Shown here: positions 1-64,000 of the stretch, one piece after another | How positions within the stretch are numbered: position 1 is the first letter of the stretch | Layout: every line of letters begins with the position of its first letter | NCBI RefSeq assembly: GCF_021389955.1 | Contig: NZ_CP089980.1 | Span: 5,513,001 to 5,577,000, forward strand | DNA: 64,000 nucleotides | DNA from: Fulvivirga maritima | GTDB taxonomy: Bacteria; Bacteroidota; Bacteroidia; Cytophagales; Cyclobacteriaceae | Reading direction: 5' to 3' | Program-made: the position numbers and the translations under genes | Notes under the pieces: model-generated | Seen by the model: the letters and a program-made list of their open reading frames with translations, nothing else | Databases searched by the model: none | What the model was told of the DNA's origin: nothing

Positions 1-1034
1 TTATACATCCATTTGCGCAGCTGAGGATATTCTACATAAGTATTGCTGGTTTCTTCAATAAGCACTTTGGTCTTACCTGTAGCAGCATTAACCCGCACTA
101 CCTGATACTTCTGATGACCTCTTTCATTAAAATCAAAAATAAAGCCTTTGCTATCTTCCATCCACTGGATGTGAGAAAGGTCAAATTGATTTTCAAAAGG
201 CTGACCATCAACAGCTATTTGCTTTAAAGTTTCAATATCAAATAGTGCAGGCTGCTTAATAGGTACTGCGTCTCCGGGCTTTAGGTATTCCCTTTTGTGC
301 AGCTTAGGTTGTAGTTGATCGTTTGGCGAAGATTCTATTAAATAGAAATACTTTTTCACGTTAGGACGAACCTGATACGTAGCTAATTTTTTAGAATCAG
401 GAGACCAGGCAAGGTAAGAAGAATAGAGATTACCTTCAGCTCCATCAAAACTTAATACTGTTTCTTTACCAGAAGCTTTATCTTTTACTACTACATTATA
501 GTTTTTGATAAAGGCAACCCACTTACCGTCAGGTGAAGTTACAGGATCGTTGCCCAATTCATCTCTGGCTTCTGCCCAGTAGCCCCAGTCAGGCCTTTCG
601 GGTAGTTTTTCTTTAGATAATGATTTATTTTTTAGTCCATAGGTCCATTTAAACCCATCGAGGTGGAATGAAAATGAGGTTAAATCATCTGAAAATTTCT
701 CATTTCTTAGGGGTAGTTTAAAAGGCTTAAAGTCTTTGCTTAAGCTATCATTAAGTTGGGCAGCCAGGTCTTCCTGATTAAGCGGCGTAGACGAGCTTTC
801 CTGCTCCATATCATATACCACATACTCATTACCTTCCTTCCTGTTTATTTTATACCAAAATAAAGAACCATTGAGCCATTCCGGCTCTATTCTGGTACCA
901 TAAGCCAGCTTTCCATAACCTGCTACCTCATCAGCATGCTTATAATCCTCACGAGTGGGCTGCGCTTGCAACCCACCCATAAGGAAACATAACAAGAGGC
1001 AAAATAAAAATGCTCTTTTCACTTTCACGTTCAT
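1..1034 (-). CDS. S9 family (DPP-IV-like) peptidase, N-terminal part, cut by window edge
   Basis: The frame is open from an ATG at 1034 to the window edge, giving about 344 residues. It starts with a signal peptide (MKRAFLF-like hydrophobic core ending LQAQ), so the protein is exported. The visible part is beta-propeller-like, with repeated motifs such as SPDGKWVAF and SPDSKKLATY, as in the N-terminal domain of prolyl oligopeptidase/DPP-IV family serine peptidases. The catalytic hydrolase domain would lie to the left of the window and cannot be checked. Its ATG overlaps the stop of the upstream GH127 gene by one base (TAATG), which indicates translational coupling in one operon. A peptidase co-transcribed with arabinofuranosidases suits a glycoprotein substrate. 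Confidence 0.8.
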   Translation of the reverse strand, partial: MNVKVKRAFLFCLLLCFLMGGLQAQPTREDYKHADEVAGYGKLAYGTRIEPEWLNGSLFWYKINRKEGNEYVVYDMEQESSSTPLNQEDLAAQLNDSLSKDFKPFKLPLRNEKFSDDLTSFSFHLDGFKWTYGLKNKSLSKEKLPERPDWGYWAEARDELGNDPVTSPDGKWVAFIKNYNVVVKDKASGKETVLSFDGAEGNLYSSYLAWSPDSKKLATYQVRPNVKKYFYLIESSPNDQLQPKLHKREYLKPGDAVPIKQPALFDIETLKQIAVDGQPFENQFDLSHIQWMEDSKGFIFDFNERGHQKYQVVRVNAATGKTKVLIEETSNTYVEYPQLRKWMY

Positions 1035-3475
1035 TAATCAACTATCCATTCATGAATACCGGCTGAGAATTTTTCAGGAAGCTGTATTTTAAGCTTCACA
1101 GCTGTAGCCGTAACCGGATCAAAAGAAACTGCACTCCAGTCATCTTTTACCACAGGATAGTCTGCTTTTATTGTTTTCCAATCTCCATTGCTGGTTTTGT
1201 ATTGCATTTCCCATGAAGCAGGAATTCTGCACTCACCGAAAGGCTCATCATCAAACCAGTATACTTTAGATGAAGATATAGTTTTAGTACCTTCAAAATC
1301 ATATTGTACCCACTCAGCTGTACCTTTTTTGGGCCACCAGTGATAGTATGGCCATTCACGGTCACCTGAGTTTTCTGGTAGCAACTGGTCGTTTAGCGCT
1401 ACCAACATTTTGTTTTCTCTGGAAGCACTCACTTTACTGGTACTTGCAATAGTAGGTGAAGGCAATGGTCTTACACTGCTTTCGTTAACAGGTAACCAAA
1501 CCATCATTTCACCTGCTCCACGGTTATTCCAGGTGTAATAAGGGATAAGTTCTATCTCTTGTTCCTCACTGTATTCAATACCGCCTTCAAGTTTAGCTTT
1601 GGCCGCTTTGGCTTTAGCTTTTACCACTACTACTCCACCTAATTTATCAGCTTCGTACGCACTAGTGAATTCTTGTTTCTCATCAAAAATAAGGTTAAGC
1701 ACTTTACCTCCTTCAGCATCAGGCCACTCAGCAGCATATACTATTGGCCCTCTTTGGATAGCCATCTTACCTTTATCAGCAGCTACACTATCGCTAGCTT
1801 CCACTATGCGCGGAGTCATATCAAAATCAATAGTTACTACATCTCCTTTTGCCCAGCTTTTATTCACTACAGCATAGCCATTATCCATTGTGAAATCTAC
1901 TTCCTCACCATTCACAGTAATGGAATATTTATCTTCATGACCATCAGCATAGTGATACAGATCTCCAGGGATAACATCATCATTAGCCCAGCCCGGAATA
2001 CGCATTTTTAAAGCAAACTCTTTTTCAGTAGCAGGATCAAGTTTAATGTTAACCTGCCCTTCCCAGGGGTATTTTGTTTCTTGCTCTACTTTTACACTTT
2101 CACCGCCAAGGTCAATATCAGCCGTGTTAGCCATATATAAATTCACATAAATAGAGTTAGGGCCTTTAGCGTAAACATAACCAGGTACTGAAGGTAGTGT
2201 ACGCGCTACGTTAGGAGGACAACAAGCAGTACCGAACCATGCACCTCTGTTATGCTGACCTAATGATTCCAACACATTTGGGTAGAAAAATCTATCTCCT
2301 GTAAGTGATACTCCAGAAAGGAAAGCATTATATAGCGTACGCTCCATCACATCTATATAACGAGCGTCACCATCATAAAGAAACATACGCTCGTTCCAGT
2401 TAATGTTACCTACTGAAGCACAAGTCTCACAATAAGCTGACATGTTAGGAAGCTTGTAAGCAGCGTCGAAGCCTTCATTACCTCCACCTGAACCAATACC
2501 ACCGGTAATGTATATTTTCTTATGTACAAGATCATCCCAAATAGCGTTGAGTGCTGTTAAGTAATCTTTTTCATCATAAAGCGTAGCGATATCCGCCATA
2601 GCAGAATACATGTAAGTAGCTCTTACAGCATGACCTACAGGCTCTCTTTGGTCGATCACTTTTTTGTGCGCCTGGCTATATTCTTCACCACCGGGGCCAC
2701 GTACATCTAGGAAGAACTTGGCTAAGTCTAAATATTCCTTTTTACCTGTAGCATGGTACATTTTCACCAAGCCCATTTCTACTACCTGATGGCCAGGGCC
2801 AAACTCTAGTTTTCCGGGGCCAAAATCTTTCACCAACAAATCAGCTGTTTTAGTGGCTATATCCAGAAGAGAAGAATTTCCTGTAGCAGCATAGTGAGCA
2901 GCGGCAGCCTCAAATAAGTGACCACAATCATATAGCTCATGGCTACCGTACCATCCTTTAGCAGCGGCAGTCCAACGGGTAGTATCAGCCCATGGGTGTG
3001 GGTGCTTAGGATCTATAGTACGGCTGGTATAAATATAACCATCGGGCTCCTGAGCTTTACCTATGTAATAAATTAAGGTATCAACACGAGCTTCTAACTG
3101 AGGGTCAGGATGGTTTTGTAATGAATAACTAGCCGCTTCTATAAGCTTGTAGATATCAGTATCATCAAAAGGCATTTGAGTCTGGTATTTACCTTCCATC
3201 AGTCCACCCGCAATTTTAAAATTATCAACCCTGCCAGTAGTATAGCATTGTTGAATGGCAATAGGTATAGTTACCTCACGGTTACGGTCTAGCTTCTCTG
3301 ACCAAAAAGTGTCAGTGATCTTTACTGATGTAAATGGCACATTAGTAATAGGACCTTCTTCTGACTCTTGCGTTTGCTCAGCCACCTTCTTATCACAAGA
3401 AGTGAGCAGCATTACGCAGCATAAAGCGATCAGCATTATCCTGGTTACTTTCATTTTTCTTAATCTCAAATTCAT
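1034..3475 (-). CDS. GH127 beta-L-arabinofuranosidase (HypBA1-like) lipoprotein with C-terminal carbohydrate-binding-like domain
   Basis: The 813-residue protein has a lipobox (LTSC, Cys27), so it is probably an outer-membrane lipoprotein. The GH127 core (about 45-650) carries the known active-site pattern. Glu334 (NEGF) lies 16 residues before Glu350 of CETC; with Cys352 and the pair Cys418-Cys419 (ACCPPN) this matches the acid/base Glu, the zinc ligands and the nucleophilic Cys of Bifidobacterium HypBA1. That enzyme releases arabinose from beta-arabino-oligosaccharides linked to hydroxyproline. The last 140 residues form a discoidin-like module (WVQYDF, SSKVYWFDD) that is also seen in the protein at 36126. 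The start could also be Met8 (ATG at 3454). It lies in an operon with GH43 upstream and an S9 peptidase downstream, overlapping the latter by one base. Confidence 0.9.
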   Translation of the reverse strand: MNLRLRKMKVTRIMLIALCCVMLLTSCDKKVAEQTQESEEGPITNVPFTSVKITDTFWSEKLDRNREVTIPIAIQQCYTTGRVDNFKIAGGLMEGKYQTQMPFDDTDIYKLIEAASYSLQNHPDPQLEARVDTLIYYIGKAQEPDGYIYTSRTIDPKHPHPWADTTRWTAAAKGWYGSHELYDCGHLFEAAAAHYAATGNSSLLDIATKTADLLVKDFGPGKLEFGPGHQVVEMGLVKMYHATGKKEYLDLAKFFLDVRGPGGEEYSQAHKKVIDQREPVGHAVRATYMYSAMADIATLYDEKDYLTALNAIWDDLVHKKIYITGGIGSGGGNEGFDAAYKLPNMSAYCETCASVGNINWNERMFLYDGDARYIDVMERTLYNAFLSGVSLTGDRFFYPNVLESLGQHNRGAWFGTACCPPNVARTLPSVPGYVYAKGPNSIYVNLYMANTADIDLGGESVKVEQETKYPWEGQVNIKLDPATEKEFALKMRIPGWANDDVIPGDLYHYADGHEDKYSITVNGEEVDFTMDNGYAVVNKSWAKGDVVTIDFDMTPRIVEASDSVAADKGKMAIQRGPIVYAAEWPDAEGGKVLNLIFDEKQEFTSAYEADKLGGVVVVKAKAKAAKAKLEGGIEYSEEQEIELIPYYTWNNRGAGEMMVWLPVNESSVRPLPSPTIASTSKVSASRENKMLVALNDQLLPENSGDREWPYYHWWPKKGTAEWVQYDFEGTKTISSSKVYWFDDEPFGECRIPASWEMQYKTSNGDWKTIKADYPVVKDDWSAVSFDPVTATAVKLKIQLPEKFSAGIHEWIVD

Positions 3476-3596
3476 GTTTATTAAATCTGTTATCTGCTTT
3501 CTCTTTCAAGTTTATCAAAAATCCGACTTTTTTAACCTCACTTATGTTCTATTGACCAACACAAATGTTTAAATAAGGTCAGAATGCGCTTACCTG

Positions 3597-6500
3597 CTAC
3601 TTTTGTTCTGATAATCTAAAATCATCAAACTCCACATACCCTTCATTATTAGAATAAGTAGCATGCCATAGACCTACCCACAATTTCTCGCCCTCAAAAT
3701 CATCTCTTTCTACCGGTGAGCCGGGCATCTCTGTCCACTCTTTGCCATCTTCACTGGTGCGTAAATGCAGCTGCTTGCCTGATTTCTGAATCTGTAGAAA
3801 ACGGTGCGCTTTCCACCCCAATAAGTTACCCTGCTGATAGCGCATATGTTGAGACTGATTAGTGAGCATGTTACCCTGATTGTATAATGGGAAAAAGCTC
3901 AGGCTTACCAAACTCCAGTTTGACTTCCCTTCTGCTTTGGGTAAAGCAACCATCAGTCCGCCATCATTATAAGCTACTGACTCATGATTAGCCAGGCCAG
4001 CATAATCTTTCACTTCTACCTCTACCACAAAATCACCCTGTACTTCTTTATAAATGAAAGCGCCATTTTTAAGCTGGCCGTCCCAGCCACCACCTACAGA
4101 TGCTAATTTTATGTTTCCGTCGGTTGTTTTTAGCTCTGTGGCACCATTATCTGTATTTCCGGGCAGCAAAGCGCCATCAAAGCCCAAAAAGTCATTTGAC
4201 TTCACTTCTTGCTCTTGATCAAAAGTTTGTAAAAACTCATTATAAGTACTTTTGTTGGTAGCCACTGAAACTTCATCAGAGGTGGCTATTATATTACCAT
4301 ACTGATCCTGCACCAGGTATTTGTATGTGTAAGAATGATCAGGTTGTAAAGAATGATCAATATATTCTGCTGATCGCTGCCACTGTGAATGTTTGTTTTC
4401 ACCACCAATAAACAGATATTTCACTGGCTGCCCTTCAAATGACTTTGCGACCATATGAGCTGCTACAGAATTCATAGCCTCAGGCTTTTGAGCAAATGAA
4501 GCTTTGGAACTGGTTTTATTAATTCCTTTTAAAGTTTGCTGCCACTGCGCTTGCACTTCAGCAGCAGTAAGAGATCCTTCAGTGAAAGTAAGTGATGCCA
4601 TTGTAAGGCTTCCCTTCCAGTACCAATGACCGGTAGAAAGTAGACCATGGTTCATCTTATCTAATATTTTGGCTTTACCTGGTTCGCCATCTACGTAAGT
4701 AGTGATATCAGCTCCTTTTTTAGTCAGCACATATTCATGCCATTTACCTTTATCATAAGCATTAAGAACTATGTGATAATCTCCCGTGGTTTGCACTTTA
4801 TTATCGGCTTTCCATGACCATAGCCCCTTTTTATTCACTACCAAAGCGAGCTTACCATCTACCACTTCTACCTGAGCCTGTTCCCCTGCCACAGTAAGCT
4901 TACCTGCTGCCTTTCCTTGATTAGGCCAGCTATCGAATTGATCATAGCCCAAACCTGCTGCAGAGAAGTAAACCGCTATTTTATCATTATCTCCTTCGGC
5001 TGTATAATGGCTTTTGATTTCATCATAGCTGAGCGCTTTATCATACATTTTTAAAGAAGCCAAAGCACCAGAGAAAGGCACTTCTTTATTAGCCGAATTC
5101 CCTACATGAATGTAACTGCCAGGCTCGACAAACAGCATTTTCTGTTCTTCACCATTTAGTACCCCATCAACGTACACCTTTTCCATGTAGCCATCGAAAG
5201 TAATAACGATGTGATGCCATTTTGATGCTTCAGGAGCTCCGCCATTGAAGCCCATATCAGCCCACTCCTGATGGCTCACCGCTCCGCCTTCAGGGTTACT
5301 GCCATACAAAACCCTGGAAGAAGTGAGCAGCCGTCCTTTCTGAGCAGCCCAATCTACCAGGCACTCGGCAGGAGCGATTTGTTCATTGTACACCCATGAT
5401 TCTACCGTAAAAGGATTATCACCAGTTAGGGTAATGAGTGTTATAAAATCAGATTTCAAAGATTGATGTCCATCAAAAACTAAGGCCTTTTTACCGGCTA
5501 CTAATTCCACTACCGGAGCACTGCCTTCCGCCTTAAAGGTGCCGTTTACTTCACCATTATTATCTAAAGCCTCAGTAAGGCTACCTAACTCCAGTTGATC
5601 CGCGTTTAATGAAACCACTAAACCTTTTGATTTTACAGAGGCCTTTGTCGGTTCTTTATAGGCAAGTTTACCATAGTAAGCTGCTTCTGAAGGAGCTAAC
5701 ATGCGATTAAACACCTTTAAGCTTACCAGTTTTTCATTGGTTTGTAAACGACCCGTTTCAAAATATGGTTTGAGTACCTTATACCATTTATTGTGTGTTG
5801 CCTGATTGATTTTTATCGATCCTTTCAAGCTTCCAAATGCATCTTTAGCAAAATGATTCCAGGTGAAATAGACATATTCCAGCTTGTCATCCTTCATAAA
5901 AGAAGCTACTAGTGTATAATCCATTTTAGGATTAGTTTTAGCAACCACAGGCACATTTCCTGTGATGCCTTTTTCTAAACTCACCCAATTATTCCCTGCT
6001 AAAACACCAGTCTCAGCACCAACTAACTGATATTCTCCTCCGTACATACCCCGGTTATTTTGCCAAACGGCACCATCAATATCTGCGGCTTGCAGGTTCA
6101 CGAGCATTTGTTCCGGGTCTTGCTCATATCCTTCATAGGCTCCAAAATCCCATAAAGCCAATGGGAAACCCTGCTTACCTACACCGGTGATGGTTAACTT
6201 CAGATAGCGAGCCTTCACCTCATTATAGTCCGTCATAGGGCTACCATCCTGAATGTTATTTCTTTTGTCAGCATATACTTGCCATGTCTTGCCATCAAGC
6301 GAATACTCTATGAGGTACTGAAAAAAATGAGTGGCATATTGAAAAGCAATGCGTGTTCTTTTAATGTCTTTTTCGCTTCCCAGATCTACCTCCAGAGTTG
6401 GGGTATAATCATCAGAAGCAGGCATCCATAAGGTGCCATAATTATTATCTACAGCATAAGCCGCTTGGAAATCTTCACTGTACTGAGATGAAGCTTTTAC

Positions 6501-7508
6501 TTTTTTCTGGTAAAGAAGGTTAGGAAACGGATTGGTGTCTTTACCCAATAACCCGATACCTTCATGAGTAGGAACAACTTTTTTAATTCTTCCTTCATCA
6601 TCAAACTCCAACTTATCGGCAGCTACCTGACGGTGAAAGCCATTACTGGAATGAGGATTATCATGACGATGATAAATGATATAATACTGATCACCCTCCT
6701 TCAATATAGAGTGGTGCCCAGGACCGTGGACAGAACCATCTGCATTAGTAGACAGAATGGGATTATTATCAGCAAAAGTGAAAGGCCCTGTAGGTGATTT
6801 GCTGGTAGCATACTGCACGCGGTAGGTACCATCATGGCAAGAGCCTGAAGAGTAAGTAAAATAATAAGTATCGCCTCTTTTAAACATAAAAGGCGCTTCA
6901 AAAAAATCTGTAGCCTGCGTATTAGGAATGATGCCTTTGCTCTCGAAGGACTTCATATCAGGATTAAACTTACCCCAACCTGCACCAAAGCCATCATAAA
7001 TACCCCAGGTACCCCAATATAAGTATCTGGAGCCGTCATCATCCAGAAAAGACTGTCCATCCAGGGTAATTACATTTTTAACAAAACGGTCAGGCACTAT
7101 AGGTTCATCATCTGGAGTAAGCCCTTTCCATGGGCCATAAGGTGTATCTGCCGCGCCACCATGCAGCTGCACTGGCTGACTGTAATACATGTAATACTGA
7201 TCATCTTTACCCAACCATACATCTGGCGCCCAGTATACTTCTGTGGTAGGCCAATTCATTTCTGCTTTGGTCCAGTTTACAAAGTCATCAGAATACCACA
7301 CTTGTGAAGGGCCCAAGCCCCAACCGGTACCATCAGTAGTAGCATAAATGAAATAGCGGCCATTGAATTTTTTAACAGTAGGATCTGCAAAATAGCCGGG
7401 TAATATAGGGTTGCCTGCTCCTGGTGAATTATGTTTAAGCTGCTGCGCCTGAAGTTTTAGACTGGCACCAGCTATTAGCAGGGCAAGACATAAGATTAGT
7501 CGATTCAT
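3597..7508 (-). CDS. GH43 family glycosidase with F5/8-type, LamG-like and C-terminal jelly-roll domains
   Basis: The protein has 1303 residues and a Sec signal peptide (cleavage near LQAQ). The N-terminal five-bladed propeller of GH43 is clear: Asp42 in FADPT (base), Asp150 in ITLDGQSF (pKa modulator) and Glu204 in FFEAPF (acid). Family members are alpha-L-arabinofuranosidases, arabinanases or xylosidases. Then come a discoidin-like module (about 335-465), two concanavalin-like LamG modules (about 630-830 and 840-1010), a fibronectin-like linker and a C-terminal domain (about 1110-1303) like that found after many GH43 catalytic domains. The size is far above a bare GH43 (about 320 residues), which suggests binding to insoluble or cell-wall material. 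It sits between two beta-L-arabinofuranosidase-type genes, so arabinose side chains are the likely target. The exact GH43 subfamily cannot be told by eye. Confidence 0.88.
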   Translation of the reverse strand: MNRLILCLALLIAGASLKLQAQQLKHNSPGAGNPILPGYFADPTVKKFNGRYFIYATTDGTGWGLGPSQVWYSDDFVNWTKAEMNWPTTEVYWAPDVWLGKDDQYYMYYSQPVQLHGGAADTPYGPWKGLTPDDEPIVPDRFVKNVITLDGQSFLDDDGSRYLYWGTWGIYDGFGAGWGKFNPDMKSFESKGIIPNTQATDFFEAPFMFKRGDTYYFTYSSGSCHDGTYRVQYATSKSPTGPFTFADNNPILSTNADGSVHGPGHHSILKEGDQYYIIYHRHDNPHSSNGFHRQVAADKLEFDDEGRIKKVVPTHEGIGLLGKDTNPFPNLLYQKKVKASSQYSEDFQAAYAVDNNYGTLWMPASDDYTPTLEVDLGSEKDIKRTRIAFQYATHFFQYLIEYSLDGKTWQVYADKRNNIQDGSPMTDYNEVKARYLKLTITGVGKQGFPLALWDFGAYEGYEQDPEQMLVNLQAADIDGAVWQNNRGMYGGEYQLVGAETGVLAGNNWVSLEKGITGNVPVVAKTNPKMDYTLVASFMKDDKLEYVYFTWNHFAKDAFGSLKGSIKINQATHNKWYKVLKPYFETGRLQTNEKLVSLKVFNRMLAPSEAAYYGKLAYKEPTKASVKSKGLVVSLNADQLELGSLTEALDNNGEVNGTFKAEGSAPVVELVAGKKALVFDGHQSLKSDFITLITLTGDNPFTVESWVYNEQIAPAECLVDWAAQKGRLLTSSRVLYGSNPEGGAVSHQEWADMGFNGGAPEASKWHHIVITFDGYMEKVYVDGVLNGEEQKMLFVEPGSYIHVGNSANKEVPFSGALASLKMYDKALSYDEIKSHYTAEGDNDKIAVYFSAAGLGYDQFDSWPNQGKAAGKLTVAGEQAQVEVVDGKLALVVNKKGLWSWKADNKVQTTGDYHIVLNAYDKGKWHEYVLTKKGADITTYVDGEPGKAKILDKMNHGLLSTGHWYWKGSLTMASLTFTEGSLTAAEVQAQWQQTLKGINKTSSKASFAQKPEAMNSVAAHMVAKSFEGQPVKYLFIGGENKHSQWQRSAEYIDHSLQPDHSYTYKYLVQDQYGNIIATSDEVSVATNKSTYNEFLQTFDQEQEVKSNDFLGFDGALLPGNTDNGATELKTTDGNIKLASVGGGWDGQLKNGAFIYKEVQGDFVVEVEVKDYAGLANHESVAYNDGGLMVALPKAEGKSNWSLVSLSFFPLYNQGNMLTNQSQHMRYQQGNLLGWKAHRFLQIQKSGKQLHLRTSEDGKEWTEMPGSPVERDDFEGEKLWVGLWHATYSNNEGYVEFDDFRLSEQK

Positions 7509-7522
7509 AGTATGATTAAAAG

Positions 7523-7560
7523 AAGTTAAAAGGAAAGCCCGAGAGCTCTCCCTTTAACTT
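7523..7560 (-). promoter_or_regulatory. Intercistronic hairpin between GH146-like and GH43 genes
   Basis: Arms 7523-7533 and 7550-7560 pair over 10 of 11 bases, and the loop contains a further 10-base palindrome (7541-7550). It lies 14 bases upstream of the GH43 start and 24 bases after the stop of the preceding gene, without a clear T-run. An mRNA-stabilising or attenuating structure is more likely than a full terminator. Confidence 0.5.
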
Positions 7561-7584
7561 TTGAAACGTTAAATAAAAAATACA

Positions 7585-9951
7585 CTAAATACTCTCACGC
7601 TTCATTGTCCTTACGTTGAATACAGGGCCTGCTCTGTGACCTTCGTGAGGTTTAAAGGACACTTTAACCTTATCCTTACCTGAGGTAAGCTCAGTAGGAA
7701 TTTCGTATTCCACGTATAAAAATTCTCCTGGTTTTTTATCTGTGATATTTTCTGTGGCGATTTTCTCACCATCAACCAGTATATCAAATGTTTTAGATCC
7801 GGTATAACCGCCCCAATATTCTGCTACGAGCGTCATAGGGGTGTCTCCTTTCACTTTCATAGTAAACTCAAAAGAACCGCCTCTTTCTGCCTGACGAGCC
7901 TTTCTATGTCTCATTTCTACCACATGTACTTTGTCTCCAGTAAAACTATGATCTCTCTCTGGCTGCATCTCTCCCATCTGGAAGAAGTCAACAGTTTTAG
8001 CTTCCATTGCTTTTTTAGCCTCTAGCTTAGCCTGGTATTCAGCCTGGTATGCTTGCCATTTCTCTTGGCTGAACATATCAAAGTATACTGAATATCTTCT
8101 ATCAAAAGTTTTATTGAAAGGCTTAAGCACAAACTGACGAGGTGTACCTACTTCTACAGTTTCAAAAGTATTAGGCTCCCCTTCTACTGGTCTTAACCAG
8201 TTAGCAGGATCACGATCTGTAGACATAATTACTGGTACATATAAAGGATCATAAGCAGATGAGTCTTTTACTTCACCTAAATCTCCGGCTAATACTAACG
8301 GTCCGTACATTACAGCTACACGATCACTATCATCAGGCATGGTTTCTAATCTTAGAGAGAACGGGAATTTAACCTCAATTACATCTCCATCTTGCCATTC
8401 TTTCTTAAGTGTTACAAAGCTTTGAGCATCTTGAGATACTTCTTGCTCTTTACCATTTACAGTTAACACTACACCATCTTTAGCCCAGTATGGATATCTT
8501 ATTTTAATAGCCAACTCCTGAGGCTTTTCTGTATTAATTGTAAGCTTAGTGCTTTGCTCTTCAGGATATGACGTATTTTGAGTTACTTTAAATCCATTTT
8601 CTTCCCAGTTAAGCGTAGAAGCAATAAACTGAGCTATATATAATTCGTCTTCACTATGGTAATAGATGTTTCTACCATATTTAGAATGTGTTTCCAAGGC
8701 ACTTGCCACACAGCAAGTAAACCAGTAAGGGTCTTGATACTCTTTATAACCACCCATTTCTAAAGACAGGTTGTAAATCACCTTACCTGTTTGAGGATGT
8801 TGAGAAGCAAGAATATGGTTAAACAATGCTCTTTCGTAGAAGTCAGCAATTTCGGCATCAGGTTTCCACTGAAATAAATGACGAGAAAGCTTCAGCATGT
8901 TGTATACATTACAAGTTTCTGTAGTCTCGTTGCTTAAACGGTTAGTAAGGTGATCTGGCTCACCAAAATATTCATGATTACAGTGACCTCCTGTAACATA
9001 AGAATGATGATGCACCACTCTGTCCCAGAAGAACTTAGCCATTTTCTTATCCTTATCATCACCAGTTATTTCATACCTTCTGGCAGAAGCAATAAGCTTA
9101 GGAATTTGAGTGTTTGCGTGTTTTCCAGGCAACACATCTACTTCATTAGCCAGTGAATCTAGTATCACATTATCATAAAAAGTTTTAGAAAGCTCTAAGT
9201 ACTTTTCATTATTAGTAATGCCATAAAGCTCTACAAAAGACTCGCTAATACCACCATATTCGCAATGTAGCATATCCTGAATCTCTTCATGGCTCAGATC
9301 GTTAACAACAGTGTAAACCCAATCTGAGAACTTTTCAGCTACTTCTATTCCTTTTTCATAACCTACTAATTCATAAGCAGCTATAAGACCAGATAATACT
9401 TTGTGCTGAGTATAATATGGAGCCCAGATGCCGTTAAGGTCAAAGCCTTGAGAACGGATTTCTCCTTTAGCTATCTGCTCAGTAAAAATTTTCTTTCCGT
9501 TAGCGAAAGCACCGATGTACCCATCAGGGTCCTGAGCCTGACACTCGGCCAGCTCGTCTACTATATGCCTTACAATATCAGCAAACCTTTCATCGCCCGT
9601 AGTTTTATACATAAGCGCACAGGCTTTTAGATAATGACCCAACGTATGCCCTGCAATGGTCTCTGCTTCCCAGCCACCGTATGGTTCTGCCTTTGGCTCC
9701 AGACCAGCCTCTATTCTAAACCTGGCTAATAAGCGATCAGGTTCAAAAGTCTCTAATAATGTCTTAATGTTTAGCTCTGTAGCATGTTTAAAAGGGCCAT
9801 CCAAGAGTTCTACCGCTTCGATATCGAACTTCTTGGCCTCCTTGAGCTCTCCCGTTTGTTTTACAACGAATGAGTCAGAAGTATTACTACACGAATATGA
9901 GATTGCTACAAGCAAAATCAATAAAGCACATTTCCAATGCCGGGTGTTCAT
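7585..9951 (-). CDS. GH146/GH127-clan (DUF1680) beta-L-arabinofuranosidase, lipoprotein
   Basis: The protein has 788 residues from the ATG at 9951. A longer frame begins at a TTG at 9963, but that codon forms part of a perfect GGAGGT ribosome-binding site five bases before the ATG, so the ATG is the start. The lipobox is ISYSC (Cys21). The (alpha/alpha)6-barrel carries a TETC motif (Glu345, Cys347) and the pair Cys413-Cys414 (FTCCVAS). The spacing from Cys347 to Cys413 is 66, identical to that in the neighbouring GH127, supporting a zinc-thiolate active site. The C-terminal 120 residues (GGSFEFTMKV, FDILVDGEKI) form a beta domain typical of the DUF1680 family. Members of GH146 remove beta-L-arabinofuranose caps from arabinan or related side chains. 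Assignment to GH146 rather than GH127 is by overall resemblance. Confidence 0.82.
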   Translation of the reverse strand: MNTRHWKCALLILLVAISYSCSNTSDSFVVKQTGELKEAKKFDIEAVELLDGPFKHATELNIKTLLETFEPDRLLARFRIEAGLEPKAEPYGGWEAETIAGHTLGHYLKACALMYKTTGDERFADIVRHIVDELAECQAQDPDGYIGAFANGKKIFTEQIAKGEIRSQGFDLNGIWAPYYTQHKVLSGLIAAYELVGYEKGIEVAEKFSDWVYTVVNDLSHEEIQDMLHCEYGGISESFVELYGITNNEKYLELSKTFYDNVILDSLANEVDVLPGKHANTQIPKLIASARRYEITGDDKDKKMAKFFWDRVVHHHSYVTGGHCNHEYFGEPDHLTNRLSNETTETCNVYNMLKLSRHLFQWKPDAEIADFYERALFNHILASQHPQTGKVIYNLSLEMGGYKEYQDPYWFTCCVASALETHSKYGRNIYYHSEDELYIAQFIASTLNWEENGFKVTQNTSYPEEQSTKLTINTEKPQELAIKIRYPYWAKDGVVLTVNGKEQEVSQDAQSFVTLKKEWQDGDVIEVKFPFSLRLETMPDDSDRVAVMYGPLVLAGDLGEVKDSSAYDPLYVPVIMSTDRDPANWLRPVEGEPNTFETVEVGTPRQFVLKPFNKTFDRRYSVYFDMFSQEKWQAYQAEYQAKLEAKKAMEAKTVDFFQMGEMQPERDHSFTGDKVHVVEMRHRKARQAERGGSFEFTMKVKGDTPMTLVAEYWGGYTGSKTFDILVDGEKIATENITDKKPGEFLYVEYEIPTELTSGKDKVKVSFKPHEGHRAGPVFNVRTMKRESI

Positions 9952-10423
9952 TTTTACCTCCAATATTATTTGATATTAACACTAATAAATTAACCATCAA
10001 TGTACCCTGTTATTGCACATCAAATTAACATAACAGAAAAGGATGGGCATACAAAATTGTATGTTACAAAAAACGATGAATTGGTTTATTAGTAAGCCAA
10101 CTAATGTTCACAAAACCAGCACATAAGTTGAATTTCACCTTAAAACATGTGCTATAGAGGCCATTCTGCACTATTGTTCACTTTTAAGGCTTTACTAAAA
10201 CATAAGTTAGTTTTTCTCATAAATCATTGCTCCTCACCTCCTAACCAGCGAGTTACGGAGTAGAAATTTTATGACTTTGAGAAGGAAGAAATAATTGCTT
10301 TTGCAGAAATGACTCATGGGGATAAAACAAGAAGAGGTGCCGCAATCCCGATTACAGTCACCTCCTCTTATAAAAAGTATCAAAAGCGTTATTTATACAA
10401 CAAACAGTCCCTTGTAAGTTCCC
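9952..10423. other. Intergenic region between the GH146-like gene and the regulator
   Basis: These 472 bases contain no plausible gene. The left end holds the ribosome-binding site and presumably the promoter of the glycosidase operon reading left. The right part holds the terminator of the regulator gene (10329-10369). AT-rich direct and inverted patches lie in between, but I could not fix a -33/-7 pair. Confidence 0.5.
10329..10369 (-). terminator. Terminator of the hybrid two-component regulator
   Basis: Arms 10329-10339 and 10359-10369 pair with one mismatch (AAGAAGAGGTG with CACCTCCTCTT). On the minus strand the stem is followed by TTGTTTTATC, a moderate T-run. It lies 55 bases after the regulator stop codon and separates it from the glycosidase genes. 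Confidence 0.6.
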
Positions 10424-13400
10424 TTATGAAGGCTCTTTTTGTAAAAAATCTCTTGGGGTCTGTCCATAATACTGTTTAAACCTGCGAGTGAAATAGGTAG
10501 GACTAGAAAAACCAGTTCTATATGCAGCCTCTGAAACATTACAACCAGAATCCGCCATTAACTTCAGAGCCTCCTTCAGCCTTACAGTATTAATAAACTC
10601 CGTAGCAGAATTACCCGTTATTTTCTTCAATTTAATATGTAACATTGAGCGGCTCAGCCCTATTTCATTCATCAGAAAGCTAACATCTAAAGAAGGCTTA
10701 TCAATATTCTCTTTAATAATGTCAGTAAGCTTATTTATAAATTCTTTGTCGGCATCTGAATGGGTCAGTTCAGTCACAGGCATCAGTGCGTCTACTTTAA
10801 ACCTTTTGATCAGGTTTCTTCTGGTATTTAAGGCGTTGAAAATATTATATTCGAGAATATGAGCCATAAAAGGCTTTTCAATATAATAATCAGCCCCTGT
10901 TTTCATGCCTTCAAAAGTATTTTCGGGTCCTCCTTTAGCGGTAAGCAACATCACGGGTATATGAGAGGTCTCAATATTACTTTTCACCTTACTGGTAAAT
11001 TCAAGACCATTCATAAGCGGCATCATTACGTCACTCACAATAAGATCTATCTGCTGATCTTCCAGCACTTTTAAACCTTCCAATCCATTACCAGCCTTAA
11101 ACACCTGATAATGTTCACTTAGCGTGCCCGAAATAAACTCTATAAGCTCTAGGTTATCTTCTACTACCAATATAGCCGGCCTCTTATCTTCCTCCTGTCC
11201 TGCTTCTTCATTTTCGTCATCGATAATAGCTGGAGTAAGCACTAAAGGTTCATGCTGTAAGTCTGGAACATACTCAGAAGTACGTCTTTCATCTTCAGAA
11301 TAAGATTCCATATTTACAGGAATCTGCACTTTAAACACCGTACCTATATTTGGAGTACTTTTCACTTTGATAACTCCTTTATGCAGCTCCACCAGACTTT
11401 GAACGAAAGCCAGACCAATACCAGAGCCAAAGTATTTCTTCACATCCACATCATTTTTCTCTGATTGGTAAAAGCGATCGAAAATGCGGCTTACTACGCG
11501 CTGTTCCATACCTCTGCCGGTATCCTTTACCTTAATGGTGAGCCTGTTTTCTTTTACCTCCGCACTTACCGTAATGGTTCCGTTTTGATCGGTAAACTTA
11601 AAGGCATTAGAAATCAAATTGATGAGCACCTTCTCTACCTTAGATTGGTCAAACCATATTTCCTGATTAGCATTTTTGTAATCAAAATTTAAGGTAAGCT
11701 TATTCTCCTTAGCGGTATTTTTAAAAGATTGCTCCAGGTTATCCATAAGATCACTGATGCGCGCTTTGCTCACTTTCAACGCTGCATTTCCGCTTTCTAT
11801 TTTCCTGAATTCTAACAACTGGTTAAGCAATTTCAACAGCCTTCTTGCATTTAAATCAATGGCAGAGAGCCGCTTTTTTACCGTTGGACTCACTTTAGCA
11901 TCAGAAAGCAATTTAGAAAGTGGCCCAATAATGAGCGTCAATGGTGTTCTGAGTTCATGAGATATATTGGTGAAAAACTCCAATTTCACCTGATTAAGCT
12001 CTACTGCATGCATACGCTCTTTCCGCTCAATCTCCACCATGGTTTTCGATTTTTGAATGCGTGCACCAACCCAATATATGATTACAAAAACAGTAAGAAT
12101 AATGAACGCATAAAGCGCATATCCCCATCCGGACATCCAAAAGGGAGGTTTTACCACTATTTTAATCTCTGTAACCGGGCTGTCCCAATTAACATTATTG
12201 AGTGATGCTTTTACCTTGAAAGTATATTCTCCAGGGCTCAGGTTAGTATAAGAAGCAAAATTACGACTGCCGGCATAGTTGTAACCACTCTCGAAACCTT
12301 CCAAATAATAAGCATAATGGCCTTTTCCCTTATTGGCATAATTCCTCACGGAGAATTCTAAAGTGAATACATTCTGTTCATATTCCAGCTCTATCTTGTC
12401 AGTAAGGTTAATAGACTCATCTAAAGGTGAATTTTCAGTTCCTGGGCGAACAGATTCATTAAACAGTTCAAAATCAGTGAATGCTACCCTTCCAGGACAC
12501 TCATTGAGCAAACCACTTTTCTCTTCATCAAAGTATATAAGACCCTGATTACTACCAAAATAAATAATTCCCTTACTGTCTTTGAATGCAGCTCTATAGT
12601 TAAACTGACTAAAAGGAACCCCTGAATCATTATTAAACACAGTGGACGTAGAATCTTCCAGGTTCAGCCGAATCAGCCCTTGATCAGTACTCGCCCAAAA
12701 ATGGCCATCAGCCCCTTCTTGCAAACCGTAAAACCAAGTGCCAACAAAATCATTATGTTTATTGAAGCGATAGACCTTATCAGCCTCCTCAGAATAGCAA
12801 TAAAGACCTGAAAAACTGTCCCCAATCCATAACCGGCCTTTAGAATCACTTTTTACGAAGTTGATGCCTTTTAAATCTATTTTCTCTAACTTCTTAACTA
12901 CTTTTTTCTTCGAATTATAGCTATAAATGGCTTCTCGGGTAGAGAACCATACCAGATCCTTAGTTAAGGCTATGCTTTCGACTACCAGACCTTCAAATAC
13001 ATCCTCAAAGAATGGCATCAGGTTATCTGTTGAACGCTGATAGACATTTATACCATTACTGGTAGCTATAAATATTGAATCTCCTTTATTCTGAAGATCA
13101 TATATATTATTGGCCATCAGCGCACTATTAGTCTTATTGATATAGTCAAAATGCCCTGTTTCGGTGTTGAGAATATTAATACCTCCGGTATAAGTGGCTA
13201 TCCAAAGCTCGTGTTTACTGGCGAAATACAAATCATGAACATTACCATAGCTTAAACCATGATGTGCTCCATTGTCAATAGGATAGTTCTTTATTCTTCC
13301 CGTGCGCTTATTAAGCATGTTAAGTCCCATATCTTCCAAGCCGATCCAAATATTGCCCTGATCATCTTCGGTTAGAGAGCTAACTGCATTCCCCCTCAGG

Positions 13401-14452
13401 CAGAGGTCACAGATACCGGCTGGCAGCATGTTAAAAAAGCTACTCCCAGAGTTCCATAGATTGATACCACTAAAGTAGGTACCCAGCCATATGTTATCAG
13501 ACCGATCTTTAAATGCGGTGTAGATAGGGTTAGAACTTAAGCCATCAGTTTCTTTGAGATCATGCTTATAGTAGGCAAAAATCTGCTTTTCAGGAGTCCA
13601 TAGACAAAGACCTCCTTCGGTACCAATCCATAGGCGTCCTTGTGCATCTTCCTGCAGGCAGTGCACCATGTTATGAGGCAGATGCAATCCGTTTTCAGCA
13701 TTACTAGAGAAGAACTCGAGGCTGTGGGTATCCAGATCTATGCGGCATAACCCATTTTGGTGGCAACCCACCCAAAGGTTATTATAGTTATCAAAATAAA
13801 AGGCCGCTATATCTTCCTCAAAGGGCAAGTTGTAATAAGACACGCCTGCCTTTTCGGCTATTACAATATCAGAATGATCTCCCGCTATCGCTAACTTACC
13901 TCCTTTTGATACTACTCTGGTAGCTGAGATTTTACTCATATCCAGATCAGGGAAATAATTAGATAGCTGAATAAGCTCATCTCCTTGTTCCTTTAAGTGA
14001 AATACCTGCTGCTCTTTGAGCACCCAGAAGCCGTTATCTACTGCAGGAATCACTTCATCAAAGCCTCCAAATTTATTGAAGGCTTCATAAGGGCTGAACA
14101 CCTCGCTTTCCTGATTGAAATAGTAATATTGGTTATCCATTCCTTTGCATACCACCACAGAATCTGAGGTAGTAATCAAGGCACTTGTTCTGAGATTAAA
14201 CTCTACTCCATCAGCAGTATAAGCGGGGAAGGTTTTAAAATTATAACCATCAAAACGGCATACATTCTCACGGTTAGCCAACCAGATGAAGCCATACTTA
14301 TCCTGAACTATGTCTTTAACATAGGAAGATGGCAGCCCCTCCTGCGATGAATAATGAACAAATTTAAGATCAGGCTGCCGCCCCTGAGCCAGGCCTAACC
14401 TGCTCAGGGAAAGCATAATAACTATGCTGCAAATTATAACATGAGTCTTCAA
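10424..14452 (-). CDS. Hybrid two-component system sensor/regulator (HTCS) for glycan utilisation
   Basis: The 1342-residue one-protein regulator has these parts in order: signal peptide (to about residue 24), periplasmic two-propeller sensor made of Reg_prop repeats (about 30-680, motifs like GRLWIGT and NIWLGT), Y_Y_Y domain (about 700-770), one membrane helix (775-797), HisKA with His832 (SHELRTP), ATPase domain with N box (NLISNAF), DTGRGM and GSGIGLA, receiver domain with Asp1141 (VSDVMMP), and a C-terminal AraC helix-turn-helix (about 1235-1340, GFSSPTYFTRRF). Such proteins bind oligosaccharides in the periplasm and activate adjacent utilisation loci. The chosen start is TTG (14452), because the next ATG would remove most of the signal peptide. 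It probably controls the glycosidases at 1-9951; no susCD pair is in view. Confidence 0.93.
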   Translation of the reverse strand: MKTHVIICSIVIMLSLSRLGLAQGRQPDLKFVHYSSQEGLPSSYVKDIVQDKYGFIWLANRENVCRFDGYNFKTFPAYTADGVEFNLRTSALITTSDSVVVCKGMDNQYYYFNQESEVFSPYEAFNKFGGFDEVIPAVDNGFWVLKEQQVFHLKEQGDELIQLSNYFPDLDMSKISATRVVSKGGKLAIAGDHSDIVIAEKAGVSYYNLPFEEDIAAFYFDNYNNLWVGCHQNGLCRIDLDTHSLEFFSSNAENGLHLPHNMVHCLQEDAQGRLWIGTEGGLCLWTPEKQIFAYYKHDLKETDGLSSNPIYTAFKDRSDNIWLGTYFSGINLWNSGSSFFNMLPAGICDLCLRGNAVSSLTEDDQGNIWIGLEDMGLNMLNKRTGRIKNYPIDNGAHHGLSYGNVHDLYFASKHELWIATYTGGINILNTETGHFDYINKTNSALMANNIYDLQNKGDSIFIATSNGINVYQRSTDNLMPFFEDVFEGLVVESIALTKDLVWFSTREAIYSYNSKKKVVKKLEKIDLKGINFVKSDSKGRLWIGDSFSGLYCYSEEADKVYRFNKHNDFVGTWFYGLQEGADGHFWASTDQGLIRLNLEDSTSTVFNNDSGVPFSQFNYRAAFKDSKGIIYFGSNQGLIYFDEEKSGLLNECPGRVAFTDFELFNESVRPGTENSPLDESINLTDKIELEYEQNVFTLEFSVRNYANKGKGHYAYYLEGFESGYNYAGSRNFASYTNLSPGEYTFKVKASLNNVNWDSPVTEIKIVVKPPFWMSGWGYALYAFIILTVFVIIYWVGARIQKSKTMVEIERKERMHAVELNQVKLEFFTNISHELRTPLTLIIGPLSKLLSDAKVSPTVKKRLSAIDLNARRLLKLLNQLLEFRKIESGNAALKVSKARISDLMDNLEQSFKNTAKENKLTLNFDYKNANQEIWFDQSKVEKVLINLISNAFKFTDQNGTITVSAEVKENRLTIKVKDTGRGMEQRVVSRIFDRFYQSEKNDVDVKKYFGSGIGLAFVQSLVELHKGVIKVKSTPNIGTVFKVQIPVNMESYSEDERRTSEYVPDLQHEPLVLTPAIIDDENEEAGQEEDKRPAILVVEDNLELIEFISGTLSEHYQVFKAGNGLEGLKVLEDQQIDLIVSDVMMPLMNGLEFTSKVKSNIETSHIPVMLLTAKGGPENTFEGMKTGADYYIEKPFMAHILEYNIFNALNTRRNLIKRFKVDALMPVTELTHSDADKEFINKLTDIIKENIDKPSLDVSFLMNEIGLSRSMLHIKLKKITGNSATEFINTVRLKEALKLMADSGCNVSEAAYRTGFSSPTYFTRRFKQYYGQTPRDFLQKEPS

Positions 14453-14497
14453 GTTATTATTTAGGTTTAATCGTCTCTTAAATATTAAAATATCTTA

Positions 14498-16210
14498 TTA
14501 TCTAAAATCAGTGGAGAACTTCCATTTGGTTTTGAAGTTTTTGTCCAGCTTCTTCTTCATCAAAATAGATCTCAATATTTCTATAGGCATATTGCCTTCT
14601 TTCATTACAGCGTCATGATATTGCTTTTCTGTCCAGCCCTGAGCGGTTAACTCTTTTTGCAAGGCGAAAAACTGAAGACCACCAATCATATAGGCCACTT
14701 GATACAAGGGATCATATCCTCCTACAAACGAACGTCTTACCTCAGCTTCAGCGTTAGCATACTCATGCCCCACTCTGTCTACCAACATATCAATACACTC
14801 TTGTGGAGTCATTTTATTGAGATGGTAGCTTAAAGAGAAAATGATTCTTGCACAGCGGTGCATTCTCCAGAAGAGCATACCAATTTTTTCTTCTGGTGTA
14901 TCAGGAAATTGCTTATTCCACAGGTTAATCTCCCAGTAAAGTGACCATCCTTCTGTCCAGAAAGGGGTCCAGAATATTCGGCGATAAGGCTTGTATCTTT
15001 GGTTCATATACTGCTGCATGTGGTGACCAGGTATAAGTTCATGATGCACAGTAGCACTAGAGAAATTAGGGTTATTGCCCCTCATACTCATCATTTTATC
15101 TTCATGAGACATGGTGTTAGTAGGATATGAAATACTTATTACTTCCCCACCTGTGAAAAATGGATTCACTTTTTGTCTTTCAGGAGTCATCATAATCATT
15201 CTCCAGGTCTCTTTAGCCATTTCAGGAACGGTGATGAGGTCATTATTTTCTACAAAAGCAGTAGCTTCCCAAGCCAGAGAATCTATTAACTTAGGTTGTT
15301 CTGCTGGTGGCACATAAGTGTTTTTCACATATTCCAAAGCCGCTTTCCAGTCTTTACCAAAGCCTAGCTCTTTTGATGCCTTCAACATTTCTGCCTCACA
15401 GTATTGAAACTGTTCTTCCGCCGCTTTGATGAGCTCCTCAGGACCGTAAGGGATCATTGAAAAGCTCAGACTTTTACGTATCGCCTTCTCTCCTATGGGC
15501 TTACCTATAATACCACTGCCATCATCTTTTATGCTGGTTGTATTATAATTCTCTTTTAAAAACTCACTGTAAGTGCCCAGGGCTATCTCTAATGTTTTAT
15601 AAGGCTCTTCCATCCACCAGGTAAATTGCGGATCATAGGCATAATAAAAATGATAGGCCTCATCTAATGATCTCTTTAAAGATTCCACAGCATCAGAAGC
15701 CTTCTGAGCTACCAACCAGTTTTCAAATGGTTCCTTTTTTAATGATTCTTCCTCAGTCTTTAACTTCTCAGCAATAGAAGCAAATGAAGCGGCCAGCTTT
15801 TTATATTCAGGCACAGCTCCGTGTCTGCGAGATTTAACAAATGCATATAAAGGCTCTGCTACCTCTAACACCTGACTGATTTCATCAAACTTATCATGCT
15901 CGATATTTAGAAAATACAGCCTTTTTTCTACCAGATTTTTGAGTAATACATAATCTGCCTGACCTTGGGCTGACATGGCATCAAAATCCATATCACTGAT
16001 GCTCTTGTTCCAGCTATCATAAAGCTTGGTCATGCGCTCATAATACTCTGTACTCTCATGTATATTATAGGTTCTGCTCAGTGCTCTTTCATCTGCTTCA
16101 AACTGAGCAATGGGTTCGTACATTTCACTTCCCTGCGCATAAGAAGCCGAAATAGTAATACACTGCAAAAGCACAAACACCAAGAAACAAGAATGTATAT
16201 TCTTTCTCAT
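14498..16210 (-). CDS. Secreted DUF885 family putative metallopeptidase
   Basis: The protein has 570 residues and an N-terminal signal peptide (ending SASYAQ). The sequence HHELIPGHH around residue 390, with a downstream Glu in TEGWSLYWE, is the signature of the DUF885 family, whose members are thought to be zinc-dependent peptidases. It lies 16 bases downstream of the large secreted protein at 16227 and 45 bases upstream of the regulator, so it belongs to the same transcript as one or both. A peptidase here is another sign that the locus deals with protein-linked glycans. The substrate is unknown. Confidence 0.75.
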   Translation of the reverse strand: MRKNIHSCFLVFVLLQCITISASYAQGSEMYEPIAQFEADERALSRTYNIHESTEYYERMTKLYDSWNKSISDMDFDAMSAQGQADYVLLKNLVEKRLYFLNIEHDKFDEISQVLEVAEPLYAFVKSRRHGAVPEYKKLAASFASIAEKLKTEEESLKKEPFENWLVAQKASDAVESLKRSLDEAYHFYYAYDPQFTWWMEEPYKTLEIALGTYSEFLKENYNTTSIKDDGSGIIGKPIGEKAIRKSLSFSMIPYGPEELIKAAEEQFQYCEAEMLKASKELGFGKDWKAALEYVKNTYVPPAEQPKLIDSLAWEATAFVENNDLITVPEMAKETWRMIMMTPERQKVNPFFTGGEVISISYPTNTMSHEDKMMSMRGNNPNFSSATVHHELIPGHHMQQYMNQRYKPYRRIFWTPFWTEGWSLYWEINLWNKQFPDTPEEKIGMLFWRMHRCARIIFSLSYHLNKMTPQECIDMLVDRVGHEYANAEAEVRRSFVGGYDPLYQVAYMIGGLQFFALQKELTAQGWTEKQYHDAVMKEGNMPIEILRSILMKKKLDKNFKTKWKFSTDFR

Positions 16211-16226
16211 AAAGTTTTATATAGGT

Positions 16227-19001
16227 TTAATGTTGTATAATAATAGTCACCTGAGGTGATTGATCTCTCATTTCTATATTAGCATAGTAACTCCCCTCTT
16301 TTCCTTTATTAATCTTCACTTCTGCCCCATTTACTAAGCATTTAAATTTCAGATTCTGATAATTCTCTATGTACAATCGGTTAGTATGATCAGTACCTGA
16401 TCTGTTTTCAATTTCAAAGCTGATCTCCTTCTGGTCTTTACTTACCGTAATGGGTTGATTTTTGGCAAAACCATCCGTTTCCAGCCGAAGCTGTATTCTT
16501 TCTTGATCGGTAACTACAGCAAACTGAGCCCTCAGCCCATCTTGAGGTATGATATGAAAAGCCTTTTTCTTTCTGTCTAACTGCCCCCCATAAGCTATCC
16601 ACCCGAAGAGAGGATCTTCAGTAAGAATAGTGGCTGCCATTCTAAAAGCTGCTCCATTACCAAGATCAGCCTCACCATCATAATACCACGGTCCGCGATC
16701 CATTTCCTTTCTTATCCAGCTTGGGCCTCTTTTCACTGAAGTGAATGCCCAGCCCATAGCGCCGTCATTTTCTTTACCCGGAAACCAAAAGCCATAGTTA
16801 CTTGCCTCGGTACCGGTATTCATTAATGACCAGGGGCTTAAATAAGATGCATACCCAAGCTGTAGCCAGTCAGAAGGTTGTTCTGAAAAATGAATGCCAT
16901 AATCAAGCACAGACCAGCCGCCCATACGCGCCATATAACTGAGTGCATGATGATCAGAACTGCCATTGAAATCTGACCCGAGTAGAAAATATTTAGCTTC
17001 TAACCATCCTCTTACTGACAGGTTAGCATAATGCTGTCGATCCATAAAATCACGTGCTGCCTTTTTATTCACTTCCGGGTGAGACATCCATTTTTCAGCA
17101 GTTTTATCATACCAAAGGCGCTCATCAGATTGCATATCATGGGTAAATCCGTATTTGGCAAAAGCATAGCTAGACTCAAAAGCGGTCCTATCAAAAGAAT
17201 ATTCAGAACCATAAGGATAGGGATCATCATAGATAAAGTATTTTACCTTTTTCTCATATTCATTTCTTAGCCAATCAGCATCCTTTTGCCTGCCTTCTTC
17301 TTCAAGATATGCTATCAGGTTTTCAATCACCAACTCGTTATAGCACCCTTGCTTATAGGTCTCATAATACTCTCCGAAAATCTCATAAGGGTAAGTAAAA
17401 TAGGCTTTCGCTGTTTGGCAGGCTCTTTCCAGATACCCTTCAGCATCCAGGTAATGTACCTTTTCAGGATATAGCTTAGCCACCTGATACATGTGATAGT
17501 AAAGCATCACAATATGAGGATAGTCATATGATCTCCAAATCTGCATCCGATCCAGCTGGCGACTACGCGTGCCCGCTCTGGCCAGAGGATCTCTGGCTAC
17601 CTTCCAATTAGGCACTCCATATATTCCATAAGGATAAGGATCATCTTTATCTGTACGTTGTAACTTATCCCACACGTAGTTCTCAAGGTAATATTCCACA
17701 GAAGCTATCTCTTCCTCATTAGGATAATAAACATTTTTGGCAGCCACATAAGGTGCCTTACATAAGCCAGGATCATCACTGGCAAGAACATAACCCCACC
17801 AGCCATCAAAGCCATCAGTATTATCCGGACCACGGAGTACGCCATGCTTCATATCATAAACGGAATATAGCCCGTTATACCATTTGGAAGAATCTCTATG
17901 CTGCTGAGAGTGAACAATAAAATCACTACGCTTTTTATATAAGGTTTCTAAAGGTTCGGTGACAAAGAATTCCAGATTCATATAATGATCACCGTTATAA
18001 TGCACAGTAATTAAATTCTCACCTAGTTTTTTAAAAATGGCTTTATAGATATGATGCCCTTTTTTTGTTTCCCGCACATATTCAATAGAAGTCTGCTCAG
18101 GAAATTCAGCTTGTAGTTTATCAATTTTGTTTTTAGTTCTCAGAGAAAAAAGCACTTCCATACCCGTAGGCACTGACATACCTGGTACTAATCTAATGTC
18201 AAAAAGGCCTTCATCATAAAGAACCTGCCTCATGTCATCCCAGTTTTTAGCCCAGCGGAACTTCACGCCGTAATGAACTTCTCTACTTTCGCGCTTAGCA
18301 CTATCTAAATGAATACTTGTATGAGGCTGCCTCCAAGTACCGCCTTCTATTTCTGAGGCTGATTTAAGTGAATGGATAAATACCTCATAATTGCCCTCAT
18401 GGCTTTCATAATATTCGAATTTTGTCCCCTTTTTAGGTAAAACCATGAGAAATGGACCTTTGCCAGAGGGCCTGGTGAAATAAATAAAAGAACCATGCCC
18501 TGATATAAAATGGTGTTTTGTGAAGCCTCTTTCAAAAACTTCTACCTGTCCTCCTCCTGCAGGTAACTTCCACGGTAGCTTTATAGATAAATCTCCTATT
18601 TCAATAGGAAATTGCATAGCTGCCTTCACCGTCACGTCCATATCAATAGCATTGGGTTGCAGTGAAAAGTGCTGCTCCATCACTACCGGCATTCCGGGTT
18701 GGTTATCTATAATGGTGGCAGTACTGTCTGTGGCTTCAAAAGTGGTATTATATTTATTGATAGAAAGCCATTCTCCTCCAGGCACCCTATACATTAGGTT
18801 TACTCTACCCCAATCTGACCGACCTACCACATTCGCCTCATAGCTATCGTCAGGATCTATTAGTGTAGGCATGCCTCTCATAGTTACAGTACCAGAAATG
18901 GACTGATTATTCAGCTCAGCGGCGATGGGAGATTGCGCCTTGATACTGAAGTAAACAAATAGAGATAACACCCCAAATGTTGCGGATACACTAAGTTTCA
19001 T
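16227..19001 (-). CDS. Large secreted DUF5695-like protein, probable glycan-active enzyme
   Basis: The protein has 924 residues and a signal peptide (ends SIKAQ). The first 300 residues are beta-rich. The middle (about 400-760) is helical, with many aromatic and acidic residues (DGFDGWWGYV, SDHHALSYM, NYGFWFPG), resembling (alpha/alpha)6-toroid glycosidases and lyases. I recognise it as DUF5695-like but with no proven activity. It is the first gene of the minus-strand run and faces the divergent transporter operon across 324 bases. Its place next to GH127/GH43/GH146 enzymes and the HTCS suggests a role in the same polysaccharide or glycoprotein breakdown. A polysaccharide lyase or an unclassified hydrolase are both possible. 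Confidence 0.6.
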   Translation of the reverse strand: MKLSVSATFGVLSLFVYFSIKAQSPIAAELNNQSISGTVTMRGMPTLIDPDDSYEANVVGRSDWGRVNLMYRVPGGEWLSINKYNTTFEATDSTATIIDNQPGMPVVMEQHFSLQPNAIDMDVTVKAAMQFPIEIGDLSIKLPWKLPAGGGQVEVFERGFTKHHFISGHGSFIYFTRPSGKGPFLMVLPKKGTKFEYYESHEGNYEVFIHSLKSASEIEGGTWRQPHTSIHLDSAKRESREVHYGVKFRWAKNWDDMRQVLYDEGLFDIRLVPGMSVPTGMEVLFSLRTKNKIDKLQAEFPEQTSIEYVRETKKGHHIYKAIFKKLGENLITVHYNGDHYMNLEFFVTEPLETLYKKRSDFIVHSQQHRDSSKWYNGLYSVYDMKHGVLRGPDNTDGFDGWWGYVLASDDPGLCKAPYVAAKNVYYPNEEEIASVEYYLENYVWDKLQRTDKDDPYPYGIYGVPNWKVARDPLARAGTRSRQLDRMQIWRSYDYPHIVMLYYHMYQVAKLYPEKVHYLDAEGYLERACQTAKAYFTYPYEIFGEYYETYKQGCYNELVIENLIAYLEEEGRQKDADWLRNEYEKKVKYFIYDDPYPYGSEYSFDRTAFESSYAFAKYGFTHDMQSDERLWYDKTAEKWMSHPEVNKKAARDFMDRQHYANLSVRGWLEAKYFLLGSDFNGSSDHHALSYMARMGGWSVLDYGIHFSEQPSDWLQLGYASYLSPWSLMNTGTEASNYGFWFPGKENDGAMGWAFTSVKRGPSWIRKEMDRGPWYYDGEADLGNGAAFRMAATILTEDPLFGWIAYGGQLDRKKKAFHIIPQDGLRAQFAVVTDQERIQLRLETDGFAKNQPITVSKDQKEISFEIENRSGTDHTNRLYIENYQNLKFKCLVNGAEVKINKGKEGSYYANIEMRDQSPQVTIIIQH

Positions 19002-19325
19002 AAAAGAGGTTCTATAAATATTCTGCTAATGAACATTAAATCTATAAAACATATTTCATATTAGCACTAACGAATCAAAATAAGGAAACGATCTGTCAAT
19101 ATAGTATCAAACAGAATATTATATGGCACACTTCAAATAATACAGTTTAAAATCGATAATAGGATATTTACTATAAAACCACACTTATAGAAGGAAACAA
19201 AGTTAAAATAATACCTATTCTGGCTAATATTCTCTCTGTTTGGCAGTTGGGTGCCATATATATTTGTGATTACACTCTTTATGCTGCATTGTGCAGTATC
19301 ACCATTGTCTACACTAAACCAAATT
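19002..19325. other. Divergent intergenic region (DUF5695-like gene / NSS transporter)
   Basis: This AT-rich region of 324 bases must hold both divergent promoters. An open frame continues upstream of the transporter ATG to a GTG at 19251, but those residues do not belong to the NSS family, so I treat the bases as 5' UTR. No repeat or operator symmetry stood out. Confidence 0.45.
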
Positions 19326-20807
19326 ATGAACAAAACATCCAACCAAAGATTTTCTTCAAAACTTGCATTTTTACTCAGTGTTTTAGGTATAGCCATAGGC
19401 ACAGGCAACATCTGGCGCTTTCCCAGAATTGTAGCACAAAACGGAACCACAGAAGGAGCCGGAGCATTCATTTTTGCCTGGATTATATTTCTATTCATGT
19501 GGAGTATACCACTTATAATAGGCGAATATGCCATTGGTAGAAAATTCCGATTAGGCCTTGTGGGTGCATTTAAAAACGCCACAGAAGGCAAGCTTACCTG
19601 GATGGGCGCTTTCATGGCTTTTGTAGCCACTGCCATCACCTTCTTCTATTCTGTAATAGTAGGCTGGTGTATTTACTACTTTATATACATGATCATAGAA
19701 CCTTTGCCACTAAACACCCAAAGTGCCATGCATATTTGGGATAGCTACCAAAATAGCGTTTGGCCTTTGGTAACACATGCTATTGCTTTAATAGTTGGTT
19801 GTTTAGCCATATGGAAAGGGGTTTCTTCTATAGAAAAGATTAATAAATTCCTTATTCCCAGCCTGTTAGTAATCATACTAGGTTGCCTGGTAAGAGCGCT
19901 TACCTTAGAGGGCGCCACTGAAGGCATTGCTTACCTGTTTACCCCTAACTGGTCACAGTTAACCTCTCCCAGAATATGGATAGAAGCCTTAACTCAAAAT
20001 GCGTGGGATACCGGCGCCGGCTGGGGCATGTTTCTCACCTATGCTGCTTATATGAATAAAAGCCAGGGAATAGTTAAAAATGCCTTTTTCACAGGGCTCG
20101 GAAACAATACCATTTCGCTACTATCAGCCATGATCATTTTCGGGACAGTATTCGCCATACTGAGTAATGAAGGCGGCATGAGCAGAGGGGAAGTACTCAA
20201 TATTGTAAAAACCAGTGGCCCGGCTTCTACCGGACTTACTTTTATATGGATGCCGCAGCTATTCGCTAAAATGTTTGGCGGGCCGGTTTTAGCTGTTCTA
20301 TTTTTTATGGGCTTAACCTTTGCAGGCTTTTCATCATTAATCGCTCAGCTAGAACTACCCACGCGTATAGTTATAGATTGCGGCGTTACACGTCCGAAAG
20401 CGCTTTTTATAGTAGGCGCTATCAGTTATGTACTAGGAATACCCTCAGCTATTAATCTGGATATTTTAACTAACCAGGACTTTGTTTGGGGTGTTGCTCT
20501 ATTGGTATCCGGCGTATTCTTTGCCATAGTGCTCATTGTTTATGGCCTTGATACTATTAGAAATGAAGAAAACCAATTTGCCAATTCTGATTGGTCTATC
20601 AATGTGATATGGAAGTATATCTTGAAATTTTTTATACCTGTAGCCGGTCTGGTACTCATTGTTTGGTTTCTGGCCGATGCCGCTCAGGTAGATCAGTGGT
20701 ATAACCCCCTTGAATCTTACAGCTTAATGACCTGCATTGTTCAATGGGTTTTAATCATTACAGCATTGTTTTTACTAAATAAAAAAATAAATAAGAAAGT
20801 TGTTTAA
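19326..20807 (+). CDS. Sodium-dependent amino acid transporter, NSS (SNF) family
   Basis: The protein has 493 residues from the ATG at 19326; the frame extends to a GTG at 19251, but family homology begins at the ATG. Membrane helix 1 carries the NSS signature GTGNIWRFP, whose backbone and side chains bind sodium and substrate, and about 11-12 hydrophobic helices follow. Bacterial members import amino acids together with sodium. Ten bases separate it from the M1 aminopeptidase, so the pair probably releases and takes up amino acids from peptides. The 11-helix bacterial type is likely. The substrate cannot be read from the sequence; a role in hydroxyproline or proline uptake is only a guess from context. 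Confidence 0.9.
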   Translation: MNKTSNQRFSSKLAFLLSVLGIAIGTGNIWRFPRIVAQNGTTEGAGAFIFAWIIFLFMWSIPLIIGEYAIGRKFRLGLVGAFKNATEGKLTWMGAFMAFVATAITFFYSVIVGWCIYYFIYMIIEPLPLNTQSAMHIWDSYQNSVWPLVTHAIALIVGCLAIWKGVSSIEKINKFLIPSLLVIILGCLVRALTLEGATEGIAYLFTPNWSQLTSPRIWIEALTQNAWDTGAGWGMFLTYAAYMNKSQGIVKNAFFTGLGNNTISLLSAMIIFGTVFAILSNEGGMSRGEVLNIVKTSGPASTGLTFIWMPQLFAKMFGGPVLAVLFFMGLTFAGFSSLIAQLELPTRIVIDCGVTRPKALFIVGAISYVLGIPSAINLDILTNQDFVWGVALLVSGVFFAIVLIVYGLDTIRNEENQFANSDWSINVIWKYILKFFIPVAGLVLIVWFLADAAQVDQWYNPLESYSLMTCIVQWVLIITALFLLNKKINKKVV

Positions 20808-20817
20808 CGTATTTTAC

Positions 20818-22452
20818 ATGAAGAAAAACTTATTATTCCTCATATTTTCATTTATCAGTATATGTGCTTTCTCGCAAAGCTACACTCATCAGGACTCACT
20901 ACGAGGAACCATAACGCTGGAAAGAGCCTGGTGGGATTTAAAATATTATCATTTAGACATTAAAGTAACCCCTGCTGATAGCAGCATCAATGGTAGTGTT
21001 ACTGTTGCCTATAAAGTACTCAAACCCTACCAGGTTATGCAAATAGACCTGCAAGCCCCACTAAAAATAAAGAAAGTGGTAGATGAGGCAGGCAATGAGT
21101 TACCGGTAAAACATAATGGCAACGCACATTTTATCACCTTAAAGGAAACACAGAAAAAAGGTGATTTTAAAAGTGTAGTAGTTTATTATGGCGGGCGCCC
21201 TCAGATTGCCATTAGACCACCCTGGGACGGAGGTATTTCGTGGGATAAAGATGAGGAAGGTAATGATTTTATTCATACCAACTGCCAGGGCATCGGAGCC
21301 AGCATCTGGTGGCCTAATAAGGACCACATGTATGATGAGCCGGACAGCTTGCTCATGAGTGTAAATGTACCTAAGGACCTGATGGATGTTTCCAATGGCC
21401 GATTAATTAAAACAGACAAGCTAAAAGATGGTACTACCACTTACCACTGGTTTGTGAGCAACCCGCTCAATAACTACGCGGTAAGCATTAACATAGCTAA
21501 TTATAAGCACTTCTCTGAAGTGTATAAGGGAGAAAAAGGAGACTTGGATATGGACTACTATGTGCTCCCGTATAATTTTAAAAAGGCTAAAAAACAGTTT
21601 AAAGATGCTCCAAGAATGATGGAAGCTTTCGAATACTGGTATGGCCCCTACCCTTTTTATGAAGACGGTTACAAACTGGTAGAGGTACCCAGCACCGGCA
21701 TGGAACACCAGAGTGCAGTAACTTATGGCAACCGATATGCTAACGGATACCGTGGCAAAGATGCCAGCGGCACTGGCTATGGTTTGAAATTCGACTTCAT
21801 CATTATTCATGAATCAGGTCATGAGTGGTTTGCAAACAGCATCACCTACAAAGACATGGCTGATATGTGGATACACGAAAGCTTCACCAATTATTCAGAA
21901 AGCCTTTTCATCGAATACTTCTATGGTAAAGAGGCAGCGCAGGCCTATGTGAGAGGAAACAGAAGAGGCATTTCTAATGACAAGCCCATCATAGCTGACT
22001 ATGGTGTTAACGCTAAAGGAAGTGGAGATATGTATCCTAAAGGAGGAAATATGCTCAACACACTCCGCACGGTGATTAACGATGACAAAGTTTGGCGTTC
22101 TATCTTAAGAGGACTGAATGAAACCTTCTATCACCAAACAGTAGAGACAAGCCAAATAGAAAATTATATCAGCGAAAAAAGCGGAATGGAATTAAAACCA
22201 TTCTTCGATCAATACCTTCGAGACACTAAAATTCCGACTTTAGAATATTATCAAAAAGACGGGCAATTCTTTTTCAGGTGGGGTAATGCTGTTACTGGAT
22301 TTGATTTACCAGCCAGAGTTTTGCTAGATGGAAAAGAAGTTTGGATTAAACCAACAAAAGAATGGGGCAATATAGATATGAGCACCCCTTTTGAGCATTT
22401 AGAAATGGATCCTAACATATATGCAGGAATTCTTAAAATAACTGATTATTAA
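20818..22452 (+). CDS. Secreted M1 family zinc aminopeptidase
   Basis: The protein has 544 residues from the ATG at 20818 (the longer frame begins at a TTG inside the preceding gene). A signal peptide ends at CAFSQ. The gluzincin motif is complete: His331, Glu332, His335 (HESGH) and Glu354 (HESFTNY) at the standard 18-residue spacing. The exopeptidase motif GMEH lies upstream (STGMEHQSAV). It lacks the large C-terminal helical domain of PepN, so it is the short periplasmic or secreted type. It is the second gene of the transporter operon, ten bases after the NSS gene. Confidence 0.9.
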   Translation: MKKNLLFLIFSFISICAFSQSYTHQDSLRGTITLERAWWDLKYYHLDIKVTPADSSINGSVTVAYKVLKPYQVMQIDLQAPLKIKKVVDEAGNELPVKHNGNAHFITLKETQKKGDFKSVVVYYGGRPQIAIRPPWDGGISWDKDEEGNDFIHTNCQGIGASIWWPNKDHMYDEPDSLLMSVNVPKDLMDVSNGRLIKTDKLKDGTTTYHWFVSNPLNNYAVSINIANYKHFSEVYKGEKGDLDMDYYVLPYNFKKAKKQFKDAPRMMEAFEYWYGPYPFYEDGYKLVEVPSTGMEHQSAVTYGNRYANGYRGKDASGTGYGLKFDFIIIHESGHEWFANSITYKDMADMWIHESFTNYSESLFIEYFYGKEAAQAYVRGNRRGISNDKPIIADYGVNAKGSGDMYPKGGNMLNTLRTVINDDKVWRSILRGLNETFYHQTVETSQIENYISEKSGMELKPFFDQYLRDTKIPTLEYYQKDGQFFFRWGNAVTGFDLPARVLLDGKEVWIKPTKEWGNIDMSTPFEHLEMDPNIYAGILKITDY

Positions 22453-22585
22453 GACAATGAGGCAGTCTTAAAAGTAAATTTCTGATCAGATTGAAGTCAC
22501 TCGAAATCTTTGCTATTTTGAATAGAAAGACATTTAGAGAACCAAGTGATATTCACCAGTGATAACTTTTAAGACCGCCTTATTC
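22449..22585. terminator. Nested inverted repeats between convergent genes
   Basis: A short stem at 22449-22455/22465-22471 follows the M1 stop codon. A larger imperfect inverted repeat pairs 22456-22475 with 22566-22585 (18 of 20 bases), so either strand can fold at its gene end. It probably acts as a bidirectional terminator between the plus-strand operon and the minus-strand gene at 22592. Confidence 0.45.
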
Positions 22586-22591
22586 TATTTT

Positions 22592-22945
22592 TCAAAAAGT
22601 AGCCGCTTCGTATAGGTTTTTAAAACCATGATTTTTAACAAACTCAGCCAGCTTTTCCAGATCATCTCTTTTTTCAAGTTCTGTCTCCTCTTCCTTCTGA
22701 CTGATCACTGCCTTTAGTCCAGCTTCTTTTATAGGGAGTATAACAAATCCACCATCTGCATCAAAGAGTAAAGGTTGCCCTCCGCTCCACCGTTCTTCCA
22801 CATCACTTGCCATAATTTCAAAATCCAATGTAAGTAAAACGTCAAGTTCTACTTTTGGAAGTATAGCTGCTTCCATCATGTCATCAAATGTCATATCAGA
22901 AACAGCACTGGCATCATCCACCTTAATAATTGTACTTCCTACCAT
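22592..22945 (-). CDS. Hypothetical protein, 117 aa, acidic
   Basis: I do not recognise this protein. It has no signal peptide or membrane segment and is rich in Asp and Glu, so it is probably cytosolic. The start is an ATG at 22945. The middle (LFDADGGFVILPIK) suggests a small beta sheet, and the end (KLAEFVKNHGF) a helix. It stands alone, convergent with the M1 gene and next to the first repeat-rich stretch. The size and composition would suit an immunity or accessory protein, but nothing shows it. Confidence 0.55.
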   Translation of the reverse strand: MVGSTIIKVDDASAVSDMTFDDMMEAAILPKVELDVLLTLDFEIMASDVEERWSGGQPLLFDADGGFVILPIKEAGLKAVISQKEEETELEKRDDLEKLAEFVKNHGFKNLYEAATF

Positions 22946-23204
22946 ATAAAATCATCTACTTTATTAATATTCTATACTCATTTTGCACCGCCTTTTTAAT
23001 TATAAGGCCCGTTAAGATCAAACTAACAAACCTTATAGCCCGGCGACATCTTTTCAATTTTTAGCGCTGAAAATTAATCAATACGATCCACCTGTACAAA
23101 GTGACCAGTGAAAATAAAATACATTCAGAATCACACTCAAATTATAGAATCACTAAAACCAATTACACATTAGGAAAGTACCATTTTACTTATAATACGA
23201 GTAT

Positions 23205-23893
23205 CATAATCCTGGACGGAATGAAGTGAAGAGTTGGGGGCTCAGCGATCAGTACTGATGGCCGAGCAGAAAGATTCCTGATATCATTCCGCTATTGCTT
23301 CATAATTCAGGAATGACGTCTTTTTTTTACCTGGTAATTACGAGGAAGACATGACGAAGTAATCTCGGAACTATGGAATGCAAGCTGCAATAGACTGTAT
23401 TAGTAACTTCGAGATTGCTTCATTCCGCTTCGCTGCATTCGCAATAACCAGTTTTCAAAGGATAAACCAACATCAAACCGTCATCCCGGCCGTAACGAAG
23501 TGGAGAGCCGGGATCTCACTGCTCGGGTAGTGCTGGCTGATCAGCAAGATTCCTGATATCATTCCGCTATTGCTTCATGATTCAGGAATGACGCCCTATC
23601 CTACCTGTTGATTACGAGGAAGTTATGATGAAGTAATCTCGGGACTATAGAATGCAGGCTGCAATGGACTGTGGTAGTAACTTCGAGATTGCTTCATTCC
23701 GCTTCGCTGCATTCGCAATAACCAGTTTTCAAAGGATAAACCAACATCAAACCGTCATCCCGGCCGTAACGAAGTGGAGAGCCGGGATCTTAATGATCAG
23801 TACCGCTGAGTGAGCAGAAAAATGGTTTTAATACCGTGTCTGAGACACTAGTGATCATTTGAAAGTTAGTAGTCACAGACTACATACAACTGG
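23205..23893 (+). repeat. Composite intergenic repeat, modules A-B-C-A-B-C-A-D
   Basis: This is the first block of the family. Modules in order: degenerate A (about 23205), B hairpin (23272), C (23335), A (23479), B (23550), C (23610), A (23752) and D (23836). Module A is a hairpin with CATCCCGGC and GCCGGGAT arms. B pairs ATTCCTGA with TCAGGAAT. C holds two small stems (GATTAC/GTAATC, ATTGC/GCAAT). D holds GTGTC/GACAC and GTAGT/ACTAC stems. The A-B-C period is about 274 bases. No coding frame runs through it. Confidence 0.85.
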
Positions 23894-23927
23894 AGGGATT
23901 AAATCATTATTAGAAAAAATTTACATT

Positions 23928-24020
23928 ATGAAAGAAATAGATTTACAAGAAGCATACGCATTCATTAAGAAAAATCATTATAGTTTTTATGAAGAAATGA
24001 TCTATAATTATGAAAATTGA
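23928..24020 (+). pseudogene. Truncated small gene between repeats (30 aa)
   Basis: A short frame opens with ATG at 23928 after an A-rich leader, encodes a plausible protein start (MKEIDLQEAYAFIKKN) and stops at 24020 where a repeat module (type G, from about 24030) begins. It is flanked by repeats on both sides. It looks like the 5' remnant of a gene whose rest was lost; a genuine 30-residue protein cannot be excluded. Confidence 0.3.
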
Positions 24021-24029
24021 CAATACCAA

Positions 24030-24095
24030 CTGGTGCAAGGCTATTAGAAAACCTGGTGCATACATCCCATTGCACCTCTAAATTATAAATTTGAC
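24030..24095 (+). repeat. Repeat module G (diverged copy)
   Basis: Its pattern is CTGGTGCAAGG, then AAAACCTGGTGCA, then CACCTCTAAATTATAAATTTG. The same module, closer to consensus, occurs at about 41275-41345 and 41585-41650. It contains GTGCAA/TTGCAC pairing. Confidence 0.6.
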
Positions 24096-24172
24096 CGGTA
24101 CTCAATTGATAAAGGTACCCCATGCAAATGAGTCGAATATACAAATTCAGAGATCAGGAAAAACAATTAACG

Positions 24173-24670
24173 TTATCTTCCCTTCACATAAAACACCTCC
24201 TCCACTGAAAAGGTGGAGTCATAGTCATGCGATGTATCACTTTTCCATTTGATTCTAAACTGATATACCCACTTAAATTCCTCAATACTATCTCTTGGCA
24301 ACTCCGGCACTTCAATATCTAGCTCAACAAAAGCGGTATCATTATTAAGTCGTGGTTCTTCGTACACCTGTGCACCCTTATATAAAAAGGTATACTTTAC
24401 ATCCATATAATTCTGTATGCCATTTTTTTTAGCTAAGAGAATCAAACTGTCTTGATTGAAAAACAGCTTAGTTCTGTATGTAGTATTATTAAATATAGTA
24501 TTTACATAATTTGATTTAACAGGTCTTAAATAGCTGTATGTTCTTCCTACTTGATCACTTTCAATCTCCCCAACGTCATATTGCTTTTCTTCATCCTGCT
24601 GTTCGGAATTGTTACAGCTCAGTAAAAAAATTATACCACAAAACAACAATACTCTAATCATATCATTCAA
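24173..24670 (-). CDS. Hypothetical lipoprotein, 165 aa
   Basis: I recognise no family. A lipobox (FLLSC, near residue 19) shows export and lipidation. The likely start is Met4 (MIRVLLF), which gives a compact signal. The remainder is beta-rich and charged. It sits alone between two repeat blocks, with no coupled neighbour. Lipoproteins of this size elsewhere in the window lie next to toxin genes, so a periplasmic immunity role is possible but unsupported. Confidence 0.6.
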   Translation of the reverse strand: MNDMIRVLLFCGIIFLLSCNNSEQQDEEKQYDVGEIESDQVGRTYSYLRPVKSNYVNTIFNNTTYRTKLFFNQDSLILLAKKNGIQNYMDVKYTFLYKGAQVYEEPRLNNDTAFVELDIEVPELPRDSIEEFKWVYQFRIKWKSDTSHDYDSTFSVEEVFYVKGR

Positions 24671-24987
24671 ATTAACTAATTCAATTGAGTCTGTTAAACT
24701 ACACCTATATCAAAAGCAATGATTATCTATTTATCAAAAATACCGTAAGCCATTACTGAATTAAATCCATGTATACCTCTATCGTGAATATTAATTCATA
24801 TGTCAAACAGAGCCATTGCTACTCAACTATTAAAAGGAGTATAGCTTAATCTGCATCCTTCCAATTTTTTATAAACTCAACACAGAACCGCCAGATAGTA
24901 ATACCTAAACTCAACAAAAAAACATTACTTCATAAATAGAGATACATCCACCATAATCCATTTTTATCTGGCGGTAATATATAAATC

Positions 24988-26232
24988 CACCGATTAATTA
25001 CGAGGAAGTTATGATGAAGTAATCTCGGGACTATGGAATGCATGCTGCAATGGACTGTAGTAGTAACATCTAGATTGCTTCACTGCACTTCGTTTCGTTC
25101 GTAATTACCAGTTCATTTTGGTTAGTACGTTATTGCTGCACCGTCGTGTGATGAAATAGGGTTGAAAAACAGGCTATCCTCAAGTCCTTAGTGGCAGTTC
25201 ATTACTATGGAATGCTTCAGCGAGCGGAAGACCTCACAGCAAGAAAGAGTTTTTTGTTACTTTTTTGATCGATTGTAAAAAAGTAAGGAACACAAACTAT
25301 GGAATGTAAACTGTGTGTCAACAAGTTGGCTGTTCTCTGAAAAGCCTATGTTAATTCAATACATAGATCTCTCCTTTCGTCAAAATGACAATCGACTTTT
25401 TTTAAAATTATTGAGAGGAGGTCTATATAAAAACCGTCATCCCGGGCCGTAACGAAGTGAAGAGCCGGGATCTCACTGCTCAGGTAGTGCTGGCTGATCA
25501 GCAAGATTCCTGATATCATTCCGCTATGCTACATGATTCAGGAATGACGCCCTACCCTATCTAGTGATTACGAGGAAGTTATGATGAAGTAATCTCGGGA
25601 CTATGGAATGCAGGCAGTGGCTTCTTAAAGCCAGCAGATCTTTGAAAAGCCTATGCTAATTCAATACATAGATCTTTCCTTTCGTCAAAATGACAATCGA
25701 CTTTTTTTAAAATTATTGAGAGGAGGTCTTCAGAAAAACCGTCATTCCGGGCCGCAACGAAGTGAAGAGCCGGGATCTCACTGCTCAGGTAGTGATGGCT
25801 GATCAGCAAGATTCCTGATATCATTCCGCTATTGCTTCATGATTCAGGAATGACGCCCTATCCTATCTGGTGATTACGAGGAAGTTATGATGAAGTAATC
25901 TCGGAACTATGGAAAGCGGACTGCAATGGACTGTAGTAGTAACTTCGAGATTGCTTCATTCCGCTTCGCTGCATTCGCAATAACCAGTTCATTTTGGCCA
26001 ATACGTTATCTTGCTGTACCGTCGTGAGGTGAAATAGGGTTGAAAAACAGGCTATCCTCAAGTCCTTAGTGGCAGTTCATTACTATGGAATGTTTCAGCG
26101 AGCGGAAGCCCTCGCAGCAAGAGAGAGTTTTTTGTTACTTTTTTGATCGATTGTAAAAAAGTAAGGAACCTCAGCTATGGAATGTAGGCAGTGGCTTCTT
26201 AAAGCCAGCAGATGTTTGAAAAGCCTATGCTT
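24988..26232 (+). repeat. Long composite repeat block with internal 876-bp duplication
   Basis: The block contains C (24990), F (25255), A (25434), B (25505), C (25565), A (25739), B (25807), C (25873) and F (26132). Module F is a hairpin whose arms TTACTTTTTT and AAAAAAGTAA flank GATCGATTG. A stretch of about 210 bases at 25109 recurs at 25985, and an 85-base stretch at 25342 recurs at 25640, so the block grew by direct duplication. No gene is visible in it. Confidence 0.8.
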
Positions 26233-26260
26233 GATGAATATATAGATGTGTATTCAACAT

Positions 26261-26287
26261 AAAAAAACCACCTTGTCTCCAAGGTGG
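26261..26287 (-). terminator. Terminator of the metzincin gene
   Basis: The perfect stem CCACCTTG/CAAGGTGG (26268-26275 and 26280-26287) is followed on the minus strand by seven T residues (26267-26261). It lies 42 bases after the stop at 26329. Confidence 0.85.
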
Positions 26288-26328
26288 CTCCTAATCAATT
26301 GCACAAGTATTTATTAAAGATTAATTAT

Positions 26329-27354
26329 TTAGTTCCAAGGCCAGCTACCCCAAGCTTCGCAGTAGTTACCTTTATCGTTTTCGCCTAAGAAACTTCTATC
26401 TTCTCCTATGTAACTGGCATTCATAGTGTTCACTGGTTGGTAAACCAATTCACGCACGCCATTTTCATACATAGCTTGTAAGATACCGAAGTGTCCTAAA
26501 TTTAATGAATGACCAAATTCATGCAAAACTACAGATTCAATATCTATAGCTCCTGGAGTAACACCTTCAGACCAGGCGAAACCATCGTTAAACCAAATTT
26601 CAGCAAATGCTTTATCTGTTTTTCCTCTGGTTGTACTGGTGGGATTACCATCTTCATCTACAAAAGTAAATGAAAAGGTTACCCCTAAGATGTTCTCAGC
26701 TCCTAACAAAAGCTCAAATATGTAAGATGGTAAATAACCTACTACAGAAATATCTACATAAGGACCATTGTCTGGTAAACCAAAACCTAGGATCTGACTT
26801 GGGTTACCCATATCTAAACTATATGGTACCTCATCTATAGCTACTGTGGTACAATATCCATCATTCTCCCATTTATCAAACATAGCAGAGTAAATAGGCT
26901 CTACATCTATACTTCCGTTAGCCACGGCATAAGGAGTAAATGAAGACCAATCGATATCATCCAAATCCCCGTCACCATTCCAGTCACGGCGAGTATCTCC
27001 AGGCACCCAGCGAGAGGGTATAGTACTTTGAAATTGACTGTCAAGAGTAGTCACTGAATCATAACGATCTACATATCTATATAGACTCACTTCTTCCACT
27101 TTTATATTTCCTTCTTTAAAAACGGTTTCGTTCATCATTATTTTGATTTCTTCTTCATCAGAAATCCCACTTTGTCTTGCGTTTTTAGGATGTGCTGACC
27201 GGTAGTCTAATAATTTTTGAGGTATAGTCAGGCTCAGTTGATCCTCACTTTTTACCATTTCCTGATCAGTATCCTTTGCTGATTCCGGCTCCTGGCACGA
27301 TGCGAGTGCACATAATAATAGAGCCAATAAAATTAAGTTGTTTCTAGTTCTCAT
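26329..27354 (-). CDS. Lipoprotein metzincin-type metalloprotease
   Basis: The protein has 341 residues and a lipobox (ALASC, near residue 20). The zinc motif HEFGHSLNLGH (His278, Glu279, His282, His288) fits the metzincin pattern HExxHxxGxxH, with Asn in place of the Gly. NTMNAS about 30 residues later is the expected Met-turn. A loop DWNGDGDLDDIDW (about 122-135) looks like a calcium-binding EF-hand/dockerin loop. It is probably a cell-surface endopeptidase. It lies just upstream of the hydroxyproline operon's regulator, on the same strand, and has its own terminator. Possible substrates are collagen-like or other structural proteins. Confidence 0.8.
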   Translation of the reverse strand: MRTRNNLILLALLLCALASCQEPESAKDTDQEMVKSEDQLSLTIPQKLLDYRSAHPKNARQSGISDEEEIKIMMNETVFKEGNIKVEEVSLYRYVDRYDSVTTLDSQFQSTIPSRWVPGDTRRDWNGDGDLDDIDWSSFTPYAVANGSIDVEPIYSAMFDKWENDGYCTTVAIDEVPYSLDMGNPSQILGFGLPDNGPYVDISVVGYLPSYIFELLLGAENILGVTFSFTFVDEDGNPTSTTRGKTDKAFAEIWFNDGFAWSEGVTPGAIDIESVVLHEFGHSLNLGHFGILQAMYENGVRELVYQPVNTMNASYIGEDRSFLGENDKGNYCEAWGSWPWN

Positions 27355-27518
27355 TTAAATACGGTTTAAGTCGATTAATATATTACTAAATACTTAGTGC
27401 AATATTATCTTCAATATAACCGGTTTATATTACAATTGAAAGAGAAATAATTAAAATAAAAGCTAAAATCACATAATACATTACCTTGATAGGTATATTT
27501 CAATGATATATTAGAATA

Positions 27519-28388
27519 TCACTTTTTATTGACCCCTTTTAAGGCGTTATGATACTTTAATGGGGAGTAACCTGTCATCTGTTTAAACTTTCTATTAAAA
27601 TAGGATAGGTTATTAAATCCAGACAAAAAGCAAATTTTAACAATGGTCATATCCTTGTTGAGCAGTAACCTACAGGCATGCCTTATTCTAATTTCATTGA
27701 GAAAATCGAAATACGTTTTTCGTGTTCTCTGTTTAAAAAATCTACAAAAAGCAGAAGGAACCATGTTGGCAATTTCGGCTACTTGCTCCAATGTTATCTT
27801 TTCGGCATAGTTCTCAAATGTAAATTGTATTACATCATTGAGTCTTTTACCATCATTTTCATCAATAGATTGTTTAATAATCTCCTGGTTGAGGAGCATC
27901 ATATTTTCTTCATCAGCCAGCATATCAATTATGCTAAGCACCTGTATGAGTCTTTCTAAACCTTTTACCTGTAATAATCTCTCTATACCTCTACCTACCT
28001 TTTCTTTCAGATCTCCTTTTAATTTTATGCCCTGCTTAGCCGCCACAAAAAGATCCTGCACCAGCTGATAGTTTAACATAGCATTATCAGGCATCAGCTC
28101 GTCAAGAAAAACATAAATTACATCTGCCTCTATAAGATCAGTGTTTTCATAAAATGATTCATCATTCCTAAACACATGAGGCACATTAGATCCTATTATA
28201 AAAACATCTCCTTCTTCAAATTCCCCTATATGACCTCCTATTACAGCAGTGCCAAAGCTCTTCCTAATAAGAGTCAGCTGCAGCTCAGGGTGCTGGTGTA
28301 AAATATGATATATATGGCTCTCCTGATCATGTTGCACCATGATCATTTCAGCATTGTTTCTAGGTATCTTAAAGGGTAGAACTTTCAT
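27519..28388 (-). CDS. AraC family transcriptional regulator, likely controls the hydroxyproline operon
   Basis: The protein has 289 residues. The N-terminal half is a cupin-like sensor (LTLIRKSFG, EEGDVFIIGSNVPH). The C-terminal 100 residues form the two helix-turn-helix motifs of AraC proteins (TLEQVAEIANM and VKICFLSGFNNLSYFNRKF). It is divergent from the 28541 operon across 152 bases, the usual layout for a local activator. The cupin pocket would bind a small ligand, plausibly hydroxyproline or a breakdown intermediate. Start ATG at 28388. Confidence 0.88.
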   Translation of the reverse strand: MKVLPFKIPRNNAEMIMVQHDQESHIYHILHQHPELQLTLIRKSFGTAVIGGHIGEFEEGDVFIIGSNVPHVFRNDESFYENTDLIEADVIYVFLDELMPDNAMLNYQLVQDLFVAAKQGIKLKGDLKEKVGRGIERLLQVKGLERLIQVLSIIDMLADEENMMLLNQEIIKQSIDENDGKRLNDVIQFTFENYAEKITLEQVAEIANMVPSAFCRFFKQRTRKTYFDFLNEIRIRHACRLLLNKDMTIVKICFLSGFNNLSYFNRKFKQMTGYSPLKYHNALKGVNKK

Positions 28389-28503
28389 GAGAAATTGAAT
28401 TTAGTTGTAATATATACCTATTTTAACTTATAAAAGCCACACCAAAGCTAATATAGTACCTTATTTAGTCAAAATACTGAAAAATTCCGGGCATAGATAA
28501 AAC

Positions 28504-28511
28504 TACATTTG
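28504..28511 (+). promoter_or_regulatory. Bacteroidota-type -7 promoter box of the hydroxyproline operon
   Basis: TACATTTG matches the Bacteroidota -7 consensus TAnnTTTG exactly and lies 29 bases before the ATG at 28541. The -33 element is not obvious. Confidence 0.5.
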
Positions 28512-28540
28512 TAAAAAATTAATAACTAATCCGATAATAG

Positions 28541-29461
28541 ATGAAAGTTACATGGACAGGGATTTATCCTGCAATAACTACCAAGTTTACCGACAACGAC
28601 GAACTAGACTTACCTTTATTCGAAAAGAATCTTAAATTTCAACTAGAAGCAGGTATCGAAGGCTTGATCATAGGCGGAACTCTTGGAGAAGCCACTGCGC
28701 TTACTGATGAAGAAAAGAAAACGCTTATAAAATCTTCTCTGGAAACTGTAGGACACACCATACCTGTCCTTCTAAACATTGCGGAGCAAACTACAAAAGA
28801 AGCTATCCGTCAGGCGCAAATGGCCGAAGAGCACGGAGCACACGGGTTAATGTTACTCCCTCCTATGAGATATAAAGCTACTGATTATGAAACAGTAGAA
28901 TATTTCAAAGCTGTAGCTAATGCCACTTCACTGCCTATCATGCTTTATAACAACCCTGTTGATTATAAAATATTGATCACTTTAGATATGCTAGATGAGC
29001 TCAAAGAATGCAGCAATATTCAGGCAATCAAAGAATCAACCAGAGACATCACCAACATCACTCGTATGAGAAATAAATTTGGTGATAGGTTTAAAATATT
29101 AGGTGGAGTAGATACCCTGGCTTTGGAAGCACTACTTATGGGTGCTGACGGTTTAGTAGCTGGTCTTGTTTGCGCTTTCCCTGAAGAAACAGTAGCCATT
29201 TACAAACTAGCAAAAGCTGGTCGTATAGAAGAGGCTTTAGAGATATACAGATGGTTCATGCCACTTTCTGAGTTAGATATAGATGCTCAGTTGGTACAAA
29301 ATATTAAATTGGCAGAGGTATATACAGGCATAGGTTCTGAAAATGTAAGAGCTCCACGCCTTATACTAAGAGGTAAGCGTAGAGAAGAAGTGATCAAGGT
29401 AATAGAAGATAGCCTTGCTTGCAGACCTACCCTGCCTAATTACAAGAAAATAGAAATATAA
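28541..29461 (+). CDS. DapA/NAL-family lyase, probable 1-pyrroline-4-hydroxy-2-carboxylate deaminase
   Basis: The 306-residue TIM-barrel aldolase of the dihydrodipicolinate synthase family has Schiff-base Lys164 (QAIKES) and Tyr136 (IMLYNNP). The GGTLGEA phosphate/carboxylate-binding loop is at about 45-51. DapA itself would be expected in a lysine context. Here the gene is followed by a KGSA-type aldehyde dehydrogenase, a 4-hydroxyproline epimerase and a D-amino-acid oxidase, which is the known trans-4-hydroxy-L-proline pathway; in it this family deaminates pyrroline-4-hydroxy-2-carboxylate to 2-oxoglutarate semialdehyde. It is the first gene of the operon. Confidence 0.85.
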   Translation: MKVTWTGIYPAITTKFTDNDELDLPLFEKNLKFQLEAGIEGLIIGGTLGEATALTDEEKKTLIKSSLETVGHTIPVLLNIAEQTTKEAIRQAQMAEEHGAHGLMLLPPMRYKATDYETVEYFKAVANATSLPIMLYNNPVDYKILITLDMLDELKECSNIQAIKESTRDITNITRMRNKFGDRFKILGGVDTLALEALLMGADGLVAGLVCAFPEETVAIYKLAKAGRIEEALEIYRWFMPLSELDIDAQLVQNIKLAEVYTGIGSENVRAPRLILRGKRREEVIKVIEDSLACRPTLPNYKKIEI

Positions 29462-29477
29462 TTTAAAAAAATCAAAT

Positions 29478-31061
29478 ATGCACGGAAAAAACAGAATAGG
29501 ATATAACCTTTTAGAGACCGAACTCGGCACTGTTAAAGCTTTTAGTCCTATCACTAAAGAATCCTTGCCTGAAAAATTCGATGTAGCCGGACAAGATGAA
29601 GTAAATGCGGCACTGGAGCAAGCCGAAAAGGCATTTGGTGCTTATAAATACGTCAGCGCAGCTAAGAAAGCTGATTTTCTTGATGCCATAGCTGATGAAA
29701 TATTAGCCCTTGGAGATGCGCTTATAGAAAGAGCCTGCCTCGAGTCTGCATTACCAGAAGGACGCATAAGAGGAGAAAGAGGGAGAACCATGGGGCAGCT
29801 TAAAATGTTTGCCACACTACTTAGAGACGGCTCTTGGGTAGAAGCCAGTATAGAGCCTGCTATGCCAGACAGGGAACCTTTACCTCGTGCAGACTTGAGA
29901 AAAATGCTTAGACCTGTAGGGCCAGTAGTAGTTTTTACTGCCAGTAACTTTCCATTGGCATTCTCTACTGCAGGTGGAGATACCTCTTCGGCGCTGGCCG
30001 CAGGAAACCCTGTGATCGTAAAAGCTCACGAATCTCATTTAGGTACTAACGAGATGGTTTCTGATGCCATAGCCCGAGCTGCAGAAAAAACAGGAATGCC
30101 TGACGGTGTTTTCAGTAGCCTTACAGGAAATGGATATGAAATAGGTAAGCAATTAGTGCAACACCCTAAAGCTAAATCTGTAGCCTTTACAGGTTCATTC
30201 AAAGGGGGTAAAGCGCTATATGACCTGGCTAACGAAAGAGAAAACCCCATTCCGGTATTTGCAGAAATGGGAAGCATCAACCCTGTTTTTGTAATGCCAG
30301 ATAAAGTAGCAGCTGATCCTGAAGGTTTAGCTAAAGCTACAGCGGGCTCTATTAACATGGGTGTAGGTCAGTTTTGTACTAATCCAGGCCTTATCATAGG
30401 TATTGAGTCAGATGCACTCAGCACTTACATTAGCACCCTAGCCAAAGAAACCGAAAGCATGCAAGCTACTGCTATGTTAAATAGCGGCATAGCTAAAGCT
30501 TATAAAGCTGGAGCCGAAAATGCCGGTTCTCAGAATGGAGTACAAGTATTAGCTAAAGGAGCTGAAGCAGAAGAAGGCCTGGAAGGGCAGTCTACTGTGG
30601 CCACCGTTTCGGCAGCTGACTTCTTGAAAAACCCTGAACTACAGCACGAAGTTTTCGGACCATTTTCATTAGTAGTAACCTGCGCTGATAGTGCTGAAGT
30701 AGAAAAAGTAATTGCTTCTTTATCAGGACAGCTTACCACTACCTTCTTAGCTACAGAGAAAGATGTGGCTGAGTTTGATCAAATTATTAAAGATGCCTCT
30801 GAACTATGTGGAAGACTTATCTTCAATAGCTTCCCTACTGGCGTAGAAGTGTGTCATAGTATGCAGCACGGTGGTCCGTACCCTGCGGCTACTGATTCTC
30901 GCTTTACCTCTGTAGGTACTGGAGCCATCAAAAGATTTGTAAGACCAGTTTGCTATCAGGATGCCCCTAAAAGCATTCTTCCTGAAGAGCTTCATGATGA
31001 TAATCCTCTTGATATATGGAGGTTAGTCAATGGCGCTTGGACTAAGGACAAAATAGCATGA
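29478..31061 (+). CDS. 2-oxoglutarate semialdehyde dehydrogenase (KGSADH-type ALDH)
   Basis: This 527-residue protein of the aldehyde dehydrogenase superfamily has catalytic Cys300 (GQFCTNPG), general-base Glu263 (FAEMGS) and an NAD-binding stretch (VAFTGSFKGG). Its length and motifs suit the KGSADH class that oxidises 2-oxoglutarate semialdehyde to 2-oxoglutarate in hydroxyproline and sugar-acid breakdown. It starts 16 bases after the deaminase gene. It would complete conversion of hydroxyproline to a TCA intermediate. A strong hairpin follows at 31083-31152. Confidence 0.88.
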   Translation: MHGKNRIGYNLLETELGTVKAFSPITKESLPEKFDVAGQDEVNAALEQAEKAFGAYKYVSAAKKADFLDAIADEILALGDALIERACLESALPEGRIRGERGRTMGQLKMFATLLRDGSWVEASIEPAMPDREPLPRADLRKMLRPVGPVVVFTASNFPLAFSTAGGDTSSALAAGNPVIVKAHESHLGTNEMVSDAIARAAEKTGMPDGVFSSLTGNGYEIGKQLVQHPKAKSVAFTGSFKGGKALYDLANERENPIPVFAEMGSINPVFVMPDKVAADPEGLAKATAGSINMGVGQFCTNPGLIIGIESDALSTYISTLAKETESMQATAMLNSGIAKAYKAGAENAGSQNGVQVLAKGAEAEEGLEGQSTVATVSAADFLKNPELQHEVFGPFSLVVTCADSAEVEKVIASLSGQLTTTFLATEKDVAEFDQIIKDASELCGRLIFNSFPTGVEVCHSMQHGGPYPAATDSRFTSVGTGAIKRFVRPVCYQDAPKSILPEELHDDNPLDIWRLVNGAWTKDKIA

Positions 31062-31082
31062 TAAAATATAGGTTTTGATAAT

Positions 31083-31152
31083 GAGTGATAGCTGGGTATA
31101 ATAAGGTTGAAATTTCTTTGTCATCTGCCAAATAGCTATCACTCTTTTTTTT
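31083..31152 (+). terminator. Hairpin with T-run after the dehydrogenase gene
   Basis: The 11-base arms 31083-31093 and 31134-31144 are perfectly complementary and are followed by eight T residues. The 40-base loop is long for an intrinsic terminator. It could lower read-through into the epimerase-oxidase-peptidase half of the operon. Confidence 0.6.
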
Positions 31153-31184
31153 AATTATTGACATTAACACCCCGTTAAAATTAA

Positions 31185-32187
31185 ATGGCAGTAAGTGAAT
31201 TCATCTGCATTGATGCTCATACCTGCGGCAACCCGGTAAGGGTGGTAAAAACAGGCGGCCCTCAGCTAGAGGGCTCTACTATGAGCGAAAAAAAGACAAC
31301 ATTTCCTGAAGGAATATGACTGGATAAGAAAAGGACTCATGTTTGAGCCAAGAGGCCATGATATGATGTCTGGAAGCATCCTCTACCCTCCTGCTGATCC
31401 TCAAAATGACTCAGGTGTATTGTTTATTGAAACCAGTGGCTGCCTGCCTATGTGTGGCCATGGCACTATTGGTACAGTAACCATAGCTATAGAACAAGGC
31501 CTTATTATACCTAAAACTCCTGGCAGACTGCGTTTAGAAACCCCCGCCGGATTAGTTTTGGTAGAATATCAGCAGACAGGAAAGAAGGTAGACTGGGTAA
31601 GACTTACCAATGTAAAATCATATCTGGCAGCACAAAACCTCACTATAGAAGCCCCAGACCTAGGCACACTAACCTTTGATGTAGCCTATGGTGGTAATTT
31701 TTATGCTATTGTAGATGAACAGGAAAATTTTTTAGGAGTACATAATTACGCAGCTGCAGAGCTCATACGCTGGAGTTTGGTAATCAGGAAAATGATCAAC
31801 GAAAAATACACTTTTGTTCATCCTGAAGACGAAACGATAAGAGGCCTATCACACATGCTCTGGACTGGTGCTCCCTTAGACGCTAAAAGTACAGCTCGTA
31901 ATGCTGTGTTTTATGGAGACAAGGCCATAGACAGATCACCATGTGGCACGGGCACCTCTGCCCGTATGTCACAGTGGTACGCTAAAGGCCTTCTTCAAAA
32001 AGGAGAAGAATTTATCCATGAAAGCTACATCGGCTCACAATTTATAGGAAGAATAGAAGAAGAGACCGAAATAGACGGCAAGCCAGCAATCATCCCCAGC
32101 ATACAAGGTTGGGCAAGAGTTACTGGCTTTAACACCATCCTTATAGATGATGATGATCCATACGCCTTTGGATTCCAGGTTATTTGA
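31185..32187 (+). pseudogene. 4-hydroxyproline 2-epimerase (proline racemase family) with +1 frameshift
   Basis: The family protein starts at ATG 31185 (FICIDAHTCGNPVRVV). The frame breaks at a run of seven A residues (31288-31294); six A residues would restore one 333-residue frame, the normal family length. With that correction the two catalytic cysteines are Cys90 (MCGHGT) and Cys253 (RSPCGTGTS), the Cys/Cys pair of active epimerases and racemases. The enzyme would convert trans-4-hydroxy-L-proline to cis-4-hydroxy-D-proline, the substrate of the next gene. All other residues look intact, so a consensus error or slippage at the A-run is as likely as true inactivation. As written, only the part from Met52 (31339) onward is readable. 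Confidence 0.85.
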
Positions 32188-32197
32188 TAAATAAGAA

Positions 32198-33448
32198 ATG
32201 AAAAAGAAAGTTGCCATAGTCGGAGCCGGTATGATCGGGCTCTGCAGCGCTTATTACTTGCGCAAAAAAGGTCATGAAGTAATAGTTATAGATGATCACG
32301 ATGGTTATGGAGGAGCTTCTGTAGGTAATGCAGGCTTCCTATGCCCTAGCCACGTAGTCCCTCTCGCCTCTCCGGGTATTATTACCCAGGGTATCAAATG
32401 GATGCTAAACGAAAAAAGTCCTTTCTACATTAAACCCAGGTTAAACAAAGAGCTGATCTCCTGGGGACTTAAATTTAAAAAGGCGGCTACAGCCGAAAAA
32501 GTAAAAACAGCGGCTCCTTTTCTACACCAGATTACTACTGCCAGTCAAAAATTAGCTGAACAGCTGCTGGAAGATGAAAAAATTGATGCTGGCTATAATA
32601 GAAATGGCCTGCTTATGCTGTGCCAGTCAGAAAAAGAGCTACACCATGAGCAAGAGGCAGCAGATATAGCCAAAGGTTTTGGCCAAAGTGCCGAGATACT
32701 TACCCCAGAAGAAGTGGCTAAGCTCAACCCGGGCCTGGACCTCAACATCTGTGGCGCGGTATATTTCCCTAACGATACTATGATTAATCCACACATCTTC
32801 CTGAAAGAATTTCAGAAAGTGCTAAAAGCTGACGGCGTGGAGTTTATGTTCAATACTAAAATAAAAGCTTTTGAGAAAGAAAATGGTGAAGTCACCGGAC
32901 TAGTCACCTCTTCTTCTACTATAAAAGCTGACGATTATGTTTTAGCTGCAGGCAGTGCAACCTCTCAGTTGTTAAGGTTACTGGGAGTGAGCCTGCCTAT
33001 GGTGGGTGGTAAAGGCTATAGCTTTACCGTTAATAATCCTCCTGCCACGCCTAAAGTACCAGCTATTCTGGCCGACGGAAAAGTGTCTATGTCACCAATG
33101 ATGGATGGCCTGCGTTTTTCTGGCACTATGGAAATCAATGATCTGAACAGCGCCATCAATCACAAAAGAGTGCAAGGTATAATAGATACAGTTACTTCAT
33201 TTTTGCCACAGTTTAAAAAGAGTAATTTTACTGATATTAAACCCTGGTCTGGCTTCAGGCCGTGCTCTCCTGATGGGCTGCCTTATGTGGGTAAATCTAA
33301 AAAGTTTAGTAACCTTACTGTGGCTGCAGGCCATGCCATGCTAGGCATCACTCTTGGGCCGGTTACTGGTGATATTGTAGCTAAAATCATCAATGAAGAG
33401 CCTAGTGACATGGATTTATCTTTACTGGCAGTAGACAGATATAACTAA
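32198..33448 (+). CDS. FAD-dependent D-amino-acid (cis-4-hydroxy-D-proline) oxidase/dehydrogenase
   Basis: This 416-residue protein of the DAO/DadA family starts with the Rossmann FAD motif VAIVGAGMIGL followed by VIVIDD, and ends with the family motif HAMLGITLGPVTG. The start lies ten bases after the epimerase stop. In hydroxyproline operons this enzyme oxidises cis-4-hydroxy-D-proline to the pyrroline substrate of the first gene product. General D-amino-acid dehydrogenase activity is the alternative, but the neighbours favour hydroxyproline. Confidence 0.88.
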   Translation: MKKKVAIVGAGMIGLCSAYYLRKKGHEVIVIDDHDGYGGASVGNAGFLCPSHVVPLASPGIITQGIKWMLNEKSPFYIKPRLNKELISWGLKFKKAATAEKVKTAAPFLHQITTASQKLAEQLLEDEKIDAGYNRNGLLMLCQSEKELHHEQEAADIAKGFGQSAEILTPEEVAKLNPGLDLNICGAVYFPNDTMINPHIFLKEFQKVLKADGVEFMFNTKIKAFEKENGEVTGLVTSSSTIKADDYVLAAGSATSQLLRLLGVSLPMVGGKGYSFTVNNPPATPKVPAILADGKVSMSPMMDGLRFSGTMEINDLNSAINHKRVQGIIDTVTSFLPQFKKSNFTDIKPWSGFRPCSPDGLPYVGKSKKFSNLTVAAGHAMLGITLGPVTGDIVAKIINEEPSDMDLSLLAVDRYN

Positions 33449-33476
33449 ATTTAAAATCAAACAAACCGAATATTAA

Positions 33477-35699
33477 ATGATATATAGAGCCATTACTTTC
33501 ATCATTACCTGCTGCTTTCTTGTGGGGCAAGCACACGCACAGGATGACACGATCACCCTGGAAAAAATATTTTCAACAGCCGAATTTCGGTCTGATTATT
33601 CAGGGCAAAAAAGGTGGATAGATGAAGGTGATGGCTATACTATGCTTCAAAGAAATGAAGCCGGCACTGGCCTGGACATAGTAAAATATAATACGGCTAC
33701 GGGTGATCAAACTGTACTCATTAGTGCTGCTTCTTTAATACCTAAAGGTGCCAGTGAACCTCTGCGTATTGAAAACTACGAGTGGTCTCATGATAAATCA
33801 AAGTTGCTTATCTACACTAACTCCAAGAGAGTATGGAGGCAAAATACAAAAGGAGATTACTGGGTTAAAGATCTGGAAACCGGCGCTCTAAACCAACTAG
33901 GTAAGGACTTGCCTGCTTCTTCACTTATGTTCGCGAAATTTTCACCTGACGATAGCCAGGTAGCTTATGTTAGTAAGCACAATCTATACACAGAAACTGT
34001 GGCTAATAATGAAGTAACGCAGCTTACTTTTGATGGAACCGAGAAAATAATCAACGGTACTTTTGACTGGGCTTATGAAGAAGAATTTGGCTGTAGAGAT
34101 GGATTTAGATGGAGTCCTGACAGTAAAAAAATAGCCTATTGGCAACTAGACGCCAGCCCTATCAAAGACTTTTTAATGATCAACAATACTGATTCTTTAT
34201 ACTCTTATACCATTCCTATTCAATACCCTAAAGTAGGCATGGATAACTCCACTTGCAAAGTGGGTGTGCTTAGCCTTTCTGATAAAAAAACCACCTGGAT
34301 GAAGGTAGGTGAAGACGAAAGCAATAACTACATCCCGCGTATGTACTGGGCTGATAATTCTGACCAAATACTTATTCAGCGACTGAACAGAAAGCAAAAC
34401 ATTAATACCGTAATGATGTGTAACGCAGCCAGCGGAGCATCTGAGGTTATTTATACTGATAAAGATGACACTTGGGTAAACGTAGTGGACGATCTACTAT
34501 TCTTCAACAAAGGAAGAGATTTCACTTGGGTGAGTGAAAAAAATGGTTGGAACAGTGTTTACAAAGTCAGTAGAGATGGCAAAAAGGAGACTTTACTTAC
34601 TCCCGGCACTTTTGATGTTATCAATATTGAACTTATTGATACCAAAAATGGCTGGATTTACTACAAAGCTTCTCCTGATAATGCCACCCAGAAATACCTG
34701 TATAGAAATAAGATTTCTTCCAACAAAAAATTTGAAAGACTCACTCCTAAAAACCAGCCCGGCACACACAGCTATGACATTAGCCCCAATGGAAAATGGG
34801 CTTTTCATACTTATTCTAAAGCAGGCATGCCTCCTGTAACTAATTTAGTTTCCTTACCTGATCATAAACAGGTACGCATGATAGTAGAAAACAAGGACCT
34901 GAAAAATACGCTAGCCAAACTCAACATCTCAGAACAGCAGTTTTTCACCATTGAAAAGGAAGGCATTTCATTTGATTATTACATGATCACACCTCCTGAT
35001 TTTGACGAAAGCAAAAAATACCCCGTGCTATTCAATGTTTATGGAGAGCCTGCTGGCCAAACAGTACTTGATGCCTGGGGCGGCAGAAACTTCCTTTACC
35101 ATCAGATGCTAGCACAGCAAGGTTACATTGTAATGAGCATAGATAACCGAGGTACACCAGCACCAAAAGGTAGAGAGTGGAGAAAAAGCATATATGCTAA
35201 ACTGGGCGTAATTTCATCTAAAGACCAAGCCGATGTTACCAAACTGCTTATTGATAAATATTCGTTTATTGATAAAGACAGAATTGGCATCTGGGGCTGG
35301 AGTGGCGGCGGATCTATGACGCTCAATGCACTTTTCCGTTATCCTGAAATTTATAAAGCCGGCATCAGCGTAGCTCCTGTTGCGGACATTCATCTTTATG
35401 ACAATATTTATCAGGAAAGATATTGTGGATTGTTAACCGAAAAAGCTGAGGAATACATCCAGAGTTCACCAGTAAACTTCGCTAAAAACCTGGAAGGAAA
35501 GCTTTTATTGGTTCATGGTACAGGAGATGACAATGTTCATTATCAAAACTCAGAAGTGCTTATTAATAAACTCATTAAACAAAATAAAGTATTCTCTTTC
35601 ATGTCTTACCCTAACCGATCTCATGGCATCTATGAGGGGTATAATACTTCAAGACATCTCTATGAAACCATGTTTAGTTTTATAAAAAGTAATTTGTAA
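33477..35699 (+). CDS. Dipeptidyl peptidase IV (S9B), secreted
   Basis: The protein has 740 residues and a signal peptide ending at AHAQ. The N-terminal beta-propeller carries DWAYEEEFG, the Glu motif that binds the substrate N-terminus in DPP-IV. The C-terminal hydrolase has the triad Ser609 (WGWSGGGS), Asp684 (GTGDD) and His716 (NRSHG); the 32-residue Asp-His spacing is that of the family. It cleaves X-Pro (and X-Hyp) dipeptides. Being last in the hydroxyproline operon, 28 bases after the oxidase, it fits liberation of proline/hydroxyproline dipeptides from structural proteins. Confidence 0.92.
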   Translation: MIYRAITFIITCCFLVGQAHAQDDTITLEKIFSTAEFRSDYSGQKRWIDEGDGYTMLQRNEAGTGLDIVKYNTATGDQTVLISAASLIPKGASEPLRIENYEWSHDKSKLLIYTNSKRVWRQNTKGDYWVKDLETGALNQLGKDLPASSLMFAKFSPDDSQVAYVSKHNLYTETVANNEVTQLTFDGTEKIINGTFDWAYEEEFGCRDGFRWSPDSKKIAYWQLDASPIKDFLMINNTDSLYSYTIPIQYPKVGMDNSTCKVGVLSLSDKKTTWMKVGEDESNNYIPRMYWADNSDQILIQRLNRKQNINTVMMCNAASGASEVIYTDKDDTWVNVVDDLLFFNKGRDFTWVSEKNGWNSVYKVSRDGKKETLLTPGTFDVINIELIDTKNGWIYYKASPDNATQKYLYRNKISSNKKFERLTPKNQPGTHSYDISPNGKWAFHTYSKAGMPPVTNLVSLPDHKQVRMIVENKDLKNTLAKLNISEQQFFTIEKEGISFDYYMITPPDFDESKKYPVLFNVYGEPAGQTVLDAWGGRNFLYHQMLAQQGYIVMSIDNRGTPAPKGREWRKSIYAKLGVISSKDQADVTKLLIDKYSFIDKDRIGIWGWSGGGSMTLNALFRYPEIYKAGISVAPVADIHLYDNIYQERYCGLLTEKAEEYIQSSPVNFAKNLEGKLLLVHGTGDDNVHYQNSEVLINKLIKQNKVFSFMSYPNRSHGIYEGYNTSRHLYETMFSFIKSNL

Positions 35700-36125
35700 A
35701 AAAAGAGGTTGTATATAAAATATCAAAACAGTTGAGATGTGATAAATTATGAATCAGTACCGATCTTCGACTCGCCTCAGTGAATCGGCTTTGTTACTTT
35801 TTGATCGATTGTAAAAAAGTAAAGAGCCTAAGCGATGGAACACAGGCACTAGATGATCCAAATGGATTGGTATTTGAAAAGTCTTACTTAAAAGAATAGA
35901 TTAATGTATACCTTCAAACCAATGATTTGTCATTATTCTTGGTACGATTGAAACAAGTATTAGGTCTCAACATAACCTCAATTTAAGAAAGTCAATATAA
36001 CTCAAAGCGCTTTACATTTTGTTTGCTTTGAAGCCGCAGAAACAAAAAAGCCCCGCAAGAATTAATCTTGCGGGGCTTTTGTATGTTGTATATTAGCTAC
36101 AACCTCTTCTAATTTACACTAAGTG
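35700..36125. other. Intergenic region with a repeat fragment
   Basis: No gene is visible. Bases about 35745-35850 carry a single F repeat module (TTACTTTTT/AAAAAAGTAA stem with GATCGATTG loop), the only repeat copy near the hydroxyproline operon. The region ends with the terminator at 36046-36080. Confidence 0.6.
36046..36080. terminator. Bidirectional terminator
   Basis: The 15-base arms 36046-36060 and 36066-36080 (AAAAGCCCCGCAAGA) are perfectly complementary with a five-base loop; the A- and T-runs allow termination on both strands. It serves the minus-strand gene ending at 36126. Confidence 0.9.
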
Positions 36126-38723
36126 TTATTTTATCTGCACTTTTCTTTTCACATCAGTCACTGCATTCTTTATTTTAATAATATACATTCCTGACTTCAT
36201 TTCTGCTCCACTTAGCAAGTCAAAACTATTAGTATTAGTTTGACCTTTATACACTTCTTTACCATAGATATCTACTACTGAAATATCTGTAGGCAAGGCA
36301 TTTTTATTAGCAAATTCTACTTTTAGCACTCCACCTTCTGCTACTGGGTTAGGATATACCATCAGGTCAGCATCGGTAGCAGCTTGTGCCACTTCCATAT
36401 CTGAAACCGGAGGATTAGAATGGAAGCAGTATTCTGCCCAGTCAATACCTGTTTGAGTTTCTACACTACCCGATCTGGCAGAAGAATTAACGCTATTAAA
36501 TCTATACCATCTGGTATAAGGACTAGCAGCACCAGACACCCCTGACACTAATTGTAAGCGATAATCAAAATGCGCAGTTCTTGTAGATTCACCTTCATAA
36601 ATATAATCAGTGTTAGTAACTACAGCTATAACCACTCCATTAATAGAAGGCTGATCAAGCTTTAAGCTTACAGGGCCGCTCTCTACTAAAGCACTGTATA
36701 CTGGCTCACCACTTGTGTTTCTGTATACCAACTGGCAAGTCATATTTTCTCCTATTGGCTGGAAATTAACCGCTACAGAATCGCCTGTTACTGTTAAAGG
36801 AATCTGGTTAGCACCTGACCAACCCGGAGTAGTACGAGACTCAGGAGTAAGTAGACCTGAACCATTATTAGTAGTTTTAACATAAGGTGTAGCTACCCAC
36901 ACTTCAGGGTTCAACCAAGAAGGTTGCCATTCTGCGCCAATATTAGTTTGGAAGTTACCATCTATAAGATTAACAATAGCATTTCTCCACGGACCAAAAT
37001 CTACCAAGGCTTGCTTGGCACGATATTCAGAAATCAGCCTTCTAATCTGAGCTTCTCCTATACCATCAGCCATACCTTCCAGCACTCGACCTTCACAGTA
37101 TCTCCATATCCAGGGAATAGCACCATCACCAAGCGTAAGCCCTACAAAAGTGGGGAATGAAGTACTGTATTGATGTCCTCCTAAATAGGTTCTCCAGGTA
37201 CAAATCTGCTGATTACCATCAAACATGTTTACACCTTCAGCAGAAGGTCCGCCAAAGCTACCATCTTGCAACCAGCCAGAATAACATTCTATAGGCATAA
37301 AAGGAGCTATAAAATCTGTACCATTAAGGAATCCCATTGAGCTGTAGTTCTGATTTCTTCTGGCATCGGCAGTTTGTTGTAACCACACGTTACCTCCTTC
37401 ATGGAACCATGCTGACTGTTTTACACCAGGTAAATCAGCTAACAAAGCATGAATACCTTCATGAACCATAGCACTTTGTTGCGCCTCTTTATCAGGGTAA
37501 GTACAAGCAGGGTCAAAGCTATAAATAGGGTAATATGAAGCCAATACCATCGGCCAGCTCGTTCCATTATAGTAAATAGCACTTTGCCATCCGCCAAGGT
37601 CAGTATTAGAAGCATTATCAGTACAAAGCCCTGAACCATACAGGTATACTGCACTTCTGTAACCATTTTTAGCTCTCAAATCTGGTGGCCATCCCATTTC
37701 ATCTCTGAAATAAGCAAAATCAGTATTCATTCTTTGTAATAAAGGAGTGATGGCTGCAGAAGTAACTAATGAATTAGCATTAGGTCCCCAGCGGAAAGTC
37801 CACCAGTCAGAAGATGATGTTCCAACTACCTGAGGGCAATCATCTAACACCTGCGTAGGTGTAGATAATGATGGAAACTCATCAGCAAAGTTATAACTGA
37901 TATTAGGAGAATATTCAGGCCATTCGAAAGACTCACCGCTATTTGTGCTTACAGACACATAAAAAGAAGCGGAACTTGTAGTGCCACAACTGTTAGTATA
38001 CACTGCAGTGTAAGTACCTGTAGCTCCCGAAGTAACGTTACTCACTACTGCCTGTCTGGTTGTAGAAGTATAACCCGCAGGACCAGACCAGCTCCAAGAG
38101 CCACCTGATGTTGGTTGAGGACCAAAGCGAATATCATCACCAGAAGCCACAGTAATATTAGTGCCAGAGCTCCAGCTGCCGCCATTTACCTGATAATAAG
38201 GAGTAATAGAAGTAGCAGGACATCCGCTGTTGCCTACATAACCAATAGCTCTCCACTCTAAAATACCAGTACTCTGACTAGTATTAGACATTGAAAGGCG
38301 TAGACGCGTGGTGGTTACATCATTTATGGAAAGTGTATTCCATGCATCTTTTACTCTTGGCACATTACCAAGACTCACCCATGATGATCCGTTCCAGTAT
38401 TCTGCATAGGCAGTGGTTGGGGTTAATACCCCGCCCCCATCATCAAACCAATACACTTGAGTGGAAGTGAACGTTACATTTTCGGTCCAGTCATATTGTA
38501 CCCACTGAATAGAGTTTGGGTTGTTCCAGTTTCCATAAGCACCTTGAGAGTTATCACTAGAACTAGACGGACTAGAGCCATCATTAATAGCTGAAAGCGT
38601 TTCCCAAGGCGATACATAGGAGGTAGAACTGGTGGCCGTAATGGCCATGTTAGTCTGAGCTTGCAAGCTCGAGCAAAATGCCAGAGCAAGACTCAATAAA
38701 AACAAGAATCTTAATTTTCTCAT
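36126..38723 (-). CDS. T9SS-secreted putative metallopeptidase with discoidin-like and PKD/Ig-like domains
   Basis: The 865-residue protein has a signal peptide (ends SLQAQ), then a discoidin-like module (about 25-165; WVQYDW, TQVYWFDD) closely resembling the C-terminal module of the GH127 at 1034, then an Ig/PKD-like domain (about 168-262). The central domain has HEGIH (His421, Glu422, His425), followed by WFHEGGNVW, a gluzincin-like zinc site. The C-terminal 75 residues (VYPNPV ... GMYIIKI, ending KVQIK) are a type A sorting domain for type IX secretion. It is presumably a surface or extracellular protease. It is transcribed alone, convergent with the DPP-IV gene. Confidence 0.8.
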   Translation of the reverse strand: MRKLRFLFLLSLALAFCSSLQAQTNMAITATSSTSYVSPWETLSAINDGSSPSSSSDNSQGAYGNWNNPNSIQWVQYDWTENVTFTSTQVYWFDDGGGVLTPTTAYAEYWNGSSWVSLGNVPRVKDAWNTLSINDVTTTRLRLSMSNTSQSTGILEWRAIGYVGNSGCPATSITPYYQVNGGSWSSGTNITVASGDDIRFGPQPTSGGSWSWSGPAGYTSTTRQAVVSNVTSGATGTYTAVYTNSCGTTSSASFYVSVSTNSGESFEWPEYSPNISYNFADEFPSLSTPTQVLDDCPQVVGTSSSDWWTFRWGPNANSLVTSAAITPLLQRMNTDFAYFRDEMGWPPDLRAKNGYRSAVYLYGSGLCTDNASNTDLGGWQSAIYYNGTSWPMVLASYYPIYSFDPACTYPDKEAQQSAMVHEGIHALLADLPGVKQSAWFHEGGNVWLQQTADARRNQNYSSMGFLNGTDFIAPFMPIECYSGWLQDGSFGGPSAEGVNMFDGNQQICTWRTYLGGHQYSTSFPTFVGLTLGDGAIPWIWRYCEGRVLEGMADGIGEAQIRRLISEYRAKQALVDFGPWRNAIVNLIDGNFQTNIGAEWQPSWLNPEVWVATPYVKTTNNGSGLLTPESRTTPGWSGANQIPLTVTGDSVAVNFQPIGENMTCQLVYRNTSGEPVYSALVESGPVSLKLDQPSINGVVIAVVTNTDYIYEGESTRTAHFDYRLQLVSGVSGAASPYTRWYRFNSVNSSARSGSVETQTGIDWAEYCFHSNPPVSDMEVAQAATDADLMVYPNPVAEGGVLKVEFANKNALPTDISVVDIYGKEVYKGQTNTNSFDLLSGAEMKSGMYIIKIKNAVTDVKRKVQIK

Positions 38724-39117
38724 TTTAAAACAGTTTAAGTTGATTAAAAAATTATTGGATGGTACATAAGACCATATTTGGTAAGTACAAGTTATAAAGA
38801 TCAGGTGGCAGCTTCCAGCACTTACCTTACAAGAAACAATGCTTTTTTAACCGACACCTTCTTTCTTTTATTATTTCAAAATACGCCAGTCACTGTTATA
38901 CTCATATGAATTAAATGCAATACCCAAATAACCAGCAAGTTGACTGTATCTTTGATCAAATAACCTACATTTAACATTGGTTTAATTTTTTTCATATTAT
39001 TTAAGACTATATTCGTATGAAGTAGATGCACAACCTAAACCTATGTTCAACCTAATCAGTGCAAAGGAAAACCTATGCATATGTGTTTCTATGCCGCGCT
39101 GATCACTAACTATTAAA
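38724..39117. other. Divergent intergenic region upstream of the RNase toxin gene
   Basis: These 394 AT-rich bases must hold both divergent promoters. TATATTCG at about 39008 is a near match to TAnnTTTG for the plus strand but leaves a 100-base leader. No composite repeat is present here. Confidence 0.4.
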
Positions 39118-39654
39118 ATGAAAAATCTGAAATCATTCAAAACCAACCTTAACCATTTATTCGGTCTTTTTCTTATTGGTATTACCCTTTCATTGGGTGC
39201 CTGCCAAGAACAAGATCAGGTAGTACCACAAGCTGAACCAGTAGCTGTAGAAGCTGATCAGCAGGGAGACGTTCATGAAGAAAATGCACCTTTTCTACGA
39301 CAACAAGAGAGTCTTGGCGGACATACTATAGAAAGGCATGTGGCAAAATCTGACTCATATTTGAGAAACCGTTTAAACACCAGTAACATTAGCGCAGCCA
39401 GTACATTCTATGAGCTCAACCAGGCAGGACAGGTAATTGTAAATGCAATTAATGCCAATAGTAACAGTATAAACAACTGGAAAAATGGCAGTAGCTCTAG
39501 AATTTCTTTTACTTACACACACCATAGAGCCATAGGCAAAATACTATATCGTGGTAGTAGCAGCCCAGTAGCTTCAAGCAGATTTTTGGTAGTATTGCAG
39601 AAAAAATCCAGTGCTCCTAATGGCTATTATGTATTAACTTCTTATCCGAATTAA
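39118..39654 (+). CDS. Lipoprotein with C-terminal CdiA-CT RNase A-like toxin domain
   Basis: The protein has 178 residues. A lipobox (SLGAC, Cys29) ends the signal peptide, then an acidic linker (about 30-62). Residues about 63-178 match the bacterial RNase A-like toxin domain first described in CdiA tips: GGHTIERHV near the start, AASTFYE in the middle, and NGYYVLTSYP at the end. The catalytic set proposed for the E. coli domain (His, Arg 11 residues on, Thr and Tyr two apart) maps to His74, Arg85, Thr174 and Tyr176. The carrier is unusual: no Rhs, CdiA filament or VgrG, just a lipoprotein signal. The next gene looks like its immunity protein. Assigned from remembered motifs. Confidence 0.78.
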   Translation: MKNLKSFKTNLNHLFGLFLIGITLSLGACQEQDQVVPQAEPVAVEADQQGDVHEENAPFLRQQESLGGHTIERHVAKSDSYLRNRLNTSNISAASTFYELNQAGQVIVNAINANSNSINNWKNGSSSRISFTYTHHRAIGKILYRGSSSPVASSRFLVVLQKKSSAPNGYYVLTSYPN

Positions 39655-39715
39655 ATAAAAACCAAAATTACGGTTTAGAAATGCATATATCTGTATAAGA
39701 AGTAATTACAAAACA

Positions 39716-39756
39716 TATTGAGGTGCTTACCATTCATTTTGTTGAGCACCTCAATA
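39716..39756 (+). promoter_or_regulatory. Hairpin between toxin and immunity genes
   Basis: The 12-base arms 39716-39727 and 39745-39756 (TATTGAGGTGCT) pair perfectly around a 17-base loop. No T-run follows on the plus strand. It may be an attenuator or mRNA-processing site that sets different levels of toxin and immunity. It also covers the upstream GTG at 39723, arguing against that start. Confidence 0.55.
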
Positions 39757-39806
39757 ACACTAAACACCCCTACTCCATATACCTGAATTCGGCCTTTTTA
39801 ATACAT

Positions 39807-40091
39807 ATGACCTTCGAACAAAAGTACCCTTTCACCTTTCAATTCTTTGCCAGCTACTTTCCCGAAGCCGACCTTGACGGCCTTACAGATCAGGAAGTAG
39901 TACATCAGTTCACACAGCAAAACCCACCAGAAGTAATTCAGCAAACCCTGGATGAGCTCCATCTACTCATAAATGACAACAGCTCCTGGCCAGAAGCTCT
40001 TAGCACCGCTAATCGCTACTTCCCGAACAACTCAGAAATTCAATCATGGCTAGAAATGATTAAGAATCAATTGATTGAGAGAACAAGCTAG
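39807..40091 (+). CDS. CdiI-like immunity protein for the RNase A-like toxin
   Basis: The protein has 94 residues from the ATG at 39807. The frame also opens at a GTG at 39723, but those residues fall inside the hairpin and lack similarity to the family. The pattern FASYFPEADLDGLTDQEVV, with DELHLL further on and a C-terminal helix, is like the small all-helical CdiI_2-type immunity proteins found beside RNase A-like CdiA tips. It has no signal peptide, as expected if the RNase acts in the cytosol. It lies 152 bases downstream of the toxin gene and directly before a repeat block. Confidence 0.7.
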   Translation: MTFEQKYPFTFQFFASYFPEADLDGLTDQEVVHQFTQQNPPEVIQQTLDELHLLINDNSSWPEALSTANRYFPNNSEIQSWLEMIKNQLIERTS

Positions 40092-40099
40092 ATTTTGGA

Positions 40100-40660
40100 A
40101 TGCAGCACTTCAATTGCCTACGAAGGACAGTTCGAGATTGCTACACTTCATTGCATTCGCAATAACCATTATAATTTTAAGTACCATAATCATTATCGTA
40201 ATCCCGGACGTAACGGAGTGGAGAGCCGGGGTCTTAATGATCATGTAGTGCTAACTGAGCAGAGAGATTCCTGATATCATTCCGCTATGCTGCATGATTC
40301 AGGAATGACGCCATATCTTATCTGGTTATTACGAGGAAGGTATGACGAAGTAATCTCGTGACTATGGAATGCTGGCTACAATAGACTGTAGTAGTAACTT
40401 CGAGATTGTTTCATTCCGCTTCGCCGCATTTGCAATTACTAGTATAATTATAAGTTACTATAATCATTATCGTCATCCCGGCCGTAACGGAGTGAAGAGC
40501 CGGGATCTCGCTGATCAAGTACTGCTAAAGGAACAGTGAGGCGAGTTTCATACCGTGACGGAGACACTCGTGATTCTTTAGAAAGTTCGTAGTTGCAGAC
40601 TACGAACAACTAGTTAGCTAAAACCAAAATAGGCACAAGTGGACATTTGCGCCAGTTTGG
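40100..40660 (+). repeat. Composite repeat block, C(part)-A-B-C-A-D-E
   Basis: The modules are a C remainder (40130), A (40196), B (40267), C (40330), A (40472), D (40552) and E (40630). Module E is a hairpin with CAAGTG and CACTTG arms (GGCACAAGTGGACACTTGCG). This is one of the clearest examples of the full A-B-C-A-D-E order. It lies between the CdiI-like gene and a frameshifted lipoprotein gene. Confidence 0.85.
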
Positions 40661-40672
40661 GTGCTGCACTTG

Positions 40673-41258
40673 CTAAAGGTCGCAATTCTTGAAATACGGT
40701 AATAGATCTAAAACTCTCAACGACGGCGTCACTAAAATCTTGTTAGGTTTCGTTTTATCTATAAAACAATACCATGACAATTCGGAAATAATCTGATATT
40801 CTTTTATATCTTCAGTTGCATAATAACCATCAGAGTCCACTTCAACTATTAGGTTATACTCTTTAAGAGTTTGCCTAACCTCTTCGTAGTTATATTCATA
40901 AAAATCAGAATAATGGAATGTGACTAAAAAAAAAACTTTCATCATTAACAATTGTATAGTGAAAGGGCATATCTTGGTTTTCAATCGGCCTGATAAAAGA
41001 ACTTACAGATAATACATAGATATTGTCACACCCTTTATAGCTATACTGATGCTTAATAGTTACATAAACAGTATCTACTTTTAAGTCATTATCACTAATA
41101 ATCGACTTCACATATCTAAGTGCAAGACTGTCAGCTTTATCTACAAAATATTGTTCATTAAGCTGCCCCTGAGATCTACAAGAACTTGAGACAAACATCG
41201 CTATTAAAAAGATGCTAAAAAGGACTGATTTTTTCTCCATTCCACAGGTTATATTCAA
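40673..41258 (-). pseudogene. Lipoprotein gene split by a frameshift at an A10 run
   Basis: Two overlapping frames belong together. 41258-40905 encodes a signal peptide with lipobox (VSSSC), then LNEQYFVDKADSLALRY. At the run of ten A residues (40926-40935; T on the coding strand) the sense continues in another frame (FYEYNYEEVRQTLKEYN to the stop at 40673). Corrected, it would be a lipoprotein of about 195 residues of unknown family. Met7 (MEKKSVLF) is the better start. It lies between repeat blocks next to toxin genes, so it could be an orphan periplasmic immunity protein; nothing more can be said. Confidence 0.6.
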
Positions 41259-42074
41259 AAGTTATATGTCTCCCCAAAAACTGGTTCAAGGTAATAAGAA
41301 AATCTGGCGCAAACCCTCTTGTGCATCCAAATTATAAATTTGACTAATATTCCATTTGCTATACTTCTACCTTTTACTTCAAGAAATATGAAGGCTGCAC
41401 TAGGTTCAAGCAATGTATAAGTTCTAGGCCATTTTTGAGATCGAAAAATAGAAATAGACAGCCAAAACCAAGAACACCCAGAAGCACTTGAAACATTCAA
41501 GAAACTATTGTCTTAGACTGTGATATTTTTGATAAGTATGATAAACATGATTTCAAAAGATTTTTATATGATTGATCATCCCCAGCTGGTTCAAGGTAAT
41601 AAGAAAATCTGGCGCAAAACCGCTTGTGCCTCTAAATTATAAACTTGACTAAAAACCAACATCACACCGTCATCCCGGCCGCAACGAAGTGAAGAGCCGG
41701 GATCTTACTGATCAATACTACTAAGTGAACAGTGAGATTCCTGATATCATTCCGCTATGCTACATGATTCAGGAATGACGGCCTATCCTATCTGGTAATT
41801 ACAAGGAAGGTATGACGAAGTAAGCTTAAAGCAATGGAATGTAGACTGCAATGAGCTGCATTTTATCATAGACATATACTTGTATATCAACCGTCACAAA
41901 ACACACTATAAACAAAACCCTTAATTCGTATTATCTCAAAAATACCCACCGCACCTAATTGACTTAAAGAGATTATTTATTTAACTTATTATAGATTCCT
42001 TGTTCAACCCAAAACCCCAAGAAATCATTTGAAATACCTCATTTCAAAATCATTAATTACCTAAAACTAACATT
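41259..42074. other. Repeat-rich intergenic region upstream of sdpC-like gene
   Basis: Two copies of module G (41275-41345 and 41585-41650; CTGGTTCAAGG, AAAATCTGGCGCAA, TTGTGC, TAAATTATAAA) bracket about 240 bases in which short gene-like traces can be read on the plus strand (for example CDIFDKYDKHDFKRFLYD before a stop near 41574). These are probably the tail of a lost gene. Then follow A (41670), B (41727) and C (41800). The last 200 bases are plain AT-rich sequence, presumably the promoter and leader of the gene at 42075. Confidence 0.55.
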
Positions 42075-42845
42075 ATGATAAACTCATTTAAAAACTTTGC
42101 AAAAAGTTCAATTGCAATATTTTCTCTTTTAGTACTAACCACAAGTTGTAATGACAGTGACCAATCTGCACAATCAGATTCGGTAAAAGATTATAGCGGA
42201 GAAGAAATTTTCAATGCTATATTTTTCATGGAAGGTGAACTGGCTAACTCCATAGACGTGCTTAAGCCTGGCGTTGATCAGCTGCAAGCGGCTACTCAGG
42301 ATGAGACCGTAGAAGTTGATTATCAATACTTCAAAACAGAGATCATGGGAACAATTCACGAATTGGATCCTCAGTTTTTCAGCAAATTTGCTGAGAACAT
42401 GAAGTCTGAAAATCTATATGAAGTAGAGATGGGACTTAATAATGCTCGTCAGATGTTTAAAGCTGCCGGTTTAGCTTCTGAGTATGGAGACTATTTCAAA
42501 ATTATGCAGGAGATAGACTCTAAAAAAGTGAATCTTAACGATTCACGTATTAAAAACCTAAACTTTAACAATGCTGAAGATGTAGAAAAGCTGGCTCAAA
42601 TATTCAAAGAAGACTACGATATTGATTTTGCTAATTTTGACTCTACCGTAGGCAGAGGACAGTGTGTATTTGCCTTTGGCGCCTTAGCGGTAACAGCTGT
42701 AGTTGCTGGTAATGTGGCTGTAGTAGTAAATGCCGTATATGCTGGTAACGTGAACTGGTCAGTAAATTGGAAAATACCTATTTCTCCTGCAGATGATTTC
42801 AATGATGCCCTAGTGGCTCAGTTATCAGAAAAAAGTCTGAGCTGA
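42075..42845 (+). CDS. SdpC-family antimicrobial peptide precursor (lipoprotein form)
   Basis: The protein has 256 residues. A lipobox (LTTSC, Cys25) is followed by an acidic, helical pro-region (about 26-195). Then comes a strongly hydrophobic segment (about 197-224, beginning QCVFAFGALAV and ending VVVNAVYAG), and a polar tail. SdpA- and SdpB-like genes follow, so this is the toxin precursor of an SDP (sporulation-delaying protein) type system, in which a hydrophobic peptide is cut out of SdpC and collapses the membrane potential of rival cells. Only one cysteine (Cys197) lies in the hydrophobic part, so the intramolecular disulfide of Bacillus SDP cannot form. The assignment rests on operon context more than on direct similarity. 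Confidence 0.7.
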   Translation: MINSFKNFAKSSIAIFSLLVLTTSCNDSDQSAQSDSVKDYSGEEIFNAIFFMEGELANSIDVLKPGVDQLQAATQDETVEVDYQYFKTEIMGTIHELDPQFFSKFAENMKSENLYEVEMGLNNARQMFKAAGLASEYGDYFKIMQEIDSKKVNLNDSRIKNLNFNNAEDVEKLAQIFKEDYDIDFANFDSTVGRGQCVFAFGALAVTAVVAGNVAVVVNAVYAGNVNWSVNWKIPISPADDFNDALVAQLSEKSLS

Positions 42846-42883
42846 TTGATTTGGGTTAAGCAATGAATCATATATTGTGGTTT

Positions 42884-42910
42884 GGAATTATGCCTGTCGG
42901 CATTAATTCC
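42884..42910 (+). terminator. Attenuator-like hairpin between sdpC-like gene and sdpAB
   Basis: The stem GGAATTATGCC/GGCATTAATTCC has a four-base loop and one bulge, followed by TTTCCACTTTTTTC. It would end most transcripts after the precursor gene and leave lower expression of the processing genes. Confidence 0.65.
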
Positions 42911-42945
42911 TTTCCACTTTTTTCAAACTTAAAAAATCAATCATC

Positions 42946-43023
42946 ATGAAACCTATTCCTAAACCTACCTCCTACCCCTTTATAAAATTCTTTTATCATT
43001 TAGCCAATGTCACTATACTATGA
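42946..43023 (+). CDS. Small ORF (25 aa) overlapping sdpA start
   Basis: ATG at 42946 opens a 25-residue frame (MKPIPKPTSYPFIKFF) whose TGA overlaps the sdpA ATG (ATGA, 43020-43023). It begins 36 bases after the attenuator hairpin and is co-oriented. The exact overlap suggests a translated leader that couples ribosomes into sdpA. Lack of a known homologue leaves it uncertain. Confidence 0.45.
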   Translation: MKPIPKPTSYPFIKFFYHLANVTIL

Positions 43024-43559
43024 AGAAAAATATCTCGATTATTCTGATATGGAGCTTCTGGATATTTATGGCGTTAATGCTCACCCGAATATATAATACA
43101 CCAGACTACAAGCTACCCTATCCCGTTAAAAAGCTTTCAATGTCCATGTTTCCTCAAGGTTGGGGCTTCTTCACCAGAAACCCACAAGAAGGAATTACAG
43201 AAGCCTACGCTATAGAAAATAATACACTTAAAAACATCACCATAAAAAATGCGTCTGCCCAAAATCTATTTGGTTTCTCCAGAAACGCCCGTTTTGTAAG
43301 TATAGATGTAGCTATTTTGCTTGAATACCTACCTGAAGATAAATGGACTTCCGGCAAGGGAGATTTTAAAGATCACCTACCCAAAGAAACTGTAAAAATT
43401 GAGGTGGATCGGTCTATCCAACATTTTCCTGATGGTGAATACCTTATTTATCGCTATGAGCCCATTTCATTTTTGTGGGCAGGCAAAAATCAGGAGCATT
43501 ACAGGCCCTATAGAGTTATGCGTATAGCACTTAAATACACTAAACCTGACCCTTCATGA
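43020..43559 (+). CDS. sdpA: SdpA family antimicrobial peptide maturation protein
   Basis: The protein has 179 residues. An N-terminal membrane helix (about 5-23) is followed by the conserved SdpA motif SMFPQGWGFFTRNPQE (about 42-57). In Bacillus, SdpA (soluble) and SdpB (membrane) are both needed to turn secreted SdpC into the active SDP peptide. The stop overlaps the true sdpB start (ATGA at 43556-43559), so the two are translationally coupled. The FPQGW-FFTRNP motif makes this a confident family call, although the system is best known from Firmicutes. Confidence 0.85.
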   Translation: MKKNISIILIWSFWIFMALMLTRIYNTPDYKLPYPVKKLSMSMFPQGWGFFTRNPQEGITEAYAIENNTLKNITIKNASAQNLFGFSRNARFVSIDVAILLEYLPEDKWTSGKGDFKDHLPKETVKIEVDRSIQHFPDGEYLIYRYEPISFLWAGKNQEHYRPYRVMRIALKYTKPDPS

Positions 43560-44498
43560 ATACCTACGCAAAAAACGTTCATACCAATATCTACGGATTG
43601 GCCAGAGTCTCTCATGGCCTTAAGCCTACTGATCACCTTTTTGTTTTCAGACAACGGCAGAAGCTTTCCCAATGAACTATTCTCGCCGTCTCACGATACC
43701 CTCTCATGGAACTTCTTCGCTATCATGGGGCATAATAACCTTACTCTGTCAGTGGTTATTGCCTGCGTTATATTATTATGGGTTATTTCCGGATATTTAC
43801 CACAGCTCAGCTGCTTGCTACACGCCTGGATAGCCATCAGCTACTTCAACGTGGCCCTGGTCATTGAAGGCGGAGATCAGATAGCTCAGATCTTAAGCAT
43901 ATTCATCATTCCTATTGCCATTACCGATCCAAGGCTCAATCACTGGTATGCACCAGACCAAACATTTTTCAAAAGGCCTGGCTTCTTTCTGCGCTACTTT
44001 GCTTACTCCAGCGCTCTGATTATACAATTGCAAATGAGCTTGCTGTACTTCTTTGCTTTTGTAGACAAGTTTGGTGTAGACGAGTGGAGAAATGGAACTG
44101 CATTTTATTACTGGTTTAACCACACTCCTTTCGGAGCAGATGATTGGCTCAGAAGCCTCTTTGGTTGGGTCGTAGCCGATCCGTTTTTAGGTAGAGTATT
44201 AGACTGGGGTGTATTAGCACTAGAAGCGGCTCTCTTTGCTGCCATTTTTATGGAGCAAAAGAAGAAAAGGCGAATGCTGTATGCGGCCATAATCTTTCAC
44301 TTTGCCATCATTCTGGTACATGGACTAGGCTCTTTCTTCTTCGCCATGACTGCAGGACTCATTCTATACCTCCACCCGGTTGATCATGAGTTTTCCTGGT
44401 CTGCTATTGTTGATTCCATTAAAGGACTTAGAACAAAAAACCCAACATTGCTTATGACCAATAAGCTATCCCGAATACTCAGTAGGAGTAATCAGTGA
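43556..44498 (+). pseudogene. sdpB: SdpB family membrane protein (HTTM-like) with apparent +1 frameshift near its N-terminus
   Basis: Read from the ATG at 43556, the protein starts NTYAKNVHTNIYGLARVS, the typical SdpB beginning (NVYGLAR), but then leaves frame. The remainder from 43614 (MALSLLITFLF) runs in another frame to 44498. One base in the TCTCTC stretch at about 43608-43613 separates them; removing it gives one 313-residue protein. It has about six to seven membrane helices of the vitamin-K carboxylase/HTTM type (for example LSCLLHAWIAISYF). SdpB works with SdpA to mature the SdpC toxin. The start overlaps the sdpA stop, supporting 43556. Translation from 43614 alone would lose the first amphipathic part, so function depends on whether the indel is real. 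Confidence 0.8.
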
Positions 44499-44504
44499 GT
44501 TAAA

Positions 44505-45280
44505 AGAAGATACCAACAACGAAGTGAAGTGCAGGGATCTCACTGATCTGATAGTGCTAACAGAACAGTGAGATTCCTGATATCATTCCGCTATGCTGCA
44601 TGATTCAGGAATGACGTCTTACCCTATCTGGTGATTATGAGGAAGGTATGACGAATTAATCTCGGGACTATGGAATGCAGGCTACAATAAACTGTAGTAG
44701 TAATTTCGAGATTGCTTCGCTGTATTTACAATGACTAATTGCTGAAAATATAAACCAACATCAAAACGTCATCCCGGCCGTAACGAAGTGGAGAGCCGGG
44801 ATCTTACAGATCAAGTAGTGCTGGCTGAGCAATGAGTGGGTTTTGATACTATTTCTAAGACATTAGTGATTCTTAGAAAGTTCTTAATAGCAGACCTCAC
44901 ACAACTAAATAACTGAAAACAAAATTGGCACAAGTGGACACTTGCGCCAGTTTCACTTTTTTATATGCTTAGACCAGATGGGGAATGATGTCATATCCTA
45001 TCTGGTGATTGCGAGGAAGGTATGACGAAGTAATCTCGGGACTATGGAATACAGGCTGCAATGGACTGTAGTAATAACTTCGAGATTGCTTCGCTGTATT
45101 TACAATGACTGATTGCTGAAAGTATAAACCAACATAAAACCGTCATCCCGGCCGTAACGAAGTGGAGAGCCGGGATCTCGCTGATCAGTACTGCTAACTG
45201 AACAGTGAAGTGGTTTTAATACCGTGTCGGAGACACTCGTGATCATTGGAAAGTTAGTAGTACAGACTACGAACAACTAG
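44505..45280 (+). repeat. Composite repeat block A-B-C-A-D-E-C-A-D
   Basis: The modules are degenerate A (44520), B (44570), C (44630), A (44768), D (44850, diverged), E (44935), C (44998), A (45140) and D (45222). The part 44998-45280 is nearly identical to 49311-49594, which points to a recent duplication or conversion between two sites in the Rhs cassette array. The final D module ends five bases before the stop codon of the gene at 45286. Confidence 0.85.
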
Positions 45281-45285
45281 GGTAC

Positions 45286-45828
45286 TTAACTTCCCTCTAC
45301 ATAATCAAACAGATAAAGTTTCTGTTCCGATAAATCAAAAAAGAACTTGTAATAATAAAAATTATAAGAATAAGTTACAGATTTTCTAACGTCATAATAT
45401 CCAGCAAAAAAAATTGAATCTGAATTATGCAATGCAGAAATTAATTGTGATACATAAATGTCATTTTTAGTTTGATTAGCATCTTGTATCTCTTTAATTA
45501 GCCTCACTTTATTCTCGTCACTTAATTCATTTAAATTTATCCATTTTAATGTATTCATATCATCTGAATTTTTAGGATACCCATCTAATTTAACATTAAT
45601 TATAGAATCAGGTAAACTAACAGAATATATTGTTACCTCATCCAGAACCCCTTTAAAAGATTTTTTTTGAGACAAAACACAATAGTCAGGTAAAATCTGA
45701 TTTTTCAAATCATTCGAACATGAAATGCAAAGAATCATTAATATGGAACAAAAAAACCTATATATCATATCTGATTTAGGTTTAATAACAAGATAATAGG
45801 GTAAAAGAATCCTCCTTCTATTCTTCAT
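45286..45828 (-). CDS. Immunity-like lipoprotein of Rhs cassette 1
   Basis: The frame has 180 residues from 45828, but the better start is Met21 (ATG at 45768, MIYRFFCSILM), which gives a normal lipoprotein signal with lipobox CISC. The mature part is about 140 residues, of no family I know. It begins directly after (overlapping by 4 bases) the toxin-tip frame of cassette 1, the position of immunity genes in Rhs/CDI systems. A lipoprotein would protect in the periplasm, so the cognate toxin would act there or on the envelope. The gene ends where a D repeat module begins. Confidence 0.6.
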   Translation of the reverse strand: MKNRRRILLPYYLVIKPKSDMIYRFFCSILMILCISCSNDLKNQILPDYCVLSQKKSFKGVLDEVTIYSVSLPDSIINVKLDGYPKNSDDMNTLKWINLNELSDENKVRLIKEIQDANQTKNDIYVSQLISALHNSDSIFFAGYYDVRKSVTYSYNFYYYKFFFDLSEQKLYLFDYVEGS

Positions 45829-46885
45829 AAGTTACCCCCTGGCTTAGGTTTGGTTATATGAATAGTACCTGTTCCATATCCCATGAAATTAAAAGGCACA
45901 GGGTTACTTGCTCCAAATCCAGTAATCTTTTTAAAAAGTCCAATATTAAAATCAAAACCATCAAAGCCTCCACCATATCGAGGACTGTTTTTAAGACTAA
46001 TAGTCCCTTTATGCCTATCTAAAAGGTTAACTCTTAAGGTTCCGTATACCCTTGACATAGTATTATTCTCTCGATGGCCTCCATGGAATACTTGAATCAG
46101 TTATATGAGTATCAAAAAAAGCAAAAAAGTTTACTTGTGTAAAGGTACCCCCCTTAAAATCTGACACAGAAAAAGTACTAGCTTTAAAACCCATTTTACT
46201 TATATCAACATATAATGGCTGACCACTGCCACCACGGTACCATTCTTCAGCTTCCGATAATGTAACTATACCATCCCAATCAGGTCTCGAAGGAAGAGTT
46301 AGAAGATGAGAAACCACGCTTTTCATTGCTCCATCAGATAATGAAGTAAGGGCATCCGTAAAAAATGAACCTCCATTATTAAGGATCGAACTCTGGCTCA
46401 TGCCATTTGTAAATGCACCATCATAAATAATAGCTTCACCTTGCAACCCAAACTCATCAACTCCTCTAAATATACCGTCTGAACCGTAAACTGGATTTAA
46501 TCCTCCTGTAGGATCAATATTATTAATAGGATTATTCCCATTGCCGTTGTATGGGCTGGCATATTGTCTCATGGGATCAGTGCTAATCCACCTGCCCGTA
46601 ACAGGATCATACATCCTTAATTCAAAACTATTCCAGCCGGTCTCTTCATCTTCTTCTGCAAAATTACCCTGGTAGCCATATCTAAATTCTTCACGGGTAA
46701 TGTCTTTTCTTCCATGGTTAAACCAAAGGGATAGAAATCTGAGCCGGCTACTACGTTACCGAGGGTATGGGTTACTTTAAGGTCATCAAAATAAACATCC
46801 ATATCTTGCTGGTCTTCGTTAGAAACGTAAATATAGATAAATCCTGGTTTTTCTATGGTTACATCTAACTCAGTTTTTGAAAGTA
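45825..46885 (-). pseudogene. Orphan Rhs core end plus toxin tip, cassette 1 (two frameshifts)
   Basis: A 3' fragment of an Rhs gene runs from about 46885. It begins with KPGFIYIYVSNEDQQD and VYFDDLKVTH, then SDFYPFGLTMEE. A single-base loss at 46705-46708 shifts the frame, after which YGYQGNFAEEDEETG, RMYDPVTGRW and NNPINNIDPTGG are read; this is the conserved RHS-associated core. The variable tip follows (LNPVYGSDGIF onward). A second shift near 46066-46072 (GAGAGA on the coding strand) separates ...WRPSRE from MSRVYGTLRVNLLDRHKG, which ends at 45825. The tip is unknown to me. No start or upstream Rhs repeats exist; the 5' end abuts a repeat block. It is probably a silent cassette or decayed orphan. 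Confidence 0.75.
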
Positions 46886-47330
46886 TAAACCACCCCTCCT
46901 GCCGTAATGAAGTTGAGCCAGAATCTTAATCACCCGTACTACTGGCTTAGCAGTGAGATTCCTGATATCATTCCGCTATGCTACATGATTCAGGAATGAC
47001 GTCATATTCTATCTGGTAATTACGAGGAAGGTATGACGAAGTAAGCTTGAAGCAATGGAATGCAGACTGCAATAGACTGTAGAAGTAACTTTGAGATTGC
47101 TTCGCTGTATTTACAATGACTAATTGCTGAAAGTATAAACCAACATTAAACCGTCATCCCGGCCGTAACGAAGTGGACAGCCGGGATCTCGCTGATCAGT
47201 ACTGCTAGCAGAACAGTGAAGTGGTTTTAATAATGTGTAGGAGACACTTGTGATCATTGGAAAGTTAGTAGTCACAGACTACGGATAACTGAAAACAAAA
47301 ATAGGCACAAGTGGACACTTGCGCCAGTTT
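46886..47330 (+). repeat. Composite repeat block A-B-C-A-D-E between cassettes 1 and 2
   Basis: The modules are degenerate A (46905), B (46955), C (47020), A (47151), D (47232) and E (47300). The left junction with the Rhs fragment (after CTCAGTTTTTGAA) is the same as that at 48785, so cassettes 1 and 2 share their breakpoint. The right end encodes the last residues of the membrane protein at 47265. Confidence 0.85.
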
Positions 47331-47804
47331 GGGGAATTTGTATATATTAAAACCCGTATTTTTCGACTCAAAATTCATATGATTACATAATATTTTAGCT
47401 AAATTTTTAGATGAAAAAATTACAATTGAACCGTATAAGAAAAAAACTAAAGTATTGGCTATTACCCTAAAAATTATATTAAATTCCATTTTCCGAATAA
47501 ATTTAATGACCAGCTCAAAACCTATAAAAAAATTTATATTCCACATTGTAATTAGTTCATCTATCGCTCCGTTATTTATAATATAATAATCATAAGAAAT
47601 AAATAATAATTGTAAAATTGAAACAAATAATGGATAAAACCAGAATCTATATTTTTTTAAAAAAAACCATCCAAGGGTAAAAACAAAAGAAATTATTAGA
47701 GTAGGAATCCAGCCAAATGAAGAGGACGTATAAAACAAGTTTATACTTAAATTTATAGCTAAATTAATACTCGTAAGAATAATTATCACAATAAAATTAT
47801 ACAT
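47265..47804 (-). CDS. Membrane immunity-like protein of Rhs cassette 2, tail replaced by repeat
   Basis: The protein has 179 residues and about four hydrophobic helices (FIVIIILTSINLAINLSINL at the start). It begins two bases after the stop of the cassette-2 toxin tip, the usual immunity position. The last 22 residues (from about KLAQVSTCAYF) are encoded by repeat modules E and D, so the original C-terminus has been lost. A membrane location suggests a partner toxin acting in the envelope or inner membrane. No known family. Confidence 0.6.
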   Translation of the reverse strand: MYNFIVIIILTSINLAINLSINLFYTSSSFGWIPTLIISFVFTLGWFFLKKYRFWFYPLFVSILQLLFISYDYYIINNGAIDELITMWNINFFIGFELVIKFIRKMEFNIIFRVIANTLVFFLYGSIVIFSSKNLAKILCNHMNFESKNTGFNIYKFPKLAQVSTCAYFCFQLSVVCDY

Positions 47805-47806
47805 TA

Positions 47807-48790
47807 TTATTTTTTCATCGTTTTGAAACCGATTTCTGTATGCCTCATCATTGAATTGACAAAATTGCTCTTATTATAATTAAAAGGGTTAGCAAAGTGC
47901 ATATCCATAACTGCATCATCAGGAAAAAATAAAAATTCTCCAACTTCCCAACCAGCTTCCCAACTATGCAGAAAAAAATTGCTTTTCACAATCCCAAGAG
48001 CATGTATGTTTTCATGAGCTCCCTTATCCTGATAGTATTTGATTGAATACCCCATATTAGAAAATGTACTTTGCCTAACAAGTCCTGTTCCTGTAATGGA
48101 ATAAGCATCTGACCACTGATTGCCACTTATATAATTGCTTGAATTATTTAAGGTAGAAAATTTCGTAAAATATTCATGATCACCATTCAGTAATTGAACG
48201 TCCTTTCTAACTTGAACCGGATCATAACCCATATCAGTCAAAAATGAAATATTTCCTTCTAATATCGTTAACGCTTCGATCCAGGCCCCGTAATTATCAG
48301 TTACTTTATTCCATTCTGTACCATTATTATCTACAAATGATTCTGAGGTTCTATCGTCAAACCATACATAATTACCATCACTATCACGATACCCATCAAG
48401 TGGCGCGCCTCCATCAGGGTCATACATTTTCAAAGGATTATTGCCCATCCCTATATAAGGTGAAAAACCTACTTTCTTAGGATCAGTGGCCATCCACCTA
48501 CCAATAACAGCATCATACATCCTTAATTCAAAACTATTCCAGCCCGTCTCTTCATCTTCTTCTGCAAAATTACCCTGGTAGCCGTATCTAAATTCCTCGC
48601 GGGTAATATTTCTTTCTGTCATGATTAAACCAAAGGGTTAGAAATCTGACCCTGATACTACGTTACCGAGGTTATGGGTTACTTTAAGGTCATCAAAATA
48701 AACATCCATATCTTGCTGGTCTTCGTTAGAGGCGTAAATATAGATAAATCCTGGTTTTTCTATGGTTACATCTAGCTCAGTTTTTGAACG
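47807..48790 (-). pseudogene. Orphan Rhs core end plus toxin tip, cassette 2 (nonsense codon; HExxH tip)
   Basis: The Rhs fragment begins at about 48790 (KPGFIYIYASNEDQQD). A TAA at 48638-48640 replaces the Tyr codon of the SDFYPFG motif. After it the frame is open from ATG 48622: EEFRYGYQGNFAEE, RMYDAVIGRWMATDP, NNPLKMYDPDGG, then the tip. The tip has HENIH (His203, Glu204, His207 from 48622), a possible zinc-protease site. The open part is 271 residues. The nonsense change and missing 5' portion mean it cannot be made as part of an Rhs filament; translation from 48622 remains possible. The membrane protein at 47265 is the likely immunity partner. Confidence 0.75.
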
Positions 48791-49890
48791 TATAAAACAT
48801 CACCCCTAACGTAATGAAGTTGAGCCAGAATCTTAATCATCCGTACTACTGGCTTAGCAGTGAGATTCCTGATATCATTCCACTATGCTACATGATTCAG
48901 GAATGACGCCATATCTTATCTGGTGATTATGAGGAAGATATGACGAAGTAATCTCGTGACTATGAAATGCAGGCTAAGATGGACTGTAGTAGTAACTTAG
49001 AGATTGCTTCACTACGCTTCGCTGTATTTGCAATAACCAGTATAATTATACGTAACACAATCATTATCGTCATCCCGGCAGTAACGGAGTGAAGAACCTG
49101 GATCTCACTGATCAGTACTACTGACTGAGCAGTGAAGCGGTTTTAATATCGTGTCTGAGACACTCGTGATCATTGGAAAGTTAGTAGTCACAGACTACGA
49201 ACAACTAGGGAAGAGCCGGGATCTCGCTGATCAGATAGTGCTAACAGAACAGTGAGATTCCTGATATCATTCCGCTATGCTGCATGATTCAGGAATGACG
49301 TCTTACCCTATCTGGTGATTGCGAGGAAGGTATGACGAAGTAATCTCGGGACTATGGAATACAGGCTGCAATGGACTGTAGTAATAACTTCGAGATTGCT
49401 TCGCTGTATTTACAATGACTGATTGCTGAAAGTATAAACCAACATAAAACCGTCATCCCGGCCGTAACGAAGTGGAGAGCCGGGATCTCGCTGATCAGTA
49501 CTGCTAACTGAACAGTGAAGTGGTTTTAATACCGTGTCGGAGACACTCGTGATCATTGGAAAGTTAGTAGTCACAGACTACGAACAACTAGGGGACCTCA
49601 CACAACTAGATAACTGAAAACAAAATTGGCACAAGTGGACACTTGCGCCAGTTTCATCTTTTTATATGCTTAGACCAGATGGGGACACTTGCGCCAGTTT
49701 TATCTTTTTATATGCTTAGACCAGAGGGGGGTATAAACCAACATCAAACCGCCATCCCGGCCGTAACGAAGTGGAGAGCCGGGATCTTAATGATCAGTAC
49801 TGTCAACTGAGCAGTGAAGCGGTTTTAATAGCGTGTAGAAGACACTCGTGATCATTTAAAAGTTCATAGTCGCAGACTACGAACGACTAG
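48791..49890 (+). repeat. Largest composite repeat block, between cassettes 2 and 3
   Basis: The modules are degenerate A (48812), B (48862), C (48925), A (49069), D (49150), part A (49209), B (49257), C (49315), A (49449), D (49540), E (49625), E again (49682), A (49749) and D (49832). The E region shows a direct 44-base duplication (49638 and 49682). The end of the last D module supplies the final codons and TAG of the frame at 49877. There is no gene in this kilobase. Confidence 0.85.
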
Positions 49891-51160
49891 GCTCAATAGT
49901 TTCGGTAAAAAAACGGATTTTTTGCTTCATAAATCTTTTTTGTCTAAGGTATGTACTAACGTAATTAGCAAAATGTAACCAAAAAAATATTATCGATAAT
50001 ATGAATGAATATTTATATGCAAATCCACAAATAAATGTGATTATAAAAAGAAAAAGAAAAATTTTAGGCAAGGTGTACAAAATAACAACTACAGATTTTT
50101 CCACCTTTATCTGCCCTCTAATAATATAAGCAAACCGGCTGTTTCCACTCTGTTTATTAAAAATATTATTTTTAAATAAAATATCATTTCCATCTATTAT
50201 TACATTGTTATTTTTTTCTTTCACTAAAACGTTCTTTATATAATGCAAAATAGCTTCATTACGACTTAAATCTATTTCGATAGGTATTATTATTTTCATA
50301 AAATATTTATCATTTGGAAAAAACACGCCCTCCATGACCAACCCATTCAGCATAAGGATAAACTGATTTTCCCCATTTTGCACCAACTTTAAGCCCAGGA
50401 GCATCCCCCCTCCCAATGAAATCCCTTTCCAATCAACTACACCATGTTGCCCAGGATATATATCAACAACACCCTTCTCAACAGTACTCACCGAATTACT
50501 CCAAAAATATGATCCTCCATAATTTCCAACTCCTCCACCATACATGCTAAAAGTTCCAAGCCAACTATCCGCGGTAACATTCCCTAAACTTTTAACAGCT
50601 GCAAAACCATATACTCCAATACTTCCTTCCAACCCTATTTGCCCTCCTACCTTATCGTAAACCCAAAAAGAGCCTTTAACTTTCCCGGATAAAAAGTAAA
50701 CCCCTTCGAATCCTCCATTTAGGCCACCTCCAAACGTGCCACTATACTCTACTCCAAATCCGATAGCATCCAAGTCAGGTATACTTACATTTAACGCTTT
50801 CGCGAATGCTTGAGGGTCAAGCTTAAAAGGGTTAGAAGTTTCATAATCAGTGTTTATTTGATAAGTAACGTCATCACCAGGTTGAATTATCCTCCCAATT
50901 TCATCGCCGTTTTTGTTTTGAAAAATTATGTCTAAAGGACTACCACCATCAGGGTCATACATTTTTAAAGGATTATTGCCCATTCCTATATAAGGTGAAA
51001 AACCTACTTTCTTAGGATCAGTAGCCATCCACCTACCAATAACAGGATCATACATCCTTAATTCAAAACTATTCCAGCCCGTCTCTTCATCTTCTTCCGC
51101 AAAATTACCCTGGTAGGCGTATCTTGCTGGCCTTCGTTAGAGGCGTAAATATAGATAAAA
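49877..51160 (-). pseudogene. Orphan Rhs core end, toxin tip and immunity-like protein fused in frame, cassette 3
   Basis: The core YQGNFAEEDEETG, RMYDPVIGRWMATDP and NNPLKMYDPDGG is followed by a glycine-rich tip (about 45-240 of the 392-residue frame from 51055; GGGLNGGFEGVYF). From MKIIIPIEIDL (ATG at 50299) the frame continues as what looks like a separate 140-residue protein with two membrane helices (KIFLFLFIITFICGF and FILSIIFFWLHFANYV), an immunity-like protein fused to the tip. Upstream, a 124-base deletion at a TATCT direct repeat, relative to cassette 2, removes the YPFGL motif. The last residues (SRS) come from repeat module D. Confidence 0.65.
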
Positions 51161-51199
51161 TCATATATCATCAAATAGAGAAATTCACCTTGAATTTTT

Positions 51200-51492
51200 G
51201 TAACTCTTTTGATCGATTGCAAAAAAGGAAAGATAATTAGGCTATGGAACCCAGGCTGCAATAGACTCTAGAAGTAACTTTAAGATTACTTCATTGCACT
51301 TCGCTGGATTGGCAATGACCAGTTGTTGGAAGGATAAATCCACATCAAACCGTCATTCCGGCCGTAACGGAGTGGAGAGCCAGGGTATTAATGATCAGTA
51401 CTGCTGGCTGAGCAGAAAGGGTATTTTAATACCGTGTCGGAGACACTCCTGATCATTTGAAAGTTCGTAGTTACAGACTACGAACAACTAGT
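51200..51492 (+). repeat. Repeat block F(part)-C(part)-A-D
   Basis: The modules are a diverged F (51209), a C remainder (51260), A (51350) and D (51431). D ends with CGAACAACTAG 12 bases before the stop codon of the gene at 51504, the same arrangement as at 45280 and 49870. Confidence 0.75.
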
Positions 51493-51503
51493 AAAAAAAG
51501 TTT

Positions 51504-51980
51504 TTATTTTTTAAAAATTACATATAAAGTTTCTTCAAAGGGTGAGTATATAAATAAATACACTCCAATAGGATAAGCGCTAATGTAACTATAATAGTTA
51601 CCGGACTGGCTCATTAAGTCATTTCTCTGAAATTCAGACGAACAGAAACTATTTGATAAATTACTAGAATATGCAATATCAAAATGATATGCCCCCCTCT
51701 CCTTTGGTATTGGAGTATGTTTCCAATATGAAAAATCCATATTAGTTAGTTGGTTGGTATTAAAGACTTTTTCATACTTAGGATAATTTTCTTTTAAGCT
51801 TAACTCATCTAAACCTCCTATTTCATATTCATAAAAATCGAAAGTAGCCCCATCTGTTGTTAATCCTATCAGATCTTCGTAACAAGTCAAATTTACATTA
51901 AAATTAGACTTGTTAAACAGATATCTTGTAAAACCTTTTCTAGTTATGACATCGTTATCTTTCCAAATAAAATAACGCAT
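51504..51980 (-). CDS. Immunity-like cytosolic protein, separated from its partner by the IS element
   Basis: The protein has 158 residues from the ATG at 51980 (the frame extends to a GTG at 51992). There is no signal peptide; it is rich in aromatic and acidic residues (FDFYEYEIGGLDELSL), in the style of SUFU/SMI1-like or other small immunity proteins, but no family is certain. The left end of the IS256 element is only 15 bases upstream of the start, so any upstream toxin tip and promoter have been displaced. Its 3' end abuts a D repeat module, like the other immunity-like genes in the array. Confidence 0.55.
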   Translation of the reverse strand: MRYFIWKDNDVITRKGFTRYLFNKSNFNVNLTCYEDLIGLTTDGATFDFYEYEIGGLDELSLKENYPKYEKVFNTNQLTNMDFSYWKHTPIPKERGAYHFDIAYSSNLSNSFCSSEFQRNDLMSQSGNYYSYISAYPIGVYLFIYSPFEETLYVIFKK

Positions 51981-52060
51981 AGCAATGCACACTATGAGAC
52001 TGTCAATTCATCTCTGTCTAAACTTTGGATATAAAGAAATAATGTTTAGACTAAAGAGCA

Positions 52061-53299
52061 ATGAACAAACAAGAGAAAGAAGAATTAAAGGAAAAAGCAC
52101 TTAAACAATTTTTAAAAGGAGAATCTCTATTTGGTAAGGATGGGGCTTTCAGCCCCATGTTGAAGGAGTTCTTAGAAGAAGCTCTGGAAGCAGAAATGGA
52201 GGATCACCTATCCAGTGAAGAAAAAGGACGCTCTCATGGCAATAAGCGCAATGGCAAAGGCCAGAAAACAGTTAAGAGTAGTTTAGGAGACGTTGAGATA
52301 AATACTCCTCAAGATCGTCATAGCAGCTTTGAGCCAAGAATAGTAGAGAAACGCCAGCGTATACTGGCAGACAATCTTGAGAAGCAAATAATAGCCATGT
52401 ATGGGCTAGGTAATAGTTTGAGAGATATTCAAGAGCACATCAAGGAGATGTATGACACAAATATATCAACAGAGGTGTTAAGTGATATCACAGACCGAGT
52501 GATCCCTAAAGTAAAGGAGTGGCAAAATAGGCCATTAGAATCGGTCTATTGTATTGTTTGGCTAGATGCCATGCATTTCAAGGTGCGAGATGAAGGTAAG
52601 GTGAAGCATAAAGCCCTTTATAATATTTTAGGGATCAATAAGCAGGGCAACAAGGAGATATTGGGCATGTACCTATCAGAAAGCGAAGGAGCTAATTTTT
52701 GGCTTCAGATACTTACTGAGCTACAAAATAGAGGCTTGAAAGATATTTTGATAGCCTGCACTGATAACTTGAAAGGTTTTAGTGAAGCGATACACTCCAT
52801 CTACCCACAAACAGATGTTCAACTTTGTGTAGTTCATCAGATTCGAAATAGCTTGAAATATGTAGCCAGTAAAGAACAGAAAGTGTTTATACAAGATCTT
52901 AAATTAGTTTATCAAGCAGACACAAAAGATCAGGCAGAGACTGCTTTATTAGAACTGGAAGAAAAATGGGGAAAGAAATATCCTGTGGTGATACGATCTT
53001 GGAATGATAACTGGGAACTACTTAGCACTTATTTCGATTACAGTAAACCCATAAGAAAGTTAATATACACTACAAATCCAGTGGAGGGCTTTCATAGACA
53101 AGTAAGAAAAGTTACCAAGAGTAAGGGAGCATTTACCAGTGATATGGCCTTGATGAAATTAGTTTACTTAGTTTGCAGACGTATTGAGAAAAAATGGACT
53201 TCACCTTTGCGGAATTGGGGTTTGACGGTGCAGCAATTAGCCATTAGATTTGAGGGAAGATTGGAACTGGAACTAAAAACCAGTCAAACCAAAAAATAA
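52061..53299 (+). CDS. IS256-family transposase (mutator type)
   Basis: The protein has 412 residues, full length for the family. The DDE triad is present: Asp169 (VWLDAMHFKV), Asp235 (ACTDNLKGF) and Glu342 (TTNPVEGFHRQVR). The Cys-x2-His element between the second Asp and the Glu is seen as CVVHQIRN. The gene fills the element and ends 62 bases before the right inverted repeat. It appears functional and could move or fix neighbouring cassettes. Confidence 0.92.
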   Translation: MNKQEKEELKEKALKQFLKGESLFGKDGAFSPMLKEFLEEALEAEMEDHLSSEEKGRSHGNKRNGKGQKTVKSSLGDVEINTPQDRHSSFEPRIVEKRQRILADNLEKQIIAMYGLGNSLRDIQEHIKEMYDTNISTEVLSDITDRVIPKVKEWQNRPLESVYCIVWLDAMHFKVRDEGKVKHKALYNILGINKQGNKEILGMYLSESEGANFWLQILTELQNRGLKDILIACTDNLKGFSEAIHSIYPQTDVQLCVVHQIRNSLKYVASKEQKVFIQDLKLVYQADTKDQAETALLELEEKWGKKYPVVIRSWNDNWELLSTYFDYSKPIRKLIYTTNPVEGFHRQVRKVTKSKGAFTSDMALMKLVYLVCRRIEKKWTSPLRNWGLTVQQLAIRFEGRLELELKTSQTKK

Positions 53300-53303
53300 A
53301 AAA

Positions 53304-53335
53304 TTCCCTCCCAGGGGCTAGCCCCTGGGAGGGAA
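53304..53335 (+). terminator. Perfect 32-base palindrome at the transposase 3' end
   Basis: Arms 53304-53319 and 53320-53335 (TTCCCTCCCAGGGGCT) are perfectly complementary. It lies just after the transposase stop, inside the element. It is likely a terminator that protects the IS from read-through in both directions; cruciform formation is possible. Confidence 0.8.
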
Positions 53336-53376
53336 GCAGACAGAGATGAGCTAACACTCCCCGATTGAGCTGGATT

Positions 53377-54123
53377 TTAAGCCGCCCAAATTGTGTTTTT
53401 TGCCCATTCGGATTTCTCAGGATTAAAGTATTCAGCTCCATCTTCTCTACTTGCAATTCTTAACCGTTCTCCAGTGGAAAGTTGATAGTCAAAACCAAAT
53501 AGAAAGAAGCCTTCGTTAAACCCCTTGCAATGATGCTTGATTGTAATTGTATTTTCTGAACTCCAATCTATCCAAGTATTATCCTTGCTCTGATGATAAA
53601 TAGTTATAGCATGAGTACAACCACTGTTTTCGAATCGAGAAAAATAAGTTCTGAATATTAATAGTTTGTCAGAAAGAACATTTTGGATTTCTTGACCTTC
53701 AACATAATAATCAAATTGAGAGAGTTCCTTGTGGATTTCTTTGAGATACTCCGTCAAAATTTTGTCGTCATAAATCCTCTTCTTTAATTCTTCACAAATG
53801 AAGTTTGCTGAGTCTATAATGTTTTCGTTGCTAGTGTATTGTGGATTACAATAGCCATTAATAGCAATATTGATTGCTACAGATAAATCTAGACTATTAA
53901 AGTAATGTTGGTTGGGATCAAACATTGAACTTATCAGTCCTTTAACAGGGGATTGGCTAAATGCATAATCCAAGTCAAAGTCATCTGCTATAGAAAACTT
54001 CGAACTAATGGTTTCTATAAAGTCTGGTAGAAAAAGTTCATTGAAGTATTTCCTTTTTCCATGGTTAATATGCTTGTTAATCCAGTAGGTCTTTAAAGCA
54101 AAATTTTGAAGCTGTTTAATCAT
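53377..54123 (-). CDS. Unknown protein (248 aa) coupled to the DUF3800 gene
   Basis: I recognise no family. It has no signal or membrane segment. The N-terminal half is helical, with many aromatic residues; the C-terminal half (HAITIYHQSKDNTWIDWSSE) is beta-rich and could bind a ligand. Its ATG overlaps the stop of the DUF3800 gene (ATGA), so the two are made together. Its stop lies 15 bases from the right end of the IS256 element. DUF3800 genes often occur in phage-defence neighbourhoods, so the pair could be a two-gene defence unit. That is inference from context only. Confidence 0.6.
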   Translation of the reverse strand: MIKQLQNFALKTYWINKHINHGKRKYFNELFLPDFIETISSKFSIADDFDLDYAFSQSPVKGLISSMFDPNQHYFNSLDLSVAINIAINGYCNPQYTSNENIIDSANFICEELKKRIYDDKILTEYLKEIHKELSQFDYYVEGQEIQNVLSDKLLIFRTYFSRFENSGCTHAITIYHQSKDNTWIDWSSENTITIKHHCKGFNEGFFLFGFDYQLSTGERLRIASREDGAEYFNPEKSEWAKNTIWAA

Positions 54124-55350
54124 AGTTTTTTGTTTGAGTTTGTGATGTCAATAAACTGCCTAAGCATTTCATAGCCATCAACAGAATCGATAATATCTAT
54201 TCCATTTAGAGTTTTTAGTTTTATTATTTCATTCGAATTTTTGATTCTCTTGATCATAGGAACAATGCTTCTAAGAAGACGATTATAGTATCTTACAAGG
54301 TCGCTCTTTTTGTTTGGTAATTTATAACCATATTCTCCCTCCATACTAACGATAAGGATACCTTGATCTCTTAAGAATCCAATTCTATGTCTTAACTGTT
54401 GTTCTGAATAGTTTGGGTTTATTCTTTTTGCAATGGTCAAGAGATCGTTGGTGCTAACAACCTTATTTTTGTTAGATCTAAAAATCATTAAAAGAAATCG
54501 AATGATTTCTTTATCCTCTTCCTTCACGTCACCATTACTGGTTTCAAGAAAATTAAGGGCAACTTCGATGGCAATTTCTGTTACCGCAGCGTTTTCCTCG
54601 TCATTTTCATCAATTTCTTTTCCTAAATAGTTCTCTTTGGCGTAAGGGAAGAATTCTAAGAAAATACGACTGCTTAACTTCTCAAATATCGAGGAGCTTC
54701 TTTCATCATAATGACTAGTTGAGTAAATCTTACCTAAGCATCCAGCGATAAAGTCTGCGAATTGAATCAAAGGTTCTTCAGATTGATCATCAGCCAGCTT
54801 ATAAAGTCTATCTGGATTAAATAGGTCTCTCTGAATACTATTCTTGTAAATGTGGTCTGATAAACTTGATTGAAAGTGTGCGTCACCAATTTTATCTGCA
54901 TATATCTCAAATTGATTGAAGTTATTGGAGAGCTTTTGAGTAAATATTCGCTGGAAGAATTTGTAGAATACTTTCTTTTTCTTTGAGTCCCACACTGTCA
55001 ATTTTTGACTTATCAACTACAAGTGTGAAAATATAGAAGTTTAATTTGAGTAATTCTTCAATTACTTGTAATCTCTTTTCAAATCCTTTTTTGTTGTTTC
55101 CAACACTACTTGATTTAATAGTTCTTCCTTGGAAATATTTTGTGCTGATTAGGTCTCTCATTTCACGTGCATGGTCAATGTTTTCTTCACTTATCCCAAT
55201 TGCACAATAGACAAAATGAGAGGTGGTTCCTTGTTTTTCAATGTTCAAGGAGTTAGTGCCAAATTCATCAATAAAAAAGTACCCTTTGGTCATCGCATAA
55301 AAGTATTTTCCCATAACACCCGTATCAGGGATACAAACATATCCTTTCAC
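54120..55350 (-). pseudogene. DUF3800 family protein with C-terminal winged-helix region, split by a frameshift
   Basis: The N-terminal frame (from GTG 55350, more likely ATG 55293 or 55314) has the DUF3800 opening GYFFIDEFGT, and runs to VVDKSK. There the sense jumps frame at a run of five T residues (55002-55006; A on the coding strand): LTVWDSKKKKVFYKFF and the family's C-terminal EPLIQFADFIAGCLG follow, then a winged-helix-like part (TNDLLTIAKRINPNYSEQQLRHR) to the stop at 54120. One fewer A restores about 390-410 residues. The ATA codon at the head of the second frame is not a credible start. DUF3800 has an RNase H-like fold with Asp/Glu near the N-terminus. Confidence 0.75.
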
Positions 55351-56417
55351 TCTATTATAAAATTAAGTTAAGGATAAATATTATTTAACAAATACTATTT
55401 TTAAAAAATCGATTTGATTGTCTTCAATTTATTCCTTCAGTAAGTCTTAACTAGACGAATATTATACACTTAATATTCTTTTTAGGAAGTGAAATACGGT
55501 CAGTACTAGTTATATAAACAACCACAACCTAAGCAGCGGTAATTCTACTTACGCTAACCACCTATTGCTCCAAAACATATTCAAAACCCTCTTTTTCAGG
55601 TACTTGTAACATTTTTCGCTCACTAAGAATGACAGTTGTGTGAAAGTATTATCAAATAGCACGTATATAAAAAAGTCAAAAAGATTGAGATCCAGTTAAA
55701 TCATAAATCAGTACCGATCGTCTGACACTTCGACACGGCTCAGTGTGACTCGGCTGTGGTTTCATCTTGCTGTACCGTTGTGAGGTGAAAGAGGTTTGAA
55801 AAATAGGCTACAGGTCCCGCCATGCCCTACATGGTGACACTGCTCCATATCATTAAACTTAAGACCAACATTCCCTTACCACCAACATAGGCACTAGCCG
55901 GAGTTATAAAATAATGATGGAGCTTTTTTTTCCTTTTTTAGGGCATTTTCAAAACCTTGGTTCTGAGTTTGATGATAAGGGCATTACAAATGCCCGTGAA
56001 GATATCAATCGCAATATAATTGAGATTGAGCTGATGAGCACGCGTATTGCTTCGCTAAGCGCGCTAGATGAGACCAATCTTCGAGTTTTTGAGATTTCAG
56101 TTAAATAAATTACGCTTTAATATTGGCGAGCTCATTATCGAGGCTATAACGGATAGAATCAATTGCTTCTTGCTGTTTCTCATGGCAAGAGAAGACTGCC
56201 TGTACAAAATTGAATATGCTTTTTTATTATTCTTTGTATTCAATTTATTACTAAATATAACCGCAAAAGGCGCAATTACAACATCTACTCGCAATTGGAA
56301 AGTGCTTATTTTAGTCCAACATCACATTAACCACTGGAGCCTGATTTCTGAGGGAATGAAGAAAGGGAATAAATAAAAAAAGCCACTTACAACTTGATGT
56401 TATAAGCGGCTTTTAAG
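55351..56417. other. Gene-poor stretch between the DUF3800 gene and tRNA-Arg
   Basis: There is no convincing gene. About 55640-55830 carries diverged pieces of the repeat family (GTACCGTTGTGAGGTGAAA and a GAAAAATAGGCTA stretch also seen at 26009-26060). On the minus strand a 34-residue protein-like tail (AVFSCHEKQQEAIDSIRY) ends at 56110; on the plus strand 55914-56108 is open (64 codons). Both look like relics of lost genes at the edge of the island. Confidence 0.45.
56378..56414 (-). terminator. Terminator of tRNA-Arg
   Basis: The 16-base arms 56378-56393 and 56399-56414 (AAAAGCCACTTACAAC with GTTATAAGCGGCTTTT) pair with two mismatches and a five-base loop. On the minus strand a T-run follows. 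It begins four bases after the tRNA 3' end. Confidence 0.85.
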
Positions 56418-56491
56418 TGATCCCGCAGGGACTCGAACCCCGAACCTACTGCTTAGAAGGCAGTTGCTCTATCCAGTTGAGCTACGGAACC
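56418..56491 (-). tRNA. tRNA-Arg (anticodon UCU)
   Basis: Read on the minus strand, the 74-base molecule folds into a full cloverleaf. The acceptor stem is GGTTCCG/CGGGATC with two G-U pairs, and the D arm contains AGCTCAACTGGATAGAGC. The anticodon stem-loop is ACTGC-CTTCTAA-GCAGT, giving TCT. The T arm contains GGTTCGAGTCC. CCA is not encoded. Its 3' end points to the competition island, the side on which integrating elements lie. Confidence 0.95.
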
Positions 56492-56639
56492 ATTATCTTA
56501 AAAAAGGGCCTTTTTAAAGCATCCAGGCTGCTTTTAGCCTTTTTGCCTGTCCCTATTGTTTAAGGTGGTGCAAATATAAAACTCAGGATTAAAAACACAA
56601 ACTATCCTGCAGTAATTTTTAATTTTATTTAATCTTTTT

Positions 56640-57213
56640 CTATTTCAGGATCTTAATTGTGATGTCATGCGGTGCTGTTTCATCACCTCCAAAATATGGA
56701 AAAAGTAAGTAATTGACCGTCTCAGTGCAGTTTCCTCCTCTTACCATTTCTACTTCTGTCTTTCCGTTTACGGTGAAAAAATATTTTTCTCCATCTGAAA
56801 GAATTTTGAACTCATTACTTTCATTAAGCTCCACGGCAGTGATGAACTCAGAGTTTTCTCACGCCATCCACATAACAATAAGCAAACACTTGCAGCTCAT
56901 CATTATACCATCGCCAGCCAAACCTGGCACTATTCTCATGGTGGTGAGCTCCGCAATCAGAAAACCCCATCAACTTATTGATATCGGCCTGATTGGCTTC
57001 AGCTTCCGTTTTATAAACCGCCGAACTATCAAACAGGGCAGTAAACACCAGTTCATCATCAGAAAAGCCTTCCGGCATAGGGTTAGAACTATGACTACCG
57101 GCCCTTATGGTATACCATTCATTGGCATTTCTTTCTAAAGGATTATCAATCTCCACTTCACAAGCAGCTAATGAAAATACGCACATTAGCCCCCAACACA
57201 CTCTTTTGATCAT
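56640..57213 (-). pseudogene. Lipoprotein gene split by a frameshift
   Basis: Frame one (57213 to 56848) has a lipobox (SLAAC, Cys18) and runs to CYVDGVRK. At a run of four T residues (56854-56857; A on the coding strand) the sense continues in another frame as SEFITAVELNESNEF to the stop at 56640. One more A would give a single lipoprotein of about 190 residues. The family is unknown; histidine-rich CGAHHHEN (about residue 87) could bind metal. It starts 2 bases after the beta-barrel gene, so the two form an operon. Confidence 0.65.
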
Positions 57214-57215
57214 AA

Positions 57216-57956
57216 CTATCTCAGGTATCTAAAATTTGTTTTTTTCAAGCCGAAGCGCACTCCGAGGTTAAATGAATACAAGCGTCCTGTTTTGGTGTCA
57301 GTAAAGGCAGCGCCATCTACTGATGACATAAAACTCAAATCACCGGTGGCCTCGGCAAAAAAATGTATGAACTCCAGCTCTGATTGCAGCTGATATTCTA
57401 CGCCAAGGCCAAGAGATAAACTCATACTCTTCAGCTTGCCTAAGTAAGGCTCAGCCCCTTTCCTATCTCCTTCGTCTCCTCTACCCTCTTCATCTACATA
57501 TGCCCCATAAAACTTGTATCTCTGCCTGCTTACGCCTGAGATTACATAGGGAGCAATACCCAGAGGTTTTATCCCAAATGCTCTTAAAAAATATAGGTGA
57601 TTTGTAATTCCAAATTCAAATAAGTCTATGGTCTTCTGGCTTTGGTTGGACGCATAATACCAGCCAGCTGCATTAATACTTATTTGATCAAAATCATTAC
57701 CTAAAACTAAAGAGGCTTTTCCGCCCTCTTGGATAGCATGGTAATCATTCAATTGGTCGATATTACTATTAAAAACAAGGCTCTTAACACCAAAAGACAC
57801 GCCTATTCCACTGTATTTTAAAAATGATTTGTCAGCCGGATTATATTTTTTCTCCCAATAAATATCCTGCTGGCCGTATCCCTGATAGCAAAACAATAGG
57901 TTGAAACCCATGAAAAAAATGATGCATAGAATAGGATATCGAGTGTTTTTAGCCAT
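57216..57956 (-). CDS. Outer-membrane beta-barrel protein
   Basis: The protein has 246 residues from the ATG at 57956 (an upstream TTG at 57980 is less likely). A signal peptide ends at GYGQ. Alternating polar and hydrophobic strands (YSGIGVSFGVKSLVF, SLSLGLGVEYQL, YSFNLGVRFGL) and an aromatic-containing C-terminal strand point to an eight-strand outer-membrane barrel. No specific role can be read. It is followed directly by the frameshifted lipoprotein gene. Confidence 0.7.
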   Translation of the reverse strand: MAKNTRYPILCIIFFMGFNLLFCYQGYGQQDIYWEKKYNPADKSFLKYSGIGVSFGVKSLVFNSNIDQLNDYHAIQEGGKASLVLGNDFDQISINAAGWYYASNQSQKTIDLFEFGITNHLYFLRAFGIKPLGIAPYVISGVSRQRYKFYGAYVDEEGRGDEGDRKGAEPYLGKLKSMSLSLGLGVEYQLQSELEFIHFFAEATGDLSFMSSVDGAAFTDTKTGRLYSFNLGVRFGLKKTNFRYLR

Positions 57957-58188
57957 AATTAGTATTAATATCTGGTACAAAGATGATGATCAGTGTGCCG
58001 CTTTCTTTCAGGGTTTACCCCGATTAATAAAAATCAGAAATACAACCAGAAGAACGACTAATTAAAGCCAACAGAGAGTATTTAGATGGTAGAACGACAA
58101 TAACTAGAAATTCGTTTATTCAAATTGACTTAATACCCTAATCCGTTTAAGGGATAGTCTTTATGCACTAATCGCTTATAGTCATAAA

Positions 58189-58220
58189 AAAAGCCCTAAG
58201 TGGCAGTACTTAGAGCTTTT
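58189..58220 (-). terminator. Terminator of the ABC permease operon
   Basis: Arms 58189-58201 and 58208-58220 (AAAAGCCCTAAGT/ACTTAGAGCTTTT) pair with one mismatch and a six-base loop; a T-run follows on the minus strand. It lies 25 bases after the stop at 58245. Confidence 0.75.
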
Positions 58221-58244
58221 CTCATGTATTAATGTTAGATCGAT

Positions 58245-60638
58245 TTATTCGTCTTTCAGGCTATTGACAGGGTTTACTACCGCCGCTTTAAATGACTTAT
58301 ACCCCACGGTAACTACCGCTATAAAAAGGGTGGCTAAAAAAGCAACTATAAAGAACAATGGCCCTATTTCTACTCTGTAATTGAAATTCTCAAGCCAGGA
58401 ATCCATCACATACCAAGCCACCGGCGCAGCGATTATAAAAGAAATACCTATAAGCTTGAAAAAAGACCATGAAAAGATGCCTACAATGTTAGCCACTGAA
58501 GCGCCTAACACTTTACGAACCCCTATTTCCTTCACCTTCTGGTTAACCATAAAAGAAGCTAATGCAAACAGCCCCAAGCAGCCAATCAGTATGGCTACAC
58601 CTGAGAAGAAACTAAAGATTTTAGCCATCTTCTGCTCCTCTTCGTAGAAGCCTGCAATGTAATCATCCACAAAATTATAATCGTAATCAAACTCAGGATA
58701 GAGCTTTTGCCATATGGCTTTTATCTGATCATTGGTGTCACTAAAATTAGAAAGGTTCACCTTAACCGTAAGCTGCCTGTAACTATTAATTGAACTCATA
58801 AACATGACCGGAGTGACTTTATCATGCAAGTCAACAGAATTAAAATCATCCATCACCCCCACAATAGGCACATGGATACCATGCACTTTAATCATCTCTC
58901 CCAAAATCTCATCCTCTTTACCTTTGTAGCCTATGTATTCCAGCAGATTTTTAGTGATTAACACTTCATTTACGGTATCAGATGGATTTACATTTCTACC
59001 CTTTAAGAGCTTAATTTGGTAAATATCGAGATAATCATTATCACCATATTTCATTGATGTATAATACTCCTCAGCATCATCAGATACATTAAAGTTACTC
59101 ACTGACACTGAAGAAGAACTTGGATTAGTGTATACTAAGCTCGCTTGCTCTATGTTCGCTAATTTCTCCACCTCAGCCTTCAATACTTTTTTCTTATCAG
59201 GATCTCTCTCCGGTATTCTGATATTTACCAGCGCATCTGTAGTAAAGCCAAGATCCACGCTATTGAGCAAGTTCATTTGGCTAATGATCACTATGGTACC
59301 CACAATAAATACCTGAGAGATGAAAAACTGGAAAACTACCAACCCTTGCCTTAAGGAAAAAGCTCCGCTGTGCTTAGTGGTAATCAGGTTTTTCAGCGCA
59401 AGCGCAGGTTTAAAATTAGAAAGCACCAAAGCAGGATAAAAACCTGCTAACAAGGTGATAAGCAGCGAACCTGCCAGCACCTGAACTATAAATAGCGGCT
59501 CTCCCCACGGGATATCTAATGCTACCTGCATAAAAGGATTTACGTACAGAATCATGAGCTCGGCAAGGCTTAGCCCAATAATTACAGCCACCAATACTAC
59601 GGCCAGTGATTCGGCTAAAAACTGAAGCACTAACTGCGTTCTGGTACCTCCCAGCACCTTCCTCACCCCTACTTCGCGCGACCGGCGAACAGCTACTGCT
59701 GTAGATAGGTTAACAAAATTAATACAAGCCGTTAATAGTAGAAATATAGCGATAAACACCATAACCAGTATCTCATTTTTACTGGTAGTATAAAATCTAT
59801 AGTTGCTATAATTATCATTAAAATGCAGGTCTGACATAGGCTGGAGGTCATAACGCTCGTTACCATTATCTTCACCGAAATTTTTGATTACAAATTCATC
59901 TAAACGAGCACGGTACCTATCCGGATTATCATTTTCTGACAATAAAATATAGCACTGATCATCACTATCTACACTGCCCCACCCGTGAGCTAACACTTCT
60001 TTTTTAATAGTAGCATACGAAATGAAAATTTCAAAAGGCATATCACTATGCGGAGAAGGATCGGCCATTATGCCAGTAATCTTCAATTGTGAATCTTTGT
60101 TATATACAATGGTTTTACCGAGTGCATCTCCATCAGGAAAAAACTTTTTAGCTACCGATTCTGAAAGAACCACTTTATCAGGCCCTTCCAGGGCTGATGT
60201 CATATCTCCTTGCTTCCAAGCTACCGTAAACAAATCGAAATAGCCTGGTTCTGTAAAAGCCAAACGCTCCTGCTTCAGCTCAAAGTAGGTAGGCCTATCA
60301 GAATCAGCATTTACAGTAACTAGCTTGGTGCCATACATATTTCTCACAAAGATCACTTTCTCAAATTCTGAAAAATCTTCTTTAATGGCATCGGGTAATG
60401 GCCCTGGTACTCCCGGTGTATAGTCACGCTCTCCCCCTGCTCCATCAGAAGAATTGACTAGTCGGTAGATTCTATCCTTGTTAACCTGAAAATCATCAAA
60501 CGTATTAGAATACTGAGCTAACATTAAGAGCACTACACTACAGGCAATGCCCAACGACAGCCCCAGCACATTCACCACAGTGTACAGCTTATTTCGCGAT
60601 AGATTCCGGAGTGCGGTTTTAATATAATTTTTGACCAT
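58245..60638 (-). CDS. FtsX/MacB-type ABC transporter permease (copy 1)
   Basis: The 797-residue protein has two tandem MacB-periplasmic/FtsX units: membrane helix at about 20-42, a periplasmic domain, three helices at about 285-420, a second periplasmic domain (about 450-670), and three C-terminal helices. Motifs ACINFVNLSTAVAVRRSREVGVRKVLGG and the repeat KEIGVRKVLGAS are typical of large Bacteroidota permeases of this class. These are mechanotransmission-type pumps or lipoprotein-linked exporters. The ATPase is not in view. It is 94 bases downstream of its paralogue at 60733, probably the same transcript. Confidence 0.88.
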   Translation of the reverse strand: MVKNYIKTALRNLSRNKLYTVVNVLGLSLGIACSVVLLMLAQYSNTFDDFQVNKDRIYRLVNSSDGAGGERDYTPGVPGPLPDAIKEDFSEFEKVIFVRNMYGTKLVTVNADSDRPTYFELKQERLAFTEPGYFDLFTVAWKQGDMTSALEGPDKVVLSESVAKKFFPDGDALGKTIVYNKDSQLKITGIMADPSPHSDMPFEIFISYATIKKEVLAHGWGSVDSDDQCYILLSENDNPDRYRARLDEFVIKNFGEDNGNERYDLQPMSDLHFNDNYSNYRFYTTSKNEILVMVFIAIFLLLTACINFVNLSTAVAVRRSREVGVRKVLGGTRTQLVLQFLAESLAVVLVAVIIGLSLAELMILYVNPFMQVALDIPWGEPLFIVQVLAGSLLITLLAGFYPALVLSNFKPALALKNLITTKHSGAFSLRQGLVVFQFFISQVFIVGTIVIISQMNLLNSVDLGFTTDALVNIRIPERDPDKKKVLKAEVEKLANIEQASLVYTNPSSSSVSVSNFNVSDDAEEYYTSMKYGDNDYLDIYQIKLLKGRNVNPSDTVNEVLITKNLLEYIGYKGKEDEILGEMIKVHGIHVPIVGVMDDFNSVDLHDKVTPVMFMSSINSYRQLTVKVNLSNFSDTNDQIKAIWQKLYPEFDYDYNFVDDYIAGFYEEEQKMAKIFSFFSGVAILIGCLGLFALASFMVNQKVKEIGVRKVLGASVANIVGIFSWSFFKLIGISFIIAAPVAWYVMDSWLENFNYRVEIGPLFFIVAFLATLFIAVVTVGYKSFKAAVVNPVNSLKDE

Positions 60639-60732
60639 TGAAGTTGTTATTTGAGTTTTACTGTTGTTGTTATTCGTTTTTCAAGATGTCTATAGGGTTG
60701 TAAGGAATTATATTTTTAAAGTTAAATAGGTC

Positions 60733-63168
60733 CTACTCCTCCTTCAAGCTCTTCACAGGATCTACCACTGCTGCTTTTATAGACTGGTAACTTACCGTAA
60801 GCCAAGCGATAGATATGGCACAAAAGCCGGAGATAGCATATATTTCCCAGCCAATATCGATTCTGATCACAAACTGCTCTAACCACTTACTCATCAACCA
60901 CCATACTACTGGTATAGAAATAAAAAGAGAGATTATAATAAGCTTAGAAAAGTTGCTATTCAGCAAAATCACTATTTGTGCTACTGAAGCCCCCAACACT
61001 TTTCTAACTCCTATTTCCTTATTTCTCTGAGCTGCCATAAAAGAAGCCAGTCCGAACAACCCTAAACAGGCTATCAATAATGCCAGAGTAGCAAAAACAC
61101 TGAATAATGAGCCTAGTTTTTGCTCGTTTTGGTACTGTTCCGCAAAGCTTTCATCTAAAAAGACATAATCAAGCGGAACTGATTCGGAAAGCACTTTCCA
61201 ATTAGTCTCTAACGAAGCTATCACCTCCTGCAGCCTTTGTGGGTCATATTTTACGGCCAGCAGCCTATTGTCATTGAAGAGATTAGCTTCAGTATGAAAT
61301 ATGGCTAAAGGCGGAATTTGAAATTTCACAGAAATCATATTAAAGTCAGACACCACACCGATAACATGAAATTCCACAGACTCAAAGTACTCAACTTTCT
61401 GCCCAAGTACATCGTCCAAGCTCCAGCCAAAAGCCTTCATAGCACGTTCATTTATGATTATGGCTGACTTATCCGAAGGGTTAGATTTCACAAAATTTCT
61501 CCCTGCCAGCAGTTTCATATCCAGCAAAGGCACATAATCTTCATCGCCTTTTACTGTAGCTAATGATATTTTTTTCTCTGGCTGACCTTCTTTGTAGAAA
61601 AGATCCTCAAGGGCGTTTGAAGTATTCCCTCCCATAACACTGCCTAATGCTGCGGCATGAACTCCTGAAACCTTATTCATCTCTTGCTTAAAGGCATTCA
61701 TTTGATCATGCAGCTTATCTACCTCTTTCACTACTAACACATGATCTTTATTCATGCCCAAATCTGTAGTCTCACAGTATTTAAGTTGCTTATAAATCAC
61801 AAAAGTACTTGCGACCAAAATAATGGCTATGCTAAACTGAAATACCACCAAAACATTTCTTAAACTGGCGCTTTTAGCTCCACTGGCTACGTTTCCCTTC
61901 AAAACCCTGGCAGGCTGAAAAGAGGTGAGATAAAATGCAGGATATAAGCCCGCTAATACGCCTAAAAATAATGGCAATACCATCACTGCACCCAAAATGC
62001 GAGCATCCGACATAATACCAGTACTTAAATTAAGATCTAAGTAATCTACCATAGAAAACCTTAGCAGCTCAGCAAAGCCCAGCCCTATTAGCGTGGCTAT
62101 AGAACTCAGCATAACCGATTCCAATAAAAACTGACGTATAAGGTGCGCCCTGCCTGAACCTAAAACCTTCTTCACGCCTATTTCTTTAGCTCTATTAGCG
62201 GCTCTGGCCGTGGTTAAATTCACAAAGTTGATACCTGCCAATAGCATAATGAATATCGCGACTGTGCCAAATATATAGATGTAAGTCATGTCATTAACCG
62301 GTTCCAGATTACCTCCTACTGACGCATTAAGATGAATATCTTCTACTGGTTGCAATTCAAAATCCAGTTTTCCTTTCTGGCTTTCAAAATCTACCATAGA
62401 TATCCCTAATCTTTTAAATGCATCTAAGGCATATTTGTGAGCCAGTCCATGCATGCCTTCTTCTACCTTTTCTACGCCATCTTTCAACCTGACGTAAGTG
62501 TACATTTGTGTCCAAATCCAACTCCATTCAAAACGCTTCACATGAGGATTGGTGGGCATAGATAACAGTAAATCGAAGTGGATATGGGCATTAGTAGGCT
62601 GCTTTTCTGCTACACCCGTTACCTCCACAGGGGTTTTATCATCTCCTAACAATATGGTTTTACCCAAGGCAGAGTCATCTCCAAAAAATCTGCCTGCCGC
62701 TTCTTCTGAAAGCACCACGGCATTCATCTGACTCAAAGCTTTATCAGGGCTACCTTCCTGAAGTTTGAAACCAAAAAAATCGAAGAAATTAGAATCAACT
62801 GCCAATATGCTGCTTTCCCTGAAGGAATTATAAGTGCCGCCATGCTCTATATTAACAATGGCAGCATTCGGAGTATTTATTCTTACGGTGGCTTCTACTT
62901 CCGGAAACTCTGCCGCCATAGCATCAGCCACTGGCGGCGGTGTACGGCTCATCCAGCCCCCTTCCGGGTCCCAGATATTAGTTTGATTTACCCGGTATAT
63001 CTCACTTCCATTTACATGAAAATTATCATAACTTAACTCATGCAATAAGTAAACACTAATAAGCAGAGATACTGCCACGCCTACGGATAACCCTAGGATA
63101 TTCAGTCCAGCATAAAACTTATTCCTCAAGAAATTCCTAATCGCTATTTTGAAGTAATTTTTAATCAT
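60733..63168 (-). CDS. FtsX/MacB-type ABC transporter permease (copy 2)
   Basis: The 811-residue protein has the same layout as copy 1: N-terminal helix (KNYFKIAIRNFLRN start, about 20-43), MacB-like periplasmic domain, FtsX helices with GINFVNLTTARAANRAKEIG at about 312-332, a second periplasmic domain, and C-terminal helices after KEIGVRKVLGAS. The C-terminal DPVKSLKEE is the family's usual ending. Tandem duplication of such permeases is common in this phylum and often occurs under the control of a single sigma-54 activator, none of which is seen here. Confidence 0.88.
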   Translation of the reverse strand: MIKNYFKIAIRNFLRNKFYAGLNILGLSVGVAVSLLISVYLLHELSYDNFHVNGSEIYRVNQTNIWDPEGGWMSRTPPPVADAMAAEFPEVEATVRINTPNAAIVNIEHGGTYNSFRESSILAVDSNFFDFFGFKLQEGSPDKALSQMNAVVLSEEAAGRFFGDDSALGKTILLGDDKTPVEVTGVAEKQPTNAHIHFDLLLSMPTNPHVKRFEWSWIWTQMYTYVRLKDGVEKVEEGMHGLAHKYALDAFKRLGISMVDFESQKGKLDFELQPVEDIHLNASVGGNLEPVNDMTYIYIFGTVAIFIMLLAGINFVNLTTARAANRAKEIGVKKVLGSGRAHLIRQFLLESVMLSSIATLIGLGFAELLRFSMVDYLDLNLSTGIMSDARILGAVMVLPLFLGVLAGLYPAFYLTSFQPARVLKGNVASGAKSASLRNVLVVFQFSIAIILVASTFVIYKQLKYCETTDLGMNKDHVLVVKEVDKLHDQMNAFKQEMNKVSGVHAAALGSVMGGNTSNALEDLFYKEGQPEKKISLATVKGDEDYVPLLDMKLLAGRNFVKSNPSDKSAIIINERAMKAFGWSLDDVLGQKVEYFESVEFHVIGVVSDFNMISVKFQIPPLAIFHTEANLFNDNRLLAVKYDPQRLQEVIASLETNWKVLSESVPLDYVFLDESFAEQYQNEQKLGSLFSVFATLALLIACLGLFGLASFMAAQRNKEIGVRKVLGASVAQIVILLNSNFSKLIIISLFISIPVVWWLMSKWLEQFVIRIDIGWEIYAISGFCAISIAWLTVSYQSIKAAVVDPVKSLKEE

Positions 63169-63308
63169 GCTATGTAAGTGAAGTTAATTGTAATTACTTA
63201 TTACTTGCCAAAAGAAATGCCATCCCCTTTAATACGTAAATTGACCACATTTTGCCAGTAAGATGTATCAGATACATGACAACCAACTGTATTAAAATTG
63301 ATACACTT

Positions 63309-63407
63309 TTAATCTTCTTTCAAGCTGTGAACAGGGTTGGTAAGTGCTACTTCTTGTATCCTCTGGATAGCTCGGATCGCAGACAAATTAATAAAGTTAA
63401 CAGCGTT
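63309..63407 (-). pseudogene. Relic of a third FtsX/MacB permease
   Basis: On the minus strand 32 codons read NAVNFINLSAIRA followed at once by IQEVALTNPVHSLKED and stop. The first part matches the INFVNLTTARA motif in the middle of the neighbouring permeases, the second their last residues, so the gene has lost everything between by an internal deletion, and everything upstream. It is a dead third member of the tandem family. Confidence 0.65.
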
Positions 63408-63530
63408 TCATATTAAGATAAAATGCTAATAGAAATGCCACATCAATTTTCTTGTTCTAAACAGTATTTACAGATAATTACTGCATCAAAAGCATGACAA
63501 ATGAGTGCATTAGAAATAATACAAGTTAAT

Positions 63531-63576
63531 ATAAAAAACAAAAGGCTACTTTTTCAAGTAGCCTTTTGTTTTTTAT
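63531..63576. terminator. Bidirectional terminator
   Basis: The 21-base arms 63531-63551 and 63556-63576 are perfectly complementary (core AAAGGCTACTT/AAGTAGCCTTT), with a four-base loop and A/T-runs on both sides. It lies 13 bases after the stop of the gene at 63589. Confidence 0.93.
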
Positions 63577-63588
63577 CACCAGATTCTA

Positions 63589-63999
63589 TTAGTATAAGTC
63601 GATACTTAAATATTCATCTTCACCTGTTATTAATTGTTCATTTCCCGATATTTTAATATAATTCTCTTCGTTCTCATACCAATAAACTGAGAAATAAACA
63701 CTTTCGGGCAAATCTATATTAGCTCTACCATTTTCATCTGTAGTAACTGTTATTCCTTGCTCTAGCTTTTCAGGAAAATCATAAATCAATTCATTGACTT
63801 CATTATTCTGATAAATCAATATTTTCTGATTAGGAACAGAAGCATTTTCATCACTATTAAGTGTGTAGAATTCCATATTCACGGTAAAATCTTCGGTATC
63901 CCAAACTAGATCTTTATTTTGATCAGCAATTACTTGAACTACTCTTTTGAATTCATACTTCAGCCGCTCTTCTTCTAAATAAGTCTCAGCTGAAACCCA
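63589..63999 (-). CDS. Hypothetical protein, 3' part, cut by window edge
   Basis: The frame is open from the window edge to the stop at 63589, about 136 residues. The GTG at 63882 that could be taken as a start is preceded by good coding sense (TYLEEERLKYEFKRVVQVIADQNKDL), so it is internal. The visible part is beta-rich (ITVTTDENGRANIDLP, VYFSVYWYENEEN), like a carboxypeptidase-regulatory or Ig-type domain of a surface protein. No family can be named. Confidence 0.6.
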   Translation of the reverse strand, partial: WVSAETYLEEERLKYEFKRVVQVIADQNKDLVWDTEDFTVNMEFYTLNSDENASVPNQKILIYQNNEVNELIYDFPEKLEQGITVTTDENGRANIDLPESVYFSVYWYENEENYIKISGNEQLITGEDEYLSIDLY

Positions 64000-64000
64000 G

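Follow-up and report, generated by a model that had tools for sequence, protein, structure and literature searches.

In Bifidobacterium longum the use of hydroxyproline-linked arabinosides is encoded by a cluster of GH43, GH121 and GH127 genes (HypAA, HypBA2 and HypBA1), together with an ABC-type importer for beta-Ara2 (PMC7263609). Xanthomonas euvesicatoria possesses XeHypAA, XeHypBA2 and XeHypBA1, enzymes for hydroxyproline arabinosides of which one is a GH146 protein (PMC6085000; GH146 label from PMC10850190). An adjacent prolyl oligopeptidase gene, reported as frameshifted, is described in the same organism and the authors suggest possible degradation of hydroxyproline-rich glycoproteins (HRGPs); neither 'TonB' nor 'epimerase' occurs in the text (PMC6085000). 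HRGP use has also been predicted for Latescibacteria, with GH127 taken as extensin-attacking, but this is a prediction from genome content and the available text has no linked hydroxyproline catabolism (PMC4454575). The repeats of extensins carry alpha-galactose on serine and beta- and alpha-arabinofuranose on hydroxyproline (PMC5371791).

We analysed a window of 64,000 nucleotides from Fulvivirga maritima (NZ_CP089980.1, positions 5,513,001 to 5,577,000), which contains a block of genes (Table 1) that probably serves as a utilisation locus for hydroxyproline-rich wall glycoproteins with Hyp-O-arabinosides, of the extensin type. Like the B. longum system, it combines a GH43 enzyme with predicted beta-L-arabinofuranosidases for Hyp-linked arabinosides. 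Unlike that system it has a GH146 and a GH127 of another subgroup, and no GH121 (HypBA2) was recognised by a Pfam match of that name among the scanned proteins of the window and of relatives' loci. It differs further in a proposed import of SusC/SusD type, peptidases and hydroxyproline catabolism. The four enzyme families of the standard bacterial trans-4-hydroxy-L-proline pathway are all present as one gene run, but here they lie near glycosidases, SusC/SusD and peptidases of Pro/Hyp type. No description of a locus joining arabinose removal, proteolysis and hydroxyproline catabolism was found in the open-access literature searched.

Table 1. Features of the block in the Fulvivirga maritima window, with the basis of each assignment.
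Feature	Position	Strand	Basis or remark
S9 prolyl-oligopeptidase-type peptidase, N-terminal (DPPIV_N) part	3..1034	-	Pfam; frame broken left of window
GH127 beta-L-arabinofuranosidase-type lipoprotein (predicted), C-terminal F5/8C domain	1034..3475	-	Pfam/NCBIfam
Multidomain GH43, F5/8C and LamG domains; candidate alpha-L-arabinofuranosidase	3597..7508	-	Pfam/NCBIfam
GH146-like beta-L-arabinofuranosidase-type enzyme (predicted), PF07944	7585..9963	-	Pfam and closest solved chains
HTCS, hybrid two-component sensor/regulator	10424..14452	-	Pfam/NCBIfam; also in Fulvivirga sediminis
DUF885 protein, putative peptidase	14498..16210	-	Pfam/NCBIfam
DUF5695 protein	16227..19001	-	Pfam; not in Fulvivirga sediminis block
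Sodium:neurotransmitter-type (SNF-type) symporter, putative amino-acid uptake	19251..20807	+	Pfam/NCBIfam; also in Fulvivirga sediminis
M1-type aminopeptidase	20800..22452	+	Pfam; homologues in relatives' Hyp loci
M10-like HExxH lipoprotein	26329..27354	-	Pfam match slightly below cut-off
AraC-family regulator, divergent from Hyp operon	27519..28388	-	Pfam/NCBIfam
HypD, DHDPS-family deaminase	28541..29461	+	Family and context
HypDH, aldehyde dehydrogenase (2-oxoglutarate semialdehyde)	29478..31061	+	Family and context
HypRE, 4-hydroxyproline 2-epimerase, two frames (second ORF 31339-32187)	31185..32187	+	NCBIfam
HypOX, FAD-dependent D-hydroxyproline oxidase/dehydrogenase (DAO family)	32198..33448	+	Family and context
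DPP-IV (DPPIV_N and S9)	33477..35699	+	Pfam/NCBIfam
HExxH protein with Por secretion tail	36126..38723	-	Pfam scan

Pfam and NCBIfam searches recovered most of the gene list of the first-pass annotation, namely GH127, GH146-like enzyme, GH43, HTCS, DUF885, symporter, M1, AraC, the four hydroxyproline families and DPP-IV, but the epimerase and S9 genes proved to be frameshifted. The description of the hydroxyproline operon as complete with its own AraC regulator thus holds for the four families and the divergent AraC gene, and not for the epimerase, which is split over two frames as sequenced. The S9 peptidase is present with its DPPIV_N part at the left edge of the window, but it also runs in two frames and its catalytic half lies outside the window (L007:18802-19674). 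Unbroken orthologues occur in Fulvivirga sediminis (epimerase 333 aa, S9 743 aa), and the frameshifts represent either sequencing errors or recent loss. The epimerase scored 493 bits with the NCBIfam equivalog model for 4-hydroxyproline epimerase (cut-off 376), and among the matches listed no NCBIfam cut-off was reached by HypD, HypDH or HypOX. Of the two secreted metalloproteases listed earlier, the M10-like lipoprotein lies within the block, but the HExxH protein is located beyond the region then assigned to the locus. The DUF5695 gene had escaped the first pass. Homologues of the DUF885 protein (46-59%) are found in the loci of many relatives, and distant DUF5695 members in Flavobacterium loci and G225. 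The HExxH protein with the secretion tail has 65% homologues within Chryseolinea-group loci, and its N-terminal part is similar to the C-terminal part of GH127. AlphaFold models had a mean pLDDT of 38.8 for this protein (3 sequences) and 34.3 for the DUF5695 protein (2 sequences).

The GH127 protein has a PF07944 domain with the E-T-C and C-C zinc/nucleophile motifs, which are those of the zinc site of B. longum HypBA1 and place it in GH127. Its earlier designation as HypBA1-like is correct at the family level, but a close relationship is not found: the bit score is 723 with 6ex6 and 322 with HypBA1 (3wkw/3wre). The tree agrees, with the protein inside a large 6ex6 clade and HypBA1 outside, the method being a quick one and HypBA1 sitting on a long branch. 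Membership of the HypBA1 subgroup was therefore rejected. The GH146-like enzyme scored best with 5opj (447 bits) and 8k7x/8k7y (208 and 192 bits), which we take to be GH146 chains, and 112 bits or less with GH127 chains, so that it was assigned to GH146. The solved chain closest to the GH43 protein is 5msx. The closest solved relatives of all three enzymes are chains of Bacteroides thetaiotaomicron, if, as we assume, 6ex6 is BT3674, a GH127 arabinogalactan enzyme, 5msx is a GH43 of the same arabinogalactan gene set, and 5opj is BT0349 (GH146). The arabinogalactan genes of that organism comprise a larger galactan-cleaving set, and we know of no hydroxyproline catabolism joined to them.

These nearest relatives of GH127 and GH43 would fit the main rival explanation, in which the target is an arabinogalactan protein (AGP), also rich in hydroxyproline, with GH127 and GH43 trimming the side chains and the peptide and hydroxyproline steps unchanged. 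The additional GH42 and GH36 in the Flavobacterium limi locus point in the same direction. However, unless the GH43 counts as one, the scanned window proteins include no enzyme that clearly cleaves galactan, and among the ORFs scanned in the compact arrays of G140, Dawidia and Parachryseolinea the recognised glycosidases all belong to arabinosidase families. We consider an AGP target unlikely and infer that extensin would be attacked instead. A GH97 protein encoded left of the window scores 561 and 558 bits with the alpha-galactosidase chains 3a24 and 5e1q, and 239 or less with alpha-glucosidases. Alpha-L-arabinofuranosidase domains, presumably of GH51 type, are present in three relatives' loci (L200, L202 and L204). 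An alpha-galactosidase-like GH97 here and an arabinofuranosidase in relatives are consistent with the chemistry of extensin.

A further possibility is that two neighbours do separate jobs, a pectic-arabinan locus and a locus for collagen or peptides plus hydroxyproline, with chance or common descent keeping them side by side. The two halves have separate regulators, a 3.9-kb stretch containing direct repeats lies between the sugar half and the hydroxyproline half in this window, and the hydroxyproline operon frequently occurs without GH127; among the named Dyadobacter loci, 0 of 17 have GH127/GH146. In F. sediminis, however, the halves are contiguous and form one 31-kb unit colinear with the block described here, in the order DPP-IV, HypOX, HypRE, HypDH, HypD, AraC, M10-like, M1, symporter, DUF885, HTCS, GH146, GH43, GH127, S9. 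Because only 795 bases are found there in place of the repeat spacer, the spacer was rejected as proof of two unrelated loci. Homologues of GH97, DUF5695 and the HExxH protein with the secretion tail are absent from the F. sediminis block, the last also from the surrounding 80 kb, and the SusC/SusD pair is on a different contig.

The pairing also recurs in other families, which argues against separate jobs. Parachryseolinea (L123/L200) has SusC-SusD-HypD-HypDH-HypRE-HypOX-GH127-GH146 on a single strand, and Dawidia (L125/L201) has the same array with S9 inserted before GH127. In G140, SusC, SusD, S9, AraC, GH127, M1, HypD, HypRE, HypOX and DPP-IV lie within 19 kb. A Pfam scan of 30 window proteins found no SusC or SusD; a pair of the locus type lies some 19 kb to the left of the window, and pairs of the same type adjoin GH127/GH146 in L123, L125, L127, G049, G224 and others.

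This linkage was quantified in several samples. In the order-level sample, from which 8 weak second-copy epimerase rows and 9 GH127 rows below 310 bits were excluded, a SusC cut of 735 bits, set after viewing the list, separated a close group of 20 rows from 86 others. An epimerase lay within 20 kb of 8/17 locus-type SusC rows (five of the eight from one genus, g60) and 0/48 others, and a GH127 within the same distance of 6/18 and 1/49, respectively. Starting from GH127, 3 of 53 rows were within 20 kb of an epimerase and 6 within 60 kb. Hyp-linked GH127s (up to ~30 kb, with partial neighbourhoods for some rows) did not form one clade (9 label changes against a shuffled mean of 19.9), so linkage is not predicted by GH127 subgroup alone.

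In an evenly drawn phylum sample all seven genomes with both (F. maritima included) had the locus-type SusD within 60 kb of the epimerase, compared with 0/5 for other SusD rows, using every listed row and a cut of 535 bits set after viewing the list. Of 31 genomes with both a GH127/GH146 and the epimerase, 11 had them no more than 25 kb apart, well over the 0.66 expected from random placing; without F. maritima itself the counts at 25 kb were 6/6 for SusD and 10/30 for GH127/GH146. In the remaining 20 the two lay farther from each other or on separate contigs, and in 28 of 59 epimerase genomes the thresholds applied gave no GH127/GH146 match. The counts in this sample are lower bounds because few candidates were scored per genome. 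Among 80 named SusD loci (taxa as labels, not from a tree; genes labelled by best BLAST match of at least 120 bits to a reference set), 36 had a hydroxyproline gene within ~10 kb, 28 had GH127/GH146, 12 had both and 28 neither. A PF07944 list for 40 of the 80 named genomes gave at least 20/39 within 10 kb and at least 29/39 within 30 kb, which are not unbiased rates since these genomes were hand-picked after viewing neighbourhoods and the weakest PF07944 rows were excluded.

In view of the above, two separate loci appear quite improbable. One of the conditions that the first-pass annotation set for its reading was co-inheritance of the two clusters, and this is borne out by the colinear block of F. 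sediminis and by hydroxyproline genes near GH127/GH146 in other families, though the two are often apart. Its interpretation that the arabinose, peptide and hydroxyproline steps are linked in one locus is supported by synteny and phylum linkage. Weighing against the extensin-type locus are the genomes and loci in which the two gene sets lie apart or one is missing, the closeness of GH127 to 6ex6, the lack of a single clade of Hyp-linked GH127s, the lack of a recognised GH121, the pieces missing from the F. sediminis block and the two frameshifts. A GH127 acting as carrageenan anhydro-galactosidase, with the sugar half directed at red algae, would suit Fulvivirga as a marine genus. Although the family includes such enzymes from Zobellia (PMC5698469), this option is very improbable: no sulfatase or carrageenase was recognised among the scanned window proteins, a red-algal galactan does not match GH146 and hydroxyproline catabolism, and the GH127 falls in the 6ex6 clade (in a tree without Zobellia sequences).

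The use of extensin-type glycoproteins can be pictured from the gene families, synteny and phylum linkage, from which we infer substrates, step order and co-induction. The HTCS would first sense a released glycan. The alpha-linked cap arabinose would be removed at the surface or in the periplasm, by GH43 here and by a GH51-type enzyme in relatives. GH127 would then remove the beta-1,2 arabinoses and GH146 the arabinose attached to hydroxyproline, and GH97 may remove alpha-galactose from serine. (Glyco)peptides would cross the outer membrane via the SusC/SusD pair, and the Pro/Hyp-rich peptide would be cut by the secreted metalloproteases and the S9, DPP-IV, M1 and DUF885 proteins. Amino acids could enter through the symporter. 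Hydroxyproline would finally be converted to 2-oxoglutarate by epimerase, oxidase, deaminase and dehydrogenase under control of the AraC regulator. That predicted arabinose stripping, peptide cutting and hydroxyproline burning form one feeding system for plant or algal wall proteins is well supported, since the genes are kept close in many relatives across the phylum.

We lean, with some reserve, towards a locus type that is Bacteroidota-wide and marked by one SusC/SusD lineage. It would unite import of arabinosylated Hyp-rich peptides, glycan removal, Pro/Hyp-directed proteolysis and hydroxyproline oxidation in one regulon, with the whole glycoprotein as target rather than the glycan only; in Bacteroidales and similar groups it would survive without its hydroxyproline-oxidising half. 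Cross-linked scaffolds in cell walls are formed by extensins and by Hyp-rich glycoproteins of algae, and what is known of their breakdown by bacteria is mostly the stripping of arabinose by bifidobacteria and xanthomonads. If conserved, a locus consuming the peptide and the hydroxyproline as well would mark, through one SusC/SusD lineage, recyclers of these scaffolds in soil and sea. It would also supply a substrate hypothesis for DUF885, DUF5695, DUF6055 and HExxH proteins, and the question can be put to the test in named strains that grow in culture.

The first-pass annotation had read the sugar, peptide and hydroxyproline (Hyp) steps as one locus, and synteny as well as linkage in evenly drawn samples support this reading. 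Family profile matches confirm that the genes it named are present in the window, which covers 5,513,001-5,577,000 of a 6.39-Mb genome that is a single contig. In the minus-strand run the intergenic gaps are at most 121 bases, with the sole exception of 460 bases beside the hybrid two-component sensor (HTCS). The epimerase HypRE scores 493 bits against the NCBIfam 4-hydroxyproline epimerase (cut-off 376); the deaminase HypD, the dehydrogenase HypDH and the oxidase HypOX were assigned from their families and their usual gene company in relatives. The Hyp operon had been called complete: its four enzyme genes are there, but the epimerase is split over two frames. The S9 peptidase is likewise split over two reading frames. 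Both genes are unbroken in Fulvivirga sediminis, and the breaks reflect either sequencing error or recent loss. The description of the GH127 as HypBA1-like did not hold, since it is not close to that enzyme: it scores 723 bits with solved chain 6ex6 versus 322 with HypBA1 (421 with 4qjy, 325 with 5mqo).

Features of the window, its left flank (seven-digit contig positions) and other fetched stretches (L-numbers)
Feature	Position	Strand	Remark
DUF5695, DUF885, HTCS, GH146-like, GH43, GH127, S9		-	right-to-left order
S9 catalytic part, then GH97	left of window, beyond the S9 part in the run		
Symporter, M1 peptidase, spacer, HypD, HypDH, HypRE, HypOX, DPP-IV		+	AraC gene divergent
Spacer between the two halves	22453-26328		direct-repeat families present
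Imperfect direct repeats	23209-26247		67-244 bases, several families; intergenic; far shorter stretch in F. sediminis
HExxH protein	36126-38723		
Bacterial CdiA-CT RNase A domain protein, then CdiI-type immunity protein	39118-40091	+	competition toxin-immunity pair
SdpA-like gene (43020-43559) and two flanking genes	42075-44498	+	three at 91-98% identity in F. sediminis
Mutator-family transposase	52061-53299	+	
SusC/SusD pair	5,489,513-5,494,178		~19-23 kb left of window
DUF6055 protein with HExxH	L008:14442-16382	-	adjoins SusD gene; candidate metalloprotease
DUF6055 protein with HExxH	L212:4434-5885	-	adjoins SusD gene; candidate metalloprotease
ThuA-DUF7133-copper-binding protein	L104:11319-14840	-	between S9 and SusC, one Dyadobacter locus

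F. sediminis has everything between DPP-IV and S9 in an uninterrupted 31-kb block that keeps the window order, with proteins 79-97% identical to those of the window. The block is without the repeat spacer and DUF5695, its S9 is not adjoined by GH97, and the 80 kb fetched around it gave no match to the window's HExxH protein. The SdpA-like trio directly adjoins DPP-IV there. A SusC/SusD pair of the importer lineage lies on a separate contig; in the window's genome this lineage is represented by the tabulated left-flank pair, and in other genomes it recurs beside Hyp genes. The tabulated pair is followed by a DUF6055 protein that carries an HExxH motif. A second SusC/SusD pair, of a different type, stands between the tabulated pair and the window, and in Ohtaekwangia koreensis relatives of both pairs adjoin Hyp genes. 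A left-flank SusD-type gene is 80% identical to one of F. sediminis, which together with the identities in the block marks the source as a Fulvivirga-like bacterium.

The pattern appeared first in three genomes of two other families. One (G140) carries SusC, SusD, S9, AraC, GH127, M1, HypD, HypRE, HypOX and DPP-IV within 19 kb, with no HypDH seen there; Pontibacter sp. 172403-2 adds to this set a symporter, M24, DUF885, HypDH and a second GH127. The third (G049) has the Hyp operon, DPP-IV, S9, M1, GH43, SusC, SusD, two GH127, GH146 and a GH97-like protein. Dyadobacter departs from the pattern: it clusters SusC/SusD, S9, M24 and DUF885 with the Hyp operon, but the fetched stretches contained no GH127. 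Among its named loci, 16/17 contain a 1167-1214-aa ORF (compare the tabulated ThuA-DUF7133-copper-binding protein) and 0/17 a GH127/GH146. In a member of the window's family (G225), importer-lineage SusC/SusD, DUF5695, AraC, a HypD-like gene, DUF885 and S9 occur with a LamG-GH146-type enzyme and an alpha-L-arabinofuranosidase-domain protein (L111/L112), and the epimerase is on another contig. Three Flavihumibacter loci (L173, L180, L199) all have HypDH and HypOX, two of them HypD, and none a HypRE match within the fetched stretch; their genomes hold a second HypOX-type gene elsewhere.

Linkage was counted in two evenly drawn samples, with close groups defined by cuts (SusC 735 bits, SusD 535 bits) set after viewing the lists. 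The order sample comprised 241 genomes (epimerase in 63, GH127 in 68). SusC lay less than 20 kb from the epimerase in 8/17 rows of the close group versus 0/48 for other SusC (epimerase-bearing genomes), and less than 20 kb from GH127 in 6/18 versus 1/49. GH127 rows were near the epimerase in 3/53 (<20 kb) and 6/53 (<60 kb). The phylum sample of 287 genomes, the window's own included, gave counts that are lower bounds: epimerase in 59 genomes, GH127 in 46, GH146 in 43 and SusD matches in 25, ten rows being close. Where both were present, close SusD was less than 25 kb from the epimerase in 6/7 genomes and less than 60 kb in 7/7 (other SusD 0/5); GH127/GH146 was less than 25 kb from SusD in 6/9 of the close group versus 0/9. 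GH127/GH146 lay less than 25 kb from the epimerase in 11 of the 31 genomes with both (11/59 overall), versus 0.66 expected for random placing in 4.8 Mb. Together with the contiguous F. sediminis block, this last count supports the expected co-inheritance of GH127/GH146 and Hyp genes, though in 20 of the 31 genomes they lie farther apart or on different contigs.

Species genomes were also scanned with the SusD alignment, and the best 80 of 389 relatives were kept. Within ~10 kb these 80 had SusC (80/80), at least one Hyp gene (36/80), at least three (22/80), GH127/GH146 (28/80), a Hyp gene plus GH127/GH146 (12/80), these plus a peptidase or DUF885 (8/80), or neither Hyp gene nor GH127/GH146 (28/80). 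The clearest loci, in Parachryseolinea silvisoli and Dawidia soli, place SusC, SusD, HypD, HypDH, HypRE, HypOX, GH127 and GH146 on one strand, in Dawidia with S9 between HypOX and GH127. Further along lie AraC, M1 and a homologue (65%) of the window's HExxH protein. After AraC, Dawidia has an 897-aa gene, and the gene scanned for domains at this place in Parachryseolinea encodes alpha-L-arabinofuranosidase domains of GH51 type; GH51-type proteins also occur in Chryseolinea lacunae and Pseudochryseolinea flava. Near the Hyp operon Flavobacterium limi has S9, GH146-like, DUF885, DUF5695, GH42, GH43, M24 and GH36; Flavobacterium salmonis has S9, GH146-like, DUF885, DUF5695-like and GH43 genes together with an amino-acid permease, HypOX and HypRE. 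Of 40 genomes hand-picked from the 80 after viewing neighbourhoods, 39 gave a HypOX match; it lay less than 10 kb from a PF07944 (GH127/GH146) gene in 20 (0.5 expected) and less than 30 kb in 29 (1.5 expected). Of the remaining 40, 28 gave a HypOX match. The 12 that gave none comprise Mariniphaga and records labelled Bacteroidales, Bacteroides, Phocaeicola or unplaced Bacteroidota, a distribution that would fit a locus losing its oxidative step in anaerobes.

The extensin linkages can, as a prediction from gene families, be matched bond by bond to this gene set. Passages of PMC5371791 and PMC6085000 describe extensin repeats with alpha-galactose on Ser and 1-5 beta-/alpha-arabinofuranoses on Hyp, and part of PMC10850190 presents XeHypBA1 and Bll4HypBA1 as two studied GH146 enzymes acting on the Araf-beta-Hyp bond. 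Because these two are GH146 members, that bond would fall to GH146; the alpha-1,3 cap arabinose would be removed by GH43 or a GH51-type enzyme, the beta-1,2 arabinose by GH127, and the alpha-Gal-Ser bond would be cleaved by GH97. The nearest solved chains of the GH97 are alpha-galactosidases. Peptidases of the DPP-IV, S9 and M24 (aminopeptidase P) kinds are directed at Pro sites. The N-terminal stretch of the HExxH protein is ~29-39% identical to the C-terminal part of several GH127s, so both this candidate protease and the glycosidase may attach to a shared wall material. Arabinogalactan proteins remain a rival as target of the glycan part.

In substance the first-pass observation was correct. 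Searches of an open-access library, judged by titles, abstract openings and excerpts, listed no paper on a locus that joins the three steps; the nearest, as far as the respective excerpts go, are the bifidobacterial HypAA/HypBA2/HypBA1 cluster (PMC7263609), Xanthomonas genes with a prolyl oligopeptidase as neighbour (PMC6085000) and a prediction for Latescibacteria (PMC4454575). The block is probably a utilisation locus for Hyp-rich wall glycoproteins bearing Hyp-O-arabinosides, of the extensin type. Hyp operons often stand without GH127/GH146, and therefore the Hyp half must also serve other sources, of which free Hyp and peptides from collagen are examples. We lean towards a Bacteroidota-wide locus type, tied to one SusC/SusD lineage, in which glycan removal, proteolysis and Hyp oxidation would be coupled in one putative regulon.
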